Of a DNA stretch of 64,000 bases, positions 1-64,000 are shown one piece after another. Every line of letters starts with the position of its first letter. The stretch's first letter is position 1. The notes below the pieces were generated by a model. It did no database searches. It was given only the letters and a program-made list of their open reading frames with translations, and was not told the origin of the DNA. Both the position numbers and the translations under genes were made by a program. Source of the stretch: Bacillus sp. ISL-45 (GTDB lineage: Bacteria; Bacillota; Bacilli; Bacillales; Cytobacillaceae); NCBI RefSeq assembly GCF_018613195.1, contig NZ_JAGGQQ010000010.1, positions 1-64,000 of the forward strand, read 5' to 3'.

Positions 1-8
1 GCGTTTTC

Positions 9-95
9 TTGACAGCTTTGAAGCTTGCCACACAAAAGCTGTCACGATTCTGGCTTTCTCATGACAGCTTAATGGGTTCCTCTTGAAAGCTGTCA
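9..95. repeat. Two-unit GACA/TGTC hairpin array (locus A)
   Basis: Two inverted-repeat units, 10-44 and 62-95, start exactly 52 bp apart. Each has a stem TGACAGCTT(T) paired with AAAGCTGTCA and a variable loop. The stretch after each unit is conserved (CACGATTC, C/T, GGCTTT). A degenerate trace (agctgtct) follows near 131. The same spacer motif CACGATTCCG recurs at 15.69 kb, linking the two loci. The rest of 96-225 shows no gene. Confidence 0.75.
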
Positions 96-241
96 CGATT
101 CCGGCTTTGCATTGAGAAGTTCTATGTAGTAGCTGTCTAATACCTGCCAGTAAATAAAGGGAATTCCCTCCAGTTTGTGTGACTCCTGATAAAAACGGGA
201 ATTATAAAGCATATGCCTAATTATAGACAGGAGGGATTCAT

Positions 242-565
242 ATGAGTTTTAACAATGGAGCAGGAAACAGCGGCAGTGGTGTTGGCGGAGGAGTTTTCCC
301 GGCGTACGCCATGAACAACGCAAATGGTGAAAACCAGGTGAAATTGAATGAGGATCAGTATGATATATATGTGAATGATGATTTTGTCGGTCAAAAAAGC
401 CTTAAGAATCAGGGGGAACATCTTTCTGACATCGATGACTTCTTAAAACAGCAGGGAATCACTGATTTTACAGCTTCCCTTGACGGTGACCACTACAAGA
501 TCCAGACCGATGGATTGAATGCGGAAATCACGGATGCTTTAAAGGTTTATTTTAATAATAGATAA
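242..565 (+). CDS. Hypothetical protein, glycine-rich N-terminus (107 aa)
   Basis: I do not recognise this gene. It has a strong AGGAGG ribosome binding site 7-8 nt before the ATG and is followed by an intrinsic terminator, so it looks like a complete single-gene unit. The first 30 residues are rich in Gly, Ser, Asn and Ala. The rest (about residues 33-107) is hydrophilic and looks like a small compact alpha/beta domain with an acidic patch (DDFL, SDIDDF). There is no signal peptide, membrane segment or cysteine pair. It is transcribed towards nrnA and shares a terminator with it. A small cytoplasmic or spore-associated protein is possible, but no function can be assigned. Confidence 0.7.
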   Translation: MSFNNGAGNSGSGVGGGVFPAYAMNNANGENQVKLNEDQYDIYVNDDFVGQKSLKNQGEHLSDIDDFLKQQGITDFTASLDGDHYKIQTDGLNAEITDALKVYFNNR

Positions 566-577
566 TGTTCAATAAGC

Positions 578-612
578 AAGGTGCGCTTCAGTATTGAAAC
601 GCACCTTTTTTG
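578..612. terminator. Bidirectional intrinsic terminator
   Basis: Stem GGTGCG-C-TTC paired with GAAACGCACC around a short ATT-type loop, followed by six T on the plus strand. The opposite side has an A-rich flank. It serves the 107-aa gene and probably nrnA, which converge here. Confidence 0.8.
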
Positions 613-619
613 TGGATCT

Positions 620-1555
620 CTATTCCTCACATGCTTTGATTAAGTCTCCAAGAACCCGGTCGACATCATCCCATGAATAAATGGATGCACCTGCAGCCAG
701 CGGATGGCCTCCGCCATTGTAATTTCTGGCGATTGTATTGATTACAGGCCCTTTGGAACGAAGGCGAACCCTGATTTGATCTTCTTCCTCAATGAAAAAT
801 ACCCAGGCCTTAATTCCCCTGACATTCCCCAGCTCACTTACAAGTAATGATGCTTCAGATGGCTTGACGGAATACTGATCAAGCAGCTCCCGTTTCATCA
901 CTACCTTGGCCGCACCATTTTCCAGCAGTTCAAAGTTCTGGAGGATGTATCCGTTCAACTTCACCACATTCGGCGCCAGCTCATACATTCTGTCATAAAG
1001 CTCTGTACGCGAGAAGTTATAGTGGATCAATTCTCCTGCATATGCAAAAGTTTTGTTAGTGGTGCTCGGATACAGGAATCGGCCAGTGTCGCCAACAATT
1101 CCGGCATACAGCAATCTGGCTGCCTCATCTGACATCCTCAGGCCCTTATCCTTGAAAGTAAGGTAAAACTCATAAATCATTTCACTTGTAGAGCTTGCTG
1201 AAGTCTCCACCCATAGAAGATCGCCGTACGGATCTTCATTCGGATGATGGTCAATTTTCACAAGTTGCTCCCCTAAACGGTAACGTTCATCACAAATTCG
1301 CTCGGCATTCGCTGTATCACAGACAATCACTAGCGCGCCTTTAAAAGTATCGTCCGAGATAGAATCAAGCCTTCTCAAATAGTTAAGCGATGGCTCCTCT
1401 GTGCCTACAGTGTAAATATTCTTTTCAGGGTACGAAGCCTTCAGGATTTCAGCAAGCCCTCCCTGCGAACCGTATGCATCAGGATCCGGCCTTACATGAC
1501 GATGGATAATGATCGTTTCATAGTTTTCAATAGTCTCAAGTATTTGCTCTTTCAT
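620..1555 (-). CDS. nrnA: Bifunctional oligoribonuclease / PAP phosphatase NrnA (YtqI)
   Basis: DHH/DHHA1-family phosphoesterase. In the family it degrades nanoRNAs and dephosphorylates 3'-phosphoadenosine 5'-phosphate in the cytoplasm. The N-terminal DHH domain has the metal-binding HRHVRPDPDAYGS motif near residue 18 and the defining IDHHPNEDP motif near residue 100. The C-terminal DHHA1 domain ends with NGGGHPLAAGA, which binds the substrate backbone. The first in-frame codon is a TTG, but the ATG directly after it is placed correctly behind GGAGGAG, giving 311 aa, the usual family length. Its neighbours ytpI and ytoI match the Bacillus subtilis order. Confidence 0.95.
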   Translation of the reverse strand: MKEQILETIENYETIIIHRHVRPDPDAYGSQGGLAEILKASYPEKNIYTVGTEEPSLNYLRRLDSISDDTFKGALVIVCDTANAERICDERYRLGEQLVKIDHHPNEDPYGDLLWVETSASSTSEMIYEFYLTFKDKGLRMSDEAARLLYAGIVGDTGRFLYPSTTNKTFAYAGELIHYNFSRTELYDRMYELAPNVVKLNGYILQNFELLENGAAKVVMKRELLDQYSVKPSEASLLVSELGNVRGIKAWVFFIEEEDQIRVRLRSKGPVINTIARNYNGGGHPLAAGASIYSWDDVDRVLGDLIKACEE

Positions 1556-1730
1556 CAAAATGCTCCTCCATCTTTTTCATATCTTAATTATGAACATATT
1601 TTTTGGAAAAGAAAAGCAGGAACCTTAACTGGCAGGGTACCGGCATTCTCTCCCAGTCTTCAACCTTTGCTTGGCAATCTCCATGGATAAGCTGTAAAAT
1701 AGAGTAGATTATGAATTTGGAGGAATTGCA

Positions 1731-2027
1731 ATGCCTATTCTCGTTTTATTGATCATTCTTTCACTTGTCTTCTATATCTTTTACAAGATTAAATATGTCC
1801 GCAGCAAAAGGCCTGCAGAGCGAAGCTGGCTTTCTGCAAAATCAAGCATCGCCCTGGGTTTGTTCGTCGCCCTTTTCGGGATCAACCAATTGTTCCTTTT
1901 CCAGACTGCTGTCACATACATCGTAGGTGCTATTTTCATTGTCATTGGTTCATTGAGCGTCTGGGGCGGGATCAAAGCATATAAGTTCTACCTTCCACAC
2001 GCTGCCAAGGAAGCCCAGGAAAATTAG
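1731..2027 (+). CDS. ytpI: YtpI family membrane protein (98 aa)
   Basis: Small integral membrane protein with three hydrophobic segments, at about residues 1-18, 38-57 and 61-82, and a basic stretch KIKYVRSKRPAERS between the first two. The start is set by TTTGGAGGAATTGCA before the ATG. Position between divergent nrnA and convergent ytoI matches ytpI of Bacillus subtilis. The biochemical role is unknown. It ends at a terminator shared with ytoI. Confidence 0.85.
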   Translation: MPILVLLIILSLVFYIFYKIKYVRSKRPAERSWLSAKSSIALGLFVALFGINQLFLFQTAVTYIVGAIFIVIGSLSVWGGIKAYKFYLPHAAKEAQEN

Positions 2028-2036
2028 AGTACAACA

Positions 2037-2068
2037 AAGCCGACCCTGTTATTAAGGATCGGCTTCTT
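2037..2068. terminator. Bidirectional terminator between ytpI and ytoI
   Basis: Hairpin AAGCCGACCC paired with GGATCGGCTT (one G-T pair), with T-rich sequence on the plus side. The two genes converge on it. Confidence 0.7.
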
Positions 2069-2075
2069 TCAACTG

Positions 2076-3395
2076 TTAATGTCTGTCGATCAGCTGACAC
2101 ATCATCATAGCCTTACCGACGAGAACGCCGTCATTGAAGGCTTCGATATCGACCTTACCGAACTTCCTTCCCACCTCTAGAACCTTCGGGTAGATCTCTA
2201 TGACACTGTCAATCTGCACTGGCTTGATAAAATAAATCGTCATATTCTCGACAACCAGGTCACCTTTTTTATACCCTCGCAGCACACGGTTCGCGGCTTC
2301 TGTGACGATTGTTGTAAACACGCCATATGAAATCGTCCCAAGGTGGTTTGTCATCTGCGGAGTCACCTGGCAGCGGAAAATGTCTTCATCCTTTGTTTTT
2401 CCTTTTGCCAGAACAAGCTGGTTCGTAACCGTATCATCAAGTGTTTCCCCTACTTGCGGCTGTCGCTGGATCATTTGCAGAGCCTTCAACACATCCTGTC
2501 TGCTGACAATGCCCTGAATCCTGTTGGCATCGTCCACAACTGGCAAGACTTCAATGCCCTCCCACACCATCATGTGAGCGGAGGATGCTACACTCGTCGA
2601 ACCGCTTACGGTCATCGGTTGTTTTGTCATGATCTTCTCAATCACTGTATCCTGTTCATGCCCCATGACATCCTTCGATGTGATCATCCCGATTACTTTC
2701 ATATTCTGGTCCACAACCGGAAAACGGCTGTGAAGCGTTTCATCCTTGTGCCGATACCAATCTGATACCCGGTCATTAGCCTTAAGGAAGATCGTTTCCG
2801 TAACCGGGGTCAGGATATCCTCGACAAGGATAATTTCCTTTTTGATCAACTGATCGTAAATCGCACGGTTGATCATCGTCGCTACTGTAAAAGTATCATA
2901 GCTGCTGGAGATGATCGGCAGCTGCAATTCATCGGCAAGTTTCTTTACATGGTCTTCAGTATCAAAACCACCGGTCACTAAAACAGCTGCTCCTGCCCGC
3001 AGCGCCTGCTCATGTGCTTTGTCGCGGTTCCCGACGATCAGCAGGTTGCCTGCACCCGTATAGCGCATCATCGCCTCAAGCTTCATCGCCCCGATGACGA
3101 ACTTGTTCAATGTTTTATGAAGCCCGGCACGGCCGCCCAGCACTTGCCCATCAACGATATTGACAACTTCGGCAAAAGTAAGTTTTTCAATGTTCTCTTT
3201 CTTTTTCCGCTCAATCCTGATGGTGCCGACACGTTCAATCGTGCTGACATACCCTTTATTTTCAGCATCCTTAATTGCTCTATATGCAGTTCCTTCGCTT
3301 ACGTTCAGCGCCTTGGCGATTTGGCGTACCGAGATTTTTTCTCCTATTGGCAATTCATCTATATATTGAAGTATTTGTTCATGCTTAGTTGCCAA
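2076..3395 (-). CDS. ytoI: YtoI: HTH-DRTGG-CBS-HotDog regulator-like protein
   Basis: Multidomain cytoplasmic protein of 439 aa. Order: an N-terminal winged HTH (residues about 1-70, with the EGTAYRAIKDAENKGYV helix region), a DRTGG domain (about 80-190), two CBS motifs (about 195-310, likely nucleotide sensing) and a C-terminal HotDog thioesterase-like domain (about 320-439, containing NHLGTISYG). The open frame extends 27 codons further upstream, but the TTG chosen here is preceded by AAGGGTGAAAG at good spacing. It also gives exactly the length of the Bacillus subtilis protein, starting with ATKHEQI. The domain set suggests a ligand-responsive transcription factor. Targets are unknown. Confidence 0.9.
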   Translation of the reverse strand: MATKHEQILQYIDELPIGEKISVRQIAKALNVSEGTAYRAIKDAENKGYVSTIERVGTIRIERKKKENIEKLTFAEVVNIVDGQVLGGRAGLHKTLNKFVIGAMKLEAMMRYTGAGNLLIVGNRDKAHEQALRAGAAVLVTGGFDTEDHVKKLADELQLPIISSSYDTFTVATMINRAIYDQLIKKEIILVEDILTPVTETIFLKANDRVSDWYRHKDETLHSRFPVVDQNMKVIGMITSKDVMGHEQDTVIEKIMTKQPMTVSGSTSVASSAHMMVWEGIEVLPVVDDANRIQGIVSRQDVLKALQMIQRQPQVGETLDDTVTNQLVLAKGKTKDEDIFRCQVTPQMTNHLGTISYGVFTTIVTEAANRVLRGYKKGDLVVENMTIYFIKPVQIDSVIEIYPKVLEVGRKFGKVDIEAFNDGVLVGKAMMMCQLIDRH

Positions 3396-3504
3396 GACTT
3401 TCACCCTTTTTAATAATTTTCCGTACAAAGTAGTTCTATCCATTATTATTATAAGGTTTAAAAGGGTTGGATTCAATTTAATTAGGATGGAAGTCCTTTA
3501 TATA

Positions 3505-3531
3505 GAAAAAACTGGCTGATTCTCAGCCAGT
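3505..3531 (-). terminator. Intrinsic terminator overlapping the 82-aa gene
   Basis: Perfect stem ACTGGCTGA-TTC-TCAGCCAGT at 3511-3531, followed on the minus strand by TTTTTT. The stop codon of the 82-aa gene (3523-3525) lies inside the hairpin. Confidence 0.85.
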
Positions 3532-3771
3532 GTAAACACGTGATTTCCTTTTCAAACTGCTTTCCATCTTCCTGCTGCCTGCCCTGGAACGTTTTTTCGG
3601 CGTGTATAAAAAGGCTGCCAGATTTCCCGCGAAGACCAGCAAGGCCAGGAACAGCCACGAACCGGCAAATAAAGCCTCTTTTCCTCCCATCTGGAAGTTG
3701 AGCTCCGGCATTCCTATGTAAAGCATCATGCCGCACAACAGCAAGTATAACAAGTAACGGTTCTTCTTCAT
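3523..3771 (-). CDS. Small membrane protein (82 aa), unknown function
   Basis: Two predicted transmembrane helices, at about residues 5-25 and 35-58, followed by a strongly basic C-terminal tail (KKRSRAGSRKMESSLKRKSR). The ribosome binding site AGGGGGAAG sits just ahead of the ATG. The gene lies between ytoI and ytkL on the same strand and ends inside its own terminator hairpin. A positive-inside tail suggests a hairpin topology with both ends in the cytoplasm. I do not recognise a named family. Confidence 0.75.
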   Translation of the reverse strand: MKKNRYLLYLLLCGMMLYIGMPELNFQMGGKEALFAGSWLFLALLVFAGNLAAFLYTPKKRSRAGSRKMESSLKRKSRVYTG

Positions 3772-3841
3772 CTTCCCCCTCCTACAGGTTGTCTTGGTTT
3801 ATATCTATGCTTCCAGGACAAAAATTAGCATGGCCAAATAG

Positions 3842-3872
3842 AAAAAGCTGCACAACTTTTTGTGCAGCTCTT
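3842..3872 (-). terminator. Terminator of ytkL
   Basis: Stem AAGCTGCACA paired with TGTGCAGCTC, followed by TTTTTC on the minus strand, immediately after the ytkL stop. Confidence 0.8.
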
Positions 3873-3877
3873 GACTT

Positions 3878-4558
3878 CTATAATTCAATTGCCTCTCCTG
3901 CTTCAAGAACAGTGCCTTTATTTTTCTTAAGCATTTTAACAAAAGCATGCGGATCCTGCTTGATTGGCGGGAATGTGTTGAAATGAATCGGAACAACTTC
4001 CTTCGCATCCAGGAATTCCGCTGCCAATGCCGCATCTTCCGGGCCCATTGTAAAATTGTCGCCAATCGGCAGAAATGCCAGGTCAATCGGATGTCTCTCC
4101 CCAATAAGCTTCATGTCTGAAAACAGACCCGTGTCACCTGCATGGAACACGGTCTTCCCTTCTGCCATGAACAGAATCCCAGCAGGCATGCCGCCATAAA
4201 TGATTTCATTGTTCTCAGTTACCATTCCTGTTCCATGGAAGGCAGGAGTCATTTTGACCTTGCCAAAATCAAATTCATACGCACCGCCAATCGACATGCC
4301 ATGCGTGTTCAAGCCCTTCCAGCTTAAATATGTAGCCACTTCGAAATTGGCGATTACAAGCGCATCATGCTTCTTCGCCAGTTCGACCGTATCCCCAAGA
4401 TGGTCGCCATGGGCATGAGTAAGGATGATGACGTCAGGCTTTACATCTTCCACCTTCAGATCGGTCAGGTCATTGCCTGTAATGAATGGATCAATCAGGA
4501 TTGTCTTCCCATTTGTTTCGATTTTTACAACCGAATGTCCGTGATAAGATACTTTCAT
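3878..4558 (-). CDS. ytkL: UPF0173 metallo-beta-lactamase-fold hydrolase YtkL
   Basis: Metal-dependent hydrolase of the metallo-beta-lactamase superfamily, 226 aa. The binuclear metal site is visible as [11 protein letters not shown] near residue 53, with further ligands in FHAGDTGLF and in the C-terminal PIHFNTFPP. The N-terminus [11 protein letters not shown] is characteristic of the UPF0173 group. The ATG at 4558 has AAAGGAG at the right spacing, so the 30 upstream in-frame codons are not translated. The physiological substrate of the family is unknown. Confidence 0.93.
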
Positions 4559-4800
4559 ATTATCGCTCCTTTCATTCAAGGCTTTTTTTGGGCAATAAAC
4601 CGCTGCAGTTTTAGGCATCATGCCGCCGCTGACCTGCAGCCTCTGCAAAAAGCCATCCTAATAATTTATTTCAACACTCTTTGCCTATCTCCTTCTTCCA
4701 TTTTCTTTTTACCCAACAACCTCTCTCGTTAAAAGTTTTACTTTTCACCTGCGAATTGCTACTCTCATAGTGTGATGTACATATCAGAGGAGGAATTTCT

Positions 4801-5898
4801 ATGACGGAAAGATTGGCTGCGTTATCAGGCTGGATGAAGGACAATGGTGTCGACGTCACTTTTGTTACATCTCCTGATAATGTATTTTACCTAAGCGGAT
4901 TTTTAAGCAATCCTCACGAAAGACTGCTGGCAGTTGCTGTATTCCAGGATGCCGAGCCGTTCATGATTTGCCCGGCAATGGATAAAGAAAATGCTAAAAA
5001 TGCCGGATGGGAACTTGAAATCATCGGCTACAGTGATACGGATGATTCCATGGAGCTTGCTTACAATGCGATTAAGAACCGCGTTCCTTCAATCAAGAAA
5101 ACCGCGATTGAGAAGGAACAATTGAATGTAGAGCGTTATGAAAAAATGGCTGGCCTGTTTGGCGGCTCTGAATTTGTTTCAGCAGAGGAAAAACTGCGCC
5201 AGATGCGAATGATCAAAACAGAAGCTGAATTGCAGAAACTGAGAAAAGCGTGTGAGCTGGCCGACTTTGCCATAGAGACAGGGGTAAATGAAATCCAGGA
5301 AGGCAAAACCGAGCTAGATGTCCTTGCAGCAATTGAATTTGAATTGAAGAAAAAGGGCGTAACGGAAATGTCGTTTTCAACGATGGTCCTTACTGGTAAA
5401 AATGCAGCAGCACCGCACGGGACACCTGGGCTGACGAAGATCAAGAAAGGTGACCTCGTCCTGTTCGACCTTGGCGTTGTGATGGATGGCTACTGCTCTG
5501 ATATCACACGGACCGTTGCGTACGGTGAGATCAATAAACAGCAGGAAGAAATTTATAACACCGTTTTAAAAGCACAGCTTAAAGCCCTGGATACTGCACG
5601 GGCTGGTGTTGCCTGCTCAGAGGTCGACCTTGCTGCACGCAATGTGATAGAAGAAGCTGGATACGGCGACTACTTCCCTCACCGCCTTGGGCACGGACTC
5701 GGAGTCAGCGTCCACGAATATCCATCATTGACCAGCACGAATCCTTTATTAATGGAAAAAGGAATGGTGTTCACCGCTGAGCCTGGTATATATGTACCTG
5801 GCGTTGCGGGAGTGAGAATTGAAGATGATGTCGTTATCACCGAGGATGGAATCGAAATCCTAACGAAATTCCCTAAAGAATTGGTCTTTGTATCGTAA
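4801..5898 (+). CDS. M24-family Xaa-Pro dipeptidase / aminopeptidase P
   Basis: Pita-bread metallopeptidase that removes N-terminal residues next to proline, with 365 aa (papA/papB-like length). A creatinase N-terminal domain (about 1-130) precedes the catalytic domain. All five metal ligands can be placed: two Asp in LFDLGVVMDGYCSDITRT, His in GHGLGVSVHEYPS, Glu in FTAEPGIY and Glu in RIEDDVVI. The start follows AGAGGAGGAATTTCT. It stands alone between ytkL and queF and has its own terminator. Whether it is closer to PapA or PapB cannot be decided here, so no symbol is given. Confidence 0.93.
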   Translation: MTERLAALSGWMKDNGVDVTFVTSPDNVFYLSGFLSNPHERLLAVAVFQDAEPFMICPAMDKENAKNAGWELEIIGYSDTDDSMELAYNAIKNRVPSIKKTAIEKEQLNVERYEKMAGLFGGSEFVSAEEKLRQMRMIKTEAELQKLRKACELADFAIETGVNEIQEGKTELDVLAAIEFELKKKGVTEMSFSTMVLTGKNAAAPHGTPGLTKIKKGDLVLFDLGVVMDGYCSDITRTVAYGEINKQQEEIYNTVLKAQLKALDTARAGVACSEVDLAARNVIEEAGYGDYFPHRLGHGLGVSVHEYPSLTSTNPLLMEKGMVFTAEPGIYVPGVAGVRIEDDVVITEDGIEILTKFPKELVFVS

Positions 5899-5906
5899 AA
5901 AGAATC

Positions 5907-5944
5907 AAAACCGCCTGCGATCCCGGATCCAGGCGGTTTGTTTT
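5907..5944 (+). terminator. Terminator of the Xaa-Pro peptidase gene
   Basis: AAACCGCCTG pairs with CAGGCGGTTT around a 12-nt loop, followed by a T-rich run. Confidence 0.85.
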
Positions 5945-5989
5945 AGTGAAAAAGCTAGTTTCCAAAGGCGTAAACAATCCGCTTCAGCT

Positions 5990-6082
5990 TTCTTATAGCA
6001 GTAATTTCTTTTTTATAGCGAGTTTTAATTTTTTATAGCGAGTTTCAGTTTTTTATAGCGAAAAAATCATTTTTATAGCGAA
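5990..6082. repeat. Tandem 20-bp TATAGCGA array, five units
   Basis: TATAGC begins at 5994, 6014, 6034, 6054 and 6074, a period of exactly 20 bp. Units have the form (C)TTTTTTATAGCGAGTTT with A/T-rich filler, and the first unit is degenerate. There is no inverted repeat and no ORF. The array sits in the gap between two convergent genes (peptidase and queF). Confidence 0.8.
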
Positions 6083-6147
6083 TTGGAAAAAATCCATCTT
6101 TTTTTCCAGTTAAAAAAGAGCAGCACAAGCAGCTGCTCTTCCTCTAA

Positions 6148-6645
6148 TTAGCGATTATCCACTTTTTCCGGATACATATCATGGTTCATCATCCGGTAGT
6201 TTGCCATTTCTTCATACTTCGTTCCGGGCTTGCCGTAGTTAGTATACGGATCAATTGAGATGCCGCCTCTTGGAGTGAATTTGCCCCAAACCTCAATATA
6301 CCTTGGATCCATCAGTTTGATCAGGTCATTCATGATGATGTTCATGCAGTCTTCGTGAAAATCACCGTGGTTCCTGAAGCTGAACAAATATAATTTCAGC
6401 GCTTTGCTTTCAACCATCAATTTGTCAGGAATGTAGCTGATATAAATCGATGCAAAATCAGGCTGGCCTGTGATCGGGCAAAGACTCGTGAATTCGGGGG
6501 TATTGAATTTAACAAAATAATCTCGATATGGGTGCTTATTTTCAAACGTTTCAAGGATTTCAGGAGAGTACTCAAACAAGTATTTTGTTCCCTGATTGCC
6601 TAGCAGTGTCAAATCTTTCATTTCTTCATCTTTTCTTCCAGCCAT
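6148..6645 (-). CDS. queF: NADPH-dependent 7-cyano-7-deazaguanine reductase QueF
   Basis: Unimodular (short) QueF of 165 aa, which reduces the nitrile preQ0 to the amine preQ1 in queuosine biosynthesis. The active-site Cys lies in [12 protein letters not shown] near residue 55 and the family signature [15 protein letters not shown] follows near residue 79. Catalytic His is in HGDFHEDC. The ATG is preceded by AGGAGGC. Unlike Bacillus subtilis, where queF closes the queCDEF operon, it stands alone here and has its own preQ1 riboswitch and terminator upstream, so it is feedback-regulated by its product. Confidence 0.96.
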
Positions 6646-6703
6646 TTTAAAGCCTCCTATTTGATCTGCAAACGCTTTTGAGGCCCATGAACTCTGCTTA
6701 TCA

Positions 6704-6734
6704 AATAAAAAACCATATCCTCTGGGATATGGTT
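6704..6734 (-). terminator. Expression-platform terminator of the preQ1 riboswitch
   Basis: Perfect 10-bp stem AACCATATCC / GGATATGGTT with a TCTG-type loop, followed on the minus strand by TTTTTTATTT. It lies between the aptamer and queF, so it is a regulated leader terminator, not a gene-end terminator. Confidence 0.85.
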
Positions 6735-6749
6735 GAAATTCTTCAAAGC

Positions 6750-6786
6750 CATAGTTTTTTATAGAGGGTGTCCGCTATGAACCTCT
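6750..6786 (-). promoter_or_regulatory. preQ1-I riboswitch aptamer upstream of queF
   Basis: On the minus strand the sequence reads AGAGGTTCATAGCGGACACC, then CTCT, then the A-rich tail ATAAAAAACTATG. This matches the class I preQ1 aptamer: P1 stem AGAGG/CCTCT, C-rich loop, and an A-rich 3' tail that folds back to form the pseudoknot. It is followed at once by a terminator and then queF. When preQ1 binds, transcription should stop early. Confidence 0.92.
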
Positions 6787-6825
6787 CCCGCGATTGCAGG
6801 ATGATTTATTCATTTTTATATAGCA

Positions 6826-6854
6826 ACTATAAAGAAATGCCCTTCCAAAGTCAA
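6826..6854 (-). promoter_or_regulatory. Sigma-A promoter for queF leader
   Basis: On the minus strand TTGACT (6849-6854) and TATAGT (6826-6831) are separated by 17 bp. The start would fall near 6819, about 33 nt upstream of the preQ1 aptamer. Confidence 0.75.
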
Positions 6855-6907
6855 AAGAAAATTTTTGTTATAAGATATGACAAATTCATGTATTTCCATT
6901 TTTTATT

Positions 6908-6958
6908 TTTACATTTGTTCATTAGGTTATTTACATATGTTCACCTACCTGATATATT
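6908..6958 (+). promoter_or_regulatory. deoC-cdd promoter with direct-repeat operator
   Basis: TTTACA (6930-6935), a 17-bp spacer and TATATT (6953-6958) form a sigma-A promoter. Two near-identical 14-mers, TTTACATTTGTTCA at 6908 and TTTACATATGTTCA at 6930, lie 22 bp apart, and the second overlaps the -35 element. This fits a repressor operator. DeoR control is known for deo operons in Bacillus, but assigning DeoR here is inference, since no deoR gene is in the window. Confidence 0.6.
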
Positions 6959-7010
6959 ATTCATGTAAGTGACACATAATAAATTTGGGTTATATATTTT
7001 TTATTCTGAA

Positions 7011-7023
7011 TGAAAGCGTTTCA
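7011..7023 (+). promoter_or_regulatory. cre-like site before deoC
   Basis: TGAAAGCGTTTCA is a perfect 13-bp palindrome that resembles the CcpA site but is one base shorter than the 14-bp consensus. It lies downstream of the deoC promoter, where a bound repressor could block elongation. Confidence 0.4.
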
Positions 7024-7054
7024 ACTATTTTTATACGGAAAGGGTTTGAACTTA

Positions 7055-7729
7055 ATGACAAACGATTTAGCAAGAATGATCGACCACACATTACTTAAAG
7101 CAAATGCAACCGAAGCAGAGATTGTAAAGCTGGCTGAGGAAGCAAAAGAATATAAATTTGCTTCTGTTTGCGTTAACCCGACGTGGGTACAGAAGGCTGC
7201 TGAAATTCTTAAGGATGCTGAAGAAGTAAAAGTTTGCACAGTAATCGGCTTCCCTCTGGGCGCTACAACTTCAGAAACAAAAGCATTCGAAACAAAGAAT
7301 GCAATCGAAAACGGCGCGACTGAAGTCGATATGGTCATCAATATCGGTGCATTGAAAGACAAGCAATATGATCTAGTTGAAAAGGATATTAAAGCGGTAG
7401 TTGACGCTGCAAAAGGCAAAGCACTGACAAAGGTCATCATCGAATCTTGCCTTCTTAACGACGAGGAAAAAGAAATCGCATGCAAGCTTTCTGTTAAAGC
7501 TGGAGCAGATTTCGTAAAGACTTCAACTGGTTTCTCAACAGGCGGAGCGACTGTAGAAGATATCGCTCTAATGAGAAAAACCGTCGGCCCTGATGTTGGG
7601 GTTAAAGCTTCCGGCGGAGTCAGAAGCCTTGAGGATGCACAGAACATGATCGAAGCTGGCGCAACAAGAATTGGCGCAAGTTCTGGAGTGGCAATTATCA
7701 ATGGCCTGACTTCGGAATCTTCATACTAA
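7055..7729 (+). CDS. deoC: Deoxyribose-phosphate aldolase DeoC
   Basis: Class I aldolase that splits 2-deoxyribose 5-phosphate into acetaldehyde and glyceraldehyde 3-phosphate. It has the TIM-barrel pattern of the family, 224 aa. The Schiff-base lysine is in [15 protein letters not shown] near residue 150, the second active-site lysine in GVKASGGVR, and Asp in [12 protein letters not shown]. The start at 7055 ([17 protein letters not shown]) follows GGAAAGGG and matches the family N-terminus. Fifteen in-frame codons upstream overlap the leader and are probably not used. It forms an operon with cdd, 48 bp downstream, for deoxynucleoside catabolism. Confidence 0.95.
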
Positions 7730-7777
7730 ATTATTCATACGGGCTCAAATAATATCATTGGGAATGGGGAATGGACG

Positions 7778-8200
7778 ATGGATAAACACACGCTTGTGGA
7801 AAAAGCAATAGAAGCAAGAAGCACAGCATACGTTCCATATTCTAAATTTCAGGTTGGCGCTGCAATCATAACTAGTAACGATAATCTATTCCTGGGCTGC
7901 AATATCGAAAACGCATCTTACGGATTGACAAACTGTGCTGAAAGAACAGCCATTTTCAAGGCAGTCTCTGAAGGGGATACCGAAATCAAGGCGATTGCAG
8001 TAGTCGCTGACACTGAAGGTCCTGTTTCACCTTGCGGTGCCTGCCGCCAGGTGATTGCGGAGTTCGCAACTGACGATACAAAAATTTACCTTGCCAATCT
8101 GAATGGCGATGTAAAGGAAACGACAATCAGCGAAATCCTTCCTGGATACTTCACATCCAAAGACATGGAGAAAGTAGACATGTCCAAGAAAATGGTCTAA
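7778..8200 (+). CDS. cdd: Cytidine deaminase Cdd
   Basis: Zinc enzyme that deaminates cytidine and deoxycytidine to uridine forms. The zinc ligands and catalytic Glu are present in NCAERTAIF (Cys, Glu) and SPCGACRQV (two Cys), with the substrate motif CNIENASYG. At 140 aa it is a few residues longer than the typical tetrameric enzyme, owing to a hydrophilic tail SKDMEKVDMSKKMV. The start is behind a weak GGGGAA(T)GG. It is the second gene of the deoC operon, so pyrimidine salvage and deoxyribose use are coupled. Confidence 0.95.
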   Translation: MDKHTLVEKAIEARSTAYVPYSKFQVGAAIITSNDNLFLGCNIENASYGLTNCAERTAIFKAVSEGDTEIKAIAVVADTEGPVSPCGACRQVIAEFATDDTKIYLANLNGDVKETTISEILPGYFTSKDMEKVDMSKKMV

Positions 8201-8221
8201 ATTGATTATTTAAGTTAACAA

Positions 8222-8254
8222 GGGGCAACTCCTAAAGAGTTGCTCTTTCTTATT
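8222..8254 (+). terminator. Terminator of deoC-cdd
   Basis: GGGCAACTC pairs with GAGTTGCTC around CTAAA, followed by TTTCTTATTT. Confidence 0.8.
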
Positions 8255-8304
8255 TGAACGTTTAAGGAGGACAGAGCTGCCCCAATTATTGGGCGGCATA
8301 CATC

Positions 8305-8919
8305 ATGGGAGACGCAGGTTTATTACTATCAGGTGCAGCACTCTTCCTGAACAGCTTAATGCTTTTAGGAAAGGCAAACGCTAAAAGTGTGGCAGTATTC
8401 AATTTATTCATCGGGGCATTACAAGTGATCGTGCCCTTTTACTTGATTGCCGTATCCGACCAGAGCAATTGGACGGTCTACAGTCTGGCAAGCATCTTTC
8501 TCTTTGGTTTTACCTATTTATATGTCGGGTTGACCTTGTGGAACAACCTTGATGGCACCGGGCTTGGATGGTATTCCCTCTGGGTTGCTGTTCTCGCCAT
8601 CATTTATGCAGCGGTTGCCTTTGTCCATTTTGATGATATTGTCAACGCGCTTACATGGCTGATGTGGGCCTACCTTTGGTTCCTGTTCTTCTTATCAATG
8701 GGATTGAACAAGAAAATAGATGCATATGTCGGGAAAGTTGCCATGGTCCAGTCATGGCTGACATTGACCTTCCCGGCACTCCTGTCAATGACTGGCTTAT
8801 GGAAAACAGACCAGGTAGTCAATGCCTGGATTTACTTCTCAATTGCTGCTTTTGTCTACTTTGCTTATATTACATTAAAGCTGAAAAGATCTTCTGCCCG
8901 AACAGAGAAATTCGCGTAA
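8305..8919 (+). CDS. AmiS/UreI-family amide or urea channel
   Basis: Six hydrophobic helices cover nearly all of the 204 residues, and the N-terminus MGDAGLLLSGAALFLNSLML is typical of AmiS/UreI proteins. These are hexameric inner-membrane channels for urea or short-chain amides. The helix near residue 105 and the WLMWAYLWFLFF segment carry the Trp/Tyr-rich pore pattern of the family. No amidase, urease or nickel gene lies nearby, which is unusual. The only strong ribosome binding site (AAGGAGG at about 8264-8270) is some 35 nt before the ATG, with a hairpin CCCAAT/ATTGGG in between. The ATG is nevertheless the best start by family alignment. Confidence 0.85.
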   Translation: MGDAGLLLSGAALFLNSLMLLGKANAKSVAVFNLFIGALQVIVPFYLIAVSDQSNWTVYSLASIFLFGFTYLYVGLTLWNNLDGTGLGWYSLWVAVLAIIYAAVAFVHFDDIVNALTWLMWAYLWFLFFLSMGLNKKIDAYVGKVAMVQSWLTLTFPALLSMTGLWKTDQVVNAWIYFSIAAFVYFAYITLKLKRSSARTEKFA

Positions 8920-8923
8920 AATC

Positions 8924-8963
8924 AAAAAACCTTCCTGCCCAAATGGCCAGGAAGGTTCTTTAT
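8924..8963. terminator. Bidirectional terminator between amiS-like gene and ppaC
   Basis: Long stem AACCTTCCTG-CC paired with GG-CCAGGAAGGTT, flanked by A-run and TTCTTTATT. Both converging genes can use it. Confidence 0.85.
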
Positions 8964-8969
8964 TAGGAT

Positions 8970-9899
8970 TTATTTCGCAAGTACATTCGTCAGTACTGGA
9001 ACGACCTGTTTTTTACGGGAAACAACGCCCTTAAGTGTCGCAGTATTATCTTCGAGAGTTACATTGAACGCTTCCTCAACAGCTGCAGCCTTTTTACCAA
9101 TCGCAAGCGCTGCAGAATCATTCGTCAATATATCAGTGATGACCAGCAAGAACAGATCCAGGTTCTTTTCAGTTATCTTATTGATCAATGCTTCTTCAAG
9201 CTCTACCTTACGCAAAAGAACATCGTTGATATCCACTGTGTTTACCTGTGCGATTTCAACCTTGGATTCTCCCATCTGGAATTCCTTCGCGTCAAGGGAA
9301 ATAAGCTCTTCGATTGTTTTGCTGCTGAGATCCGCACCAGCCTTCAGCATTTCAAGACCGTATTCCTCAGCATCCACTCCTGCGATTTCAGCCAATTCAC
9401 GTGCAGCTGCAACATCCTGGTCTGTGCAAGTCGGGGACTTGAACAATAAAGAATCAGAGATGATCGCCGACAGCATTAGTCCAGCGATATTCTTTTCGAT
9501 TTCCACATTGTTTTCTTTGTACATCTTATTTAGGATTGTGGCTGTGCAGCCTACTGGCTCAACACGGAAATAAAGCGGATCACTCGTCTCGAAATTCGCC
9601 ACACGGTGGTGGTCAATGACTTCCACGATTTGAACATCTGTAATGTCATCAGCGCTCTGCTGGCGTTCGTTGTGGTCAACAAGGATAACCTTGTCCACTT
9701 CTTCTGAAACTCTACCTGCAAGGCGTGGCGCTTCAGCTTTGAAGTAATCAAGAGCATACTGAGTTTCTCCATTAACCTGGCCCAAACGTACCGCTTCCGC
9801 ATCGACACCAAGCTTTTGCTTCAAATTAGCATAGGCAATAGCAGAGCAGATTGTATCCGTATCAGGATTTTTATGTCCAAAAACAAGTACTTTTTCCAT
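8970..9899 (-). CDS. ppaC: Manganese-dependent inorganic pyrophosphatase PpaC
   Basis: Family II pyrophosphatase of 309 aa, which hydrolyses PPi to phosphate and needs Mn2+ or Co2+. The DHH domain shows [18 protein letters not shown] near the N-terminus, [10 protein letters not shown], and the metal-binding [11 protein letters not shown] motif near residue 96. The C-terminal DHHA2 domain carries the basic SRKKQVVP motif that grips substrate phosphates. [15 protein letters not shown] begins after GAGGAGTGTC. An ATG one codon earlier is equally possible. Confidence 0.96.
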
Positions 9900-10033
9900 C
9901 ATGACACTCCTCAATAACAAATTAACACGGACATTCTAGCAACTAGAACCCGTATATCCCATAAATAATATACGCTAAAATTGAAAGATTTTAAACTGCT
10001 TTGTGTTAATTAGAGTTGCTTTACCTATCTCAA

Positions 10034-10067
10034 CAATAAAAGATCCGGAATATTTCATCCGGATCTA
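10034..10067 (-). terminator. Terminator of ald
   Basis: AGATCCGGA / TCCGGATCT stem at 10041-10066, followed on the minus strand by TTTTATTG. Confidence 0.8.
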
Positions 10068-10073
10068 GAAAAA

Positions 10074-11195
10074 TTAAATTTGCTCTAATAATGTTTTTGT
10101 TTCAGAGTATACAAGGTTATGCGCTTCTGCTACTGCCTGGTAAGTCACATAGCCATTAAGCGTGTTGATTCCCTTGAGCAATGCTTCATTGTCCAGGCAA
10201 GCCTGCTTGTAGCCTTTGTTCGCAATCTGGACAGCGTACGGCACTGTCACGTTCGTCAAGGCGATTGTTGATGTTCTAGGAACTGCACCTGGCATGTTGG
10301 CAACTGCGTAGTGAACAACGCCGTGCTTTTCATAAGTAGGGTTGTCATGTGTTGTGATTCTGTCTGTTGTTTCGAAGATGCCACCCTGGTCGATTGCGAT
10401 ATCGACAACGACTGAACCTGGGTTCATCGACTGGATCATTTCTTCTGTCACAAGCTTTGGCGCCTTCGCGCCTGGAATCAATACAGCGCCGATAACCAGG
10501 TCAGATGCTTTGACTGCTTCAGCAATGTTCAAAGGATTGGACATTAGCGTTGTAATGTCAGAACCGAAGATATCATCCAGCTGACGAAGACGGTCTGGGT
10601 TCAAGTCGATCATTGTGACCTGAGCACCAAGGCCGACAGCCATTTTAGCTGCGTTCGTGCCAGCTACACCGCCGCCGATGATTGTTACTTTTCCTCTTTG
10701 TACACCTGGAACGCCTCCAAGCAGGATTCCTTTTCCTCCGTGAACTTTTTCAAGGAATTGCGCACCGATTTGTGTAGACATACGGCCAGCAACCTCACTC
10801 ATAGGAGTAAGCAATGGAAGCGAACCGTTAGCCAGCTGTACTGTTTCATAGGCAATTCCAACAACCTTATTCTCGATCAATGCCTTAGTCAGTTCCGGTT
10901 CTGGTGCAAGATGCAAATATGTAAATAAAATTAAGCCTTCACGGAAATACCCGTATTCTTCTGCGAGAGGTTCTTTAACCTTCATGACCATATCCTGTGC
11001 CCATGCTTCTTCTGCACTTCCAACGATCAGAGCACCGGCAGCCTTGTAGTCTTCATCTGTAAAACTTGAGCCAATTCCAGCTCCAGTCTCAATGAAAACT
11101 TCATGCCCGAAATTTACTAGATTAACTACTCCTGCAGGCGTCATAGCCACACGATTTTCGTTATTTTTTATCTCTTTAGGTACACCGATACGCAT
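10074..11195 (-). CDS. ald: Alanine dehydrogenase Ald
   Basis: NAD-dependent oxidative deamination of L-alanine to pyruvate and ammonium, used for alanine catabolism and important in sporulation. The protein is 373 aa. It opens with [20 protein letters not shown], which contains the substrate-binding Arg. Catalytic Lys and His lie in MKVKEP and FTYLHLAP. The Rossmann NAD-binding motif is [20 protein letters not shown] near residue 168. Start follows AGGAGG. In-frame codons upstream to 11231 lie before this site and are rejected. It is monocistronic, with its own terminator. Confidence 0.96.
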
Positions 11196-11403
11196 TTTTG
11201 CATACCTCCTATATAATAATTGCCCTACCATTTCAGCCCTGCCATCACTATATCATTTTTTCAATGAGTAAAGAAATATTGCGGCAAGATGAAAACACTT
11301 TCATTTTAGTAGAAAAAAATGCTTTTGGCAAAACAATTCGTACAAATTTCCCTAAAATATACTATTCTGTATATTTTTAATTTTACAGGAAGTAGGAATG
11401 GAA

Positions 11404-11442
11404 AATAAAAAGGCTTGCCGAGCAATGGTTCTCAGCAAGCCA
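11404..11442 (-). terminator. Terminator of the 51-aa gene
   Basis: GGCTTGC and GCAAGCC pair across a 16-nt loop. The minus strand continues with TTTTTATTTT. The gap 11211-11403 before it is A/T-rich and shows no other gene. Confidence 0.7.
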
Positions 11443-11528
11443 CCCTATCCATTAAGCCAGATTATTTTTCATTTTTAATAGAGAAGTTAGCAGGCATTAT
11501 TATAGCCTGTAACGATGCGAATACAGCT

Positions 11529-11684
11529 TTATCTATGTTCCTCATTGTTTTCTGCTGCTGCTTTCATCTGATCCTGCGGGACTACTCCGCTGTTGTATGA
11601 ATCCATGATTTGCTGGCTTACCTGCATGACACCCTGATCATCGTAATCATAAAATGACTGGCCGCGCTGTTCCTTTTTATCCAT
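11529..11684 (-). CDS. Small acidic/hydrophilic protein (51 aa), unknown
   Basis: Short frame starting MDKKEQRGQSFYDYDDQGVM and ending AAAENNEEHR. It has an ideal AGGAGG site 7 nt before the ATG and a terminator about 90 nt after the stop, so it is very likely expressed. The composition is hydrophilic (Gln, Asp, Glu, Ser), with no Cys or hydrophobic segment, as in many small sporulation or stress proteins of Bacillus. It stands alone between ald and the divergent usp gene. I do not recognise the family, so function is not assigned. Confidence 0.7.
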   Translation of the reverse strand: MDKKEQRGQSFYDYDDQGVMQVSQQIMDSYNSGVVPQDQMKAAAENNEEHR

Positions 11685-11789
11685 GTGAAATCCTCCTTCA
11701 ATATGATGCTTGCATCTATAGTTTTCGTTGGATTGTCACAGCTATACCAATGAAACTGTTGTATAATATAGGTAAAGGAGGCGAGAACT

Positions 11790-12239
11790 ATGGCACTTTA
11801 TTATAAGAACATTTTAGTTGCCGTTGATGGTTCTAAACAAGCAGCATGGGCTTTTAAAAAAGCCATTGAAATCGCAAAAAGAAACGACGCGAGTCTGGTC
11901 ATGACCCACATAATCGATTTACGCACCTTTGCTACTGTAGAGGCATATGACCGCACCATCTCAGAGCGGGCGACACAGTTTGCTACAGAGCTGATGGAAA
12001 GCTACAAACAGCAGGCAATCGAAGCTGGTATCAAAGACGTGGAATATGACATCGATTATGGTTCACCAAAGGTCAAGATTGCGAAAGATGTTGCAAAAAA
12101 ATATAACGCCGACCTGATTATTTGCGGAGCAACAGGAATGAACGCAGTGGAACGCTTCTTCATCGGAAGTGTCTCCGAGCATATCACCCGCTATGCATCT
12201 TGTGATGTCCTGGTTGTCCGGACTGACAAAGAGAATTAA
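11790..12239 (+). CDS. Universal stress protein, UspA family (149 aa)
   Basis: Single Usp domain with the N-terminal KNILVAVDGSKQAAWAF strand-loop and the C-terminal ATP-binding signature G-2X-G-9X-G-S (GATGMNAVERFFIGSVS), followed by ASCDVLVVR. It therefore belongs to the ATP-binding branch of the family, similar to NhaX/YxiE of Bacillus. It starts after AAAGGAGGCGAGAACT, with a TATAAT hexamer about 25 nt upstream of the start. It is monocistronic with a strong terminator. The specific stress role is not known. Confidence 0.93.
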   Translation: MALYYKNILVAVDGSKQAAWAFKKAIEIAKRNDASLVMTHIIDLRTFATVEAYDRTISERATQFATELMESYKQQAIEAGIKDVEYDIDYGSPKVKIAKDVAKKYNADLIICGATGMNAVERFFIGSVSEHITRYASCDVLVVRTDKEN

Positions 12240-12256
12240 TCTAATGACACACCATA

Positions 12257-12303
12257 CAAAAAGCACGAAGTATCTTTTTATTGATACTTCGTGCTTTTTT
12301 CCA
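12257..12303. terminator. Strong terminator after usp gene
   Basis: Near-perfect 17-bp stem AAAAGCACGAAGTATC / GATACTTCGTGCTTTT with T-runs. It could work for both strands. Confidence 0.9.
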
Positions 12304-12307
12304 TTTA

Positions 12308-12425
12308 TAAGGCTCTTTTCTTAAATTTTGTTGCTTTCTCAACCATACTAAAGCAATCTTTATTCAGAAGTCTCCTCGAAAAGACCCTCTTTTTTAGCGC
12401 GATTTTAGAACAATAGCAACAATCC
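12308..12425. repeat. Partial copy of a dispersed MITE-like repeat
   Basis: The left part GGCTCTTTTCTTAAATTTTG followed by TTGCT matches the left end of the element at 31.35 kb in 21 of 25 positions. An inner GTTGCT/AGCAAC inverted repeat is present, but a clear right terminal repeat is not. The stretch 12304-12441 holds no gene. Confidence 0.5.
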
Positions 12426-12441
12426 ATGCCAAAACAGCCTT

Positions 12442-13812
12442 TTATAATGTTATTTTTGCTTTCTCGATCTGAAATTTCACTTGTGAGAAGCCGGTGCCTC
12501 CAGCACTGTTTCGTCTTTTCACGGCATTATAAGGATTCAATGCCTCGAAAATATCATCTTCGAACAACGGGTTCATGGACTTGTAGGCTTCTAATGACAG
12601 GTCTGCAAGGTAGCAGCCTTTTTGGATGCAATCAAGGACAAGCTTGCCGACGATTTCATGTGCTTCACGGAAAGGTACGCCTTTTGCCGCCAGATAATCA
12701 GCCAGCTCAGTTGCATTCGAAAAATCCTTCTTGACTGATTCTGCCATTTCCTCCGTTCTCACCTTCATCGAACTGACCATGCCAGCGAAAATTTTCAGGG
12801 AGCCCTTCACTGTTTTGACCGTATCAAACATGCCTTCTTTATCTTCCTGCATATCCTTGTTATACGCCAGAGGCAAGCCTTTCAATACCGTCAAGAGTCC
12901 CATCAGGCTTCCATAGACACGGCCTGTTTTACCGCGGATCAGTTCAGCCATATCCGGATTCTTCTTTTGCGGCATGATGCTGCTGCCTGTCGTGAATGCA
13001 TCTGAAAGCTCAATGAACTGGAATTCCTCGCTCGACCAGAGGATAAGTTCTTCGCACAATCGTGACAGATGCATCATTAAAATCGAGCTGTCTGAGAGGA
13101 ACTCGAGAATAAAATCACGGTCACTCACAGCATCCAGACTGTTTTCATAGATGCCCTCAAACCCCAGAATTTCTGCTGTCATATGGCGGTCAATCGGAAA
13201 AGTAGTTCCCGCAAGCGCTCCCGCCCCAAGGGGAGAAAGATTGATTCTTTTCATGCTATCCATAAAACGCTGTTTATCGCGGTCAAGCATCCAATAATAT
13301 GCCATGAGATGATGGGCAAAAGAAATTGGCTGTGCCCTCTGCAAGTGAGTATACCCGGGCATCAATGTCTCAATATTTTGTTCTGCCTGTTCAACCAGAG
13401 CTTTTTGGAACTCAGAAATCAGCTCGATGATTTCAGATACCTGATCTTTCAGGTATAAATGCATATCGGTCGCCACCTGGTCGTTCCTGCTCCGTGCCGT
13501 GTGAAGTTTGCCGCCTGCTGGACCAATCAATTCTGTCAGGTGATGTTCAAGGTTCAGATGGATATCCTCGAGTTTGGCTGAGTATTTGAGTTCGCCATTA
13601 CTTGCTTGCTGCTCCAGTTTCCTTAGTCCTTGAATAATATTATCTGCTTCAGCTTCTGTTACGATTCCGCACTTCGCAAGCATAGTTGCATGGGCGATAC
13701 TGCCCTCGATATCCTGCTTCGCCAGTTCCTGGTCAAAACCGATCGATGCCCCAAATTCATCGACCCAATCCTCAGCAGAGCCGGTGAATCTGCCTCCCCA
13801 TAATTTCTTCAC
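12442..13812 (-). CDS. argH: Argininosuccinate lyase ArgH
   Basis: Last step of arginine synthesis, splitting argininosuccinate into arginine and fumarate; 456 aa of the fumarase/aspartase superfamily. The signature [16 protein letters not shown] near residue 278 contains the catalytic Ser loop, and [17 protein letters not shown] and [10 protein letters not shown] are the other two conserved regions. The start is a GTG that overlaps the argG stop by four bases (GTGA), with AAGGTGA upstream. This coupling indicates a two-gene operon argG-argH. Confidence 0.96.
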
Positions 13813-15014
13813 ACTGTCACCTTCTTGCCCTGGACCATGCTGTGGACAACTGTTGGCAGTCCCCATAGATTGATGAATCCAACAGCAGCATTATGGTCGA
13901 ACTCATCGTCAGCAGTGTAAGTCGCCAGTTTTTCATTGTATAAAGAATATGGAGATTTTCTGCCTTCAATGATTGCATGCCCTTTGAAAAGCTTGACACG
14001 GACAGTACCCGTCACATGCTTCTGTGTTGATTTCAAGAACGCTGCCAGCGCATCCTGAAGCGGTGAAAACCAGAGCCCTTCGTAAATTAATTCGGTCAGC
14101 TTTTTCTCAATAACCGGCTTGAAATGGGCTACCTCTTTAACAAGCGTGATATCCTCCAGTTCCTTATGAGCCTTGATCAAAGTCATCGCAGCAGGAGCTT
14201 CGTATACCTCGCGTGATTTGATGCCGACCAGACGGTTTTCCACATGGTCAATCCTTCCGACACCATGCTTGCCTGCAATACTGTTAAGCTCAAGAATCAA
14301 TTCTGAAAGAGGATAAGTTTTGCCATCAATCGCTGTTGGAACACCCTCAACAAATTCAATCTCGATGATATCCGGTGAATCCGGTGTGTCTTCAAGCTCT
14401 GCTGTCAGTTCATAAGCCTCTACTGGAGGTGCCTGCCAGGGATCCTCAAGAATTCCGCATTCATTGCTTCTTCCCCAAAGGTTCTGGTCAATGGAGAACG
14501 GGCTGTCTAGATTGATTGGAATCGGAATGCCATTGTTGGCTGCATAAGCAATTTCTTCCTCACGCGACCATTTCCACTCACGGACAGGAGCAATGACCTT
14601 CAGATCGGGATTCAATGCTTTGATTGATACCTCAAATCGCACCTGGTCATTTCCTTTTCCTGTGCAGCCATGCGCAACAGCTGTTGCACCCTCCATTTCT
14701 GCTACTTCCACTAGTTTCTTAGAAATCAAGGGACGCGATAATGCTGATACCAGCGGATATTTTCCCTCGTATAATGCATGGGCCTGCAGGGCGAACAGTG
14801 CATAATCATTGGCGAATTCTTCTTTGACATCCAAAACATATGATTTGATTGCGCCGACCTTCAACGCTTTTTCTTTTATGAATTGAAGATCCTTTCCTTC
14901 ACCAACATCAAGACAACAAGCAATTACCGCGTAACCCTGGTCCTTCAGCCATTTGATCGCAACAGATGTATCAAGCCCGCCAGAATAGGCAAGCACCACT
15001 TTATTTTCAGCCAT
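13809..15014 (-). CDS. argG: Argininosuccinate synthase ArgG
   Basis: ATP-dependent joining of citrulline and aspartate; 401 aa. The P-loop of the PP-ATPase fold is [17 protein letters not shown] near the N-terminus. [14 protein letters not shown] and [13 protein letters not shown] are the citrulline/aspartate-binding motifs. Start is behind AAAAGGAGC. It leads the argGH operon, and two ARG boxes directly upstream indicate repression by the arginine regulator AhrC/ArgR. Confidence 0.97.
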
Positions 15015-15032
15015 TTTTTCATGCTCCTTTTA

Positions 15033-15070
15033 GTCGAATATTTATTCATACTTATAAATTTTTATTCACG
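15033..15070 (-). promoter_or_regulatory. Tandem ARG boxes (AhrC/ArgR operator) before argG
   Basis: On the minus strand two 18-bp imperfect palindromes follow each other: CGTGAATAAAAATTTATAA (15052-15070) and TATGAATAAATATTCGAC (15033-15050). Both match the Bacillus ARG box pattern CATGAATAAAAATTCA. They lie only 18-55 bp upstream of the argG start. Confidence 0.75.
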
Positions 15071-15209
15071 TTTATAAAGGTAACAGGTTTTTGAGCACAT
15101 TTCAAGATAAAATATGTTTTTTTTAATTGATCCCGTGAATCTGCTCATGTATCAGACTGGTATGGAAGCAGGATTAAAAGTATAGTAGAATGTAAGCAAG
15201 ATTACCGGA

Positions 15210-15545
15210 ATGGGGGCACCATCAGAAATGGAACAATTTTTTCTTTTTAACAGCCGACTGGGCATTCCCCTGCCAGACCTGCAAGGAAACTGGGAAGATT
15301 ACGACCTTGATACACGGCACGCGATTCTCCTCCATTGGGAAAAAATTCGCGGCAGCATACCTGACCGGATCGCAGAGCTTGAAAAAACAATCAACCTGAA
15401 GCAAGCCCAGCTTTCCGATGAAAGCGACTTCATCCGCTCCTGTAAACTGAACAGCGAAATTTCCGAGCTTGCGTCCATCATCAACGATCTCTGGCTCTGG
15501 TATCGCACCCAGCAGGACATTTCATCAGAGAAGATCCATCGATAA
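15210..15545 (+). CDS. Hypothetical protein (105-111 aa)
   Basis: I do not recognise this family. The sequence is hydrophilic with a helical, coiled-coil-prone middle (about residues 45-90, IAELEKTINLKQAQLSDESD and on) and a Trp-rich end (NDLWLWYRTQQ). There is no signal peptide or membrane segment. Start is uncertain: ATG at 15210 has no clear ribosome binding site, while ATG at 15228 (MEQFFLFNSRLGIPLP) has a G-rich stretch 13 nt upstream. A terminator follows directly, supporting a real single-gene unit. It diverges from argG. Confidence 0.65.
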   Translation: MGAPSEMEQFFLFNSRLGIPLPDLQGNWEDYDLDTRHAILLHWEKIRGSIPDRIAELEKTINLKQAQLSDESDFIRSCKLNSEISELASIINDLWLWYRTQQDISSEKIHR

Positions 15546-15560
15546 TACTTTCATTTGCAT

Positions 15561-15598
15561 AAAAAATAGCCTGGAGCTGCTCCGGGCTATTTTTTGTT
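15561..15598 (+). terminator. Terminator after the hypothetical gene
   Basis: AAAAATAGCC pairs with GGGCTATTTTT, with an inner GGAG/CTCC extension, and ends in a T-run. Confidence 0.85.
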
Positions 15599-15654
15599 TG
15601 TCTGCTTTATGATTAAATTTATTCCGGCCATTCCTGGTTAAGCTCCACTGGTAT

Positions 15655-15745
15655 TTTGACAGCTTTTCCTGTGTTTACCAAATCTGTCACGATTCCGTTG
15701 TTTTCTTGACAACTTTTCCTTGTTTCCCACTCAAACCTGTCTGAA
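15655..15745. repeat. Degenerate GACA/TGTC hairpin pair (locus B)
   Basis: TTGACAGCTTTTCC with TCTGTCA (15656-15689) and TTGACAACTTTTCC with CTGTCTGA (15706-15744) start 50 bp apart. The stretch after the first unit, CACGATTCCG, equals the conserved spacer of the array at 9-95. No gene is supported in 15599-15852. Confidence 0.6.
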
Positions 15746-15852
15746 CTTGATGCTGCTACTAAAAAACCAATACATCTTATTCGAGCAATCACCCCAGATT
15801 CTTTTAAAAAACAAAAAAAGATGAAATCTGTTAAGATTCCATCCACAATTCG

Positions 15853-16365
15853 TTATAAATCCTTCGTCAATTCTCTTACCACATGCCCAATCTCTGGAAT
15901 GATCAGCTTTTCCATTGCCAGGCGTACAGCACCTGTTGATCCTGGTGTTGAGAAGACAGCGCGATCATTCACGACTCCGGCTGCGGCACGCGATAGCAGG
16001 GTAGCCGAACCAATATCCTCGGTATAGCTGAGCATGCGGAAAATCTCGCCAAATCCAGGTATTTCTTTTTCGAAGAGGGCCTGGACTGTTTCGATTGTGA
16101 CGTCACGTTTGGCGATCCCTGTGCCTCCATTGGTAAGCACGACATCCACATCAGATTGGCTACAGCCCTTCAGCACTTCAGACTTAATCGGTTCTGCCTC
16201 ATCTTTAACAATCACATAATCGACGATCTTATGACCTGCGGCCTCGAGCATTTCCATCATCAGCTTGCCGCTTTTATCTGTTTCCGGCGTTCTTGTATCG
16301 CTTACTGTTATGACTTTGCAGCGGACCTGGCTCGGTGCAGCCTGCTTGTGTTCCTGAGTACTCAT
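15853..16365 (-). CDS. moaB: Molybdenum cofactor biosynthesis protein MoaB
   Basis: MoaB/MogA-family protein of 170 aa, which adenylylates molybdopterin before metal insertion. The fold signature VVLTNGGTGIAKRDVTIE near residue 76 and the downstream STPGSTGAVRLAMEKLI are diagnostic. The N-terminus has a short hydrophilic extension before KVITVSDTRTPETDKSG. It starts only 4 bp after the EcsC-like gene ends, so the two are co-transcribed. No other moa/moe genes are in the window. Confidence 0.93.
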   Translation of the reverse strand: MSTQEHKQAAPSQVRCKVITVSDTRTPETDKSGKLMMEMLEAAGHKIVDYVIVKDEAEPIKSEVLKGCSQSDVDVVLTNGGTGIAKRDVTIETVQALFEKEIPGFGEIFRMLSYTEDIGSATLLSRAAAGVVNDRAVFSTPGSTGAVRLAMEKLIIPEIGHVVRELTKDL

Positions 16366-16369
16366 ACCC

Positions 16370-17206
16370 CTACAGAGCTCCTTTTTCTTTGAAATATCTC
16401 ATTTGGTAAAATTTATGGGCGAAGTCAGTGACCCTTCTCGTCAATTGATAGTTTGCTCCTGCTCCAATCGCCATGCTGATCACCGGCATGCCCTGGACAT
16501 GCTTTTTGCGGAACATCAGGATCGCCATACCCTTGAAAATCTGTTTGATTGGCTGTTCCAGCCATGTTACGTCTGTCAGGTCATCATTGCCTTCATAGAA
16601 ATAATAGTCGTCTGCCTGTTCGAGGTCATTTTTCAACTCTTCCCAGCCAGCGCTCTGCATCCTTGAAGGCATTGTCGCCGTATGGAAAACCTTCAAAGCG
16701 ACCATCATTTCAAATGGAGTATTTACTTCAAATCCATACGTCATCGCAACCAGCTGGACAATCCGCAAATTTATGACAGCCATCGCCGGGATATCTGCCC
16801 CTAGTACAAGGTTTCCACCGCTTCCCGACATGCCGCCCTGGACGAAGGAATAGAGTCTGTGGCGGGCAATTTGCTGTCTGGCAATGAATTCAAGCTGTTC
16901 AATCGGCAGCTCCCTTAAATCCTCAATCGTTTCAAGGTCAGGCTGGAAAACCCGCCCGGCAGAAAGAATACGTTCCTTGGCATCCATCTGCAGCTGTGAA
17001 CCCTGAATTAGAGAGTGGAGATGGAAAAGCCAGCCGTCGAATAAAGTGAAAAAGCGTTCCTGCACCTCTTCTGGCAAAAGCGAAAAAGACCGTTCAAGAT
17101 ATCGGTCATACGCCAATTCAAAATCATTCGGTTCATAATCGTAGAGATTGTTTTCCCAAGCACTTAATTCGTCCAGCACCTTTTGTTCCCGTTGAGTCAA
17201 AGGCAT
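16370..17206 (-). CDS. EcsC family protein (278 aa)
   Basis: Matches the EcsC-type family known from Bacillus (named after the third gene of the ecs locus), whose biochemical role is unclear. Visible hallmarks are a Gly-rich loop SFVQGGMSGSGGNLVLGADIPAM near residue 140, a following hydrophobic segment, and a second Gly/Ala segment SMAIGAGANYQLTRRVTDFAHKFY near the C-terminus. Start at 17206 follows GGAGGTTTTTCA. The 26 upstream in-frame codons run into an intergenic repeat and are rejected. It is the first gene of an operon with moaB. Confidence 0.8.
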   Translation of the reverse strand: MPLTQREQKVLDELSAWENNLYDYEPNDFELAYDRYLERSFSLLPEEVQERFFTLFDGWLFHLHSLIQGSQLQMDAKERILSAGRVFQPDLETIEDLRELPIEQLEFIARQQIARHRLYSFVQGGMSGSGGNLVLGADIPAMAVINLRIVQLVAMTYGFEVNTPFEMMVALKVFHTATMPSRMQSAGWEELKNDLEQADDYYFYEGNDDLTDVTWLEQPIKQIFKGMAILMFRKKHVQGMPVISMAIGAGANYQLTRRVTDFAHKFYQMRYFKEKGAL

Positions 17207-17249
17207 TGAAAAACCTCCAGCATATCTGAATTTTCTTCCAGTATAGCAC

Positions 17250-17400
17250 AAGAAAAGCGGAAGCGCCTCGGTCAGCCCCGACAAGCGCTGTCCGCTTAAA
17301 ACGCCACATCGTGCGGCTGGCGGATTTGCACGTCCTGTGCCTTAGAGGGCGTCGTTCTTTGACTTCATTGGGAGGAGCGAAGCGACTAGCTGGACACGAT
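17250..17400. repeat. Bacillaceae-type structured intergenic repeat
   Basis: GC-rich element between ackA and the EcsC-like gene. Nested stems are visible: GCGGA/TCCGC encloses AGCGC/GCGCT within the first 50 bp, followed by GGAGGAGCGAAGCGAC. The phrases AAAAGCGGAAGCGCC, CAGCCCCGACAAGCGCT and GGAGCGAAGCGAC recall repeats scattered in Bacillus intergenic regions. That resemblance is from memory. A short fragment, AAGCGCTGGAGCTGGA, near 36971 may be a remnant of the same family. Confidence 0.6.
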
Positions 17401-17418
17401 CAAAACTCCCACTATACA

Positions 17419-17450
17419 AAAAGGCAGAAGCATCTTCGCTTCTGCCTTAA
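17419..17450 (-). terminator. Terminator of ackA
   Basis: AAGGCAGAAGC / GCTTCTGCCTT stem, followed on the minus strand by TTTTTG. Confidence 0.85.
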
Positions 17451-17460
17451 AAAGTATGAT

Positions 17461-18648
17461 TTATTGAGCCAAACGCACGACATCACGGGCGATCATGACT
17501 TCTTCATCTGTCGGGATAACCATTACTTTTACAGGAGAGTGCGGGTAGCTGATGAAAGCTTCTTCGCCGCGCACTTTGTTCAAAGCTGGATCCCAGTAGA
17601 TGCCCATGAATTCAAGGCCCTGCAGGACGCGGGCACGGATTGCTGAACTGTTTTCCCCGATGCCTGCCGTAAAGATGATAGCGTCGACACCGCACATGCG
17701 TGCTGCATATGAACCGATGTATTTATGGATTCTGTCCGCAAAAACTTTCAAAGCAAGCTCAGCTCGGTCATTCCCTTTTTCTGCTTCGTCTTCGATGTCA
17801 CGAAGGTCGCTGGAGAAACCAGATACACCAAGCATACCGCTCTCTTTATTGAGGACATCTAAAACTTCATCAGCGTTCTTATCTGTTTTTTCCATGATAT
17901 ATGGAATCAAGGCCGGATCAATGTTACCTGAACGAGTCCCCATCGTCACACCCGCAAGTGGAGTGAAGCCCATGGATGTATCTATTGATTTTCCGCCTTC
18001 GATAGCCGCGATACTTGCACCGTTTCCAAGGTGACATGAAATCAAGCGGAGGTGCTCAACCGGGCGGCCAAGCATTTCAGCTGCACGCTGGGAAACATAC
18101 TTATGTGAAGTACCATGGAAGCCATATTTACGGATTCCGTACTTCTTGTAGTAGTCGTATGGAAGGCTGTAAAGGAAAGAGTTCTCTGGCATTGTCTGGT
18201 GGAAAGCTGTATCAAATACAGCAACCGCAGGAACATTTGGAAGCACCTGCTGGAATGCGCGGATACCAGTTAAGTTAGCTGGATTGTGCAGTGGCGCAAG
18301 CTCAGAAAGTTCCTCGATTTTTTCTAAAACCGCATCGGTGATCAATACGGAATCACTGAATTCTTCACCGCCGTGAACGACACGGTGGCCGATTCCTTCG
18401 ATTTCATCAAGTGACTGAATGATTCCCAATGAAGTAAGTTTATCAAGAAGGATTTTTACCGCAACGTCATGATTCGGGATATCAGTAACTTCCTTATTCT
18501 TTTCTCCATTTACTGAGATAGTGAAAATAGAATCTTTAAGGCCGATTCTTTCCACGATTCCTTTAGTGATCACTTCTTCGCTGGGCATTTCGAACAATTG
18601 AAACTTTAGTGACGAACTGCCGGCATTGATTGCAATTATTTTAGACAT
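17461..18648 (-). CDS. ackA: Acetate kinase AckA
   Basis: Converts acetyl phosphate and ADP to acetate and ATP in overflow metabolism; 395 aa. ASKHA-family motifs are clear: N-terminal [24 protein letters not shown] near residue 120, [10 protein letters not shown], the phosphate loop [20 protein letters not shown] and the C-terminal [10 protein letters not shown]. The start follows AAGGAGCGGTACAA. It has its own terminator. No clear cre was found in its 250-bp upstream gap, although CcpA activation is known for ackA in Bacillus subtilis. Confidence 0.97.
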
Positions 18649-18872
18649 TTGTACCGCTCCTTTTATATAACAACCTGGTTAAAAATACAGTGAAATAGTA
18701 CACATTTATTGTGTGCCACAGGCCGCAATTATATCTCTCATTTTCTCATTTAAACACTGTCTTTTTCACATTTCAAGCAAAGCTTTTCCAAAGGAGAAAT
18801 GAGTTTTTATTCAGACACTTCTAAGGATTAGAAAAAAACATTGCCATGTTTTATATACCACAAACAAATGAA

Positions 18873-18903
18873 AAAAGAACCGGGTATTGATCCGGTTCTA
18901 TTG
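18873..18903 (-). terminator. Terminator of ytxK
   Basis: AGAACCGG / CCGGTTCT stem followed by TTTTTTCATTT on the minus strand. The ytxK stop codon (18898-18900) is part of the stem. Confidence 0.8.
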
Positions 18904-19893
18904 CTGTTCCGTTTTATTATCTTTAAACCATTGATCGATTTTATTCAGCATCCTGTTCACCGCTGGGCCGTCGGATAGCTTTGGAAGCTCGGCAAGGAGT
19001 GCCTGCTTTGGCGCTTTCACTTCTTCACCATTCTTTTGCAGAATAAGGATACTTTTAGCTGCCTGCTTGTTTTTAAACAGAGAAGCCGGAAGCTGTAAAA
19101 TACCCTGGACAATCAGATTGTTTTTAATGAACTCATGCAGCATTGGGGCTTGTTCACTTTCGAAAAGGCCATTGGGTATCATGAAGAACAAATATCCGCC
19201 TTCTTTTACATGCTTCGTACTTTGCTCAATGAACATGTGATGAGAGTATGTATGGCCATCTTTTGCTTTTACCTCATATTGCTCCGCTCGAAGGTCATTC
19301 GGGTAGTAACCGACTGGAAGGTCACAAATGACTGCATCCGCCGGATCAACAAACAATGGTTCAAGGCTGTCCTGATTGAAAAACTCGACCGGATGCTTTT
19401 GGAGATTAGCATTTACAAAAGCCAGCCGGATCAGCAGGTCATCAATTTCAACACCGACAGACTCGATTTCCTTATCCGTCTGCTGGTTCAATACCGTCGC
19501 CAGCAAGTTCCCAGTTCCGACCGCAGGGTCAAGCAGCCTAAATGACTTCTTGTCGACAAACTTATTGACCAGGTAGCCAATGAACATGCCGACAGAATCA
19601 GGTGTCATTTGATGATTCGGCTGAACATGCTCCTTCATTCCTTTCAAAATCGCAAGCTGGAAGCCTTTGCGGATTTCTTCTTTGCTAAAAGAATCAAGGT
19701 TAGTCTCCTTATATACTTTTTCAAGCCGTTTTGTTGTGACTTCATTCAGTTCGTCCTGGAGCACTGTGCCCTGGAACATGTTTTCCCCGCTTTCCGCAAG
19801 CGCCTCTAAATATGTACAAGATAACTCTTCTTTTAAAATATCTGCTGTTGTATTGAATGCAGTAAATAATTGTTCGACCGGAGTCATACTCAC
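18898..19893 (-). CDS. ytxK: YtxK, class I SAM-dependent methyltransferase-like protein
   Basis: 331-aa protein with an adenine-specific DNA methyltransferase-like fold. SAM-binding motif I is DPAVGTGNLL near residue 126. The catalytic motif, usually NPPY/F, reads DLPVGYYP near residue 204, so the key Asn is replaced. This may mean a different substrate or no DNA methylation. A GTG start at 19893 is preferred because AGGAGG is 7 nt away; the ATG two codons later would be 13 nt away. About 78 further upstream in-frame codons run through the hairpin array at 20.0 kb and are rejected. It lies upstream of ackA as in Bacillus subtilis. Confidence 0.88.
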   Translation of the reverse strand: MSMTPVEQLFTAFNTTADILKEELSCTYLEALAESGENMFQGTVLQDELNEVTTKRLEKVYKETNLDSFSKEEIRKGFQLAILKGMKEHVQPNHQMTPDSVGMFIGYLVNKFVDKKSFRLLDPAVGTGNLLATVLNQQTDKEIESVGVEIDDLLIRLAFVNANLQKHPVEFFNQDSLEPLFVDPADAVICDLPVGYYPNDLRAEQYEVKAKDGHTYSHHMFIEQSTKHVKEGGYLFFMIPNGLFESEQAPMLHEFIKNNLIVQGILQLPASLFKNKQAAKSILILQKNGEEVKAPKQALLAELPKLSDGPAVNRMLNKIDQWFKDNKTEQQ

Positions 19894-20013
19894 TTTTCTT
19901 CCTCCTGATTTGAATAGATATTTATATATTTTAGCCGTGTTTCGCATTGGGTACAAGGCATATGACTGGAAAGCAATTGGGCAACCTTGCGATCCATGCA
20001 TGTGAACAGAAAT

Positions 20014-20111
20014 TTTATCGGACACTTTTCCCGTTCTCCGCCTTCTGTTTGTCCGATAAAGCTCTCCTATCGGGCACTTTCTCGCTTTCCGCTTCCCGTT
20101 TGTCCGATAGG
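20014..20111. repeat. Two-unit GACA/TGTC hairpin array (locus C)
   Basis: Unit 1 (20014-20060): TTTATCGGACA pairs perfectly with TGTCCGATAAA. Unit 2 (20066-20111): CCTATCGGGCA pairs with TGTCCGATAGG, with one G-T pair. The conserved TATCGG starts at 20016 and 20068, exactly 52 bp apart. The outer three base pairs differ between units but remain paired. Confidence 0.85.
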
Positions 20112-20151
20112 AAGCGAAGCGGGGCATAAAAGAAACCTGTATTCAAAGTAA

Positions 20152-20182
20152 AACAAGCCGCAGTTCCTTTCTGCGGCTTGTC
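20152..20182 (-). terminator. Terminator of tpx
   Basis: ACAAGCCGCAG / CTGCGGCTTGT stem, followed by TTTTACTTTG on the minus strand. Confidence 0.8.
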
Positions 20183-20197
20183 CTAATGTTGTGTGTT

Positions 20198-20698
20198 TTA
20201 GTTTGCTTGCTTTGCAGCTTCCACTGCTGCTTCGTAATTCGGGTGGTCAGTTGCTTCGCTTACATACTCGACGTATGTTACTTTGTCGTTTGAATCAACA
20301 ACAAATACTGCACGAGCGAGCAGGCGTAGTTCCTTGATTGCTACTCCGTAAGCTTCTCCGAATGAAAGCTCGCGGTGGTCAGATAGAGTCTGGACATTCT
20401 CGATTCCAGCCGCTCCGCACCAGCGCTTTTGAGCGAATGGAAGGTCAACGCTGACTGTCAGAATTTTAACGTTATCAAGGTTGGCAGCTTCCTCATTGAA
20501 ACGGCGAGTCTGCGCGTCACAAACTCCTGTGTCCAGTGAAGGAACAACACTGATCAAACGTACTTGTCCCTTTGAATCCTGAAGTGTCACTTCTGAAAGG
20601 TCGTTTGCAAGCACTTTAAAATCTGGTGCCTGGTCTCCAACCTTTACTTCATTTCCTAGCAATGTAACTGGGTTCCCCTTAAATGTAACAGATGCCAT
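20198..20698 (-). CDS. tpx: Thiol peroxidase Tpx
   Basis: Atypical 2-Cys peroxiredoxin of 166 aa that reduces peroxides with thioredoxin. The peroxidatic Cys is in [19 protein letters not shown] (about residue 60), with the resolving Cys in [14 protein letters not shown] (about residue 94). The thioredoxin fold runs the full length. The start follows AGGAGGATGAGCAGGT. The gap 20699-20891 upstream shows no supported gene. Confidence 0.96.
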
Positions 20699-20891
20699 AC
20701 CTGCTCATCCTCCTTGTCCATTATATGTACAGTGTAAATATATCTTTTAAAGAATCTTTTTGCAATTATTTTACTAAAGGACAGCGTACCAAACTTACAT
20801 AGATAAGCTGCCTTTCCGTTCGAAAAGACAGCTTCCCACTGATCATTGGTGATGGAAATTTTCGTGAAATGAAACTGTGACATCGATCTGC

Positions 20892-21401
20892 TTAAAATTC
20901 AAGATCTGTTTTTGGACCGTTGTATTCAGACTGTGACTGAGATTGGCCCTGGTTTTTGTTCTGGCTGCTATCCTGGCTGTTCTGGTCTTTCTTTGACATC
21001 ATTTGCTGGATTTTTTCCACTGCCTGAGGGGCAAGGTCCAGTATCTTCTCATACAAATGTGTATTTTCGTCAAGATGAAGCATTTTAACACCCTTTGAGT
21101 TGACGATCAAGAAAGCAATTGGTGTGATCGACACACCGCCGCCGCTTCCTCCTCCGAACGGGTGCTGTGCTCCTCCGGATTGTCCCCCAGAGCCGCCAGA
21201 TCCGCCAGATCCTCCCTTTGAGCTTTCCAGAACAAATTCACTTCCACCGGCAGCAAAACCGAAACCTACCTTTGAAACTGTCAGGATTACACTTCCATCC
21301 GGTGTTTCTACGGGGTCCCCAATGATTGTGTTGACATCAATCATTTCTTTCAAGCTTTCCATGGCAGTTGTCATTAGTCCTTGAATTGGATGGTCGGACA
21401 T
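20892..21401 (-). CDS. ytfJ: GerW family sporulation protein YtfJ
   Basis: GerW-type protein of 169 aa. The conserved core is residues about 1-55 (DHPIQGLMTTAMESLKEMID, then GDPVETPDGSVILTVSKVGF) and about 85-125 (VSITPIAFLIVNSKGVKMLHL). A Gly/Ser-rich linker (GGSGGSGGSGG) separates the two halves, and the tail is rich in Gln, Ser and Asn. In Bacillus subtilis the protein is made in the forespore and is needed for a normal germination response. It begins 18 bp after ytfI ends, so the two form an operon. Confidence 0.93.
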   Translation of the reverse strand: MSDHPIQGLMTTAMESLKEMIDVNTIIGDPVETPDGSVILTVSKVGFGFAAGGSEFVLESSKGGSGGSGGSGGQSGGAQHPFGGGSGGGVSITPIAFLIVNSKGVKMLHLDENTHLYEKILDLAPQAVEKIQQMMSKKDQNSQDSSQNKNQGQSQSQSEYNGPKTDLEF

Positions 21402-21419
21402 TCCTGTTTCCTCCTTATT

Positions 21420-22115
21420 TTAGACAGAATTAGAATTATCACCGGAAAGAGCGGATAATGGCTTTGATTTAAATTCAGGCCAGCCGCCTCTCCAATATTT
21501 AACCAGCTTTATTCCTGCTAAAATAGCATGCCCGACTCGGACTTGTATCATACATTTAAAACTAGTAATTGATACGGTTTGCTGAAAGCTCGGTGTGATT
21601 GTCATGACAGGCATCTCTTTCATTTTCATATTGTTGCTCAGAAGCCCGATCACTCCGCCTTTGACTGCCCAAAAGGCACCTGTAATGACTCCTGTGGCTG
21701 CTGCATCCGATACTCCAACCATTGTGTGCCACTCAATATTACGTATCGTTACCTTCTTTAAAAAATTCCGTACGATATTATGGAGACCGGCGATATGGGT
21801 GATCAGCTGCTTAAAATCATGCAGGCTATCAAGTAAATCCTTTTTATCAACCTGAGTGGTTTTTTGTTGTTTCATATTTTCATCGGGACCTGCTTTGACT
21901 TTTTGCTCAGCAACGATAGTGGGAGAATTATCATCGATTTTTACAACCGGCACCTCTATCTTGAACTTGATTAAGCCGCCCCACGATTTAATTGTTACCT
22001 TAAAATGATCATTATCATTGCCGTGGAAATAATCTAAAAAAATCTTAACTTTTGTAAAAAGGATTATAAGTACAAGCACCGTGAGAAGCAGTATGGCAAG
22101 CAGCACCCATTTCAT
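21420..22115 (-). CDS. ytfI: DUF2953 membrane protein YtfI
   Basis: One N-terminal transmembrane helix (WVLLAILLLTVLVLIILF, about residues 3-20) followed by a DUF2953 domain. A second, weaker hydrophobic stretch lies near AAATGVITGAFWAVKGGVIGL. The ATG at 22115 is close behind GGAGG (3-4 nt), which is short; a TTG four codons earlier has no ribosome binding site of its own. Function is unknown. Co-occurrence with the GerW gene suggests a sporulation-linked role. Confidence 0.85.
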   Translation of the reverse strand: MKWVLLAILLLTVLVLIILFTKVKIFLDYFHGNDNDHFKVTIKSWGGLIKFKIEVPVVKIDDNSPTIVAEQKVKAGPDENMKQQKTTQVDKKDLLDSLHDFKQLITHIAGLHNIVRNFLKKVTIRNIEWHTMVGVSDAAATGVITGAFWAVKGGVIGLLSNNMKMKEMPVMTITPSFQQTVSITSFKCMIQVRVGHAILAGIKLVKYWRGGWPEFKSKPLSALSGDNSNSV

Positions 22116-22157
22116 CGTCCTCCACAACCTTTCAGCTTATTATTATCAACAAAAAGG

Positions 22158-22187
22158 CAAAAAAATAAACCTGCCGCAGCAGGTTCA
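22158..22187 (-). terminator. Terminator of sppA-yteJ
   Basis: AACCTGC-CGCA-GCAGGTT hairpin followed on the minus strand by TTATTTTTTTG. Confidence 0.75.
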
Positions 22188-22189
22188 CT

Positions 22190-22828
22190 CTAACGTGGTT
22201 CATATATGACAGTTGTATCTGCGAACAGGTCATGCAGCCCCTGTTTCTTTTTCGTAAAAGCAACGACCACATACAAAATCATGATAGTCGCTGAAATGAA
22301 GCGGCCGACCCACTCGCGGAAAATAACGGTTCCCCATGTAAGGCCCTTTCCATCCAGCTCGACTACTTTCAAACCAAAGACCATTTTTCCAAGAGTTTGG
22401 CCGAAGAATTTTGTCATTAACACAAAATACAAATAGAATACGACTGCAGTCGCGATGGCCATTGGCGAAAAAATTCCATCCTCAATCAACGATAAATCCA
22501 ATGCCCGGAATACAGGATTGATGATCATCCGGTTGACGCTTCCGATTACAATCAAATCAAGCAAATACGCCCAAAAACGTGTCCAGAAACCGGCATAGAG
22601 ACCGGCATATATATGATTCTCCGGTTCAATCCTGCCTTTTTCATAAGTGTCAGCTTCGGGATTTCCCTGACCAGGTAAATTGCCCGGATCAGACTGTAGT
22701 ATTGGACGGGCGGTCTCTTTTTGATAACCCGACCTGTTATCAGAGGGTTCAGAACTATCCATGATATCGTTACCATCTTCCGTTTGAGATGGTACATTTT
22801 CCTGATCTTTAAAGTCATCAGAATTCAT
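22190..22828 (-). CDS. yteJ: RDD family membrane protein YteJ
   Basis: 212-aa protein. A hydrophilic acidic first 75 residues precedes an RDD domain with three membrane helices. The domain begins YAGFWTRFWAYLLDLIVIGS, which carries the Arg and Asp residues that name it, and ends with GLHDLFADTTVIY. It follows sppA by 12 bp and is co-transcribed with it, as in Bacillus subtilis, where the pair is linked to membrane stress from lantibiotics. Start follows GGAGGGAG. Confidence 0.9.
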   Translation of the reverse strand: MNSDDFKDQENVPSQTEDGNDIMDSSEPSDNRSGYQKETARPILQSDPGNLPGQGNPEADTYEKGRIEPENHIYAGLYAGFWTRFWAYLLDLIVIGSVNRMIINPVFRALDLSLIEDGIFSPMAIATAVVFYLYFVLMTKFFGQTLGKMVFGLKVVELDGKGLTWGTVIFREWVGRFISATIMILYVVVAFTKKKQGLHDLFADTTVIYEPR

Positions 22829-22840
22829 TTTTCTCCCTCC

Positions 22841-23851
22841 TTATACTGCATATAAATACATGAGGCGTGGAGAATTAGGCTGGGACAATATCTTCATTAA
22901 GCCGGCCATTTCTGCATCTTTCCCCATGATCTTTTGAGCACCCATGCTGAAAAATGAACCAAAGCCCATGCTTTCTGTGTATTTAACGACAGTAGCATCG
23001 CCAAGTTTTTTGTCTTTCCTGACACTTTCGATGACATCCTCAAGATAACCAAATCCGTCGATCAAATTCAGCTGCTTTGCCTGGCGTCCATCATAAATCC
23101 GGCCATCGGCAATTTCCTTGACCCGTGCCACAGACATATCGCGTCCTTCCGAAATGACTTTTACGAATCCCTCATAGGAGTTGTCGATCATCGATTGGAG
23201 GATTTCACGCTCCTCCTCTGTCATCGGTCTAGACGGGCTCATGATATCCTTGTATGGCCCGCTTTTAATTGTTGTGAATTCGACTCCATACTTTTCTGCA
23301 AGACCGGCATAATTCACTCCCTGCATGATGACACCCAGCGATCCAGTAAGTGTTTCAGGGCTGGCAAAAATTTTATCTGCAGGCGCAGAAACATAATAAC
23401 CTCCAGAAGCGGCCATTGACCCCATCGACACATAAACTGGCTTTTTCGTTTCCTTCTGGATTTCTTTGATTTTATCATGGATTTGAGCACTTTCCACGAC
23501 GCCGCCGCCAGGAGAGTTCACTTGCAGGATGATTGCCTTAACATCATCTGCTTCTTTGACATAATCAAGCTGCTCCATGAACGCCCTGTGATTATAGAGC
23601 GGACTTTCAAAAAATGATTCAGCATCCCCGGTATCCTGGATCACTCCATTGATCGACAATACTGCTATTTTAGAGAGCATGTCACCTTCTTCGATAATTT
23701 CTTCCGCAAACATTTCCTCCGATACTGCAAACATATCCGTAAAAGCACTTTCTGCGTCACTGAAAGCGAATGTAGACAGAAGATTGATAACTGTTGATGC
23801 AATGAATAATCCGACGGCAATCCCTAAAGCCGCCCACCTTTTACCATTCAT
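22841..23851 (-). CDS. sppA: Signal peptide peptidase SppA
   Basis: Membrane-anchored serine protease of the ClpP/crotonase fold that degrades leftover signal peptides; 336 aa. One N-terminal membrane anchor spans about residues 6-28. The catalytic Ser lies in YVSMGSMAASGGYYVSAPAD and the general-base Lys in TTIKSGPYKDIMSP, forming the Ser-Lys dyad. The oligomer-forming LQVNSPGGGVVES motif is also present. It heads an operon with yteJ and starts after AAGGGGGCTTCAAC. Confidence 0.94.
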   Translation of the reverse strand: MNGKRWAALGIAVGLFIASTVINLLSTFAFSDAESAFTDMFAVSEEMFAEEIIEEGDMLSKIAVLSINGVIQDTGDAESFFESPLYNHRAFMEQLDYVKEADDVKAIILQVNSPGGGVVESAQIHDKIKEIQKETKKPVYVSMGSMAASGGYYVSAPADKIFASPETLTGSLGVIMQGVNYAGLAEKYGVEFTTIKSGPYKDIMSPSRPMTEEEREILQSMIDNSYEGFVKVISEGRDMSVARVKEIADGRIYDGRQAKQLNLIDGFGYLEDVIESVRKDKKLGDATVVKYTESMGFGSFFSMGAQKIMGKDAEMAGLMKILSQPNSPRLMYLYAV

Positions 23852-23993
23852 GTTGAAGCCCCCTTGTAAGTTTCTGCACTTTCAAAACCTTATGAAAAAA
23901 TGATAAACTGATGTCAATAACATTTATTTTAGCAAAAGTTTTTAAAAGTGGGTAAAAATATGGAAGAATTACATAATGTTTGGAGGAATTTAT

Positions 23994-24794
23994 ATGCCAG
24001 ATCGCCGTAATATTTATTTTCACCACACACCAGACACAACCATGCTGGAAAAAGTTGAGCCTTTATATGAGCTGGCTCGCCGCTATGAATTCAATATCGT
24101 GACTGACCATCGTACCGCAAATATCATCGTAAGCATTGGGGATGACGGTACATTCCTTCAGGCTGTCAGAAAGACAGGCTTCCGTGATGATTGTCTTTAT
24201 GCCGGCATTTCGGTTACCGGCTCCCTGAATATGTACTGCGATTTCCATCTTGAAGACACAGATAAAATGATTGAAGCCATCACAACTGCACAAATCGAGG
24301 TCAGGCGTTACCCGACCATCGAGGTAACAATCGATGAGGAAACAACATTTGGCTGCCTGAATGAGTTCAGTGTCCGGTCAGCGATCATCAAAGCTTTTGT
24401 GATGGATGTATTCATCGACGACAAGCATTTTGAAACATTCCGCGGGGACGGGATGATCGTCGCTACTCCTACGGGAAGTACAGCTTATAACAAGTCGGTC
24501 AATGGAGCGGTAGTCGATCCGCTGCTTCCTTGCATGCAGGTGAGCGAGCTCGCTTCAGTCAACAACAATCATTACCGTACACTCGGCTCATCTTTCATCC
24601 TAGGCGGTGACCGCAAGCTTACCTTCAAGGTTGCCCAGGACGGCAATGATTATCCAATCATGGGAATAGACAACGAAGCGGTGAGCATCCAGCATGTCGA
24701 AAAATTCGATGTGCAGCTGAGCAACAAAATCATCAAGACTGTCAAACTCAAGGACAACTCTTTCTGGGAAAAAGTGAAGAGGACCTTTTTATAA
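23994..24794 (+). CDS. ppnKB: NAD kinase (PpnKB/NadF2 type)
   Basis: Phosphorylates NAD to NADP; 266 aa. The glycine-rich NADK motif, usually GGDGT, reads SIGDDGTFLQAVR near residue 45. The adenine-binding NEFSVRS and the ATPTGSTAYNKSVNGAVVDP signature follow. The second-paralogue type (YtdI) is suggested by position next to sppA-yteJ. Start at 23994 follows TTTGGAGGAATTTAT, and six earlier in-frame codons are not used. It diverges from sppA. Confidence 0.92.
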   Translation: MPDRRNIYFHHTPDTTMLEKVEPLYELARRYEFNIVTDHRTANIIVSIGDDGTFLQAVRKTGFRDDCLYAGISVTGSLNMYCDFHLEDTDKMIEAITTAQIEVRRYPTIEVTIDEETTFGCLNEFSVRSAIIKAFVMDVFIDDKHFETFRGDGMIVATPTGSTAYNKSVNGAVVDPLLPCMQVSELASVNNNHYRTLGSSFILGGDRKLTFKVAQDGNDYPIMGIDNEAVSIQHVEKFDVQLSNKIIKTVKLKDNSFWEKVKRTFL

Positions 24795-24814
24795 GCGGCA
24801 AGCCGCAGAGACCA

Positions 24815-24848
24815 AGAAAGCCCAGAGTGAACTCTGGGCTTTTTGTTA
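24815..24848. terminator. Bidirectional terminator after NAD kinase gene
   Basis: AAAGCCCAGAGT / ACTCTGGGCTTT stem with TTTTTG on the plus side. Confidence 0.85.
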
Positions 24849-24863
24849 AACATTAGCGACAAA

Positions 24864-25070
24864 CTATTGATCCGCTTTACTGAGATTCATTCTTTTCTGA
24901 GCCTGCCAGGTATTGACCAGGCTTGGAACTCCGGCTAATAAACTCACCATAAAACTCCACATTACATATCTCCATTCTCCTGTGAAAACAGAGACACCAA
25001 GAAAGAAAACAAGCTGTCCAACAAGCGCAAACCAAGTAGCAATCCAGGCAAACCTTAAATTCTCCTTCAT
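24864..25070 (-). CDS. Small membrane protein (68 aa)
   Basis: Two hydrophobic segments at about residues 8-27 and 33-50 with a short Gly-Glu-Trp-Arg turn between, then a basic tail QAQKRMNLSKADQ. The ribosome binding site CAGGAGTGATGGA precedes the ATG. It lies alone between the NAD kinase gene and rarD. No named family is recognised, and a hairpin membrane topology is the only structural inference. Confidence 0.7.
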   Translation of the reverse strand: MKENLRFAWIATWFALVGQLVFFLGVSVFTGEWRYVMWSFMVSLLAGVPSLVNTWQAQKRMNLSKADQ

Positions 25071-25152
25071 TCCATCACTCCTGACTCAGCAATCTATCCT
25101 GTAAATATTTTAACATATTTTACCTTAATTTGAATATGCCGTCTTTTACAAT

Positions 25153-25186
25153 GAGAAAAGAGCTGCAGAATTTTCCGCAGCTCTCT
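25153..25186. terminator. Terminator between small membrane protein gene region and rarD
   Basis: AGAGCTGC / GCAGCTCT stem around an A/T loop, with TTTTTT on the plus side and TTTTC on the minus side. It is placed to end rarD transcripts. Confidence 0.75.
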
Positions 25187-25189
25187 TTT

Positions 25190-26125
25190 TTACATAGGCA
25201 TTCCTTTTTCTTTTTTCCACTTAACCGTCAATGCTGCGGCCATCTTAGTCCTTGATAAGGAGTAGAGAATCAATGCCGACCAGATAAAGGTAAAGGCCAG
25301 CAGGTGGACAGACGAGAAAGTTTCGTGATAGACGAAAACTCCGAGAATGAGCGTCAATGTTGGAGCAATATACTGCAAAATCCCCAGTGTTGCGAGTGGA
25401 ATCCTTTGCGCTCCTTTCGAGAAAAACAGCAAAGGAACTGCCGTAGCCGCCCCTGCACCTGCAAGCAGCAGGGTAGTCGGCAATGAACCCGCAAACAGGG
25501 AGTTCGTTCCCTGGGTAATAAGGTAGCCAATGTAGATAGCTGCGAGCGGCATAACGACCAGTGTTTCGAGAGCGAGACCGACAGCAGAATCCACCTTTAT
25601 CAGCTTCTTAGCCAATCCGTACAGGCCAAAGGAGATTGCAAGTGTTAAAGCGATCCATGGGAATTGTCCGTAGGAAATTGTCATGATCAGCACACCGATT
25701 CCTGCAAGCGCAAATGATATATATTGCAGCATAGAAAGACGTTCCTTCAGGAATACCATTCCCAGTAGGACGCTTACGAGCGGATTGATATAATAACCAA
25801 GGCTTGCTTCGATCATCTGGTCTGTATTGACTGCCCAGATATACATGAACCAGTTAATACTAATTAGCATCGATGCCACAGCCAGGGCGGCAAGCTGCTT
25901 CTTATTTTGGGCCAACCCAAGCAATGTCCCAGTGAAAAGTCCCCATTTCTTGTTAAGGATTAAAATGACAGCAATGAAGAAAAACGACCAAAACACACGG
26001 TTAGCCAGGATTTCATCAGCATTTACATGATTCAACAGCTTCCAATAAACAGGAAGGACACCCCATAATATATAAGAAAAAGCTGCGTACAAAACTCCAG
26101 CTTGTTGTTCGGTCCTTTTATCCAT
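25190..26125 (-). CDS. rarD: EamA-family transporter RarD
   Basis: 311-aa membrane protein with about ten helices arranged as two EamA repeats, beginning GVLYAAFSYILWGVLPVYWK, the RarD subfamily signature. A second-repeat EamA motif is seen at FFSKGAQRIPLATLGILQYIAPTLTLILG. RarD proteins are placed in the drug/metabolite transporter superfamily and linked by name to chloramphenicol sensitivity, but the true substrate is unknown. Start follows a GGGGG stretch. It is monocistronic. Confidence 0.9.
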   Translation of the reverse strand: MDKRTEQQAGVLYAAFSYILWGVLPVYWKLLNHVNADEILANRVFWSFFFIAVILILNKKWGLFTGTLLGLAQNKKQLAALAVASMLISINWFMYIWAVNTDQMIEASLGYYINPLVSVLLGMVFLKERLSMLQYISFALAGIGVLIMTISYGQFPWIALTLAISFGLYGLAKKLIKVDSAVGLALETLVVMPLAAIYIGYLITQGTNSLFAGSLPTTLLLAGAGAATAVPLLFFSKGAQRIPLATLGILQYIAPTLTLILGVFVYHETFSSVHLLAFTFIWSALILYSLSRTKMAAALTVKWKKEKGMPM

Positions 26126-26224
26126 CCGAACAGCCCCCTAATCTTTCTAGACTCGAAATAATATCATTATAAAGGCGGAAGCCAGGACTGACAATCATTT
26201 TTTGGGTTTAATTGCAGACAAAAT

Positions 26225-26360
26225 TTGCGGACATAGCTTCTTTTTGTGTCTCCATAAGGGTAATGAATGACGCTTTCTTCTGATCCTGCGCCTCCATAAT
26301 TCCAATGGATGACGCTTTTTCTGGTTTCGCTTCTTATTCTGTCTCCATTAGGGCGATGGT
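26225..26360. repeat. Degenerate GAC/GTC hairpin repeats (locus D)
   Basis: Phrases CTCCATAAGGG, CTCCATAATTCC and CTCCATTAGGG (TCCAT at 26251, 26293, 26345) alternate with ATGACGCTTTCTTCTG and ATGACGCTTTTTCTGG. AATGGATGAC pairs with GTC-TCCATT across about 26 nt (one bulge), and GGACA with TGTC-TCC just before. Spacing is irregular (42 and 52 bp). No gene is supported in 26126-26405. Confidence 0.55.
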
Positions 26361-26380
26361 TTCTGATCTGTTATGACATA

Positions 26381-26414
26381 AAAAAAATAACCCTAAATGA
26401 CTGGGTTATTTTTC
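26381..26414 (-). terminator. Terminator overlapping the HesB-like gene end
   Basis: AAATAACCC / GGGTTATTT stem, with TTTTTT on the minus side. The stop codon of the upstream gene lies at its base. Confidence 0.8.
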
Positions 26415-26726
26415 GTTTCGCGGCTTCAGCTTGAAGTTATAGCCAAATGTCTCTTCAGCAGAGGAAATTTTATAGCCAAACCCTGGCTTAAAATCCAGGA
26501 ATATTTTATCTGGGAGGGACTCCAGTGATTTTTCCGGCACGAAAAAGTTTATGCCGCTTTCTGTCATCACTTCATCACTAGCCTTCTTTTCCTCTATTTG
26601 CAGTTGGATGTCCGTCGCGATCGAACATGTTCCAACAAATTCTGCCAGAATTCTTATTCCTTCACCATTGCCGAATTGGACCTTACGTAACTCTTCCAAT
26701 GCAGCCTCCCTGATTTCAATTTTCAT
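26406..26726 (-). CDS. HesB/IscA-fold (Fe-S biogenesis domain) protein, 106 aa
   Basis: Resembles HesB-like small proteins of Bacillus (YneR/YqkB type): start MKIEIREAALEEL and the fold pattern INFFVPEKSLESLPDKIFLDF. Only one Cys is present (GTCSIATD, residue about 33), so the three-Cys iron-sulfur ligand set of true IscA/SufA scaffolds is missing. It may thus not bind a cluster by itself. The start follows a weak AAGGGTGG. It has its own terminator. Confidence 0.75.
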   Translation of the reverse strand: MKIEIREAALEELRKVQFGNGEGIRILAEFVGTCSIATDIQLQIEEKKASDEVMTESGINFFVPEKSLESLPDKIFLDFKPGFGYKISSAEETFGYNFKLKPRNEK

Positions 26727-26822
26727 TATGAACCACCCTTTCTAAAATAAATATACCCAAATTTTCATTTCCAACGCATACTTGATTTTTATGCGCACGG
26801 AATAAACACATAATGAATTACA

Positions 26823-26848
26823 AAAAGCAGACCATATCGGCCTGCCCT
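26823..26848 (-). terminator. Terminator of mbcS
   Basis: GCAGGCC / GGTCTGC stem (one G-T pair) followed by TTTTTG on the minus strand, just after the stop. Confidence 0.65.
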
Positions 26849-26861
26849 TTGTTTTCACTCT

Positions 26862-28442
26862 TTATTTTGCGCCTTCCAATTCCTTCTTGCGTAATTCTAT
26901 GCGGCGAATTTTACCGGAAGTTGTCTTAGGGAGCTCTTCAAGGAACTCAATCTTCCGAGGATACTTATATGGTGCGGTCAATTCCTTCACGTGCTGCTGC
27001 AGCTCAGCAACAAGGTTCTCCTGTTCAGGACTGACGCCGTCACGCAGGACAACAAAGGCTTTGACGATATGGCCGCGAATCTCATCAGGTGATGCGACTA
27101 CAGCACATTCTTTTACATAAGGGTGTTTTACAAGTGCATCCTCAACTTCGAATGGCCCGATCGTATAACCAGAGCTGATGATGATGTCATCGCCGCGTCC
27201 CTCAAACCAGAAATAGCCTTCTTCATCTTTGCTCGCTTTGTCCCCTGTTACATAGTAATCGCCGCGGAACTGCATTGCCGTTCGCTCTGGATCCTTGTAA
27301 TAGTTCTTGAATAACGCTGGTGTTTCAACATGGACAGCGATATCCCCTACTTCTCCTGGAGGACAAGGCTCACCGTTTTCATTGATAATTTCGACTCGGT
27401 TTCCAGGCGTTGGCTTGCCCATCGAACCCGGTCTTAGTTCCATGCCTTTAGTTACGCCGACAAGCAGAGTGTTCTCCGTCTGTCCATATCCATCGCGAAC
27501 ATCGACATTGAAATGTTTTTTAAATGTATCAATTACTTCACGGTTAAGTGGTTCTCCTGCAGAAACCGCACTGTGGAGCCCTGGCAGATTAAAGTCACTT
27601 AAGTTTTCTACCTTCGCCATCAGACGGTATTCCGTCGGTGTACAGCAGAGGACATTCACATTGTATTTTTGTAGAAGTGATAAGTATTTTTGGGGCTCGA
27701 ACTTGCCCTGGTAAACCAGGCCGGTTGCTCCTGTCCCCATAACGGATAAAAACGGGCTCCAGATCCACTTTTGCCAGCCAGGACCCGCAGTGGCCCAGAC
27801 CGTGTCACCATCCTGGATACCGAGCCAGTTTGTTGCTGCTGTGCGAAGATGCGCATATGCCCATCCATGTGTATGGACGACTCCCTTTGGATTGCCGGTT
27901 GTTCCGGAGGTGTAACTGAGGAATGCCATGTCATCTCGTTCTGTATTTGCCAGTTGAAGCTCTTCGGATTCTGTTTTCATTTCTCCATCGAGATGGATCC
28001 AGCCTTCTTTCTCGTCTCCAATCACGAACTTTGGCAGGCTATCGGCTTCCTCGATTCCAGCGAATTCATTTGTAAAAGGTGCATAGCTGACAATTGCTTT
28101 TACATCACCATGGTTGATTCGATATTGAAAATCTTTCGTTCTTAGCATTTCCGAACTAGGAATGACGACCAATCCCATTTTCAACGACGCAATATATACC
28201 TGGTAGGCCTCAATCAATCTTGGCACTACAACCAGCACGACATCCCCCTGATGCAAACCATGTTTCAAGAAAACGTTTCCAATTCTATTCGCATTATTAA
28301 GAAGTTCACGGTATGTAATCTCTTTTGTACTGCCTTCCTCATTTTCCCAGAGAATCGCTTTTCTTTCCTGATCCTGTGCGTAACGCTCCATTTCAGATAC
28401 CAGATTATACTTTTGCGGTGCAATCAATTGTTCCCTGTTCAT
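26862..28442 (-). CDS. mbcS: Acyl-CoA synthetase MbcS (branched short-chain type)
   Basis: 526-aa member of the AMP-forming acyl-CoA synthetase family. The adenylate-forming core motif is LSYTSGTTGNPKGVVHTHG near residue 178, with GYGQTENTLLVG, the hinge YVTGDKASKDEEGYFWFEGRGDD and the C-terminal catalytic Lys in PKTTSGKIRRIEL. In Bacillus subtilis the gene at this position (ytcI/mbcS) activates branched short-chain acids such as 2-methylbutyrate, feeding anteiso fatty acid synthesis. Substrate here is inferred from position and similarity. The start at 28442 follows AGGGGGAAGAGT. Confidence 0.88.
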   Translation of the reverse strand: MNREQLIAPQKYNLVSEMERYAQDQERKAILWENEEGSTKEITYRELLNNANRIGNVFLKHGLHQGDVVLVVVPRLIEAYQVYIASLKMGLVVIPSSEMLRTKDFQYRINHGDVKAIVSYAPFTNEFAGIEEADSLPKFVIGDEKEGWIHLDGEMKTESEELQLANTERDDMAFLSYTSGTTGNPKGVVHTHGWAYAHLRTAATNWLGIQDGDTVWATAGPGWQKWIWSPFLSVMGTGATGLVYQGKFEPQKYLSLLQKYNVNVLCCTPTEYRLMAKVENLSDFNLPGLHSAVSAGEPLNREVIDTFKKHFNVDVRDGYGQTENTLLVGVTKGMELRPGSMGKPTPGNRVEIINENGEPCPPGEVGDIAVHVETPALFKNYYKDPERTAMQFRGDYYVTGDKASKDEEGYFWFEGRGDDIIISSGYTIGPFEVEDALVKHPYVKECAVVASPDEIRGHIVKAFVVLRDGVSPEQENLVAELQQHVKELTAPYKYPRKIEFLEELPKTTSGKIRRIELRKKELEGAK

Positions 28443-28583
28443 ACTCTTCCCCCTAATCATGTTTTTTAGGCTGTTCCGCATAGCGAATCATTGCCTGTCT
28501 ATCCCCACTTTTCATTATACAAAATTATTTAAAAATTTTAAATTATATGATAACACTTTTTTAATATAATGATTTCGCACACA

Positions 28584-28617
28584 AAAAAGAGCAGGGCATC
28601 TGCCCTACTCTTTGTAG
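28584..28617 (-). terminator. Terminator of sspA
   Basis: AGAGTAGGGCA / TGCCCTGCTCT stem (one mismatch-like G-T pair), followed by TTTTTTGTG on the minus strand. Confidence 0.85.
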
Positions 28618-28636
28618 CCATATTATTCATTTTTAA

Positions 28637-28843
28637 TTAGCGAGAGAATCCGCCACCAAGTTGCTGTTCAGCCATTTGAACCAAACGCTTAGTGATCTCT
28701 CCTCCTACAGAACCATTAGCGCGAGAAGTAGTTTCTCCGCCTAGCTGTACACCAAATTCAGAAGCGATTTCGTACTTCATTTGGTCAAGAGCTTGTGATA
28801 CTCCAGGTACTAGAAGTTGATTTGAGCTGTTGTTGTTTGCCAT
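28637..28843 (-). CDS. sspA: Alpha/beta-type small acid-soluble spore protein
   Basis: 68-aa DNA-binding spore protein that protects forespore DNA. The GPR protease cleavage site YEIASEFG (residues about 24-31) and the second conserved block [24 protein letters not shown] are both present. Start follows AAGGAGGTGAAACAC. Upstream, GAATT and CACTCTA are 18 bp apart and resemble a sigma-G promoter (forespore). Position before thiI corresponds to sspA of Bacillus subtilis. Paralogue identity is inferred from synteny only. Confidence 0.93.
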
Positions 28844-28934
28844 GTGTTTCACCTCCTTGTGAGTATAGAGTGTGTAGAAACACATGGCTTAATTCAAAAC
28901 TTTAATTGGTAATTGTTCACAAATTTATCATAAT

Positions 28935-30143
28935 CTAAAATAGGTCATCCATTGCATCATCCACTCGTTCCGAAGCGGGTTTGAGAACCATACGCTCAGT
29001 TCCTTCAACTGCTCTCTGGATCATTTCCTCGAAGTCGAAAAAGCTTTCAAAGTTCTGGACTTTATCAAGCTTCGGCTTTGTTTTAGGCGATGAAGGAACA
29101 AAGACCGTACAGCAATCCTCATACGGGCGGATTGAAATGTCGTGGGTATCGATTTCATGGGCGATATCCATGATCTGCAGCTTGTCCATTGTTATTAATG
29201 GCCGGATGATTGGCGTAGTTGTCACTTCATTGATGGCATACATGCTTTCAAGCGTCTGGCTGGCAACCTGGCCTAGACTTTCACCAGTGATGATCGCAAG
29301 GCCGCCCTGCTTTTCACGGATGGCATCCGTGATTCGCAACATCAATCTTCTTGTAGTAGTCATCGTATAGTTTTCCGGTATTTGCTTATGGATGGCCTGT
29401 TGGATTTCAGTGAATGGCACAATATGAAGCGCAAAGTGGCCATTAACCTCGGCAAGCTTCTCAGAAAGGTCGATCACCTTCTGCTTGGCGCGTTCACTTG
29501 TAAAAGGCGGGCTGAAAAAATGGACACCTTCCACTTCGAGTCCTCTTTTCATCGTCAGATAGCCTGCAACAGGGCTGTCAATCCCGCCGGAAAGCATCAG
29601 CATACCTTTCCCGCCCGATGCAGCAGGAAGACCCCCGGCACCCTTGATCGTTTCGGCAGAGATATAGGCAGCTTCTTTCCTGATTTCGATTTGGAGATTT
29701 ATATCAGGCTTTCGTACGTCCACCTTCAAGTCTTCAACATTCCTTAAGATATGACCTCCAAATTCAAAGTTGATCCCGTTTGTGTCCAATTCGAATGTCT
29801 TGTCCGACCGTTTAGCGGTTATTTTAAAAGTCATGCCAGGCTTATGGATTTTTCTGAAAAGTCCCAGCGCCGCATCTTTCATTTTTTCGAGATCTTTTTC
29901 AACTTTAATTGCCGGGCTGAAGGATTGGATTCCGAATATCCCTTTCAGTTTCTCGCCAATCCCATCGCTATCTTCACCGTGCAGAAGGATGAACATGCGG
30001 TCGCGTTCTGCCTTGATGGCTGCATTCGGATAGTCACTTAAAGCTCTCTTGACATTTTTTCTGAGACGATCGATGAATTTATTCCTGTTTCTTCCTTTTG
30101 TCGATATTTCTCCATACCGAACTAAAATACGGTCATACATCAT
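28935..30143 (-). CDS. thiI: tRNA 4-thiouridine sulfurtransferase ThiI
   Basis: Transfers sulfur to U8 of tRNA. Domains in order: N-terminal ferredoxin-like domain, THUMP domain (about residues 60-165) and PP-loop pyrophosphatase domain with the ATP motif MLMLSGGIDSPVAGYLTMKRG near residue 183. The protein has 402 aa and no C-terminal rhodanese domain, as usual for Bacillus. ATG overlaps the stop of the upstream desulfurase gene (ATGA), so the sulfur donor and the acceptor enzyme are translationally coupled. Confidence 0.96.
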   Translation of the reverse strand: MMYDRILVRYGEISTKGRNRNKFIDRLRKNVKRALSDYPNAAIKAERDRMFILLHGEDSDGIGEKLKGIFGIQSFSPAIKVEKDLEKMKDAALGLFRKIHKPGMTFKITAKRSDKTFELDTNGINFEFGGHILRNVEDLKVDVRKPDINLQIEIRKEAAYISAETIKGAGGLPAASGGKGMLMLSGGIDSPVAGYLTMKRGLEVEGVHFFSPPFTSERAKQKVIDLSEKLAEVNGHFALHIVPFTEIQQAIHKQIPENYTMTTTRRLMLRITDAIREKQGGLAIITGESLGQVASQTLESMYAINEVTTTPIIRPLITMDKLQIMDIAHEIDTHDISIRPYEDCCTVFVPSSPKTKPKLDKVQNFESFFDFEEMIQRAVEGTERMVLKPASERVDDAMDDLF

Positions 30144-31285
30144 TTCTTTACTACCTCGCTTAAATGTTTTACTGTATCAGCAATTGCCTTTGCGGCTATT
30201 TCTGCTTCTTCCACTGTATTGCTGTATGTCAGGCTGACCCTGATCGCGCTCTCCGCTTCCGCCAGAGGCACCCCCATTGCCAGCAAAGTCTTGCTTGCAG
30301 CTTTCTTCTTAGAAGAGCAAGCGCTTGTTGTCGATACATAAATATTCTTTTCTTCCAGCGCATGCACAAATGTTTCTGCCTTCAATCCATGGATTGAAAA
30401 GTTAAGGATATGGGGCGCGCTATTTTCTTTTGGAGTGTGAATGGTTATTTCCTTGATCTGGCTGATGCCACTTCTTAATGTTTCCATTGCGGCAACCATT
30501 TGATTCAGATTTTCTTTTCTATGTTCAAATGTCATTCTTAGTGCCTTTGACATCGCAACAATGCCAGCTACATTTTCTGTGCCGCTCCGCTGCTTCCATT
30601 CCTGATTCCCGCCGGAAAATAGTGGGGAGAGGGTGACCCCTTCTTTGATGAACAAAGCGCCTGTCCCTTTCAGGCCATGGAATTTATGGCCAGAGATGGT
30701 GGACAAATGGATCCCGGCTTCGTAAAAGTTTAATGGCACCTTCCCTGCTCCCTGAACATAGTCAACATGGAAAAATGCTTTTGGATACTTTTTAAGCAAG
30801 CTTCCAATTTCCTCTATAGGCTGAATTGTGCCGACTTCATTATTGACATGGATCACGGAAACGAGGATGGTATCATCACGAATTTCTCTCTCGATGGAAT
30901 CCGCGCTGATAAAGCCATTGCCATCGGGTTTCACATACGTGATCTCAAAGCCGAGCGATTCTAGCTGTCCCATGGCATTTTGGATTGAAGCATGTTCAAT
31001 GCTTGTGGTAATGATATGCCTTCCTCTTTCGCGGTGGGCCATAGCGATTCCTTTTACCGCTAGATTATTGCTTTCCGTTCCTCCGGATGTGAACAGGATT
31101 TCTGCTTCTTTTACATTCAGCAGCCTGGCGACCTGGGAACGTGCCTGCTGCAGCAGCTTTTCCGACTGGCCGCCGATTTTATGGAGTGATGAAGGATTCC
31201 CAAAAAATTCCTCTGAGACCTTTACAAATGAGTCCAATACTTCTTTATAGGGTTTCGTTGTGGCACTATTGTCTAAGTAAATCAT
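30140..31285 (-). CDS. nifZ: Cysteine desulfurase (NifS/IscS type, ThiI partner NifZ)
   Basis: PLP enzyme of 381 aa that takes sulfur from cysteine and passes a persulfide to ThiI. The N-terminus is MIYLDNSATTKP, the PLP lysine lies in STISGHKFHGLKGTGAL near residue 203, and the persulfide-carrying Cys in STTSACSSKKKAA near residue 326. It begins after AAGGGGGGGG. Fifteen upstream in-frame codons are rejected. It overlaps thiI by four bases. In Bacillus subtilis the same pair makes 4-thiouridine. Confidence 0.95.
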   Translation of the reverse strand: MIYLDNSATTKPYKEVLDSFVKVSEEFFGNPSSLHKIGGQSEKLLQQARSQVARLLNVKEAEILFTSGGTESNNLAVKGIAMAHRERGRHIITTSIEHASIQNAMGQLESLGFEITYVKPDGNGFISADSIEREIRDDTILVSVIHVNNEVGTIQPIEEIGSLLKKYPKAFFHVDYVQGAGKVPLNFYEAGIHLSTISGHKFHGLKGTGALFIKEGVTLSPLFSGGNQEWKQRSGTENVAGIVAMSKALRMTFEHRKENLNQMVAAMETLRSGISQIKEITIHTPKENSAPHILNFSIHGLKAETFVHALEEKNIYVSTTSACSSKKKAASKTLLAMGVPLAEAESAIRVSLTYSNTVEEAEIAAKAIADTVKHLSEVVKK

Positions 31286-31351
31286 CGTATCCCCCCCCTT
31301 GTCGTTCATGCTAACTAAAAATCTTATCATAAGAAGTAATCATTGAAAAAC

Positions 31352-31445
31352 GCTCTTTTCTCAAACTTTGTTGCTAGTGACTACAAAATAGGATTGAATG
31401 ACCAATGTTTCTCTATAAAATTAAAGCTTATTATAAGAAAAGAGC
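31352..31445. repeat. MITE-like element with 10-bp terminal inverted repeats
   Basis: GCTCTTTTCT (31352-31361) and AGAAAAGAGC (31436-31445) are perfect inverted repeats around 74 bp of A/T-rich, non-coding sequence. The left 30 bp resembles 12311-12340. It has no ORF and lies upstream of the desulfurase gene in the 31286-31589 gap. Confidence 0.6.
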
Positions 31446-31561
31446 TTGCAAACTTCTACAAATTGGCTTTTTGTCACGTACAACAATCTATACGAAAACA
31501 GCCTTGAAAAATAAATGGAATGGACATTTTGATTAGTATGCCCTGAAGCAGTTGTCACCCA

Positions 31562-31589
31562 AAAAAACAGGCCTCCATCCGGAGACCCA
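31562..31589 (-). terminator. Terminator of ezrA
   Basis: GGTCTCC / GGAGGCC stem (one G-T pair), followed by TGTTTTTTTGG on the minus strand. Confidence 0.7.
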
Positions 31590-33281
31590 TCACTCTTTTT
31601 CAGATATCATTTGTTCAATTCTATTCAAGGCACCAGGATCCACTTCTTCGATTGAAGTGGCCGCCTGTTCAAGGGCTTCACGATAATCGTAATTGCGGAA
31701 ATGTTCTTCTGCTTCCCGAAGTCCGCGGTCAACCGAAGGATATCGGCTTCGGTATCTGTTGCCATATTGGATGACCCGCTCGGCCAGCATGACGGTCTCA
31801 ACGATTTCTTCAGTCGATGCTTCCAGCTTTTCAACTGTCAGCACAGAGATTTCAAGATACTGTTGGACAACAGGAATATCAAGCGGCTTTTGCTCAAGCT
31901 TTTCATTGACTTGTTTGATGCTCTCATTGGCATCTTCAAGAAGGTATTTATATTCCTGTGATAGACCAGGCATATTGCTTTTTGAGACGGTGCGGATCAG
32001 CTCAGAAATCTTTTTGGAAAGGTCCCTGACTTTTTCCCTTGCCGCCATTTCGTCCTTCCTGAGGGCACTCAGCTTCTCCATCAATACTTTTTGCTCTTCG
32101 ACCAGCTTATCAAGCTGCTCTTTCGCTTCTTCAAGCTCCTGTTTAATCAGGCTTTGCGCTGTATCGTTTTCGGTGATTCTGTGATCGATCAGCTCGAACC
32201 GCTTTAACAGGCCCTTGAGCTGCTGCTCTACATTCGTTTGTGCTGAGAGCTCTTTATCATTAAGGTGGTAGCTCTCCTGTATATGCTTTGTCTCTTCTTT
32301 TAACGTCTTGCTTTCTGTTATTGCTTTTACGAGGATTTCCTTCGCTTCATGTTCCGTCTTCGTAATGTATTGTTTAGCCATGACTTCCTCTTCAAGGATA
32401 TCGAATAGGTTCTCGACACGTTCCTTCAACCCCTGGATACCCTGTTCAGCGGCTTCAACATCGCCTTTTTCCAGATAAGCTATATATTCAGTCAATTCTT
32501 TGCTGATTTCCTCAACCTCTTTATCAGCGTTCAGATGGTCAAGAACATATCCTTGTACAGTCATTTCTCTGACTCCGTCCTTCAGCTCGCTGACCTGGGA
32601 AGGTATGACTGATTGACAGTCATGCAGCAGCACGGGAATCGATTCCATTTTACTGGATACCTGTTCAAGCATTGCCTGGATGGACAGCACAATTTCCCTT
32701 GCTTCAAGGTAGTTGCCATTCTCTGTTTTTTCATCAAACTCAACGAACTTTACCTGGATGTTTTCAAGCATCGCCTCAAGACTTGCCTCAGCGCTTCCGA
32801 AGCTGTGACGGTGCGAAAGAAGGTTTTTCTTGTTATCCCTGTATTGCTCCTTGAGGCCATCGATTTCCTCACGGTTCTTTTCTTCACTTCCAACAAGTTC
32901 ATTTAATTCGCCGAGGATCTTTTTAATCTTATCCTCTGTCTCCGTAAGCCTTCGCTCAATGACTGCCAGAGATTCCTTCGCCTTCTTGAACCGGTACTTA
33001 TCGATATACTCTTCAGCGTCAAATAAATAATCTTCGATGCCGGGCAGCTTGGATGTCACAAGTTCATCCCACTCCTGCCGCCAGCGCTCGAAAAGCTCCT
33101 CTGTCTGGCCAGTCATGTTCAACTGTTTCACCTTTGACATTTCATCAAGTACAGGACGGTTCATGATATCAATTTTCCATGATTCATACCTGTCGACCTC
33201 ACTGTAATACTTGCGTTTCATAAAATATCCGCTTAAAAAAAGAATTATTAATAAAGCTATTCCGCCAATTATGTACTCCAT
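31590..33281 (-). CDS. ezrA: Septation ring formation regulator EzrA
   Basis: 563-aa bitopic membrane protein that regulates FtsZ ring assembly at midcell. One N-terminal transmembrane helix (IIGGIALLIILFLSGYFM, residues about 4-21) is followed by a long region of spectrin-like coiled-coil repeats rich in Glu, Lys and Leu. The conserved C-terminal part includes QYGNRYRSRYPSVDRGLREAE, near the FtsZ-interaction patch. Length is typical for the family. The upstream gap to hisJ contains divergent starts. Confidence 0.96.
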   Translation of the reverse strand: MEYIIGGIALLIILFLSGYFMKRKYYSEVDRYESWKIDIMNRPVLDEMSKVKQLNMTGQTEELFERWRQEWDELVTSKLPGIEDYLFDAEEYIDKYRFKKAKESLAVIERRLTETEDKIKKILGELNELVGSEEKNREEIDGLKEQYRDNKKNLLSHRHSFGSAEASLEAMLENIQVKFVEFDEKTENGNYLEAREIVLSIQAMLEQVSSKMESIPVLLHDCQSVIPSQVSELKDGVREMTVQGYVLDHLNADKEVEEISKELTEYIAYLEKGDVEAAEQGIQGLKERVENLFDILEEEVMAKQYITKTEHEAKEILVKAITESKTLKEETKHIQESYHLNDKELSAQTNVEQQLKGLLKRFELIDHRITENDTAQSLIKQELEEAKEQLDKLVEEQKVLMEKLSALRKDEMAAREKVRDLSKKISELIRTVSKSNMPGLSQEYKYLLEDANESIKQVNEKLEQKPLDIPVVQQYLEISVLTVEKLEASTEEIVETVMLAERVIQYGNRYRSRYPSVDRGLREAEEHFRNYDYREALEQAATSIEEVDPGALNRIEQMISEKE

Positions 33282-33484
33282 TGTTATCCCCCTGGCCTCA
33301 CAATTTCCAAGTTCTGAATCCTTCTATTTAAAATGAATTTATAAATGCGTGTATAATGTATTTATATTACCATGTAACCGACAATTTTTGACTAATAAAT
33401 TCATATTTTTTGTTGAAATTATCCGAAATAAGCCGATTTAACTTGAAATTTTGCCTTAGATATTACTTTAGGAGGTCGGGAATC

Positions 33485-34282
33485 ATGAGGGATGGCCACG
33501 TCCACACATCTTTTTGCCCGCATGGAACGAAAGATTCGTTAGATGACTACGTCCAGAGAGCACTTGAGCTTGGCTGCAAGGAAATCACCTTTGCCGAGCA
33601 CGCCCCTTTACCAGAAGGATTCACAGATCCTACACCATTACAGGATAGCGCAATGCGTTTTGAGGATTTGGAAGCATATTTTCAGAGTATCGAAGAAGCA
33701 AAGGAAAGATATCGCGGAAAAATAAAAATCAATACTGGTTTCGAGATTGATTTTATCGAAGGATACGAGGTTCAAACGGCCAATTTCCTCAGTGAATTCG
33801 GACCTCGGCTAGACGATGCCGTTCTATCGGTGCATTTTTTGAAAAGTCCTGCCGGGGAATATGATTGTCTTGATTACAGCCCAGATAACTTCGGGAAGAT
33901 GGTTAAAGAGTATGGTTCTGCGGAACTGATCCATCGACACTACTATCAGACCGTCTTAAAATCCATTCATGCTGATCTGGGGCCATATAAGCCTAAACGA
34001 ATCGGGCATATTACCCTTGCGAATAAATTCCGCTTAAAATATCCAATTGCGCAGGAATGTGCTGACGAAATCATTGAAATACTGGAGACCGTTTCGAAGC
34101 ATGGCTATGAGCTGGATTATAACGGGGCGGGAACCGCAAAGCCTTTATGCCGTGAGCCATATCCGCCGGATTGGGTAGTCAGCGAAGCCAAAAAGCTCGG
34201 GATCAGGCTTGTGTACGGCTCTGATGCGCATCAGGCGAAGGAATTGGGACAGGGACTTGATTTGATGATGGTGACAAAATAA
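33485..34282 (+). CDS. hisJ: Histidinol-phosphatase HisJ (PHP family)
   Basis: 265-aa PHP-domain phosphatase of histidine synthesis. The metal-binding motifs are DGHVHTSFCPHG at the N-terminus, FAEHAPLP near residue 38, a His in VLSVHFLKS, and VYGSDAHQAKELGQGL at the end. The ATG at 33485 follows GGAGGTCGGGAATC. Twenty-five earlier in-frame codons lie before the ribosome binding site and are rejected. It is separated from other his genes, as in Bacillus subtilis. Confidence 0.95.
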   Translation: MRDGHVHTSFCPHGTKDSLDDYVQRALELGCKEITFAEHAPLPEGFTDPTPLQDSAMRFEDLEAYFQSIEEAKERYRGKIKINTGFEIDFIEGYEVQTANFLSEFGPRLDDAVLSVHFLKSPAGEYDCLDYSPDNFGKMVKEYGSAELIHRHYYQTVLKSIHADLGPYKPKRIGHITLANKFRLKYPIAQECADEIIEILETVSKHGYELDYNGAGTAKPLCREPYPPDWVVSEAKKLGIRLVYGSDAHQAKELGQGLDLMMVTK

Positions 34283-34313
34283 GGAAACCGGCAGTTTGAC
34301 CGGTTTCCTATAT
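34279..34313. terminator. Bidirectional terminator between hisJ and refZ
   Basis: AGGAAACCGG / CCGGTTTCCT stem with an 8-nt loop between convergent genes. It overlaps both stop regions. Confidence 0.8.
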
Positions 34314-34943
34314 ATTAATCAACATTTTTTCATGCATTTGATGGCCTTTACCAAGGGTTCCCTTGATCCATTGTGAGATCTCATGGTTGTACTTGTCAGC
34401 AAAGTATTTTTCATGCGGCTGTACATGCAGAACCTCTGTCACATAATGGGTATTCAGAAACGGCATCGACAGCAGCCCTTTTAACTGTAAAATGCTGAAC
34501 TGGATGGAATGCTTTTTGAATTCCCCATTCTCCATCCCAGCCTCAAGCACCTTTTTAAACATATAGCGTTCTTTTACATGATAGGTGGACATAATCTCCC
34601 TGACAACCTGAGAATCGATCGTCATTTCTCTTAAAATGAACCTTGTCAATTGGATGTTCTGGCATTGGTATCTCAATACATTGTCAACCATTGCGTTCAG
34701 GCATAATTCTGCACCGTATTCCAGCAATGAAAAGCCTTTTTCCAATTCTTCCATATAGCTTTCGAAAAAAACGGTAAAACAATTTTCGAGGAGTCCATTT
34801 TTGTTCCGGAAGTAGTATGAGATATTCGCTGCATTTACGTCTGCCTTTGCTGCAATATCCCTTACTGATGTCCCATTGAACCCCTTCGTATTGAATAAGT
34901 AGATGGCCGCATCAATAATCGCAGCTTTTGAATTTTTTCTCAT
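34308..34943 (-). CDS. refZ: TetR-family regulator RefZ (YttP)
   Basis: 211-aa TetR-fold DNA-binding protein. The HTH is within residues 8-50 (IIDAAIYLFNTKGFNGTSVRD, with NAANISYYFRNKNGL as recognition helix). In Bacillus subtilis the orthologue binds motifs around the origin and helps time and place FtsZ assembly at sporulation onset. Position between hisJ and the GAF gene matches yttP. Start at 34943 follows GGGGCGGAG. Eight upstream in-frame codons are rejected. Confidence 0.9.
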   Translation of the reverse strand: MRKNSKAAIIDAAIYLFNTKGFNGTSVRDIAAKADVNAANISYYFRNKNGLLENCFTVFFESYMEELEKGFSLLEYGAELCLNAMVDNVLRYQCQNIQLTRFILREMTIDSQVVREIMSTYHVKERYMFKKVLEAGMENGEFKKHSIQFSILQLKGLLSMPFLNTHYVTEVLHVQPHEKYFADKYNHEISQWIKGTLGKGHQMHEKMLINI

Positions 34944-35096
34944 TGCTCCGCCCCTCACTTTCCGCAATTAACCTTACTGTTTACCTTTCTGGAAATCATT
35001 TAAATTTCCTTTAAAAAAAGCTCGACAAAGTCTCCATTGTTTCGCCGATTTTTGATACAATGTAGATTAAAACTTCAAGAATGAGGGGGAAAAACT

Positions 35097-35579
35097 GTGT
35101 TTAAAGTCGAAACATACAGCGACAACCGTGAAAAAGATTATGATTTGTTGATAAAGCAGCTTAAAGCATTGGTGGAGGATGAAAAAAATGCGATAGCAAA
35201 TTTCAGCAACGCATCAGCTTTATTGAACCAATTTCTCGATCGCGTCAACTGGGTCGGCTTTTATCTGATGGAGGATGGAGAGCTTGTCCTCGGACCATTC
35301 CAGGGCCTTCCAGCCTGTGTGAGAATCCCGCTTGGCAAAGGCGTCTGCGGTACAGCCGCATCGAGCCAGGAAACATTAAGAGTTGAAGATGTCCATGCCT
35401 TCCCGGGCCACATCGCATGTGATGCCGCGTCACAATCAGAAATCGTCGTTCCGATGGTCAAAGACGGTCAAGTCATCGGCGTTCTTGATATTGATTCACC
35501 GGAAAAAAATCGCTTTGATGAATTGGACCAGCAAAAACTCGAGGAATTCGTTGACATGCTGTTACAGTATATAAGCTGA
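35097..35579 (+). CDS. ytsP: GAF-domain free methionine-(R)-sulfoxide reductase (YtsP)
   Basis: 160-aa single GAF-domain protein. The three Cys typical of free Met-R-sulfoxide reductases are conserved in QGLPACVRIPLGKGVCGTAA and GHIACDAASQSEIVVPM, and the SPEKNRFDELDQQ end is diagnostic. It repairs oxidised free methionine using thioredoxin. The start is GTG after GAGGGGGAAAAACT. A strong terminator follows. It converges with the methionine gamma-lyase gene, so two methionine-related genes are adjacent. Confidence 0.92.
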   Translation: MFKVETYSDNREKDYDLLIKQLKALVEDEKNAIANFSNASALLNQFLDRVNWVGFYLMEDGELVLGPFQGLPACVRIPLGKGVCGTAASSQETLRVEDVHAFPGHIACDAASQSEIVVPMVKDGQVIGVLDIDSPEKNRFDELDQQKLEEFVDMLLQYIS

Positions 35580-35582
35580 CAT

Positions 35583-35616
35583 TGAAAAACCCTCCCATTC
35601 ACGGGAGGGTTTTTGT
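35583..35616. terminator. Bidirectional terminator between ytsP and megL
   Basis: AAAAACCCTCCC / GGGAGGGTTTTT stem with an ATTCAC loop. Confidence 0.9.
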
Positions 35617-35626
35617 AATGAATCTC

Positions 35627-36838
35627 TTAAATCAATCCAGTCTCCATGGTACTTTCTTTCCTTACAGCTTCGAATGCTGCTTCAAGGTCATCTCTGATAT
35701 CCTGCCATGCTTCCAATCCGACTGAAAGCCTTAGCATATTGTCTTTGATGCCCATTTTTTCTCTTGCTTCTTTTGGCACTACGGCATGAGTCATTGTCGC
35801 CGGGTGCTGGATCAATGTTTCTGCATCTCCAAGGCTAACCGCAATTTTAATGAGCTTTAACTTGTTGATGAATGCCTGAGCTTCCTTTTGGCCTCCCTTT
35901 ATATTGAAGGAAATAAGACCGCCCGGCTTGCGCATTTGCTTTTTCGCAATTGCGTAATCAGGATGTTTTGGGTCGCCTGGGAAAATGACTTCTTCGACTG
36001 CGGGATGATCAGAAAGATAGGCTGCCAGTTTTTCGGCATTGTCACAATGGCGGTCCATCCTGACCGGCAGTGTTTTCAACCCGCGAAGCAATAACCACGC
36101 ATCAAATGGCGATATTACGCCGCCAATGTCCTTTTGCGTTGTCATGGCGATTTTAGACATAATTTCCTTCGGGCCGACTGCTACACCCGCTATGACATCA
36201 CCATGTCCGCAAATATACTTCGTTGCGCTGTGGATGACGAAATCACAGCCAAGCTCGATTGGATTCTGAAGATAAGGTGAGCTGAATGTGTTATCAACAA
36301 CTACCGGAATTCCCTTTTCCCTGGCGACGTCCGCGACCATCTCCAGGTCAACCAGTCTCATTGTTGGATTAATCGGCGTCTCGATATAGATGACTCTTGT
36401 CTCTGGGGTAATGGCAGCCAATACTTCTTCTCTCGTCGACATCATCGAAAAATCATGGTTGATCTTATATTTTTCTTTCATGAGCTGGAGAAGTCCAAAC
36501 GTACACCCATACACTCCCTGTGAGCAGAGAATATGGTCCCCTGTGCGTGTCAGCGATACCAGTATCGCAGAGACAGCAGCCATCCCTGAAGCGAACGCAA
36601 GGGCTTTTTCCCCTTTTTCAATCGTCGCCATCCTTTCTTCAAGCATCGCAACCGTAGGGTTTCCAAGACGTGAATAGATGAATCCTTCCTCTTCCCCGGC
36701 AAAGCGCCTTTCTCCCTGTTCAGCAGTATCGAAAGTGAAGGTACTAGTCTGAAATAATGGAGGCGCAAGGCTGCCCCTGAATTCGTCCGATTTATATCCG
36801 GAATGGATCACTTCTGTTTCGAATCTTTTCTCTCCCAT
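35627..36838 (-). CDS. megL: Methionine gamma-lyase (Cys/Met metabolism PLP enzyme)
   Basis: 403-aa PLP enzyme of the trans-sulfuration family. The PLP lysine is in FVIHSATKYICGHGDVIAG (about residue 205). YGCTFGLL near residue 110 contains the Cys that distinguishes methionine gamma-lyases from cystathionine lyases. YSRLGNPTVAMLEERMA and the SLGDAETLIQHPATMTHA region are family hallmarks. The reaction is methionine to methanethiol, 2-oxobutyrate and ammonia. A perfect cre site just upstream suggests carbon-catabolite repression. Cystathionine gamma-lyase activity cannot be excluded. Start follows AGGAGGAATCATA. Confidence 0.88.
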   Translation of the reverse strand: MGEKRFETEVIHSGYKSDEFRGSLAPPLFQTSTFTFDTAEQGERRFAGEEEGFIYSRLGNPTVAMLEERMATIEKGEKALAFASGMAAVSAILVSLTRTGDHILCSQGVYGCTFGLLQLMKEKYKINHDFSMMSTREEVLAAITPETRVIYIETPINPTMRLVDLEMVADVAREKGIPVVVDNTFSSPYLQNPIELGCDFVIHSATKYICGHGDVIAGVAVGPKEIMSKIAMTTQKDIGGVISPFDAWLLLRGLKTLPVRMDRHCDNAEKLAAYLSDHPAVEEVIFPGDPKHPDYAIAKKQMRKPGGLISFNIKGGQKEAQAFINKLKLIKIAVSLGDAETLIQHPATMTHAVVPKEAREKMGIKDNMLRLSVGLEAWQDIRDDLEAAFEAVRKESTMETGLI

Positions 36839-36859
36839 TATGATTCCTCCTATATATTC

Positions 36860-36873
36860 TGTAAACGCTTACA
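36860..36873 (-). promoter_or_regulatory. Perfect cre site (CcpA) before megL
   Basis: TGTAAACGCTTACA is a fully symmetrical 14-bp match to the catabolite responsive element. It ends 22 bp upstream of the megL start codon, inside the leader. A CcpA roadblock to transcription is the likely effect. Confidence 0.85.
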
Positions 36874-37042
36874 ATTTACCCCCATTATCAGGATATGACA
36901 TTTACCCCTTTATTGAAAGTAATTTCTCTCACACATCGACAAAAAGTCCTGTGGTTCATTAAAGAACAAAAAGCGCTGGAGCTGGATTAAGAAAACTTCA
37001 TAGAGTTGTCAACAACTTAGTAATTTTATAAATGCCTTAACC

Positions 37043-37070
37043 ACGAAAAAAGCACTCATTCCTGAGTGCT
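37043..37070 (-). terminator. Terminator overlapping dgcP end
   Basis: AGCACTCA-TTCC-TGAGTGCT hairpin followed on the minus strand by TTTTTTCG. The dgcP stop codon lies within it. Confidence 0.85.
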
Positions 37071-38951
37071 GTTAAAAGTAAATTGTTCTTCATTCTGGAC
37101 GACTACTTTATTTTTACCTGATCCCTTTGCCAGATATAAAGCCTGGTCGGCCCTTTTGAACACTGTCTTGGTAGTGTCATCCTGTCCCTTGATCCATGTG
37201 GAGACACCGCATGAAACAGTTACATTTGGGCTCGTATTTTTTTCAACTTTATCTACCAGCCTATTCGCGATTTTGACACCAGTCTCGAGAGGGGTACCTG
37301 GCAAATAAATCGCCAGCTCCTCACCGCCCCATCTTGCACCTATGTCTGTTCCGCGGATATTTTTGGCAATCTGGCGAGCCAGCTGGATTAGTACTTCGTC
37401 TCCAACCTGGTGGCCATATTGATCATTAACACTTTTAAAATTATCGACATCAATCAAAATAAAGGTTCCCTGTTGATCTTCAAGCATGGAAAGATTCATC
37501 TTTTCATCCAAATACCCTCGGGAATACAGCTTCGTCAAATGATCCGTCACAACCATTTTCTCCAGCTCTTCTCGAAGCATCGAATTGGTAAAAGCCAAAG
37601 TTGAATGGTGAATAAGAGACTGGAGCAGCTTGAATGTATCAAACGCAAAGTGATAAGGCTCTTCATGCATGACAAGCGCAAATCCCTTTAGTTCACCGCT
37701 TTGGATCATCGGAACACCCATTATCGAGTGGAAATGCAAGGGAGCGTCCTCACGCTCTGAAGAAATATCTCCCAGGAACAATGGCTCCATATCCTGTCGG
37801 ATTCGATGGGCAACGTTCAATATATAGTTGGAAGCATCCTTTGAAAAGAAAAAGCTTGTGCTGCCCTGAAGGACGGAGTAATCATCATGTTCCTCGTCAA
37901 GCATAATGAAACCGACTTCCTGGGCATTAAAGGACTTGATGATTTGCCCGCAGATAAATTTCATTGTATCTGTCAGGCGCAAACTCGTATTCAACTGATG
38001 GGAAGTTTCATTGATCAACTGCAAATCAGCGATTAATTTCCTGGATTGCTCATAAAGCTTGGCATTTTCCAGCGCACTACCTGCAGTATAGGCGAGCAGC
38101 TTGATGAACTCTACTTCATTTTGCGGAAAAACCAGTGAGTTTGGAGCTATGACCTGCAAAACACCGTAAACACCCTGTTTTCCTTTCAAAGGAGCGTACA
38201 TGATTGAATTCTTCTCTAAAACAGAGTCCTCAAACTGAATCTGCCCGCTTACATACGACTGCATCGCAGTCAGGTTATCGCTATCGTATTCAAGGTCTCT
38301 AACCGGTAACCCTCCATATCCCTTGTGGTCATGAGACAACAGCAGATAATAGGTGAAGGAAGGATAAACTTCCCTCAGGGTGGAAATGATTTCACCGAGC
38401 ACTGCATCCATGTCCATAGTTGAGTGAAATTTCTTCGTCACCCGGAATAATTGCTTATACCTTTTTTCTTCTTCCATTGTTTCCGCCAGGCTGCGCACTT
38501 TCTCAACGAACACATTGCATTCATAAGATAGTTTGTTGAAGAAGCGGTCTGATAATCGGTTTAGAAAGTCACTGTTCATTTGGAATCCAAACAGGCCCTT
38601 TGGTTTTTCATTCGCTGTCAAAACCAGCAACAGTTCATGCTGAGGCATGGACTCTGGATATCTAATGAAGGCATAGGGTTTCGCTGCCAGTTCATTCACC
38701 AGACAATTAGGAATAGTCTTCAACTCACCGTCATTAGTCGAGAGACGGGTTGTAGCCTCCAGGAACATCCTTTGCTTCCATTCCTGGCAGGTGTAAAAGT
38801 CGACCACATCCGCTTGCAGGAGTTCTTTTAAAATAGACGTCATTTGCGAGAGAACATCTGAGGAAGAAAAAGATAATCTGCCTGTGCTGATCAAATCGAA
38901 AAATTTGCTTTTCAGTTCTAATATAATTTCCCGTTCTAATAATTCTTCCAT
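37056..38951 (-). CDS. dgcP: Diguanylate cyclase with GAF domains, DgcP (YtrP)
   Basis: 631-aa soluble protein. GAF-like domains occupy about residues 20-440 and a GGDEF domain the C-terminal 165 residues. The catalytic loop GARWGGEELAIYL (GGEEL) and the metal-binding ILIDVDNFKSVNDQYGHQVGD are intact, so it should make cyclic di-GMP. In Bacillus subtilis the orthologue DgcP contributes to the motility-biofilm switch. No allosteric RxxD site directly before GGEEL is evident. The start at 38951 follows ACAGGTGATATAT. Its stop lies inside the terminator. Confidence 0.92.
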   Translation of the reverse strand: MEELLEREIILELKSKFFDLISTGRLSFSSSDVLSQMTSILKELLQADVVDFYTCQEWKQRMFLEATTRLSTNDGELKTIPNCLVNELAAKPYAFIRYPESMPQHELLLVLTANEKPKGLFGFQMNSDFLNRLSDRFFNKLSYECNVFVEKVRSLAETMEEEKRYKQLFRVTKKFHSTMDMDAVLGEIISTLREVYPSFTYYLLLSHDHKGYGGLPVRDLEYDSDNLTAMQSYVSGQIQFEDSVLEKNSIMYAPLKGKQGVYGVLQVIAPNSLVFPQNEVEFIKLLAYTAGSALENAKLYEQSRKLIADLQLINETSHQLNTSLRLTDTMKFICGQIIKSFNAQEVGFIMLDEEHDDYSVLQGSTSFFFSKDASNYILNVAHRIRQDMEPLFLGDISSEREDAPLHFHSIMGVPMIQSGELKGFALVMHEEPYHFAFDTFKLLQSLIHHSTLAFTNSMLREELEKMVVTDHLTKLYSRGYLDEKMNLSMLEDQQGTFILIDVDNFKSVNDQYGHQVGDEVLIQLARQIAKNIRGTDIGARWGGEELAIYLPGTPLETGVKIANRLVDKVEKNTSPNVTVSCGVSTWIKGQDDTTKTVFKRADQALYLAKGSGKNKVVVQNEEQFTFNSTQE

Positions 38952-39174
38952 ATATATCACCTGTTTTAAAATCACTTAACAGCGATTTGTAAGTAGCTGT
39001 TTTGACAGGCAGCAGCCTGAATAAACTAAAATGATTCATCACGTGGCAAGGTAATATCCAAAATAAAACAATTACTATTCATTATACCATAGGCCTAGTA
39101 AAATAGTATGATATAAAAGACAATCTTTTCAGAGGAAAAGATCGATAATAAGAGGCTTTATTTTCAATATAGAC

Positions 39175-39204
39175 TTGACTTCAATACAAAATAAATTATA
39201 TAAT
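39175..39204 (+). promoter_or_regulatory. Sigma-A promoter of rpsD
   Basis: TTGACT (39175-39180) and TATAAT (39199-39204) are 18 bp apart, giving a start near 39211. The gap 38952-39174 upstream holds no gene. Confidence 0.8.
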
Positions 39205-39211
39205 ACTCTTT

Positions 39212-39335
39212 GTGTAAAATATCGCAGCCTATGTGGTCTACATTATGTATGTATTTTGTTCCTCAAACAAGGTTTGATGGTGTATCTCGTAACCCGCTGC
39301 TGCTAGGGCGAAGGTACATGAAAACAAAATACCCA
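39212..39335 (+). ncRNA. rpsD (ribosomal protein S4) autoregulatory leader
   Basis: The transcript upstream of rpsD has a long structured leader. TATTTTGTT (from 39251) pairs with AACAAAATA (39323-39331), enclosing GGTTTGATGG, CTCGTAACCCGCTGCTGC and GGGCGAAGG. Such an S4-binding leader is established for Bacillus rpsD. Exact boundaries are estimated. Confidence 0.7.
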
Positions 39336-39395
39336 TAAATGTTTAATCACAATCTGTTTTTATTTTACAAAATAAAAACTAAGGAGGAGTCATTC

Positions 39396-39998
39396 ATGGC
39401 TCGTTATACCGGCCCAAGCTGGAAACTATCCCGCCGTCTTGGAATTTCACTAAGCGGTACAGGTAAAGAATTAGAAAAACGCCCTTACGCACCAGGTCCT
39501 CATGGTCCTAACCAGCGTAAAAAGCTTTCCGAATACGGATTGCAACTTCAAGAGAAGCAAAAGCTTCGCCACATGTACGGAGTTACTGAGCGCCAGTTCC
39601 GTAACTTGTTCGACAAAGCAGGCAAAATGCCTGGTAAGCACGGCGAAAACTTCATGATTCTTCTTGAAGCACGCCTTGACAACGTTGTTTACCGTCTTGG
39701 TCTTGCTCGCACTCGTCGTGCAGCTCGCCAGTTAGTAAACCACGGCCACATCATGGTTGATGGCGCACGTGTAGATATCCCATCTTACCGCGTAGCTCCT
39801 GGCCAGACAATCACACTTCGTGAAAAGTCTCGCAACCTTGATGTAGTTAAAGAAGCAATCGAAGTAAACAACTTCGTACCTGACTTCTTGACTTTCGACG
39901 CAGACAAGCTAGAAGGAACTTTCACTCGCATGCCTGAGCGTTCTGAACTTCCAGCTGAAATCAACGAAGCTCTTATCGTTGAATTCTACTCTCGTTAA
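39396..39998 (+). CDS. rpsD: 30S ribosomal protein S4
   Basis: 200-aa primary 16S rRNA-binding protein that nucleates 30S assembly and represses its own synthesis through the leader. N-terminal [19 protein letters not shown] and the S4 RNA-binding domain (about residues 90-155, [20 protein letters not shown]) are clear. It is the Cys-free paralogue type. The start follows AAGGAGGAGTCATTC, and upstream in-frame codons lie in the leader. It is monocistronic and has a strong terminator. Confidence 0.98.
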
Positions 39999-40011
39999 TA
40001 AAGTGCTTAAA

Positions 40012-40043
40012 GAACCCCAGCCGACTTGGCTGGGGTTTTTGTT
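40012..40043 (+). terminator. Terminator of rpsD
   Basis: AACCCCAGCC / GGCTGGGGTT stem with GACTT loop, then TTTTGTTTT. Confidence 0.9.
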
Positions 40044-40093
40044 TTATAAATATTCTTTTTCTGATCTCGCATTCTTCATAACTTAACTAAAAT

Positions 40094-40127
40094 ACGGCCC
40101 CCTGTTTTACCAGGAAGGCCGTTTTAT
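40094..40127 (+). terminator. Second hairpin downstream of rpsD
   Basis: ACGGCC pairs with GGCCGT, and CCTG with CAGG inside, followed by TTTATTAATC. It may back up the rpsD terminator. Confidence 0.6.
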
Positions 40128-40152
40128 TAATCTTATATCCGGTGGTAAGCCT

Positions 40153-40355
40153 GATGACGGACAATTTTTCCGTTTCATCATCGATTTTTGTCCGTCATAA
40201 CCTGGATGACGGACAGTTTTTCTCGTTCCACCCGCAATTTTTGTCCGTCATAACCTGGATGACGGACAGTTTTTCTCGTTTCACCAGTGATTTTTGTCCG
40301 TCATACCCTGATGACGGACAGTTTTCTCGTTCCACCAGCGATTTTTGTCCGTCAT
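40153..40355. repeat. Four-unit GACA/TGTC hairpin array (locus E)
   Basis: Units at 40153-40198, 40205-40251, 40258-40304 and 40310-40355 start 52, 53 and 52 bp apart. Each has a perfect 10-bp stem ATGACGGACA / TGTCCGTCAT around a 26-27-nt loop of the form TTTTTCTCGTTCCACC followed by GATTT or a variant. Units are joined by AACCTGG or a similar short spacer. An open frame across the array (plus strand) is a by-product of the repeats. The array lies between convergent rpsD and tyrS. Confidence 0.9.
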
Positions 40356-40384
40356 ACCTGGAATAGCCCTAACTTCGGTCCATT

Positions 40385-41659
<1,275 letters not shown>

Positions 41660-41689
41660 TCAAAAATATATTTCGCAACCGGATTTGAA

Positions 41690-41940
41690 CCAATAAAAAA
41701 CGCCCCTGCAATAAATGCAGGGGCGCTGTATGCGCGGTACCACCCGGCTTGAAAACAAAACAAAAAAATGTCTTCCACTCAATAAAATAACGGTTAAACC
41801 GTCCGCGGCTACTATGTATACAGTTCACTGCGGCGCTCGGGGAGGTAATTCATCCTTCTGTTTGTACCGGCTCACAGCAGCCGCCGGCTTTCTGGAACAG
41901 TGACAGAAGCACTACTCATTCCCTTCACAGCTTTTTGCTA
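41690..41940 (-). promoter_or_regulatory. T-box riboswitch (tyrosine) upstream of tyrS
   Basis: On the minus strand the T-box core GGGTGGTACCGCG is followed by the terminator GCCCCTGCA-TTTAT-TGCAGGGGC and a T-run. Stem I upstream shows AATGAG and the GGATGAATTACCTCC region, where UAC (41845-41847) is a plausible Tyr specifier codon. The leader lies between a sigma-A promoter and tyrS. Confidence 0.92.
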
Positions 41941-41956
41941 TAAAGTTAATAAAGCA

Positions 41957-41986
41957 TTTTTACCATAAAGCGTTACTTGTTGTCAA
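41957..41986 (-). promoter_or_regulatory. Sigma-A promoter of the tyrS T-box leader
   Basis: On the minus strand TTGACA (41981-41986) and TAAAAA (41957-41962) are separated by 18 bp, just upstream of the T-box. Confidence 0.6.
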
Positions 41987-42079
41987 ATTCGACAGTAATT
42001 TTCAGAAAAATTAACATTAGCATCTATTCGACAGCCTGTTTATGCTATAATGTATGTGATTTTAGGGGGAATGATATGA

Positions 42080-45004
42080 ATGCATGAAGGAAAACAGGCT
42101 TGGAAAGAGAAGCTTAAATCCTTTGGTGCTTTTTTTACGAATAAAAAAACCGTAAAAGGAGCCCGGATTACTTATTCGGTTGTCTGGAACATGCTGTTGT
42201 TATTGATCATTGTATTAGTTCTCGGCGGTGGCTTCGCCGCAGGCACAGGTGCCGGGTACTTCGCATCCCTTGTCAAAGATGAACAAATCCGACCTTATGA
42301 AAATATGAGGAAAGATATATACAACTATGAAGAAACCTCGGATTTATATTTTGATAACGATGTTTATCTTGGCAAGCTCCGAACGGACCTTTACCGTGAG
42401 GAAGTGAAGCTTGACGATATGTCGAAGCATTTGGTAAATGCAGTAGTCGCAACCGAAGATGAGTACTTTTACGAGCATGACGGCGTGGTTCCAAAAGCAA
42501 TCATGCGTGCACTTTTCCAGGAGGTCACAAATTCAGCGACATCCTCAGGGGGAAGTACACTAACACAGCAGCTCATCAAGAACCAGATCCTGACCAATGA
42601 AATTTCGTTCGAGCGGAAAGCGAAAGAAATCCTTCTCGCCCTTCGTCTCGAAAAATTCTTTGATAAAAAGGAAATTCTTGAAGCCTATTTAAATGTAGCT
42701 ACCTTCGGACGTAACGCTAACGGCAGCAACATTGCCGGTGTCCAGGCCGCAGCAAAAGGAATCTTTGGGAAGGAAGCGAAAGACCTGACATTGCCACAGG
42801 CCGCTTTTATCGCCGGACTTCCGCAAAGCCCGTTCGGCTATACTCCATTCAGCAGCGACCGCGGCAAGCTGAAGGATCCGAAAGGACTTGAGCCTGGCCT
42901 GTCCAGATACAAGACAGTCATCACAAGGATGCATGGAGCTGGTTTCATTTCTGATGAAGAGTTCAAGGAAGCGATTAGCTACGATATTACAAAGGACTTT
43001 GTAAAAGAAGTTCCAAGTGACAATACTGTTGAGGAATATCCATTCTTAACGTTTGAAATAGAGAAACGTTCGGTTAACATCCTGGCGGAAATTCTTGCTC
43101 AGCGTGATGGCTATGAACCTGAAGATCTGAAAAAAGATAAGAAACTTATGGATGAGTATCACGCGCTGGCCGACCGCGACATCCGCCAGAATGGCTATAA
43201 GATTTACACGACCATCAATAAAGAGATTTATGAAAAACACCAGGAAACAGCGAATAAGTACCCTTATTATGGAAGGAACAAACCACAGGAAGTTCCTGAC
43301 CCGGATGATCCAAGCAAAACAATCACAATCTCCGAGCAGGTTGAAATTGGTGCTGTGTTGATCGAAAACAAAACTGGTAAAATTATCAGTTTTGTTGGCG
43401 GACGTGACTTTGACATCCAACAAAGAAACCACGCCACCGATTCACCAAGACAGAATGGTTCCACTATGAAACCATTACTCGCCTATGCACCAGCGATCGA
43501 CATGGGGAAATTGCACCCTGGTTCAGTGTTGCCAGACGTAGAGGTTCGTTTAAACCCAGCAAGCCCGGGAAAACCTTGGCCGACCAACTATGATAAAGAG
43601 TACAGGGGCTTAACCTCAGTTAGGCATGCGTTAACCAAGTCATATAACGTTCCCGCTGTTTTGGCATACAAAAACGTATTGGGTCAAAGACCCGCTTCTT
43701 ATTTAGATAAAATGGGATTCTCTTCCCTTGTTAAAAGTGACTATGGTATTCTGGCAGCTTCAATTGGCTCTATCGATGGTGGTGTTACCGTTGAGGAAAA
43801 CACCAATGCATTTGCAACTTTCGGCAATATGGGGAAATTCGTTGATGCCTATTTAATCGATAAAATTGTCGATAAAAATGGAAATGTCATTTTCCAGCAT
43901 AAAGCCGAGCCTGTAGATGTATTTAGTCCTCAAGCTTCATATTTGACTATCGATATGATGCGTGATGTTATCAACCGAGGAACGGCTACTGCCTTAAAAG
44001 GCCGGTTGAAATTCGGCTCTGACTGGGCCGGCAAAACAGGTACAGGTCATGATTATTATGATTCATGGTTTGTAGCCACCAACCCTAATGTATCTTTCGG
44101 GGTGTGGCTCGGTTATGACCATAACAAATCACTAGAGAGAAGTTACAAGGGGCTATCTTATGGAGTCCGGACCCAATATATCTGGGCTGACCTAATGAAT
44201 GATGCTTATGATGTCGCTCCTCAGCTAGTCGATCCTGAAGAACGCTTCAAGATGCCTGGCGGAATCGTCAAGAGATCTTATTGTGCAGTATCCGGCTTGC
44301 TGCCTTCAAGCGCTTGCTCGAAAGCAGGACTTGTTGAATCGGATTACTTCATTGCGAAGTATGCACCAACCAAGGTAGATGACAGTCTCGTAGAAAACAA
44401 ATTCGTTACTGTTGGCGATAAGCGCTATATAGCACTTGATTCAACTCCGGCTGAATTTACGGATACTGGAGTAATATTGAATCCAGAGTATATGGAAAGC
44501 ATCATCGGGCATAAAATCAGAGATCCGCAGCAGCTGATCCCTAAAAATGATGCCTGGAATAATATTCTCGTTGCGGATGATAAGCTGAGTGAAAACGGAA
44601 AGACCCCAGCAGCTTTGGGTATCAAGCTTTCCGGAAAAACGATCACCTGGAGCAAGCACCCTGAAAATGATATTGTCGGCTACCGAATCTATAACAACAA
44701 GAAAAAGGTCGGCAGCATTAAAGCAGGAGAAGCCTCGAGCTTCAACGCAGGGGACGGTTCATTCTATGTTACGGCAGTCGATATTGCCGGGAAAGAATCA
44801 GCTCCATCCAATATCATTGAAATCGGACAGAAGCCAGAGCCTAAGGATCCTCCGGAAGACAAACCAAAGGATCCAAAACCGAAAGACCCTCCTCCAACCG
44901 ATCCTGAACCGGATGACCCTCCTGAGCCGCCACCTGGAGATGGTGACGGCGACGGTGATGGAAATGGAAATGGGAATGGTAACGGGAATGGGAATGGAAA
45001 CTAG
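42080..45004 (+). CDS. Class A penicillin-binding protein (PBP1A family)
   Basis: 974-aa bifunctional peptidoglycan synthase. Short cytoplasmic N-terminus, one membrane helix (about 33-56), glycosyltransferase 51 domain (about 75-250; catalytic Glu in ATEDEYFYEHDG, then GGSTLTQQLIKNQ), and transpeptidase domain (about 380-720) with SxxK in GSTMKPLL, SYN in TKSYNVPA and KTG in WAGKTGTG. A FN3-like stretch (about 855-910) precedes a tail of Pro/Lys/Asp repeats ending in Asp-Gly and Asn-Gly dipeptides. Start ATG follows AGGGGG by 10 nt and overlaps two tiny out-of-frame starts. It polymerises and cross-links glycan strands outside the membrane. Confidence 0.95.
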   Translation: MHEGKQAWKEKLKSFGAFFTNKKTVKGARITYSVVWNMLLLLIIVLVLGGGFAAGTGAGYFASLVKDEQIRPYENMRKDIYNYEETSDLYFDNDVYLGKLRTDLYREEVKLDDMSKHLVNAVVATEDEYFYEHDGVVPKAIMRALFQEVTNSATSSGGSTLTQQLIKNQILTNEISFERKAKEILLALRLEKFFDKKEILEAYLNVATFGRNANGSNIAGVQAAAKGIFGKEAKDLTLPQAAFIAGLPQSPFGYTPFSSDRGKLKDPKGLEPGLSRYKTVITRMHGAGFISDEEFKEAISYDITKDFVKEVPSDNTVEEYPFLTFEIEKRSVNILAEILAQRDGYEPEDLKKDKKLMDEYHALADRDIRQNGYKIYTTINKEIYEKHQETANKYPYYGRNKPQEVPDPDDPSKTITISEQVEIGAVLIENKTGKIISFVGGRDFDIQQRNHATDSPRQNGSTMKPLLAYAPAIDMGKLHPGSVLPDVEVRLNPASPGKPWPTNYDKEYRGLTSVRHALTKSYNVPAVLAYKNVLGQRPASYLDKMGFSSLVKSDYGILAASIGSIDGGVTVEENTNAFATFGNMGKFVDAYLIDKIVDKNGNVIFQHKAEPVDVFSPQASYLTIDMMRDVINRGTATALKGRLKFGSDWAGKTGTGHDYYDSWFVATNPNVSFGVWLGYDHNKSLERSYKGLSYGVRTQYIWADLMNDAYDVAPQLVDPEERFKMPGGIVKRSYCAVSGLLPSSACSKAGLVESDYFIAKYAPTKVDDSLVENKFVTVGDKRYIALDSTPAEFTDTGVILNPEYMESIIGHKIRDPQQLIPKNDAWNNILVADDKLSENGKTPAALGIKLSGKTITWSKHPENDIVGYRIYNNKKKVGSIKAGEASSFNAGDGSFYVTAVDIAGKESAPSNIIEIGQKPEPKDPPEDKPKDPKPKDPPPTDPEPDDPPEPPPGDGDGDGDGNGNGNGNGNGNGN

Positions 45005-45025
45005 CAAATGAATATAAGTAGAAAC

Positions 45026-45059
45026 ACCGCATCTTGTCGGATGCGGTGTTTCTTTTTTC
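45026..45059 (+). terminator. Terminator of the PBP gene
   Basis: ACACCGCATC / GATGCGGTGT stem followed by TTCTTTTTT. Confidence 0.9.
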
Positions 45060-45069
45060 TGTGAATACT

Positions 45070-45107
45070 AAAGAGCGTGAAGCCCAGCTTCACGCTCTTT
45101 AGTATGA
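45070..45107. terminator. Terminator of acsA (bidirectional hairpin)
   Basis: AAAGAGCGTGAAG / CTTCACGCTCTTT perfect 13-bp stem with a CCCAG loop, between convergent genes. Confidence 0.8.
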
Positions 45108-45112
45108 TTCTA

Positions 45113-46831
45113 TTAGTCTTCCATTGTGGACAAATCGCCAGTTGGGAGATCAAGTTCCCAGGCTTTCAATACACGGCGCATGATTTTACCGCTTCGTGTC
45201 TTAGGAAGCTTGTCGCGGAATTCAATTTCTCTTGGTGCAGCATGTGCAGCAAGGCCCTTTTTAACGAATTGGCGAATCTCTTCGATCAATTCATCAGATT
45301 GCTCATAACCGTCACGCAAGGCGATGAACGCCTTGATGATTTCACCGCGGACCGGGTCTGGCTTGCCAATGACACCCGCTTCAGCAACTGCTGGGTGTTC
45401 CACAAGTTTGCTTTCTACTTCAAATGGCCCTACACGCTCACCGGAAGTCATGATGACATCATCAATTCGTCCCTGGAACCAGAAGTAGCCATCTTCATCC
45501 ATATAGGCTGAATCACCGGAAACGTACCAGTCACCAGGCATGAAGTAGGACTCATACTTCTGAGGATTGTTCCAGATTGTATGCATCATCGATGGCCAGC
45601 CCTTCTTAATCGCTAAATTGCCCATTCTGTATGGCGGCAATTCATTCCCCTGGTCATCGACAATTGCGGCTTTTACGCCTGGGATTGGCTTACCCATTGA
45701 TCCAGGCTTGATTTCCATGCTTGGATAGTTACAGATCAATTGAGCCCCCGTCTCCGTCATCCACCATGTATCATGGATGCGCAGGCTGAACACCTTCATT
45801 CCCCATCTTACTACCTCAGGGTTCAGCGGTTCGCCGACACTCAGGATATGGCGAAGTGAGCCAAGGTCGAACTTCTTTACAACCTCATCACCCGCACCCA
45901 TCAGCATCCTGAAAGCTGTTGGGGCACTGTACCAGACTGACACTCCGTACTCTTCGATCATCTTATACCATGTCTCTGGATTGAAACGTCCGCCAATGAT
46001 GACATTGGACGTTCCTGCAAGCCATGGACCGAAAATTCCGTACGATGTTCCTGTTACCCAGCCTGGATCTGCTGTGCACCAGTAGACATCTTCTTCTTTA
46101 AGGTCAAGTACCCATTTAGCAGTCTGATAATGCTGGATCATCGCATTATGGACATGGAGGACGCCTTTAGGTTTTCCAGTCGAACCGGAAGTATAATGCA
46201 AAATCAGCCCATCTGTACGGTCAACCCACTCGATTTCAAGCTTTTTGCTGGCTTCAGCTAGTTTTTGCTTGAAATCAACGCACTTGTCATTCTCCTCAAT
46301 ATTATCGCCGACAAGAAGAATGTGCTTCAGGTCAGGAAGTTCATCAACAGGAACACGCTCAAGCAGCTCAGGTGTTGTCACCAATACCTTTGCCCCGCTG
46401 TCCTGCAGTCTGTCACGGACAGCACCTTCCATGAATGCTTCGAAAAGCGGGCCAACAATCGCGCCCAGCTTGACCGCCCCGAGAACTGCGAAATACAGTT
46501 CTGGAGAACGAGGCATGAAGATAAACACGCGGTCCCCCTTTTCTACATCACCATAAGTTTTAAAGACATTGCCTGCTTTATTTGAAAGCTCCTTCATTTC
46601 TTTAAAAGTATATTTTTCCTTGCGCACCCCATCCTGATAATAAAGCGCAATTTTATTTTTCCTGAATCCTTCAGCATGGCGGTCGATCGCTTCATAAGCC
46701 ATATTGACCCTGCCTGTCTCAGACCAGGAAAACTCTTTCTCCGCTTCAGTCCAATCAAACTGGCCATGAAGCTCTTGATAATTTTTCAGGTTATGATCCC
46801 CTTGTGTAACTGGTAGCGCTTCCACTTTCAT
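45113..46831 (-). CDS. acsA: Acetyl-CoA synthetase AcsA
   Basis: AMP-forming enzyme that activates acetate to acetyl-CoA; 572 aa, the same length as in Bacillus subtilis. The adenylation motif is LHYTSGSTGKPKGVLHVH near residue 208, with WWMTETGAQ, and GRIDDVIMTSGERVGPFEVE at the domain hinge. The catalytic Lys in LPKTRSGKIMRRVL near residue 549 is the site acetylated by AcuA. The ATG at 46831 follows AAGGGGGATGGATAC. It is divergent from acuABC, which regulates it. Confidence 0.96.
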   Translation of the reverse strand: MKVEALPVTQGDHNLKNYQELHGQFDWTEAEKEFSWSETGRVNMAYEAIDRHAEGFRKNKIALYYQDGVRKEKYTFKEMKELSNKAGNVFKTYGDVEKGDRVFIFMPRSPELYFAVLGAVKLGAIVGPLFEAFMEGAVRDRLQDSGAKVLVTTPELLERVPVDELPDLKHILLVGDNIEENDKCVDFKQKLAEASKKLEIEWVDRTDGLILHYTSGSTGKPKGVLHVHNAMIQHYQTAKWVLDLKEEDVYWCTADPGWVTGTSYGIFGPWLAGTSNVIIGGRFNPETWYKMIEEYGVSVWYSAPTAFRMLMGAGDEVVKKFDLGSLRHILSVGEPLNPEVVRWGMKVFSLRIHDTWWMTETGAQLICNYPSMEIKPGSMGKPIPGVKAAIVDDQGNELPPYRMGNLAIKKGWPSMMHTIWNNPQKYESYFMPGDWYVSGDSAYMDEDGYFWFQGRIDDVIMTSGERVGPFEVESKLVEHPAVAEAGVIGKPDPVRGEIIKAFIALRDGYEQSDELIEEIRQFVKKGLAAHAAPREIEFRDKLPKTRSGKIMRRVLKAWELDLPTGDLSTMED

Positions 46832-46867
46832 GTATCCATCCCCCTTGGCTTTATATTTAAAATCCAT

Positions 46868-46896
46868 TATAGTATAAAAATTCGATTTTCTCAATT
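46868..46896 (-). promoter_or_regulatory. Sigma-A promoter of acsA
   Basis: On the minus strand TTGAGA (46891-46896) and TATAAT (46868-46873) are 17 bp apart; the start would be about 30 nt upstream of the acsA ATG. Confidence 0.7.
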
Positions 46897-46983
46897 TTTA
46901 AAATATTAATAGAATATAAAAACATTCCTCTTTGAAGTGCGATTCCGTCAAGGAAAGTCTTAAACTAAATACAGAAAATTTTG

Positions 46984-46997
46984 TGAAAGCGCTTTTA
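46984..46997 (+). promoter_or_regulatory. cre site in the acsA-acuA intergenic region
   Basis: TGAAAGCGCTTTTA matches the CcpA consensus except for one position. It lies about 17 bp upstream of a TATAAT (47014-47019) before acuA, so CcpA binding would overlap the acuABC -35 region. A cre here is known in Bacillus subtilis. Confidence 0.75.
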
Positions 46998-47056
46998 TAT
47001 GTTAGATTTTATGTATAATAGAATTATCGTTTGAATTGTTGACTGGTGGTGACTGA

Positions 47057-47689
47057 ATGGAACATAAAAAGACTTATAACGCAACAGAATTAAAAACTCC
47101 TCATGGCCGTTTGATCATTGAAGGCCCGATTTCTCCGGAAAAACTTGCAAGCTATGAATTCCATGAAGATTTAGTGGCTTTTCGTCCACCTGCCCAGCAG
47201 CACAAGGCATTGGTTGAGATTGCCGGTCTGCCGGAGGGACGTATCATCGTAGCCCGCTCAGGCCATATGATTGTCGGCTATGTTACTTATCTCTATCCTG
47301 ACCCTCTTGAAAGATGGTCTGAAGGAAAAATGGAAGATTTAATAGAACTTGGTGCAATCGAGGTCATTCCTGAATTCCGCGGCAGCCGAGTCGGCAAGAA
47401 TTTGCTGATGGTTTCCATGATGGATGACGCGATGGAAGATTATATCATTATCACAACTGAATACTACTGGCATTGGGACCTGAAAGGAACCGGCTTGAAT
47501 GTTTGGGAATACCGCAAAGTCATGGAAAAAATGATGAATGCCGGCGGCCTGACCTGGTACGCGACAGATGATCCGGAAATCAGCTCCCATCCAGCAAACT
47601 GTTTGATGGCGCGAATCGGCAAGAGGATTGGGCCGGAATCGATCCAGAAATTTGACCAGCTGCGGTTCATGAACCGTTTTATGTATTGA
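47057..47689 (+). CDS. acuA: Protein N-acetyltransferase AcuA
   Basis: 210-aa GNAT-fold enzyme that acetylates and inactivates AcsA. The acetyl-CoA-binding motif A is visible as VIPEFRGSRVGKNLL near residue 105, and the YYWHWDLKGTGLNVWEYRKV block is conserved in AcuA. ATG follows GGTGGTGACTGA. It leads the acuABC operon, with 41 bp to acuB. Confidence 0.95.
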   Translation: MEHKKTYNATELKTPHGRLIIEGPISPEKLASYEFHEDLVAFRPPAQQHKALVEIAGLPEGRIIVARSGHMIVGYVTYLYPDPLERWSEGKMEDLIELGAIEVIPEFRGSRVGKNLLMVSMMDDAMEDYIIITTEYYWHWDLKGTGLNVWEYRKVMEKMMNAGGLTWYATDDPEISSHPANCLMARIGKRIGPESIQKFDQLRFMNRFMY

Positions 47690-47729
47690 TGATTAATAAG
47701 AAGCCTCATCATGCAAGGAGGAAGGAACC

Positions 47730-48377
47730 ATGATCGTCGAGGAAATTATGAAAAGGGATGTCACGACACTTTTTCCTGAAAATACAATTGCCGAAGCAAT
47801 TAAGCTAATGGCGGATAAAAAAATCCGCCACATCCCGATCGTGAATAAGGACCAAGGTGTGATCGGCCTGGTATCCGACAGGGATATCAAAGATGCAGCT
47901 CCGTCCGTTTTTCATTGGGATGAGCACAAGGGTGAACTTGACAATCCTGTCAAATCAATTATGACGACTAATGTGATCACTGGACATCCCCTCGATTTTG
48001 TCGAGGAAATTTCTGCAATCTTTTATGAACATAATATCAGCTGCCTGCCGATCACCAAGGATAAAAAACTGGTAGGTATCGTCACTGAAACGGACTTGCT
48101 CCATACACTTGTTGAGCTTACAGGTGCCCATCAGCCAGGATCGCAAATTGAAGTGAAAGTACCAAACAAAGCGGGCATGCTTTGTGAAATTGCATCTGTT
48201 ATCAGCTTGAGGAAAGCCAATATCCAGAGCGTGCTAGTATACCCTGACCCAAAGGATGAAGGTTATAAAATCCTTGTTGTAAGAATACAGACGATGAATC
48301 CGATCGCAGTGATCGAGGACTTGAAAAAGGCCGGACATCACGTACTCTGGCCAAACCTGCCGGGTGTTTCATCATGA
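47730..48377 (+). CDS. acuB: AcuB: tandem CBS and ACT domain protein
   Basis: 215-aa protein with two CBS motifs (about residues 1-60 and 75-130) and a C-terminal ACT domain (about 138-212, IEVKVPNKAGMLCEIASVIS). The domains suggest sensing of adenine nucleotides and a small ligand; the exact role in acetoin/acetate use is not settled. Start follows AAGGAGGAAGGAACC. It overlaps acuC by four bases (ATGA), so the two are translationally coupled. Confidence 0.94.
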   Translation: MIVEEIMKRDVTTLFPENTIAEAIKLMADKKIRHIPIVNKDQGVIGLVSDRDIKDAAPSVFHWDEHKGELDNPVKSIMTTNVITGHPLDFVEEISAIFYEHNISCLPITKDKKLVGIVTETDLLHTLVELTGAHQPGSQIEVKVPNKAGMLCEIASVISLRKANIQSVLVYPDPKDEGYKILVVRIQTMNPIAVIEDLKKAGHHVLWPNLPGVSS

Positions 48378-49546
48378 GCGATCGCTCTGTATTCGTCTTT
48401 TCAGAGGAGCTGCTGAACTATCGCTTCAGCAGCCACCATCCTTTCAACCAGATTAGGTTGAAGCTTACGCTGGATTTGCTGCGTAAAGTGGGCGCCATTG
48501 ATGAAGAACATATAGTTGCGCCCCGGATGGCAACGGATGAGGAACTTCACCTCGTTCATGATCCCAATTTTGTAAACGCTGTTAAGCTTGCTGGCCAGGG
48601 AAAGCTTAAGGGTGAATCCGCGGAAGGATATGGACTGGGAACGGAGGACACACCGATTTTTGAAAATATGCATGAAGCGAGTGCTCTGCTTGTTGGGGGC
48701 ACCCTGACAGCTGTGGATTATGTCATGAACGGCAAAGCCAGCCACGCACTGAATCTTGGCGGCGGCCTTCATCATGGCTTCCGTGGGAAAGCATCCGGCT
48801 TCTGTATTTACAACGACAGTTCTGTAGCGATAAAATACCTGCAGAAAAAATACAATGCCCGCGTGTTATATGTCGATACTGATGCCCACCATGGTGATGG
48901 CGTACAATGGTCATTTTACGATGATCCTGATGTATGCACTCTATCGATCCATGAAACGGGACGCTACCTATTCCCAGGTACAGGAAATGTGAATGAACGC
49001 GGCCAGGGCAAAGGCTATGGATATTCTTTCAATATCCCTGTCGATGCCTTCACAGAAGACGACTCTTGGCTTGATGCCTATAGACATGCTCTGATGGAAG
49101 TGGCCGAGTTTTTTAAACCGGATGTCATTCTTACCCAAAATGGTGCAGATGCGCATTATCTTGACCCATTGACTCATTTATCCGCTACGATGAAAATCTA
49201 CCGGGAAATCCCAAAGCTTGCGCATGAAGTCGCCCATAAATATTGCGGAGGCAAATGGATTGCTGTAGGCGGCGGAGGCTACGATATTTGGCGCGTGGTA
49301 CCAAGAGCCTGGTCACTGATCTGGCTTGAAATGATTGAAAACTCAAACTCTTATGGCAGTTTGCCGCAGGAATGGATAGAAGAATGGAAGGATTCAGCCC
49401 CTGTGAAATTGCCACAAGAGTGGGACGATCCTGAAGATTTATATCCGCCAATTCCGCGAAAGCCGGAAATCACGGAAAAAAATGCCCAAACAGTGGAGAA
49501 GGCCTTGTATCCAATCAGGTCCAACAAAAAATCTGAAACTGTATAA
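48374..49546 (+). CDS. acuC: NAD-independent protein deacetylase AcuC
   Basis: 390-aa class I histone-deacetylase-like zinc enzyme that removes the acetyl group from AcsA. Active-site elements are LGGGLHHGFRGKASGFCIYND (His pair), VLYVDTDAHHGDGVQW (Asp and His zinc ligands) and the later QNGADAHYLDPLTHLSAT (zinc Asp). GGGGYDIWRVVPRAW closes the pocket. It ends the acuABC operon at a terminator. In Bacillus subtilis motPS follows; here a repeat array takes that place. Confidence 0.95.
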   Translation: MSDRSVFVFSEELLNYRFSSHHPFNQIRLKLTLDLLRKVGAIDEEHIVAPRMATDEELHLVHDPNFVNAVKLAGQGKLKGESAEGYGLGTEDTPIFENMHEASALLVGGTLTAVDYVMNGKASHALNLGGGLHHGFRGKASGFCIYNDSSVAIKYLQKKYNARVLYVDTDAHHGDGVQWSFYDDPDVCTLSIHETGRYLFPGTGNVNERGQGKGYGYSFNIPVDAFTEDDSWLDAYRHALMEVAEFFKPDVILTQNGADAHYLDPLTHLSATMKIYREIPKLAHEVAHKYCGGKWIAVGGGGYDIWRVVPRAWSLIWLEMIENSNSYGSLPQEWIEEWKDSAPVKLPQEWDDPEDLYPPIPRKPEITEKNAQTVEKALYPIRSNKKSETV

Positions 49547-49552
49547 GTACGG

Positions 49553-49588
49553 TAACCGGGAGATTTGTGTTCCCGGTTTTTTTTGTTT
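49553..49588 (+). terminator. Terminator of acuABC
   Basis: AACCGGGA / TCCCGGTT stem followed by TTTTTTTGTTTG. Confidence 0.85.
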
Positions 49589-49619
49589 GTTTTTAAAAAG
49601 GTCAGTAAATTAGTACAGG

Positions 49620-49920
49620 TTCAGACAAAGTTGCGGCTTCCCCTCCTGACTTTGTCTAAAGTGACCTCAGGTTCAGACAAAATTACGGCTTCCACTCCTG
49701 ACTTTGTCTGAAGTGACCCCAGGTTCAGACAAAATTACGGCTTCCACTCCCGATTTTGTCTGAAGTGACCTCAGGTTCAGACAAAGTTGCGGCTTCCCCT
49801 CCCGATTTTGTCTGAAGTGACCTCAGGTTCAGACAAAATTGCGGCTTCCCCTCCCGATTTTGTCTGAAGTGACCTCAAGTTCAGACAAAATTACGGCTTC
49901 CACTCGGGATTTTGTCTGAA
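49620..49920. repeat. Six-unit GACA/TGTC hairpin array, exact 52-bp period (locus F)
   Basis: Units start at 49620, 49672, 49724, 49776, 49828 and 49880. Each is 40-41 bp: TTCAGACAAA pairs with TTTGTCTGAA around a loop ATTACGGCTTCCACTCCCGA or close variant. Units are joined by GTGACCTCAGG. Only unit 1 has a stem mismatch (TTTGTCTAAA). The loop motif CGGCTTCCAC resembles CTCGTTCCAC of the array at 40.2 kb. No ORF is supported. It fills the gap between acuC and ccpA. Confidence 0.93.
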
Positions 49921-49955
49921 AAGAGCCCCTCGCATCAACTGCAAGGGGCTCTTCT
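49919..49955 (-). terminator. Terminator of ccpA
   Basis: AAGAGCCCCT / AGGGGCTCTT stem with an extended inner GC/GC pair, ending in TTTTC on the minus strand, directly next to the last repeat unit. Confidence 0.85.
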
Positions 49956-49956
49956 G

Positions 49957-50955
49957 TTATTTCGTTGATTTCCTGTTCTCAATCCGGTGCGGAAGGACGA
50001 CGATATTCTCATCTACGTTTTCTTTGTTCATATACTTCGTCAGTAAGCGCATGGCAACTGCTCCAATATCGTATAAAGGCTGGACAATTGTTGTAAGCTG
50101 CGGACGTACCATAAGAGTTAGCCTTGTGTTATCCGAACTGATGACTTCGAAATCATCAGGGACGCTGTAGCCGCGGTCAAATGCCCCATGGATAACCCCA
50201 AGGGCCATTTCATCCGAGCCGACAAGGATTGCTGTTGGTTTCTGATTAAGCTCGAGGATTCTTTCAATTGCCTCGAGGCCTGAATCATACGTATAATCCC
50301 CTTCGACAACAAGCTCTTCGTTATACTGAATTCCTGCATCTTTTAAAGCTCGCTTATATCCTTCAAGCTTCTTATCCTTATTGATTGGCTCAATCTGAGG
50401 CCCAATGACGAATGCGATTTCTTTGTGGCCTTTTTCAACAAAAGTTGATACAGCATCGAAAGTTGCCTGCTCATAATCAATATTGACTGATGGAATTTCA
50501 CCCGTTTCCTCAATTGAGCCTGCAAGGACAATCGGGACCGGGGATTTCTTGAATTCTTCAACATGCTCGGCCTTAATATTGCCGCCCATGAAAACAATTC
50601 CGTCTACTTGTTTGCCGAGCATTGTGTTTAACAGATGCAGTTCTTTTTCAATATTCTGGTCTGAGTTGCTCAAGATAATGTTGTATTTGTACATCGTGGC
50701 AATATCTTCGATTCCCCTTGCCAGCTCAGCAAAAAACGGGCTTGCAATATCAGGGATGATGACACCGACAGTCGTCGTCTTTTTGCTTGCCAGTCCCCTG
50801 GCAACAGCATTCGGTCGGTAGCCCAGACGGTCAATGACCTCCATGACTTTCTTCCTTGTTGCTGGCTTTACATTCGGGTTTCCATTGACAACACGTGAAA
50901 CCGTTGCCATTGAAACGTTCGCTTCCCGTGCAACATCATATATTGTAATATTCAT
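49957..50955 (-). CDS. ccpA: Catabolite control protein A (CcpA)
   Basis: 332-aa LacI-family regulator of carbon catabolite control. N-terminal HTH and hinge [20 protein letters not shown], then [17 protein letters not shown], are typical. The effector domain contains the HPr-Ser46-P contact region. Binding targets in this window include the cre sites before megL and acuA. Start follows AAGGAGTGAAATAG. Gene order ccpA after acuC and before aroA matches Bacillus subtilis apart from the missing motPS. Confidence 0.97.
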
Positions 50956-51180
50956 CTATTTCACTCCTTAAGGTAATAAACGGCGCTTTTCAGTTAGTTT
51001 ACAGCAAAAATTGCCACAATAATCATATTTTAAGTTTGTGATTATATGTACAAGCATAATTATGTTATTAATCATACGACATCCTTATCAATCCCGCAAT
51101 GTGAACAACTTAATTTAATGCATTTTTAACACTATTTCTGTTAAAATCGCTTCTTTTTACGTTACCCTAAAACCTACAAT
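50956..51180. other. ccpA-aroA intergenic gap
   Basis: About 225 bp of A/T-rich sequence upstream of ccpA. I see no gene, riboswitch or repeat in it; it should hold the ccpA promoter. Confidence 0.6.
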
Positions 51181-51212
51181 AAAAAAACCTTCCTAAAAAA
51201 AGGAAGGTTTCA
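51179..51212 (-). terminator. Terminator of aroA
   Basis: AACCTTCCT-AAAAAA-AGGAAGGTT hairpin followed by TTTTTTAT on the minus strand. Confidence 0.9.
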
Positions 51213-51218
51213 AGAACT

Positions 51219-52292
51219 CTATACTCTCACGAACGGAGTGGATTTTAATCCTTCTAAAAACTCATCAAACTGCTTCAGATCCATTTGCTGGGCATTGTCG
51301 GATAATGCTACTGCTGGATCTGGGTGAACTTCTGCCATTACTCCATCTGCCCCGATTGCAAGTGCAGCTTTGGCTGCCGGCAGCAGCAGGTCTCTCCTGC
51401 CTGTAGAGTGGGTAACATCAACCATGACTGGTAAATGTGTTTCTTTTTTCAAAATTGGCACTGCTGAGATATCAAGTGTGTTCCTTGTAGCTCTTTCGTA
51501 CGTCCGGATCCCCCGCTCACACAGGATGATTTGGCCATTGCCCTGTGCCATGATATATTCCGCCGCATTGATAAATTCTTCAATGGTCGCGGCCAGTCCA
51601 CGCTTTAGTAATATAGGTTTATTCACTGCACCTGCAGCCTTTAGAAGCTCAAAGTTTTGCATATTCCGTGCGCCGATTTGGATAACATCAAGGTAGTCGA
51701 CAGCGATTTCGATATCCGCAGGTGTGACGATTTCACTAATGACTGCCAGATCATATTCATCTGCGACTCTCTTCAAGATCTTCAGACCTTCTACTCCTAA
51801 ACCCTGGAAGTCATAAGGTGAGGTCCTAGGCTTGAAAGCCCCGCCGCGCAGCATTTTAAAGCCTTTCGCTTTGACTGCTTCAGCAACGGTTGCCACTTGT
51901 TCATATGATTCAACTGAACAAGGACCAAAAACAAAGTCTGGTGTTCCATCACCGATTTTTAAACCCTTAATATCAATGATGGTATCCTCCGGCTTTTTCT
52001 TCCTGGAAACGAGAAGTGCTTTGCGGTGATCATCAGATTGAAGCTCCAGTCCTGCCTTGAAAACTTCTTTGAAAATATGTTCAATTGTGGAGTTTTCAAA
52101 AGGGCCGTTATTTTGCTCTTTGATCAAATCAAGCATTTCCCTCTCACGCACAGGGTCATAACGGTACACACCCTGAGTTTCTTTTGCACGGCCAATTTCC
52201 TGGACGAGCAGGGCTCTTTCATTAATTAATGATAGAAGCTCTAAATTCAATTCATCCACACGATTTCTTAGCTGGTCAAGATTTTTACTCAT
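51219..52292 (-). CDS. aroA: Bifunctional DAHP synthase / chorismate mutase AroA(G)
   Basis: 357 aa. The N-terminal AroQ-type chorismate mutase domain (residues about 1-85, with [20 protein letters not shown]) precedes a type I-beta DAHP synthase domain (about 100-357, with [32 protein letters not shown] and [20 protein letters not shown]). It starts the shikimate pathway, and the mutase domain provides feedback sensing by chorismate/prephenate. Start at 52292 follows AAAGGACGG at a longish 12 nt. This architecture and position next to ccpA match Bacillus. Confidence 0.96.
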
Positions 52293-52646
52293 TTTCTGTC
52301 CCGTCCTTTCGGAATACATTTTAGCCCTGACACCAAGACTTTTCAAACAAAGAGGCACCAAATTCTTTAACTGCTGCTGTGTATAACCTGATCTCTTTAC
52401 TGCACCAGGAAGTATAAAATCAGGTTTCTGCGGCTCCCAGCCTAAAGCAATGACATGATAAAGCCGATATTAGTATAGGAGCCCGTGGTGCAACAACGCA
52501 GTTAAAGTACTATGGATCAAGCTGTATAATGTGATAATGGTAATTATATCTGAAATAATTTGGATTGTCACGCAAAATTCTTTAATAATTAAACGCTTTT
52601 AAGTGATAAAGCATCGTATGAGAACTTAAGTTAGAGGGTGCATGGT
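52293..52646. other. Intergenic gap between aroA and the FtsA-like gene
   Basis: Contains the divergent promoters. On the plus strand TTGGAT and TAATAA (17 bp apart, about 52561-52589) and TTAAAG with TATAAT (17 bp apart, about 52502-52530) are candidates for the FtsA-like gene. No small gene or repeat is evident. Confidence 0.45.
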
Positions 52647-54800
52647 GTGCATGTAAATAATAAATTGTTTGCGCTAGATATAGGAACCAGGTCTGTAGTA
52701 GGAATAATCCTGGAGGAAACGGATGGTCATTATGAAGCGGTCGACATCATGATCCGGGAACACAAGGATAGGTCGATGCTGGACGGCCAAATCCATGATG
52801 TCCTGTCAGTTTCCGAAATCATCACTGAAATTAAAGAAGCACTGGAAGTTTCACATGGCCCCTTGACCAAGGTCTGTGTCGCTGCAGCTGGCCGCGCGCT
52901 GAAAACAGAACAATCAAAAGCGGCAATTGATATTTCCGGCAAGCCGATGTTTTCAAAGCAGGATATCCTCCACCTTGAATTAAGTGCAGTCCAACAGGCA
53001 CAAGCAGCTGTTGCTGGTGAAAAAAACAATGAGCATCACTATTATTGTGTCGGATACTCCGTTCTTTATTACCAGCTTGATGGAGAAGGAATCGGCAGCC
53101 TGATTGACCAGCGGGGAAATGAAGCCTCTGTGGAAATCATTGCAACCTTCCTGCCAAAAGTTGTCGTTGAATCTTTGCTTGCTGCACTGGACAGGGCAGG
53201 ACTTGAAATGGACGCACTTACTTTGGAACCGATTGCCGCGATCAACGTGCTGATTCCTGCCTCAATGAGGAGATTGAATGTCGCTCTTGTTGATATAGGC
53301 GCAGGGACTTCCGACATCGCGCTCACTGACTCAGGGACAGTAATTGCCTATGGAATGGTCCCAGTGGCAGGAGATGAAATTACGGAAGCTGTTAGTGATG
53401 AATTTCTGCTTGATTTCCCTCTTGCTGAAAAAGCAAAGCGGGACTTGCTTGTAAATCAAGCAATCTCGATCACAGACATACTTGGCTTTGAAACAGAGGT
53501 CAGCAAGGATGAAGCCGTTGAACGAATTGGTCCTGCGATTGACCGTTTGGCAGGAACGATCGGGGAGGAAATCCTGAAGTTGAATGGCAATAAATCGCCA
53601 AAAGCAGTCATGCTTGTTGGCGGTGGAAGTCTTACGCCCGATTTACCCAGAAGGCTCGCCGCTATTTTAAACCTCCCGGAAAACAGGGTTGCCATCCGTG
53701 GTCTCGATGCCATCAACTCTGTTTCCTTTGCAGCACATATTACGAAAGGCCCAGAACTTGTCACACCAATTGGAATCGCCATTGCTGCCAAGCAATCTCC
53801 TGTCCAATATCATACTGTTTATGTGAATGGACAGCCGGTAAGGCTTTTCGAAGTGAACAAATTGACAGTGGGCGACTGTCTGCTGGCTGCCGGGATAAAG
53901 ATGAATAAGCTTTACGGCAGGCCGGGCCTCGCCATGATTGTCAGCCTGAACGGCAAAAATGTGACGATACCAGGTAAGCATGGGCAGCAGCCTGTGTTAC
54001 TGAAAAATGGGATTTCCTGCTCGTTCGATGATCAAGTGGATGGAGGAGATCAACTCATTATCCAAAAGGGAGAGGATGGAGTCAGACCAGAATTGAGTCT
54101 TGGCGACTTAATCGGCGAGCTCCCATCCAAGATAGTTATAATGAATGGCCAAAGGTATGAAGTCAGCGCGAAGATGACCTGCAATAATCTCCCCGCATCG
54201 ATGTCCAACCCAGTTGAGGACAGGGATGAGATCATTTTTGAAATGCCAGATACGATCGAAAGTATACTAAAGGAACTTAACCTTGCAGAATTGCTTAATG
54301 ACACTCGCCCATTTTTGATAAAGATTGACGGAATCGAGCACAAGGTCACAGAGTTCATGGGAAAAATGTATGTTAATGGACTGGAAGCAAAATTACAAAC
54401 TAAAATTGACCATCTAGATGATATCCGTTTTGAAAAAGGGAAGGAACCTTCCCTGGGAAGACTAGTAGAAAAATTGGGGCTCCCTGCTTCTGAATCCATG
54501 CCGATTTTTTTCAACGGCCAACAGGTCCAGCTCAAGCAGGAATTAATCGAATTCTTCCGCGGGGAAAATAAACTGGGAATGGACGAACGCATACATAGCG
54601 GAGACCTTTTAACCACTAAGCAAAAGGATGTGCAGCACTTCATCTTCCAGGATTTATTCAACTTTATACAGTTTGAAATCCCAAAGGACAGCCGAGGATT
54701 CACCTTATTAAAAAATGGGGAAAAAGCGGCGTTTGACGATCGTCTGGCACCTGGTGATGAGCTGAAAATAACCTTTGAGACCCCTATAGCAGCAAAGTAA
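52647..54800 (+). CDS. FtsA/PilM-like ATPase with long C-terminal repeat region
   Basis: 717-aa protein. Residues 1-385 form an actin-like ATPase resembling FtsA/PilM: phosphate-1 LFALDIGTRSVVGIIL, phosphate-2 VALVDIGAGTSDIAL near residue 212, adenosine motif VMLVGGGSLTPDLP near residue 320. Residues 386-717 hold repeated small beta-rich modules with patterns such as NG-(4-6)-V/F near the start and GD-L-I at the end. LLKNGISCSFDD with GGDQLII and LLKNGEKAAFDD with PGDELKI are clear internal copies. No C-terminal amphipathic membrane helix is visible. GTG at 52647 after AGAGGG is preferred over GTG at 52638. It lies on the plus strand between aroA and ytxJ. Role unknown; cytoskeletal or envelope-linked function is inferred. 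Confidence 0.85.
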   Translation: MHVNNKLFALDIGTRSVVGIILEETDGHYEAVDIMIREHKDRSMLDGQIHDVLSVSEIITEIKEALEVSHGPLTKVCVAAAGRALKTEQSKAAIDISGKPMFSKQDILHLELSAVQQAQAAVAGEKNNEHHYYCVGYSVLYYQLDGEGIGSLIDQRGNEASVEIIATFLPKVVVESLLAALDRAGLEMDALTLEPIAAINVLIPASMRRLNVALVDIGAGTSDIALTDSGTVIAYGMVPVAGDEITEAVSDEFLLDFPLAEKAKRDLLVNQAISITDILGFETEVSKDEAVERIGPAIDRLAGTIGEEILKLNGNKSPKAVMLVGGGSLTPDLPRRLAAILNLPENRVAIRGLDAINSVSFAAHITKGPELVTPIGIAIAAKQSPVQYHTVYVNGQPVRLFEVNKLTVGDCLLAAGIKMNKLYGRPGLAMIVSLNGKNVTIPGKHGQQPVLLKNGISCSFDDQVDGGDQLIIQKGEDGVRPELSLGDLIGELPSKIVIMNGQRYEVSAKMTCNNLPASMSNPVEDRDEIIFEMPDTIESILKELNLAELLNDTRPFLIKIDGIEHKVTEFMGKMYVNGLEAKLQTKIDHLDDIRFEKGKEPSLGRLVEKLGLPASESMPIFFNGQQVQLKQELIEFFRGENKLGMDERIHSGDLLTTKQKDVQHFIFQDLFNFIQFEIPKDSRGFTLLKNGEKAAFDDRLAPGDELKITFETPIAAK

Positions 54801-54830
54801 AAAAACATCCAGCACGGATGTTTTTTACTT
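54798..54830. terminator. Bidirectional terminator between FtsA-like gene and brxC
   Basis: AAAAAACATCC / GGATGTTTTTT stem with AGCAC loop. Confidence 0.9.
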
Positions 54831-55154
54831 TGTATTTTCTTCTTTAGCGCCAGCCAATGATTTCGCAGTAATTTTAAAATGGGAAGCATGCCAGGCAACA
54901 TCTGAATTCACAAATAGGATAGCTTGCGGTGATTCATGTTTAACATGAAATTTCTCAGCTATATGGTTGGACAGATCACGAGATTCCTGGACTGTCAGAT
55001 AATATAAGTTATCGCTGCCATTGTTTTCGAACTTCGCGAATTCATCGTAACCAGCCGCGCTAATCGGGCAAGTCGTGCTGTGCTTCAGCATGAAGAATGT
55101 TTCTCCAGAATCGACAAGTTTGTCAAATTGTTCAATTGAATCAAGCTTTTTCAT
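54825..55154 (-). CDS. brxC: Monothiol bacilliredoxin BrxC (YtxJ)
   Basis: 109-aa thioredoxin-fold protein of the YtxJ family. The active site is HSTTCPISAAGYDEF (TCPIS) near residue 32, with a single active-site Cys followed by Pro-Ile-Ser. It removes bacillithiol from mixed disulfides on proteins. Start at 55154 follows AAAGGAGAGAGTAGG. It is the last gene of the ytxG-ytxH-ytxJ cluster, but a hairpin lies between ytxH and it, so it may also be transcribed separately. Confidence 0.92.
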   Translation of the reverse strand: MKKLDSIEQFDKLVDSGETFFMLKHSTTCPISAAGYDEFAKFENNGSDNLYYLTVQESRDLSNHIAEKFHVKHESPQAILFVNSDVAWHASHFKITAKSLAGAKEENTK

Positions 55155-55229
55155 CCTACTCTCTCCTTTTATTAGCTTTTTACGATACCATTGTCGCAAT
55201 TTCTGCGAAAAGGCTTTTTATAAAAAATA

Positions 55230-55266
55230 AAACGGTGAAGTTATCTTACCACTTCACCGTTTCATT
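55230..55266 (-). terminator. Hairpin/terminator after ytxH
   Basis: AACGGTGAAGT / ACTTCACCGTT stem followed by TTATTTTTT on the minus strand. It separates ytxH from brxC. Confidence 0.8.
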
Positions 55267-55273
55267 GACAATT

Positions 55274-55753
55274 TTACTGATTCAGCTTGTTTTCTGTATC
55301 ATCGAAAGCTTTTTGTGTTTCTTCAAGCTTCTTTTGGATTTCTTCTCCAGTGGCAGTATGCGTGTTTTCCATTGAGCTTGTCTCTGCCATTGAAGTAGGC
55401 ACTTCTTGAAGTTCTCCCTCGTAGCCATCTGTATTCTGTGATGGATCTTCGCCCTTGTTCTTCATATCCTTCACCTTGTTCACAATGGTTGAAGACTGCT
55501 GCGAAACCGTTTCTTTCAAGCCGCTTGCCTTCTCCTTCGCTGCAGTTGCAAGATCAGCACTCTTGTTCTTCAGGGAAGAAGTTTGCTCATTTAGAGAGCC
55601 TCTTAACTCTTTTCCTGATTTAGGAGCAAGCAATAGTGCCGCCAGTGCCCCGGCAAGCCCCCCAACAATAGCTCCAGTCACAAAATCTCTGGAATTGCTG
55701 TCTGTCTCCCTCATTGATCCGTTTACCTCATACTGGCTTTGTTCCCTGTTCAT
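55274..55753 (-). CDS. ytxH: YtxH family protein
   Basis: 160 aa. A Gly/Ala-rich membrane helix (residues about 25-45, FVTGAIVGGLAGALAALLLAP) is followed by KSGKELRGSLNEQ and a long helical, Lys/Glu/Ser-rich tail, the YtxH pattern. It belongs to the general stress group in Bacillus subtilis; molecular role is not established. Start at 55753 follows AAAGGTGGAGATAG, 17 bp after ytxG ends. Confidence 0.92.
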   Translation of the reverse strand: MNREQSQYEVNGSMRETDSNSRDFVTGAIVGGLAGALAALLLAPKSGKELRGSLNEQTSSLKNKSADLATAAKEKASGLKETVSQQSSTIVNKVKDMKNKGEDPSQNTDGYEGELQEVPTSMAETSSMENTHTATGEEIQKKLEETQKAFDDTENKLNQ

Positions 55754-55770
55754 TCTATCTCCACCTTTCA

Positions 55771-56250
55771 TTAATACCGAACACGTTCACGCTGCTTCGT
55801 TACCATCTCTTCGCTCTCAAGCCGATGGTCAATCTTGGCTGTTTTTTTTGATTGCCACTTGTCCTTCAGTTCAAGGAATACATTACTCCACTGAACAACC
55901 TGTGAAATCTTGTCCTTATTCTTGTCAATCTGAAGATCAACCATGGACTGAACATTGTGAATAGATTGATTGAATCTCTGAACAGAATTTCCTACATCCC
56001 TCACAGCATTAACAACACCGTTCAAGCTCTCAGACTTTCTGGAAATATCGTCTGCCAAATTGTTTGTTTTGTGCAGAAGCTCCGTCGTTTCACGAGTCAC
56101 TCCATCCAACTGCTTCTCCAGGCCATCAAGTGTGCCTGATACACTGTCTAAAGTTGATTGTAATGATTTAAGTGTCTTGGATAAAGAGACTACCAAAACC
56201 AAAAACGCGATTGCTATAACAGCAACACTTAGATACAAAATAATTTCCAC
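55771..56250 (-). CDS. ytxG: DUF948 protein YtxG
   Basis: 159 aa. One N-terminal membrane helix (about residues 2-23) and a long helical region with heptad-like repeats, as in DUF948 proteins. It starts with GTG after CGGAGGTGTTCAACA. First gene of the ytxGHJ group, with a sigma-B promoter 32-56 bp upstream, so general stress induction is expected. The sequence resembles chemotaxis-receptor-like coiled coils, but no signalling motif is present. Confidence 0.92.
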   Translation of the reverse strand: MEIILYLSVAVIAIAFLVLVVSLSKTLKSLQSTLDSVSGTLDGLEKQLDGVTRETTELLHKTNNLADDISRKSESLNGVVNAVRDVGNSVQRFNQSIHNVQSMVDLQIDKNKDKISQVVQWSNVFLELKDKWQSKKTAKIDHRLESEEMVTKQRERVRY

Positions 56251-56281
56251 TGTTGAACACCTCCGTTAGCATATGTACATT

Positions 56282-56306
56282 TTACCCCGCAGAATACGAC
56301 ATAAAC
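56282..56306 (-). promoter_or_regulatory. Sigma-B promoter of ytxGHJ
   Basis: On the minus strand GTTTAT (56301-56306), 13-bp spacer, GGGTAA (56282-56287): nearly the sigma-B consensus GTTTAA-N13-15-GGGTAT. The position upstream of ytxG agrees with the known general-stress regulation of this operon. Confidence 0.8.
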
Positions 56307-56472
56307 CACCTTGTCTAATATGTATTTCAATAAAAGCATACCCTTTTCCTTCCTGATTAAGAATATCTTTCTGCAATTTAAAAATCCAGCATTCCATAGA
56401 ATGAGCACAAAGTTCTGCGTTTCGGTTACAATATGATTATGTGTTTTATTTTTATACATAGGAGTGATTTCG

Positions 56473-57588
56473 GTGAAAGACCCTCGTATTCAAAAACTGG
56501 CAAAGAACCTGATCAATTATTCGGTCAAGCTTCAAAAAGGGGAAAAAGTCCTGATTGAGAACTTCGGGCTTCAGCGGGAGCTTGTTACGGCTCTCGTGAA
56601 AGAAGCATACGAAGCTGGAGGTTATCCATTTGTATCATTGAAGGACCACCAGGTGGATCGTTCATTGCTCATGGGTGCCCAGCAGGAGCAATTCGACATG
56701 ATTGCTGAGTTTGAAGCTAATGTGATGAGTAAAATGGATGCATACATCGGCCTTCGTTCTGGAGATAACATCAATGAACATGCTGATGTTCCAGCAGACA
56801 AAATGAAGATTCATGGCAATACGGTTGGCAAGAAAGTTCATAGGGACATTCGCGTTCCAAAAACGAGATGGGTTGTTCTTCGTTACCCTAACTCGGCTAT
56901 GGCACAGCTGGCGAAGATGAGTACTGAAGCCTTCGAAGATTTCTACTTCGACGTCTGTAACCTCGATTACGGAAAAATGGATAAGGCAATGGACAGCCTG
57001 GCAGACTTGATGAACCGTACAGATAAGGTACGAATCACCGGAGACGGAACCGACTTGACCTTCTCCATCAAAGATATCCCTGCTGTAAAATGTGCGGGTG
57101 AGCTGAATATACCTGATGGCGAAGTTTATACTGCTCCTGTTCGTGATTCAGTCAATGGCGTGATCACCTACAATACGCCGTCACCTTACCAGGGATTCAC
57201 TTTCGAAAATGTTAAGCTGACTTTTAAGGATGGAAAAATCGTTGAAGCATCTGCAAATGATTCAGAGCGCATCAACAAGATTTTTGACACAGATGAAGGA
57301 GCTCGTTATGTCGGAGAATTTGCGATTGGCGTGAATCCATATATCCTCCATCCAATGCAGGATATCCTGTTCGATGAAAAAATCGACGGAAGCTTCCATT
57401 TCACACCTGGACAGTGCTATGACAATGCATTCAATGGCAACCATTCGAATATTCACTGGGATATGGTCAACATCCAGCGCCCAGAATATGGCGGCGGCGA
57501 GATTTATTTCGATGACGTTCTGATTCGTAAAGATGGACGATTTGTCATCCCTGAGCTCGAAGGCTTGAACCCTGAGAATTTAAAATAA
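56473..57588 (+). CDS. ampS: M29-family aminopeptidase AmpS
   Basis: 371-aa metallo-aminopeptidase of the thermophilic M29 family. Metal ligands and active-site regions are visible as VGEFAIGVNP (Glu), the His-rich GNHSNIHWDMV near the C-terminus, and FDDVLIRKDGRFVIPEL at the end. The N-terminal domain with KNLINYSVKLQKGEKVLIEN is typical. The GTG at 56473 has AGGAG eight nt upstream; the GTG at 56464 overlaps that site and is unlikely. It diverges from ytxG and ends at a terminator shared with murC. Confidence 0.93.
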   Translation: MKDPRIQKLAKNLINYSVKLQKGEKVLIENFGLQRELVTALVKEAYEAGGYPFVSLKDHQVDRSLLMGAQQEQFDMIAEFEANVMSKMDAYIGLRSGDNINEHADVPADKMKIHGNTVGKKVHRDIRVPKTRWVVLRYPNSAMAQLAKMSTEAFEDFYFDVCNLDYGKMDKAMDSLADLMNRTDKVRITGDGTDLTFSIKDIPAVKCAGELNIPDGEVYTAPVRDSVNGVITYNTPSPYQGFTFENVKLTFKDGKIVEASANDSERINKIFDTDEGARYVGEFAIGVNPYILHPMQDILFDEKIDGSFHFTPGQCYDNAFNGNHSNIHWDMVNIQRPEYGGGEIYFDDVLIRKDGRFVIPELEGLNPENLK

Positions 57589-57611
57589 CGATAGAACTCA
57601 AGGGCATAAAA

Positions 57612-57652
57612 TACGAAAAGGATGCGGACCAATTGGCCGCACCCTTTTTATT
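57612..57652. terminator. Bidirectional terminator between ampS and murC
   Basis: AAAGGATGCGG / CCGCACCCTTT stem (one mismatch) with TTTTTATTT on the plus side. Confidence 0.8.
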
Positions 57653-58953
57653 TATTCCTGTAATTGTTTCTCATATGCTTCCTGGAACTTCTGAATATCA
57701 CCAGCGCCCATGAACAGGATGACGCCTTTGCTATGCTCTTTCAGAAGCGAGGTATCTTCCTCAGCGATGATTTCCGCGTCGTCGATTTTTTCTTTTAGAT
57801 CAGTAATCGATAGCTTCCCATGATTTTCACGGGCTGAACCAAAGATTTCGCATAAATACACCTTATCCGCTTTATTCAAGCTTTCTGCAAATTCATTCAG
57901 GAAGGCTTGGGTCCTTGTAAAGGTGTGCGGCTGGAAAACCGCGACGATTTCACGATCAGGGTACTTCTGCTTTGCAGCTTCAATTGTTACTTTGATTTCT
58001 GTAGGATGATGTGCGTAGTCATCAATAATTACCTGGTCTGCAATTTTCTTTTCGGAAAATCTCCTTTTCACGCCTTCGAATGTCTCAAGCTGGGCCTGGA
58101 TCACTTTGGATTCGATATTTTCGTAATGGCATAAAGCGATGACAGCCAGCGAGTTCAGGACATTATGGTCACCATAGGCCGGGATCGAAAACGTTTCATA
58201 GAAATTATTTCGGACAAAAACATCGAACGTCGTGCCCTCAGTGGACTTGACGATATTGCGAGCCTGGAAGTCATTTTCCTCGCCAAAACCATAAAATACG
58301 ACAGGTACCTTGGCCTGGATTTTTTGCAGCTGCTCATCGTCACCACATGCGAAAATACCCTTTTTGACTTGCCATGACATCTCCTGGAATGCAGAGAAGA
58401 CATCCTCGATATTGGCAAAGTAATCCGGGTGGTCAAAGTCGATATTCGTCATGATGGCGTAATCCGGGAAATAGGAAAGGAAATGACGGCGATACTCACA
58501 AGCTTCAAACACAAAGTATTGAGCATCCTTGTCACCCTTACCAGTGCCATCACCGATCAGGAATGATGTAGGTTTTGCACCTCTCATCACGTGCGCCAGC
58601 AATCCCGTAGTCGAAGTTTTTCCATGAGCCCCTGTAATCGCAACACTTGTAAAGTTTTGCATGAAATCACCAAGGAATCGGTGATATCTGATGATTGGAA
58701 GGCCAAGCTCCATTGCCTCCTGAATCTCCTCGTGAGTATCCGGATAGGCATTACCGGCGATAACCGTCATTCCAGGCTGTATATTTTCCTTATTAAACGG
58801 AAGGATCTTTATTCCAGATTTCTCAAGGGCTACCTGGGTAAAAAAGTGCTTATCATAATCGGAGCCCTGTACCTGATAATCCATATCATGGAGAACTTGA
58901 GCTAACGCACTCATTCCAGACCCCTTTATACCTACAAAATGGTAAATAGTCAT
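57652..58953 (-). CDS. murC: UDP-N-acetylmuramate-L-alanine ligase MurC
   Basis: 433-aa Mur ligase that adds L-Ala to UDP-MurNAc in cell wall precursor synthesis. The N-terminal nucleotide-sugar motif is [17 protein letters not shown], the ATP-binding loop is [19 protein letters not shown] near residue 108, and the conserved [10 protein letters not shown] near residue 312 is intact. Start at 58953 follows GGAGGTTCTTTAT. Together with sftA and the neighbouring genes this repeats the Bacillus subtilis ytpS-murC order, with one additional gene between. Confidence 0.97.
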
Positions 58954-59260
58954 ATAAAGAACCTCCAACAACGTCTGTATGTAACACAGTATATGACAGA
59001 TATCCCGATTTGCTCATTTCGCCTGTACACTGTATCACACAGTGCAAAATGCAAGACGGATGTGTCTGTCTTTCATGTATTGAATCATTATAACATCATT
59101 ACGGTAAATAACACAGTTTCATTAGGACCGCTTCCAAGAGGATTGGCTTTTTCGCCAAAACCCATATCCAAAAGGCAGTGCCTGCCCAATGATTCTCTCT
59201 GTTAAAAATGCCATCATGAATAAAAGTACATATTCCCTTAGTTAGTTGCTTTCAAACTTG
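58954..59260. other. Gap between murC and the NAPRTase-like gene
   Basis: About 300 bp without a supportable gene. It contains a small hairpin CACTG-TATCACA-CAGTG near 59028 and GGCA/TGCC near 59175. Neither is followed by a clear T-run. It should hold the murC promoter. Confidence 0.5.
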
Positions 59261-60361
59261 TTAAAATTCGACTCTTTCAAGACGGGGATTCGGCCTGAAC
59301 CTTCTGCCTGACTTTGCCTGATGCTTTCCATTCAACATGACATTGTCGCCAGTAAAACCTATTTGCAATTTTAACAGGCTGCCGCCTACGCCATACATAT
59401 CGACGGGCACATCATGCTTTTCAAACTCCAGTATCCTTTTTTCGCTGAAGCCTCCGCTGACAACAATTTTAACATGGTCAAAGCCTTCATCATCAAGTGC
59501 TTTTCTTAATGCGAAAATCAATTCAGCGTTCACTCCGCGTGGGTCGAATGTTCCCAGCAAGTGCTGATTGCGCAGGAAGTACTGGTCGATTAGTGTTCGG
59601 GAAGTATCTACCCTGACACCCTTCAGCTTTTCCCCAAATTCTCTTGCGACCTTCAAAGAGTCAGTAATCGCATCATTATTATAATCAACAAGAGCGATCA
59701 AATCATCATTCGGAAAGGTTTCGTGGTAAGCCCGGGTTGCTGCGACGATATCTCCGTTGAACATTTGGATCAATGCATGCGGCATCGTTCCAATACCATG
59801 CTTTCCCCACCATTCATTCATCGCATGGGTGGCCTGGGCCGTGGCGCCTCCAATATAGGCAGCATAACCATCACCAGCCTGTGTTGTATAATGGTCATCA
59901 CGGTCTCCCATGAAAATGACCGGCTTTTGCTTACCTGAATAACTCGCTGCCTTCACAACATTGTAAACATTCGTCGAGACAGAAGTTCTTCTCGCCAGGA
60001 TGCCATCGATAATTCCCTCAAGATAACCAAAACTCTGGTAAGGACCTGTAATGGTCAAGACCGTTTCAAACGGAGAGATTTTATCCCCATCCTTAAGTGA
60101 ATGGATCTCCAGTTCCTCAGGGTGGTCCGCAAATGTTTTTACCAGGGCGATCACTTCATCCGTACCACACAAAACAGCTTCGTCCTTCTGGAAAAACTGC
60201 ATGGTGATGATATTGTCTTCTTGGTATTTCTTTACGAGCTCCCGAGTCTTAAGGAAATACACAGCTGAAAACCAGCCGTCCCGGATCCTTTCATCAAATT
60301 TAAATGTATGATTGGTCAGGCGGCGGATTTTCCCCTGCATTTTCAATTCTATTTCTTTCAT
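59261..60361 (-). CDS. Nicotinate phosphoribosyltransferase-like protein (short form)
   Basis: 366-aa member of the NAPRTase/quinolinate phosphoribosyltransferase-fold family, resembling the shorter form also found in archaea. Conserved regions are THAMNEWWGKHGIGTMPHALIQMF near residue 183 (substrate loop), LVDYNNDAITDSLKVA and KIVVSGGFSEKRILEFE, GVGGSLLKLQIGFTGD (phosphate-binding). The family makes nicotinate mononucleotide from nicotinate and PRPP. It is likely a second NAPRTase besides PncB, which is not in this window. Start follows a weak AAGGAGCTTTTTGG. Confidence 0.85.
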   Translation of the reverse strand: MKEIELKMQGKIRRLTNHTFKFDERIRDGWFSAVYFLKTRELVKKYQEDNIITMQFFQKDEAVLCGTDEVIALVKTFADHPEELEIHSLKDGDKISPFETVLTITGPYQSFGYLEGIIDGILARRTSVSTNVYNVVKAASYSGKQKPVIFMGDRDDHYTTQAGDGYAAYIGGATAQATHAMNEWWGKHGIGTMPHALIQMFNGDIVAATRAYHETFPNDDLIALVDYNNDAITDSLKVAREFGEKLKGVRVDTSRTLIDQYFLRNQHLLGTFDPRGVNAELIFALRKALDDEGFDHVKIVVSGGFSEKRILEFEKHDVPVDMYGVGGSLLKLQIGFTGDNVMLNGKHQAKSGRRFRPNPRLERVEF

Positions 60362-60444
60362 CCAAAAAGCTCCTTCAATAACAACCCAACGTCTATAGGC
60401 ATTTATCCTTATTATAATTACATGCAGATAAAGAATACCACTTA

Positions 60445-63400
60445 TTAATTGAATGCACTAGTTTCCTGGAAGGCCTCAAGGTCAGCGGCAGTAATCAGGA
60501 CATCCCTTGGCTTGCTGCCCTTTCCCTCAGAAATGAACCCATGCTGCTCCATCATTTCAATAAGTCGGGCCGCACGGTTATAGCCGATTTTAAAACGGCG
60601 CTGGACGCTTGATGTGGAAGCGCCGCCCTGATCGATGACAAATTCACAGGCTTCATAGAAAAGCTCGTCTTCGTCTTCCGTCACCTGAGCCTTCTTGAGA
60701 AGTTCCTCCTGTTCAAACAAATATTGTGGATTCCTCTGCTCCCTGACAAATGCAACGATGTCATCAATCTCATTGTCTGTCACGTAGGTTCCCTGCAGAC
60801 GGAATGGCTTTGATGATCCATTTTCCAGGAACAGCATATCCCCGCGGCCCAGCAGCTTCTCCGCTCCACTGATATCAATGATTGTCCTGGAATCCACTTG
60901 CGAGGAAACAGAGAAGGCAATTCTTGTAGGAACATTTGCTTTAATCAAGCCTGTAATAACATCCACAGAAGGACGCTGCGTCGCGATTATCAAATGGATT
61001 CCGCAGGCACGGGCCTTTTGCGCAATCCGGCAAATAGCCTCCTCAACATCCCCCGGTGCCATCATCATCAGATCTGCCAGCTCATCGATCACAATGACGA
61101 TATATGGTAGCTTTTCAGAAAACCTGCGGTGTTTCTCGGCAAGCTCATTGAACCTTCCAATATCCCGGACACCAGTATGAGCGAACAACTCATATCGGCG
61201 CTCCATTTCCTCTACTGCCCACTTGAGCGAGGCTGTCGCTGCCTTTACATCTGTGATGACCGGGCTGACAAGGTGCGGAATGCGGTTATAAGGTGCCAAT
61301 TCAACCATTTTCGGGTCAATCAGCAGCAGCTTCACCTCATCTGGATGTGCTTTATAAAGCAGGCTCACCAGCATCGTATTGATGCAGACACTCTTCCCCG
61401 ATCCAGTGGCACCAGCAATCAATCCGTGAGGCATCTTTTTCAGATCAGTCACAATTGGATTTCCGGCGATATCAAGACCCAGAGCCACCGATAATGGTGA
61501 TTCAAGATCCATAAAACCTGCTGACTGTAAAATTTCACTTAATAATACGGGCCTGCTCGAGTGGTTCGGCACTTCAATGCCGATTGTGTGCTTTCCTGGT
61601 ATTGGAGCCTCGATTCGAATATCCTTCGCCGCAAGGCTTAGTTTTATGTCATCTGATAGATTGGTAATTTTATTGACTTTAACACCAGGTTCTGGCTGTA
61701 CCTCAAAACGGGTAACAGATGGCCCCTGTGTCACATTGACTACTCTCGCACCTACATTAAAATTCCTCAGGGTATCGTTGAGCATTTGTTCCTGTTCTGA
61801 AAGCCATTCAGGATCAGGTGCTTTGAACACAGGAGGGCTCAACAATTCCAGCGGCGGGAAATCGTATACCGCTGCTGGATGGACATCGTGCTGCAGGGTG
61901 GATTCATGTTCAGGTGATCCGATTCCCCCTCGCTCGGACTGGCCGTTCACTTGTATAGAAGAGGAATATGCTGCAGCGGGCTCGGCTTGTGACTTTTCTT
62001 CACTTAATGTCGATGGAGCTTCTTCAAGATTAACTCCTGATAAAGTGACCGCCTTTGTTCCATCCTCTTCAGAACCAGCTATAATAGTTAATGCTTCTTG
62101 CTGTTTTTGAGTCTCAACAACTGTTAAAATTTCATGCTCGCCAGCTGATTGCTCCTTCTCCTGTACTGGATGAACATCTGGAAGGCGATCCGTGGACAGC
62201 TCTTCTTCGGCCGCTTTGTTTTTCTGAGCAGACGAGGATCCTTCAAAATCGGTATGAATTTCCTTCGACTCGGACTTTTCCGAACCACCAGTCTTTCTTT
62301 CTTCAGTCATAAAAGAGGGATATTTAGACGTGTTGCGCGCTTCCCACTTCCTCTTGTCCTGCTTAAGCATAAGAACATTAAATGGAAGCTGCCTTTTGTG
62401 TTCTGAAGGCTTATTCTCTATTTTTGGTTCAGCATCATGACTCGGTTCAGCATCTGATTCCTCATTAGTATCTACAGTCTCCGTGATTTGTTCACTATGA
62501 ACAGTGACAGGCTGGCCATAATTATCTTCAGCTTTCGGTTGATAGTCTGTTGTTTCTGACTCTTCCTCGCTTTGCTGATAGCCGATTGTTTCTGACTCTT
62601 TCTCGCTTTGCTGATAGCCGATTGTTTCTGACTCTTTCTCGCTTTGCTGATAGCCGATTGTTTCTGACTCTTCCTCGATCTGTTGATATCCGATTGTTTC
62701 TGACTCTTCCACGCTTTGTTGATATCCGGTTTCAGATTCTTCCTGGCTTTGTAGGGAGTCAGTTTCTTCCGAATCTCCTAGACTATGTTGTAAGCCGGTC
62801 TGTCCTGATACTTCAGGAATAGGCACAAGACTGGTCTCTTTTGTTTCTTCCTGGCTTTGCTGAGAACCGGCCTCTGCTGATTCTACATGACTTTCTTGAT
62901 AGACGGTCTCTGTCAGGTCAAGGTGGGAATCAATCACTTCTATCTCTTCCGGTACTTGGTTCGAATCAATCAATTCTATCTTTTCCTGATCAGGTTCATA
63001 GCGTAATGCTTGTGGCTCTTTGACCACAAGCTCATTTCCGGCCTCAGTCAGCGTTTCAATTTGTGGATCTGCATGACTAAACTCAGGCTCATTATCGAGA
63101 ATGATATCAATTGCCTCAGATTCCAGGTCCCACTGTTCTACTCGTTCCTCGATTTCAGTGACCTCAAAATCCTGGGTTTCAGCAAGATCATCTTCTATGT
63201 ATATTTCTTGTGTCAGTTCCTCATTATGAACTTTTGTTGAATCAGGAAATGCCTCTACAGCAGGTGCTTGCGGCATCCTGTTTGTATCGGTTTGACTGGA
63301 TTGTTCAACCAGGCCCGCTTGACTCCTCTCAAAACCAGTCAGTTCAAATTCAACATCCTCAAGATTTGTTTGGGTCTGCCTTTTACTAGGAGGCCTGTTA

Positions 63401-63924
63401 AACGCATAAATCGGTGACGGTATTTCTGTTGGCCTGAATGGCTGCCGGAATTTAGGTCCGCTGTCCTTCCGTGTTTCATAATGGAACTTCGTTGCAGGTT
63501 CCTCGGGTTTTTTTGGCCTGGATGCTTCATTTGGTTTCCTCTTAGGTTCACGTCTGAAAGTGCTTCGAGCATCCACGACGGAATCCTGGTGCGGATCGTG
63601 AAAAGAATCACTTTCAGATTGACGTTCATTCATCCTCAACGAACCGTGCTCTTTAATGAAAGGCTTTATTTCATCAATTTGGCTGGCCCTTTCCTGCCGC
63701 CCCTTTCTCGGCTTTGTTTTTTCAGGGGCTGGGTTCTCATCCGGGATCAGCGGGAAACGAAACTGACCTTTTGGATATTGATATAATACTTTTGCTTCTA
63801 TATCCCTTTTTTCACTCTTCTCACTTTTTAATGGCTTTGAGACAGGCTGATCCTGATCCATACCAGTAAATTCATCATCGTTATCGTTTTGGAACTTGGT
63901 AAAAATCTTTTTAATCCAACTCAA
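60445..63924 (-). CDS. sftA: DNA translocase SftA (FtsK/SpoIIIE family)
   Basis: 1159-aa soluble FtsK-type motor that moves chromosome DNA out of the closing septum. No membrane helices are present at the N-terminus, which separates it from SpoIIIE. Residues about 1-690 form a long acidic, low-complexity linker that includes a 12-aa repeat. The motor domain has Walker [19 protein letters not shown] (about residue 830) and Walker [17 protein letters not shown] gamma winged-helix domain closes the protein ([21 protein letters not shown]). Start is TTG (MSWIKKIF) behind a modest AAGAGTGA. It is longer than its Bacillus subtilis counterpart because of the linker. Confidence 0.93.
62539..62760 (-). 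repeat. 36-bp tandem coding repeats inside sftA
   Basis: Five or six 36-bp units encode the 12-residue repeat [12 protein letters not shown] (residues about 395-465). The central three are nearly identical at DNA level, suggesting recent slippage expansion. The pattern keeps the frame, so copy number may vary without disrupting the protein. Confidence 0.85.
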
Positions 63925-64000
63925 TTTAAATCACTCTTTCTTTCGCATTTCATTATTATTTTAACAGTAAATCCATATTTTTCGAGATAAATTGAAAGAA

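What the first reader, a model, noticed from the sequence alone, without database searches (positions are those of the whole stretch)
9..49920. Family of intergenic 52-bp hairpin arrays with GACA/TGTC stems and locus-specific stem sequences
Five loci (9-95, 15655-15745, 20014-20111, 40153-40355, 49620-49920) carry tandem hairpins 34-47 bp long, and a sixth (26225-26360) is a degenerate candidate. In four of them the unit period is 52-53 bp. Stems differ by locus (TGACAGCTTT, TTTATCGGACA, ATGACGGACA, TTCAGACAAA) but all include GACA paired with TGTC. Two arrays share loop wording (CG-N-TTCCAC then GATTTT). A constant period with changing stem suggests a structure or spacing is selected, or a copying mechanism that makes new stems. 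I do not recall a described family like this. All loci are intergenic and have no transposase nearby.
Basis: partly seen in the sequence, partly recalled or inferred. Interest (0 to 1): 0.8.

Follow-up and report, generated by a model that had tools for sequence, protein, structure and literature searches.

The report
Nuclease genes with matching DNA arrays
These intergenic repeats look like scattered copies of DNA arrays whose master copy sits right behind a nuclease gene; several such nuclease genes per genome each have their own sequence version, a gene-plus-repeat system that I could not find described.

Summary
The arrays are real and far from chance. The invariant is not the stem but a ruler, GACA-N25-TGTC-N19 (period 52 bp): 380 two-unit matches in the window's genome; 67 of 397 genomes of the order have some; the reversed pattern has none.

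They are not maintained as hairpins: within arrays the two arms vary independently. They behave as inverted half-sites on one face of the helix.

The likely partner lies outside the window. A roughly 302-aa protein (NERD PD-(D/E)XK nuclease, zinc ribbon, winged-helix-like end; "NERD-A") has a 52-bp array right behind its gene in 96 of 98 genes examined, against 1 upstream. Arrays and NERD-A co-occur (64 of 67 versus 82 of 330 genomes).

Paralogues have different half-sites, which track the C-terminal region. One unusual half-site predicted 341 matches in its own genome and none in 59 others. A sister group, NERD-B, sits beside 20-21 bp direct arrays (24 of 30 loci); window 5989-6084 matches one.

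Best reading: a nuclease-satellite system, perhaps selfish. Binding is inferred; cutting and copying are hypotheses. Ten paper searches found no description.

The parts
10..95 (.). Two-unit array, TGACAGCTTT/AAAGCTGTCA half-sites
   Evidence: GACA at 11 and 63, TGTC at 40 and 91; best blastn matches are arrays behind NERD-A genes of congeners (L311, L219; 72-77%), own C3 gene (L251) 71%
15656..15744 (.). Two-unit degenerate array of the TGACAGCTTT kind
   Evidence: matches NERD-linked arrays L216 (78.5%), L218, L251
20014..20109 (.). Two-unit array, TATCGGACA/TGTCCGATA half-sites
   Evidence: 80.6% over 103 columns to the array behind the own-genome NERD-A gene on contig C19 (L249)
40153..40355 (.). 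Four-unit array, ATGACGGACA/TGTCCGTCAT, between rpsD and tyrS
   Evidence: 77% over 210 columns, E 4e-35, to the array behind a NERD-A gene of congener G005 (L306); flanking genes named
49620..49920 (.). Six-unit array, TTCAGACAAA/TTTGTCTGAA, before ccpA (convergent)
   Evidence: 70.7% over 232 columns to the array behind the own-genome NERD-A gene on contig C22 (L252); ccpA named
5989..6084 (.). 20-bp direct array, ACTCGCTATAAAA, of the NERD-B kind
   Evidence: 79-83% to arrays upstream of NERD-B genes L253/L244 and L256

Best explanation
The arrays are scattered copies of the DNA target array of a family of NERD-domain nucleases. Each NERD-A protein is encoded immediately upstream of a master array with 52-bp period (five helical turns), usually of inverted half-sites, and each paralogue has its own half-site; copies of some of these arrays lie at many intergenic places. 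SHOWN by computation: the geometry, the gene-array linkage, the co-occurrence, paralogue-specific half-sites, half-site similarity tracking the C-terminal region, identical spacers shared between distant arrays in one genome, and vertical inheritance of orthologous gene loci in one genus. INFERRED: the zinc-ribbon/winged-helix end binds half-sites as a dimer or row of dimers on one face of DNA. HYPOTHESIS: the PD-(D/E)XK domain nicks or cuts in the array, and recombinational repair or copying then lengthens, homogenises and spreads arrays, so that gene plus array persists as a homing-like selfish unit with harmless intergenic satellites.
For: Linkage: array behind NERD-A in 27/27, 38/38, 26/28 and own-genome 6/6 genes (one own gene is also in the first set); upstream 1, 0, 0, 0; 52-bp array behind NERD-B genes in 1 of 30. 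Co-occurrence 64/3/82/248, p 5e-29. Half-site versus protein, 26 pairs: C-terminal region r 0.43, partial given the NERD region 0.26, p 0.002; zinc region 0.21, p 0.006; NERD given C-terminus 0.06. Prediction test 341 versus 0 in 59 genomes. Identical 27-bp spacers shared between the NERD-linked array and arrays 1.6 Mb away. Higher-order periods of 2, 3, 4 and 5 units. Invariant E42, D74, K89 and four cysteines; model pLDDT 91.7, best solved matches mostly nucleases. Independent arms. Arrays are rare between divergent genes.
Against: No binding, cutting or copying was observed. Arrays exist without a partner: two half-site families of the own genome have none next to its 10 NERD genes, and G037 and G374 have arrays but no NERD-A match at 1e-15. 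Within the genus the number of TTC arrays does not simply follow a close C22 orthologue (G016: 241 pattern matches, best protein 69%). Six of ten own-genome NERD-linked arrays show no copy in 402 kb of own-genome sequence. Orthologous arrays stay at one locus across species, so spread is slow. The arrays behind some genes (e.g. L248, L250) show no clear inverted half-sites. The correlation test treats related pairs as exchangeable and its p values may be optimistic; many loci are orthologues and not independent.
Confidence: 0.6

Rival explanations
1. Defence or conflict system: the NERD nuclease acts on invading DNA and is held, concentrated or licensed by chromosomal arrays that act as decoy, store or self mark.
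For: Nuclease with conserved catalytic residues, several paralogues with diverging specificity, patchy distribution. The NERD part has weak sub-cut-off matches to defence kinases PglW and MAD6.
Against: No specific PADLOC or NCBIfam family. Defence-island context was not examined. Arrays persist where no NERD-A is found.
Confidence: 0.2
2. Chromosome organisation: NERD-A proteins are array-binding structural proteins that mark intergenic boundaries; nuclease activity is secondary.
For: Helical phasing, enrichment between convergent genes (30 of 80 versus 56 of 389), genome-wide scatter, orthologous positions kept in some congeners.
Against: Catalytic residues invariant; positions turn over between congeners; half-site changes from paralogue to paralogue, which a structural protein would not need.
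Confidence: 0.12
3. Structured RNA or DNA hairpins (terminators, RNA elements or cruciforms) are what is selected.
For: Stems are complementary across arrays, 75-88% versus 34-44% expected at four pairs.
Against: No compensation within arrays; no significant sense-strand wobble bias; 39 of 100 facing gene ends have a terminator-like site before the array; strict spacer length; no Rfam match in the window other than a T-box.
Confidence: 0.03
4. REP/BIME elements moved by a RAYT.
For: The genome has REP-transposase-like genes; the general layout (gene plus dispersed repeats) is similar.
Against: Those genes have their own unrelated hairpins and no array unit in their 1.5-kb flanks.
Confidence: 0.02
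5. Accidental tandem duplication without function, with NERD genes merely tolerating arrays downstream.
For: Higher-order duplications and slippage-like indels.
Against: The same two gap lengths with unrelated sequences in 28 genera and linkage to one gene family in 96 of 98 genes.
Confidence: 0.03

Closest known systems
REP elements and RAYTs (REP-associated tyrosine transposases)
   Same: Works alike in outline: one gene plus many dispersed non-coding repeats in intergenic DNA, the gene beside its own repeat, several families per genome (recalled, and passages of PMC3733652).
   Different: The enzyme is a PD-(D/E)XK NERD protein, not a Y1 transposase; targets are tandem phased half-site arrays, not hairpins; this genome's RAYT-like genes have separate REPs.
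Homing endonucleases and other selfish nucleases (recalled)
   Same: A site-specific nuclease whose gene stays with its target, kept by repair copying (hypothesised here).
   Different: The target is a tandem array that mostly lies apart from the gene (NERD-A in 5 of 99 array loci); gene homing not shown; half-sites diverge per paralogue.
CRISPR and CRISPR-like repeat arrays (PMC10910872, passages read)
   Same: Regular arrays beside a nuclease gene; that paper's figure legend lists NERD among putative CRISPR auxiliary genes.
   Different: Spacers are near-identical copies, not unique; repeats are inverted half-sites.
Bacillus stem-loop repeats such as bcr1 and Bhal-1 (PMC2267715, passages read)
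   Same: Intergenic repeats in bacilli.

Membership tests
REP/RAYT | Y1 transposase gene flanked by the same repeat | tested here: not met
   3 Y1 matches in the own genome; the two long ones are REP-transposase-like below cut-off, flanked by other hairpins, no array unit in the fetched flanks
REP/RAYT | Repeat kept as a hairpin through compensatory change | tested here: not met
CRISPR array | Repeats with unique spacers | tested here: not met
   spacers alike within arrays and some identical between arrays
CRISPR array | cas genes nearby | not tested
   no search for cas genes was made
Known structured RNA (Rfam) | Match at gathering score | tested here: not met
   one match in the window, a T-box at 41716-41937
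NERD-domain proteins (PF08378) | Pfam NERD match over cut-off | tested here: met
PD-(D/E)XK nucleases | Conserved E, D, (D/E)xK residues and fold | tested here: met
   invariant E42, D74, K89; model and Foldseek matches, modest scores; activity not tested
Homing endonuclease | Cuts its cognate site and is copied into it | not testable with these tools
   needs biochemistry
Tn3-type serine resolvase site | Resolvase gene linked to the sites | not tested
   early idea from a recalled half-site consensus; left once NERD linkage was found

The most novel reading that the evidence does not exclude
A new class of selfish nuclease-satellite: NERD nucleases that write and spread their own helically phased binding arrays, in two architectures (52-bp arrays behind NERD-A genes, 20-21 bp direct arrays beside NERD-B genes), with up to about ten genes per genome, each with a private DNA code, shaping much of the intergenic repeat content of bacilli.
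Probability: 0.45. Interest if true: 0.95.

Novelty: categorically new. Interest (0 to 1): 0.88.

Why it matters
It links a little-understood nuclease domain to its likely DNA targets and explains a widespread class of tandem repeats in one stroke. Dozens of natural protein and half-site pairs offer a readable DNA-recognition code, and the question of how bacterial satellite DNA arises and spreads becomes testable in harmless soil bacteria. It also suggests why several draft genomes break at these places.

Tried and rejected
Hairpin/RNA selection: contradicted. RAYT: contradicted. Serine-resolvase sub-sites: an idea from a recalled consensus, not tested. Phage carriage: one viral stretch only. 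Literature (ten searches): the 15 sequence-word hits listed of 440 look like primer matches by title; no paper joining NERD domain and tandem repeats (0); subscription journals and bioRxiv are not covered. PADLOC and NCBIfam: no specific family. Flank clustering suggested the NERD gene as one of 25 clusters printed; the later counts use newly fetched loci, except that the own C22 gene recurs (L019 = L213 = L252). Correlation of TTC-array number with the C22 orthologue inside the genus: imperfect. PhoP-box-like repeats upstream of NERD-A: 14 of 68 versus 1.2% in shuffles, 10 of the 14 in the same genus; not pursued. Words of the 20-21 bp arrays seen in congeners formed no chained run in the own-genome sample. 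One structure job of two was used.

Rows dropped: five loci with under 150 bp or mostly N downstream and two partial genes; some genes counted there contain a stop. One search, four loci with stops or cut ends., 26 of 34 aligned proteins had a usable GAC/GTC pair (arrays without it, such as L241, L239, L248, L250, are not in that test). 23 of 103 array groups at edges or inside an ORF.
Full report
Observation. The five loci of the finding are present. In the loci first fetched (window, 20 own-genome stretches, 80 named loci) chains of five or more sites have gap 25 in 865 of 896 and gap 19 in 842 of 862 cases, and period 52 in 1562 of 1639. For the own-genome loci alone it is 219 of 225, 211 of 216 and 399 of 414. 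The named loci were fetched with the exact pattern; the own-genome loci were found by blastn similarity to one array. The sixth candidate at 26225-26360 is not a member.

Beyond chance. The pattern GACA-N25-TGTC-N19-GACA-N25-TGTC occurs 380 times in the window's genome, the reversed pattern 0 times. In a sample of 397 genomes of the order it occurs in 67 (28 of 135 genera), with no control match in the table. The listed records are Bacillota, among them Mesobacillus, Neobacillus, Cytobacillus, Litchfieldia, Evansella, Ureibacillus and Virgibacillus, and one Trichococcus, apart from one genome labelled Chryseobacterium sp. ISL-80. Viral contigs gave one stretch. The window's own genus is not named by any tool.

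Not hairpins. Across 114 array consensuses four base pairs next to TGTC/GACA are complementary in 75-88% of arrays, against 34-44% expected. That could mean a hairpin or a symmetric protein site. The two differ within arrays: in a hairpin, changes on one arm should go with changes on the other in the same unit. They do not: at the pair next to the core 82 of 148 units in 15 arrays pair, 80.2 expected, and no consistent excess appears at other positions or for the other possible hairpin (z from -2.5 to +2.6, the highest from a single array). In arrays between co-directional genes G.U mismatches exceed A.C on the sense strand in 21 arrays and fall below in 12 (118 versus 73 cells, p 0.16). Beyond the GACA core the third base towards the 25-bp spacer is A or T in 92-94% of arrays. 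I conclude that the arms are half-sites read one by one and that the conserved lengths are helical phasing.

Setting. Of 80 array groups with genes called on both sides by a simple ORF caller, 30 lie between convergent and 7 between divergent genes; of 389 other intergenic stretches 56 and 107 (p 6e-6 for convergent; 23 further groups at edges or inside an ORF were dropped). A terminator-like site separates gene end and array in 39 of 100 facing cases, against 5 of 53 on sides where the gene faces away. At two loci in 20 congeners (downstream of ccpA and of tyrS) some keep the same array with a related spacer, others show a roughly 20-21 bp tandem array, another array, or none (read by eye; the output was cut, so I give no counts).

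Finding the partner. Clustering of genes flanking arrays showed one family, a NERD-domain protein, beside arrays in the own genome and four named genera (one copy split in two ORFs). The protein searched in the same 397 genomes matches 146 at E <= 1e-30. Co-occurrence with the GACA array: both 64, array only 3, NERD only 82, neither 248, Fisher p 5e-29. A profile search of the three exceptions finds nothing in G037 and G374 and two weak partial matches in G110.

Linkage. I then asked, without reference to the GACA motif, whether a 51-53 or 103-105 bp periodicity lies in the 900 bp behind or before the gene. First set (best loci): 27 of 27 behind, 1 before. Second set, taken down the listing: 38 of 38 behind, 0 before. 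Third set, other congeners and the exceptions: 26 of 28 behind, 0 before. Of the two misses, L367 stops at a contig end about 146 bp after the gene and L369 is a 27% identical protein of G110. Own genome: 6 of 6 behind, 0 before; one of these is also in the first set, so 96 of 98 distinct genes. Five loci with too little sequence and two partial genes were left out; genes with an internal stop were kept. Many loci are orthologues, so these are not independent events. The median distance from the end of the gene match to the first periodic window is 40 nt in 66 loci. NERD genomes without GACA arrays need not be exceptions: arrays read behind such genes have other half-sites, such as ATGAACGCC/GGCGTTCAT or CGGACTC/GAGTCCG. 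Several of these genes also end a contig within a few hundred bases.

Specificity. The own genome has ten NERD genes: six of type A, with six different adjacent arrays, and four of a longer type B. Window arrays match particular NERD-linked arrays: 20014 the C19 gene (80.6%), 49620 the C22 gene (70.7%), 10-95 and 15656 weakly the TGACAGCTTT type, 40153 a gene in congener G005 (77% over 210 columns, E 4e-35), and 5989-6084 type B genes (79-83%). In a 402-kb sample of the own genome, itself chosen for TTC arrays, the C22 array family is found at 18 places (one its own locus), C3 at 5, C19 at 1 and type B L244 at 1, and six other NERD-linked arrays at none; the reversed sequence gives none. In 26 gene-array pairs half-site similarity correlates with the C-terminal region (r 0.43) and zinc region (0.40) somewhat more than with the NERD domain (0.36) or the middle (0.29); given the NERD domain the partial correlations are 0.26 (p 0.002), 0.21 (p 0.006) and 0.02 (not significant), and the NERD domain given the C-terminus has 0.06. 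As a prediction, the half-site pattern from the array behind the G339 gene was searched in 60 genomes: 341 forward matches in G339, 0 in the other 59.

Copying. In G339 the NERD-linked array shares identical 27-bp spacers with arrays about 1.6 Mb away (two with each of two loci), and three dispersed arrays share 3, 3 and 4 with one another; a fourth shares none. Periods of 2, 3, 4 and 5 units occur. Two sets of orthologous genes keep their upstream neighbourhood between congeners (82-92% over more than 1.1 kb), while paralogues share only about 70-120 bp before the start. So units move between arrays, gene loci are mostly inherited vertically in this genus, and spread is slow. NERD-A lies in the fetched stretch of only 5 of 99 array loci.

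Protein. 33 aligned proteins share invariant E42, D74 and K89 and four cysteines; Pfam finds NERD and, below cut-off, zinc-ribbon families. The AlphaFold2 model has mean pLDDT 91.7 and pTM 0.82 and ends in helices 244-258, 266-272 and 279-289 followed by strands, which I read as a winged helix. Foldseek's best solved structures include R2 retrotransposon proteins (E 4e-4), VC1899, Bax1 nuclease, bunyavirus cap-snatching endonucleases, BspD6I subunits and McrBC; scores are modest, and reading them as PD-(D/E)XK kinship rests on general knowledge.

Second architecture. The type B protein matches 279 of 397 genomes. Of 30 loci, ten of them from the window's genus, 24 have at least three copies of an 8-mer spaced 17-25 bp (20 or 21 in all of those runs) within 600 bp, 21 of the 24 upstream; shuffled flanks reach at most one copy. 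They resemble the short arrays seen at orthologous places in congeners, though I did not match those to particular genes. 52-bp periodicity is found behind 1 of 30 type B genes and before 1.

Mechanism. Shown: geometry, linkage, specificity by paralogue, shared units. Inferred: binding of half-sites by the C-terminal part. Hypothesis: breakage by the nuclease domain drives growth and spread, a homing-like selfish system. Rivals are a defence function and a chromosome-organising function; hairpin selection, RAYT and accident are largely excluded. Against the selfish reading: no activity is known, arrays occur without a gene (two half-site families here have no partner beside the ten NERD genes), array number inside the genus does not simply follow the closest gene, and six linked arrays have no copy in the sample.

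Novelty. Ten paper searches gave no description. Passages were read of PMC10910872 (NERD named once, in a figure legend, as a putative CRISPR auxiliary gene), PMC2267715 (an undescribed Bhal-1 family in B. halodurans), PMC12802215 (a NERD gene near upp in B. methanolicus), PMC3733652 and PMC4666352; all other papers were seen as listings only. Only open-access papers are held, so prior description elsewhere cannot be excluded.

Noticed in passing
L253-L282; own genome L243-L246; window 5989-6084: NERD-B genes sit beside 20-21 bp direct-repeat arrays, mostly upstream of the gene (24 of 30 loci).
   Followed up: partly
L210 1405-1443 and 2022-2070; L211 293-334 and 2052-2090: Two REP-transposase-like genes, each with its own GC-rich hairpins (GTGACAGGCACCTCCC type; GGGGGTCTGACCCCC type), unrelated to the arrays.
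   Followed up: partly
upstream of NERD-A genes, e.g. L213-L215, L218, L219: TTAACA-N5-TTCACA direct repeat resembling a PhoP box (recalled consensus) in 14 of 68 upstream regions, shuffled 1.2%, 0 of 30 NERD-B.
   Followed up: partly
G339 arrays L343-L347: The purine-rich strand of the spacer is on + at four loci near 1.7 Mb and on - at 3.39 Mb, perhaps following replication direction.
   Followed up: no
3' regions of ccpA and tyrS in congeners, L157-L207: Different congeners carry different array kinds in the same intergenic slot, or none.
   Followed up: partly
window 62550-62985: 36-bp tandem repeats inside a long minus-strand ORF (60445-63924), a protein repeat.
   Followed up: no
window 41716-41937: T-box leader before tyrS, minus strand.
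   Followed up: no
L052, L094, L108, L109: A genome labelled Chryseobacterium sp. ISL-80 carries these arrays; the label is probably wrong.
   Followed up: no
L104 214-1167; rows with stops: Some NERD-A genes are split or carry stops yet lie beside an array, suggesting birth and decay of these loci.
   Followed up: no
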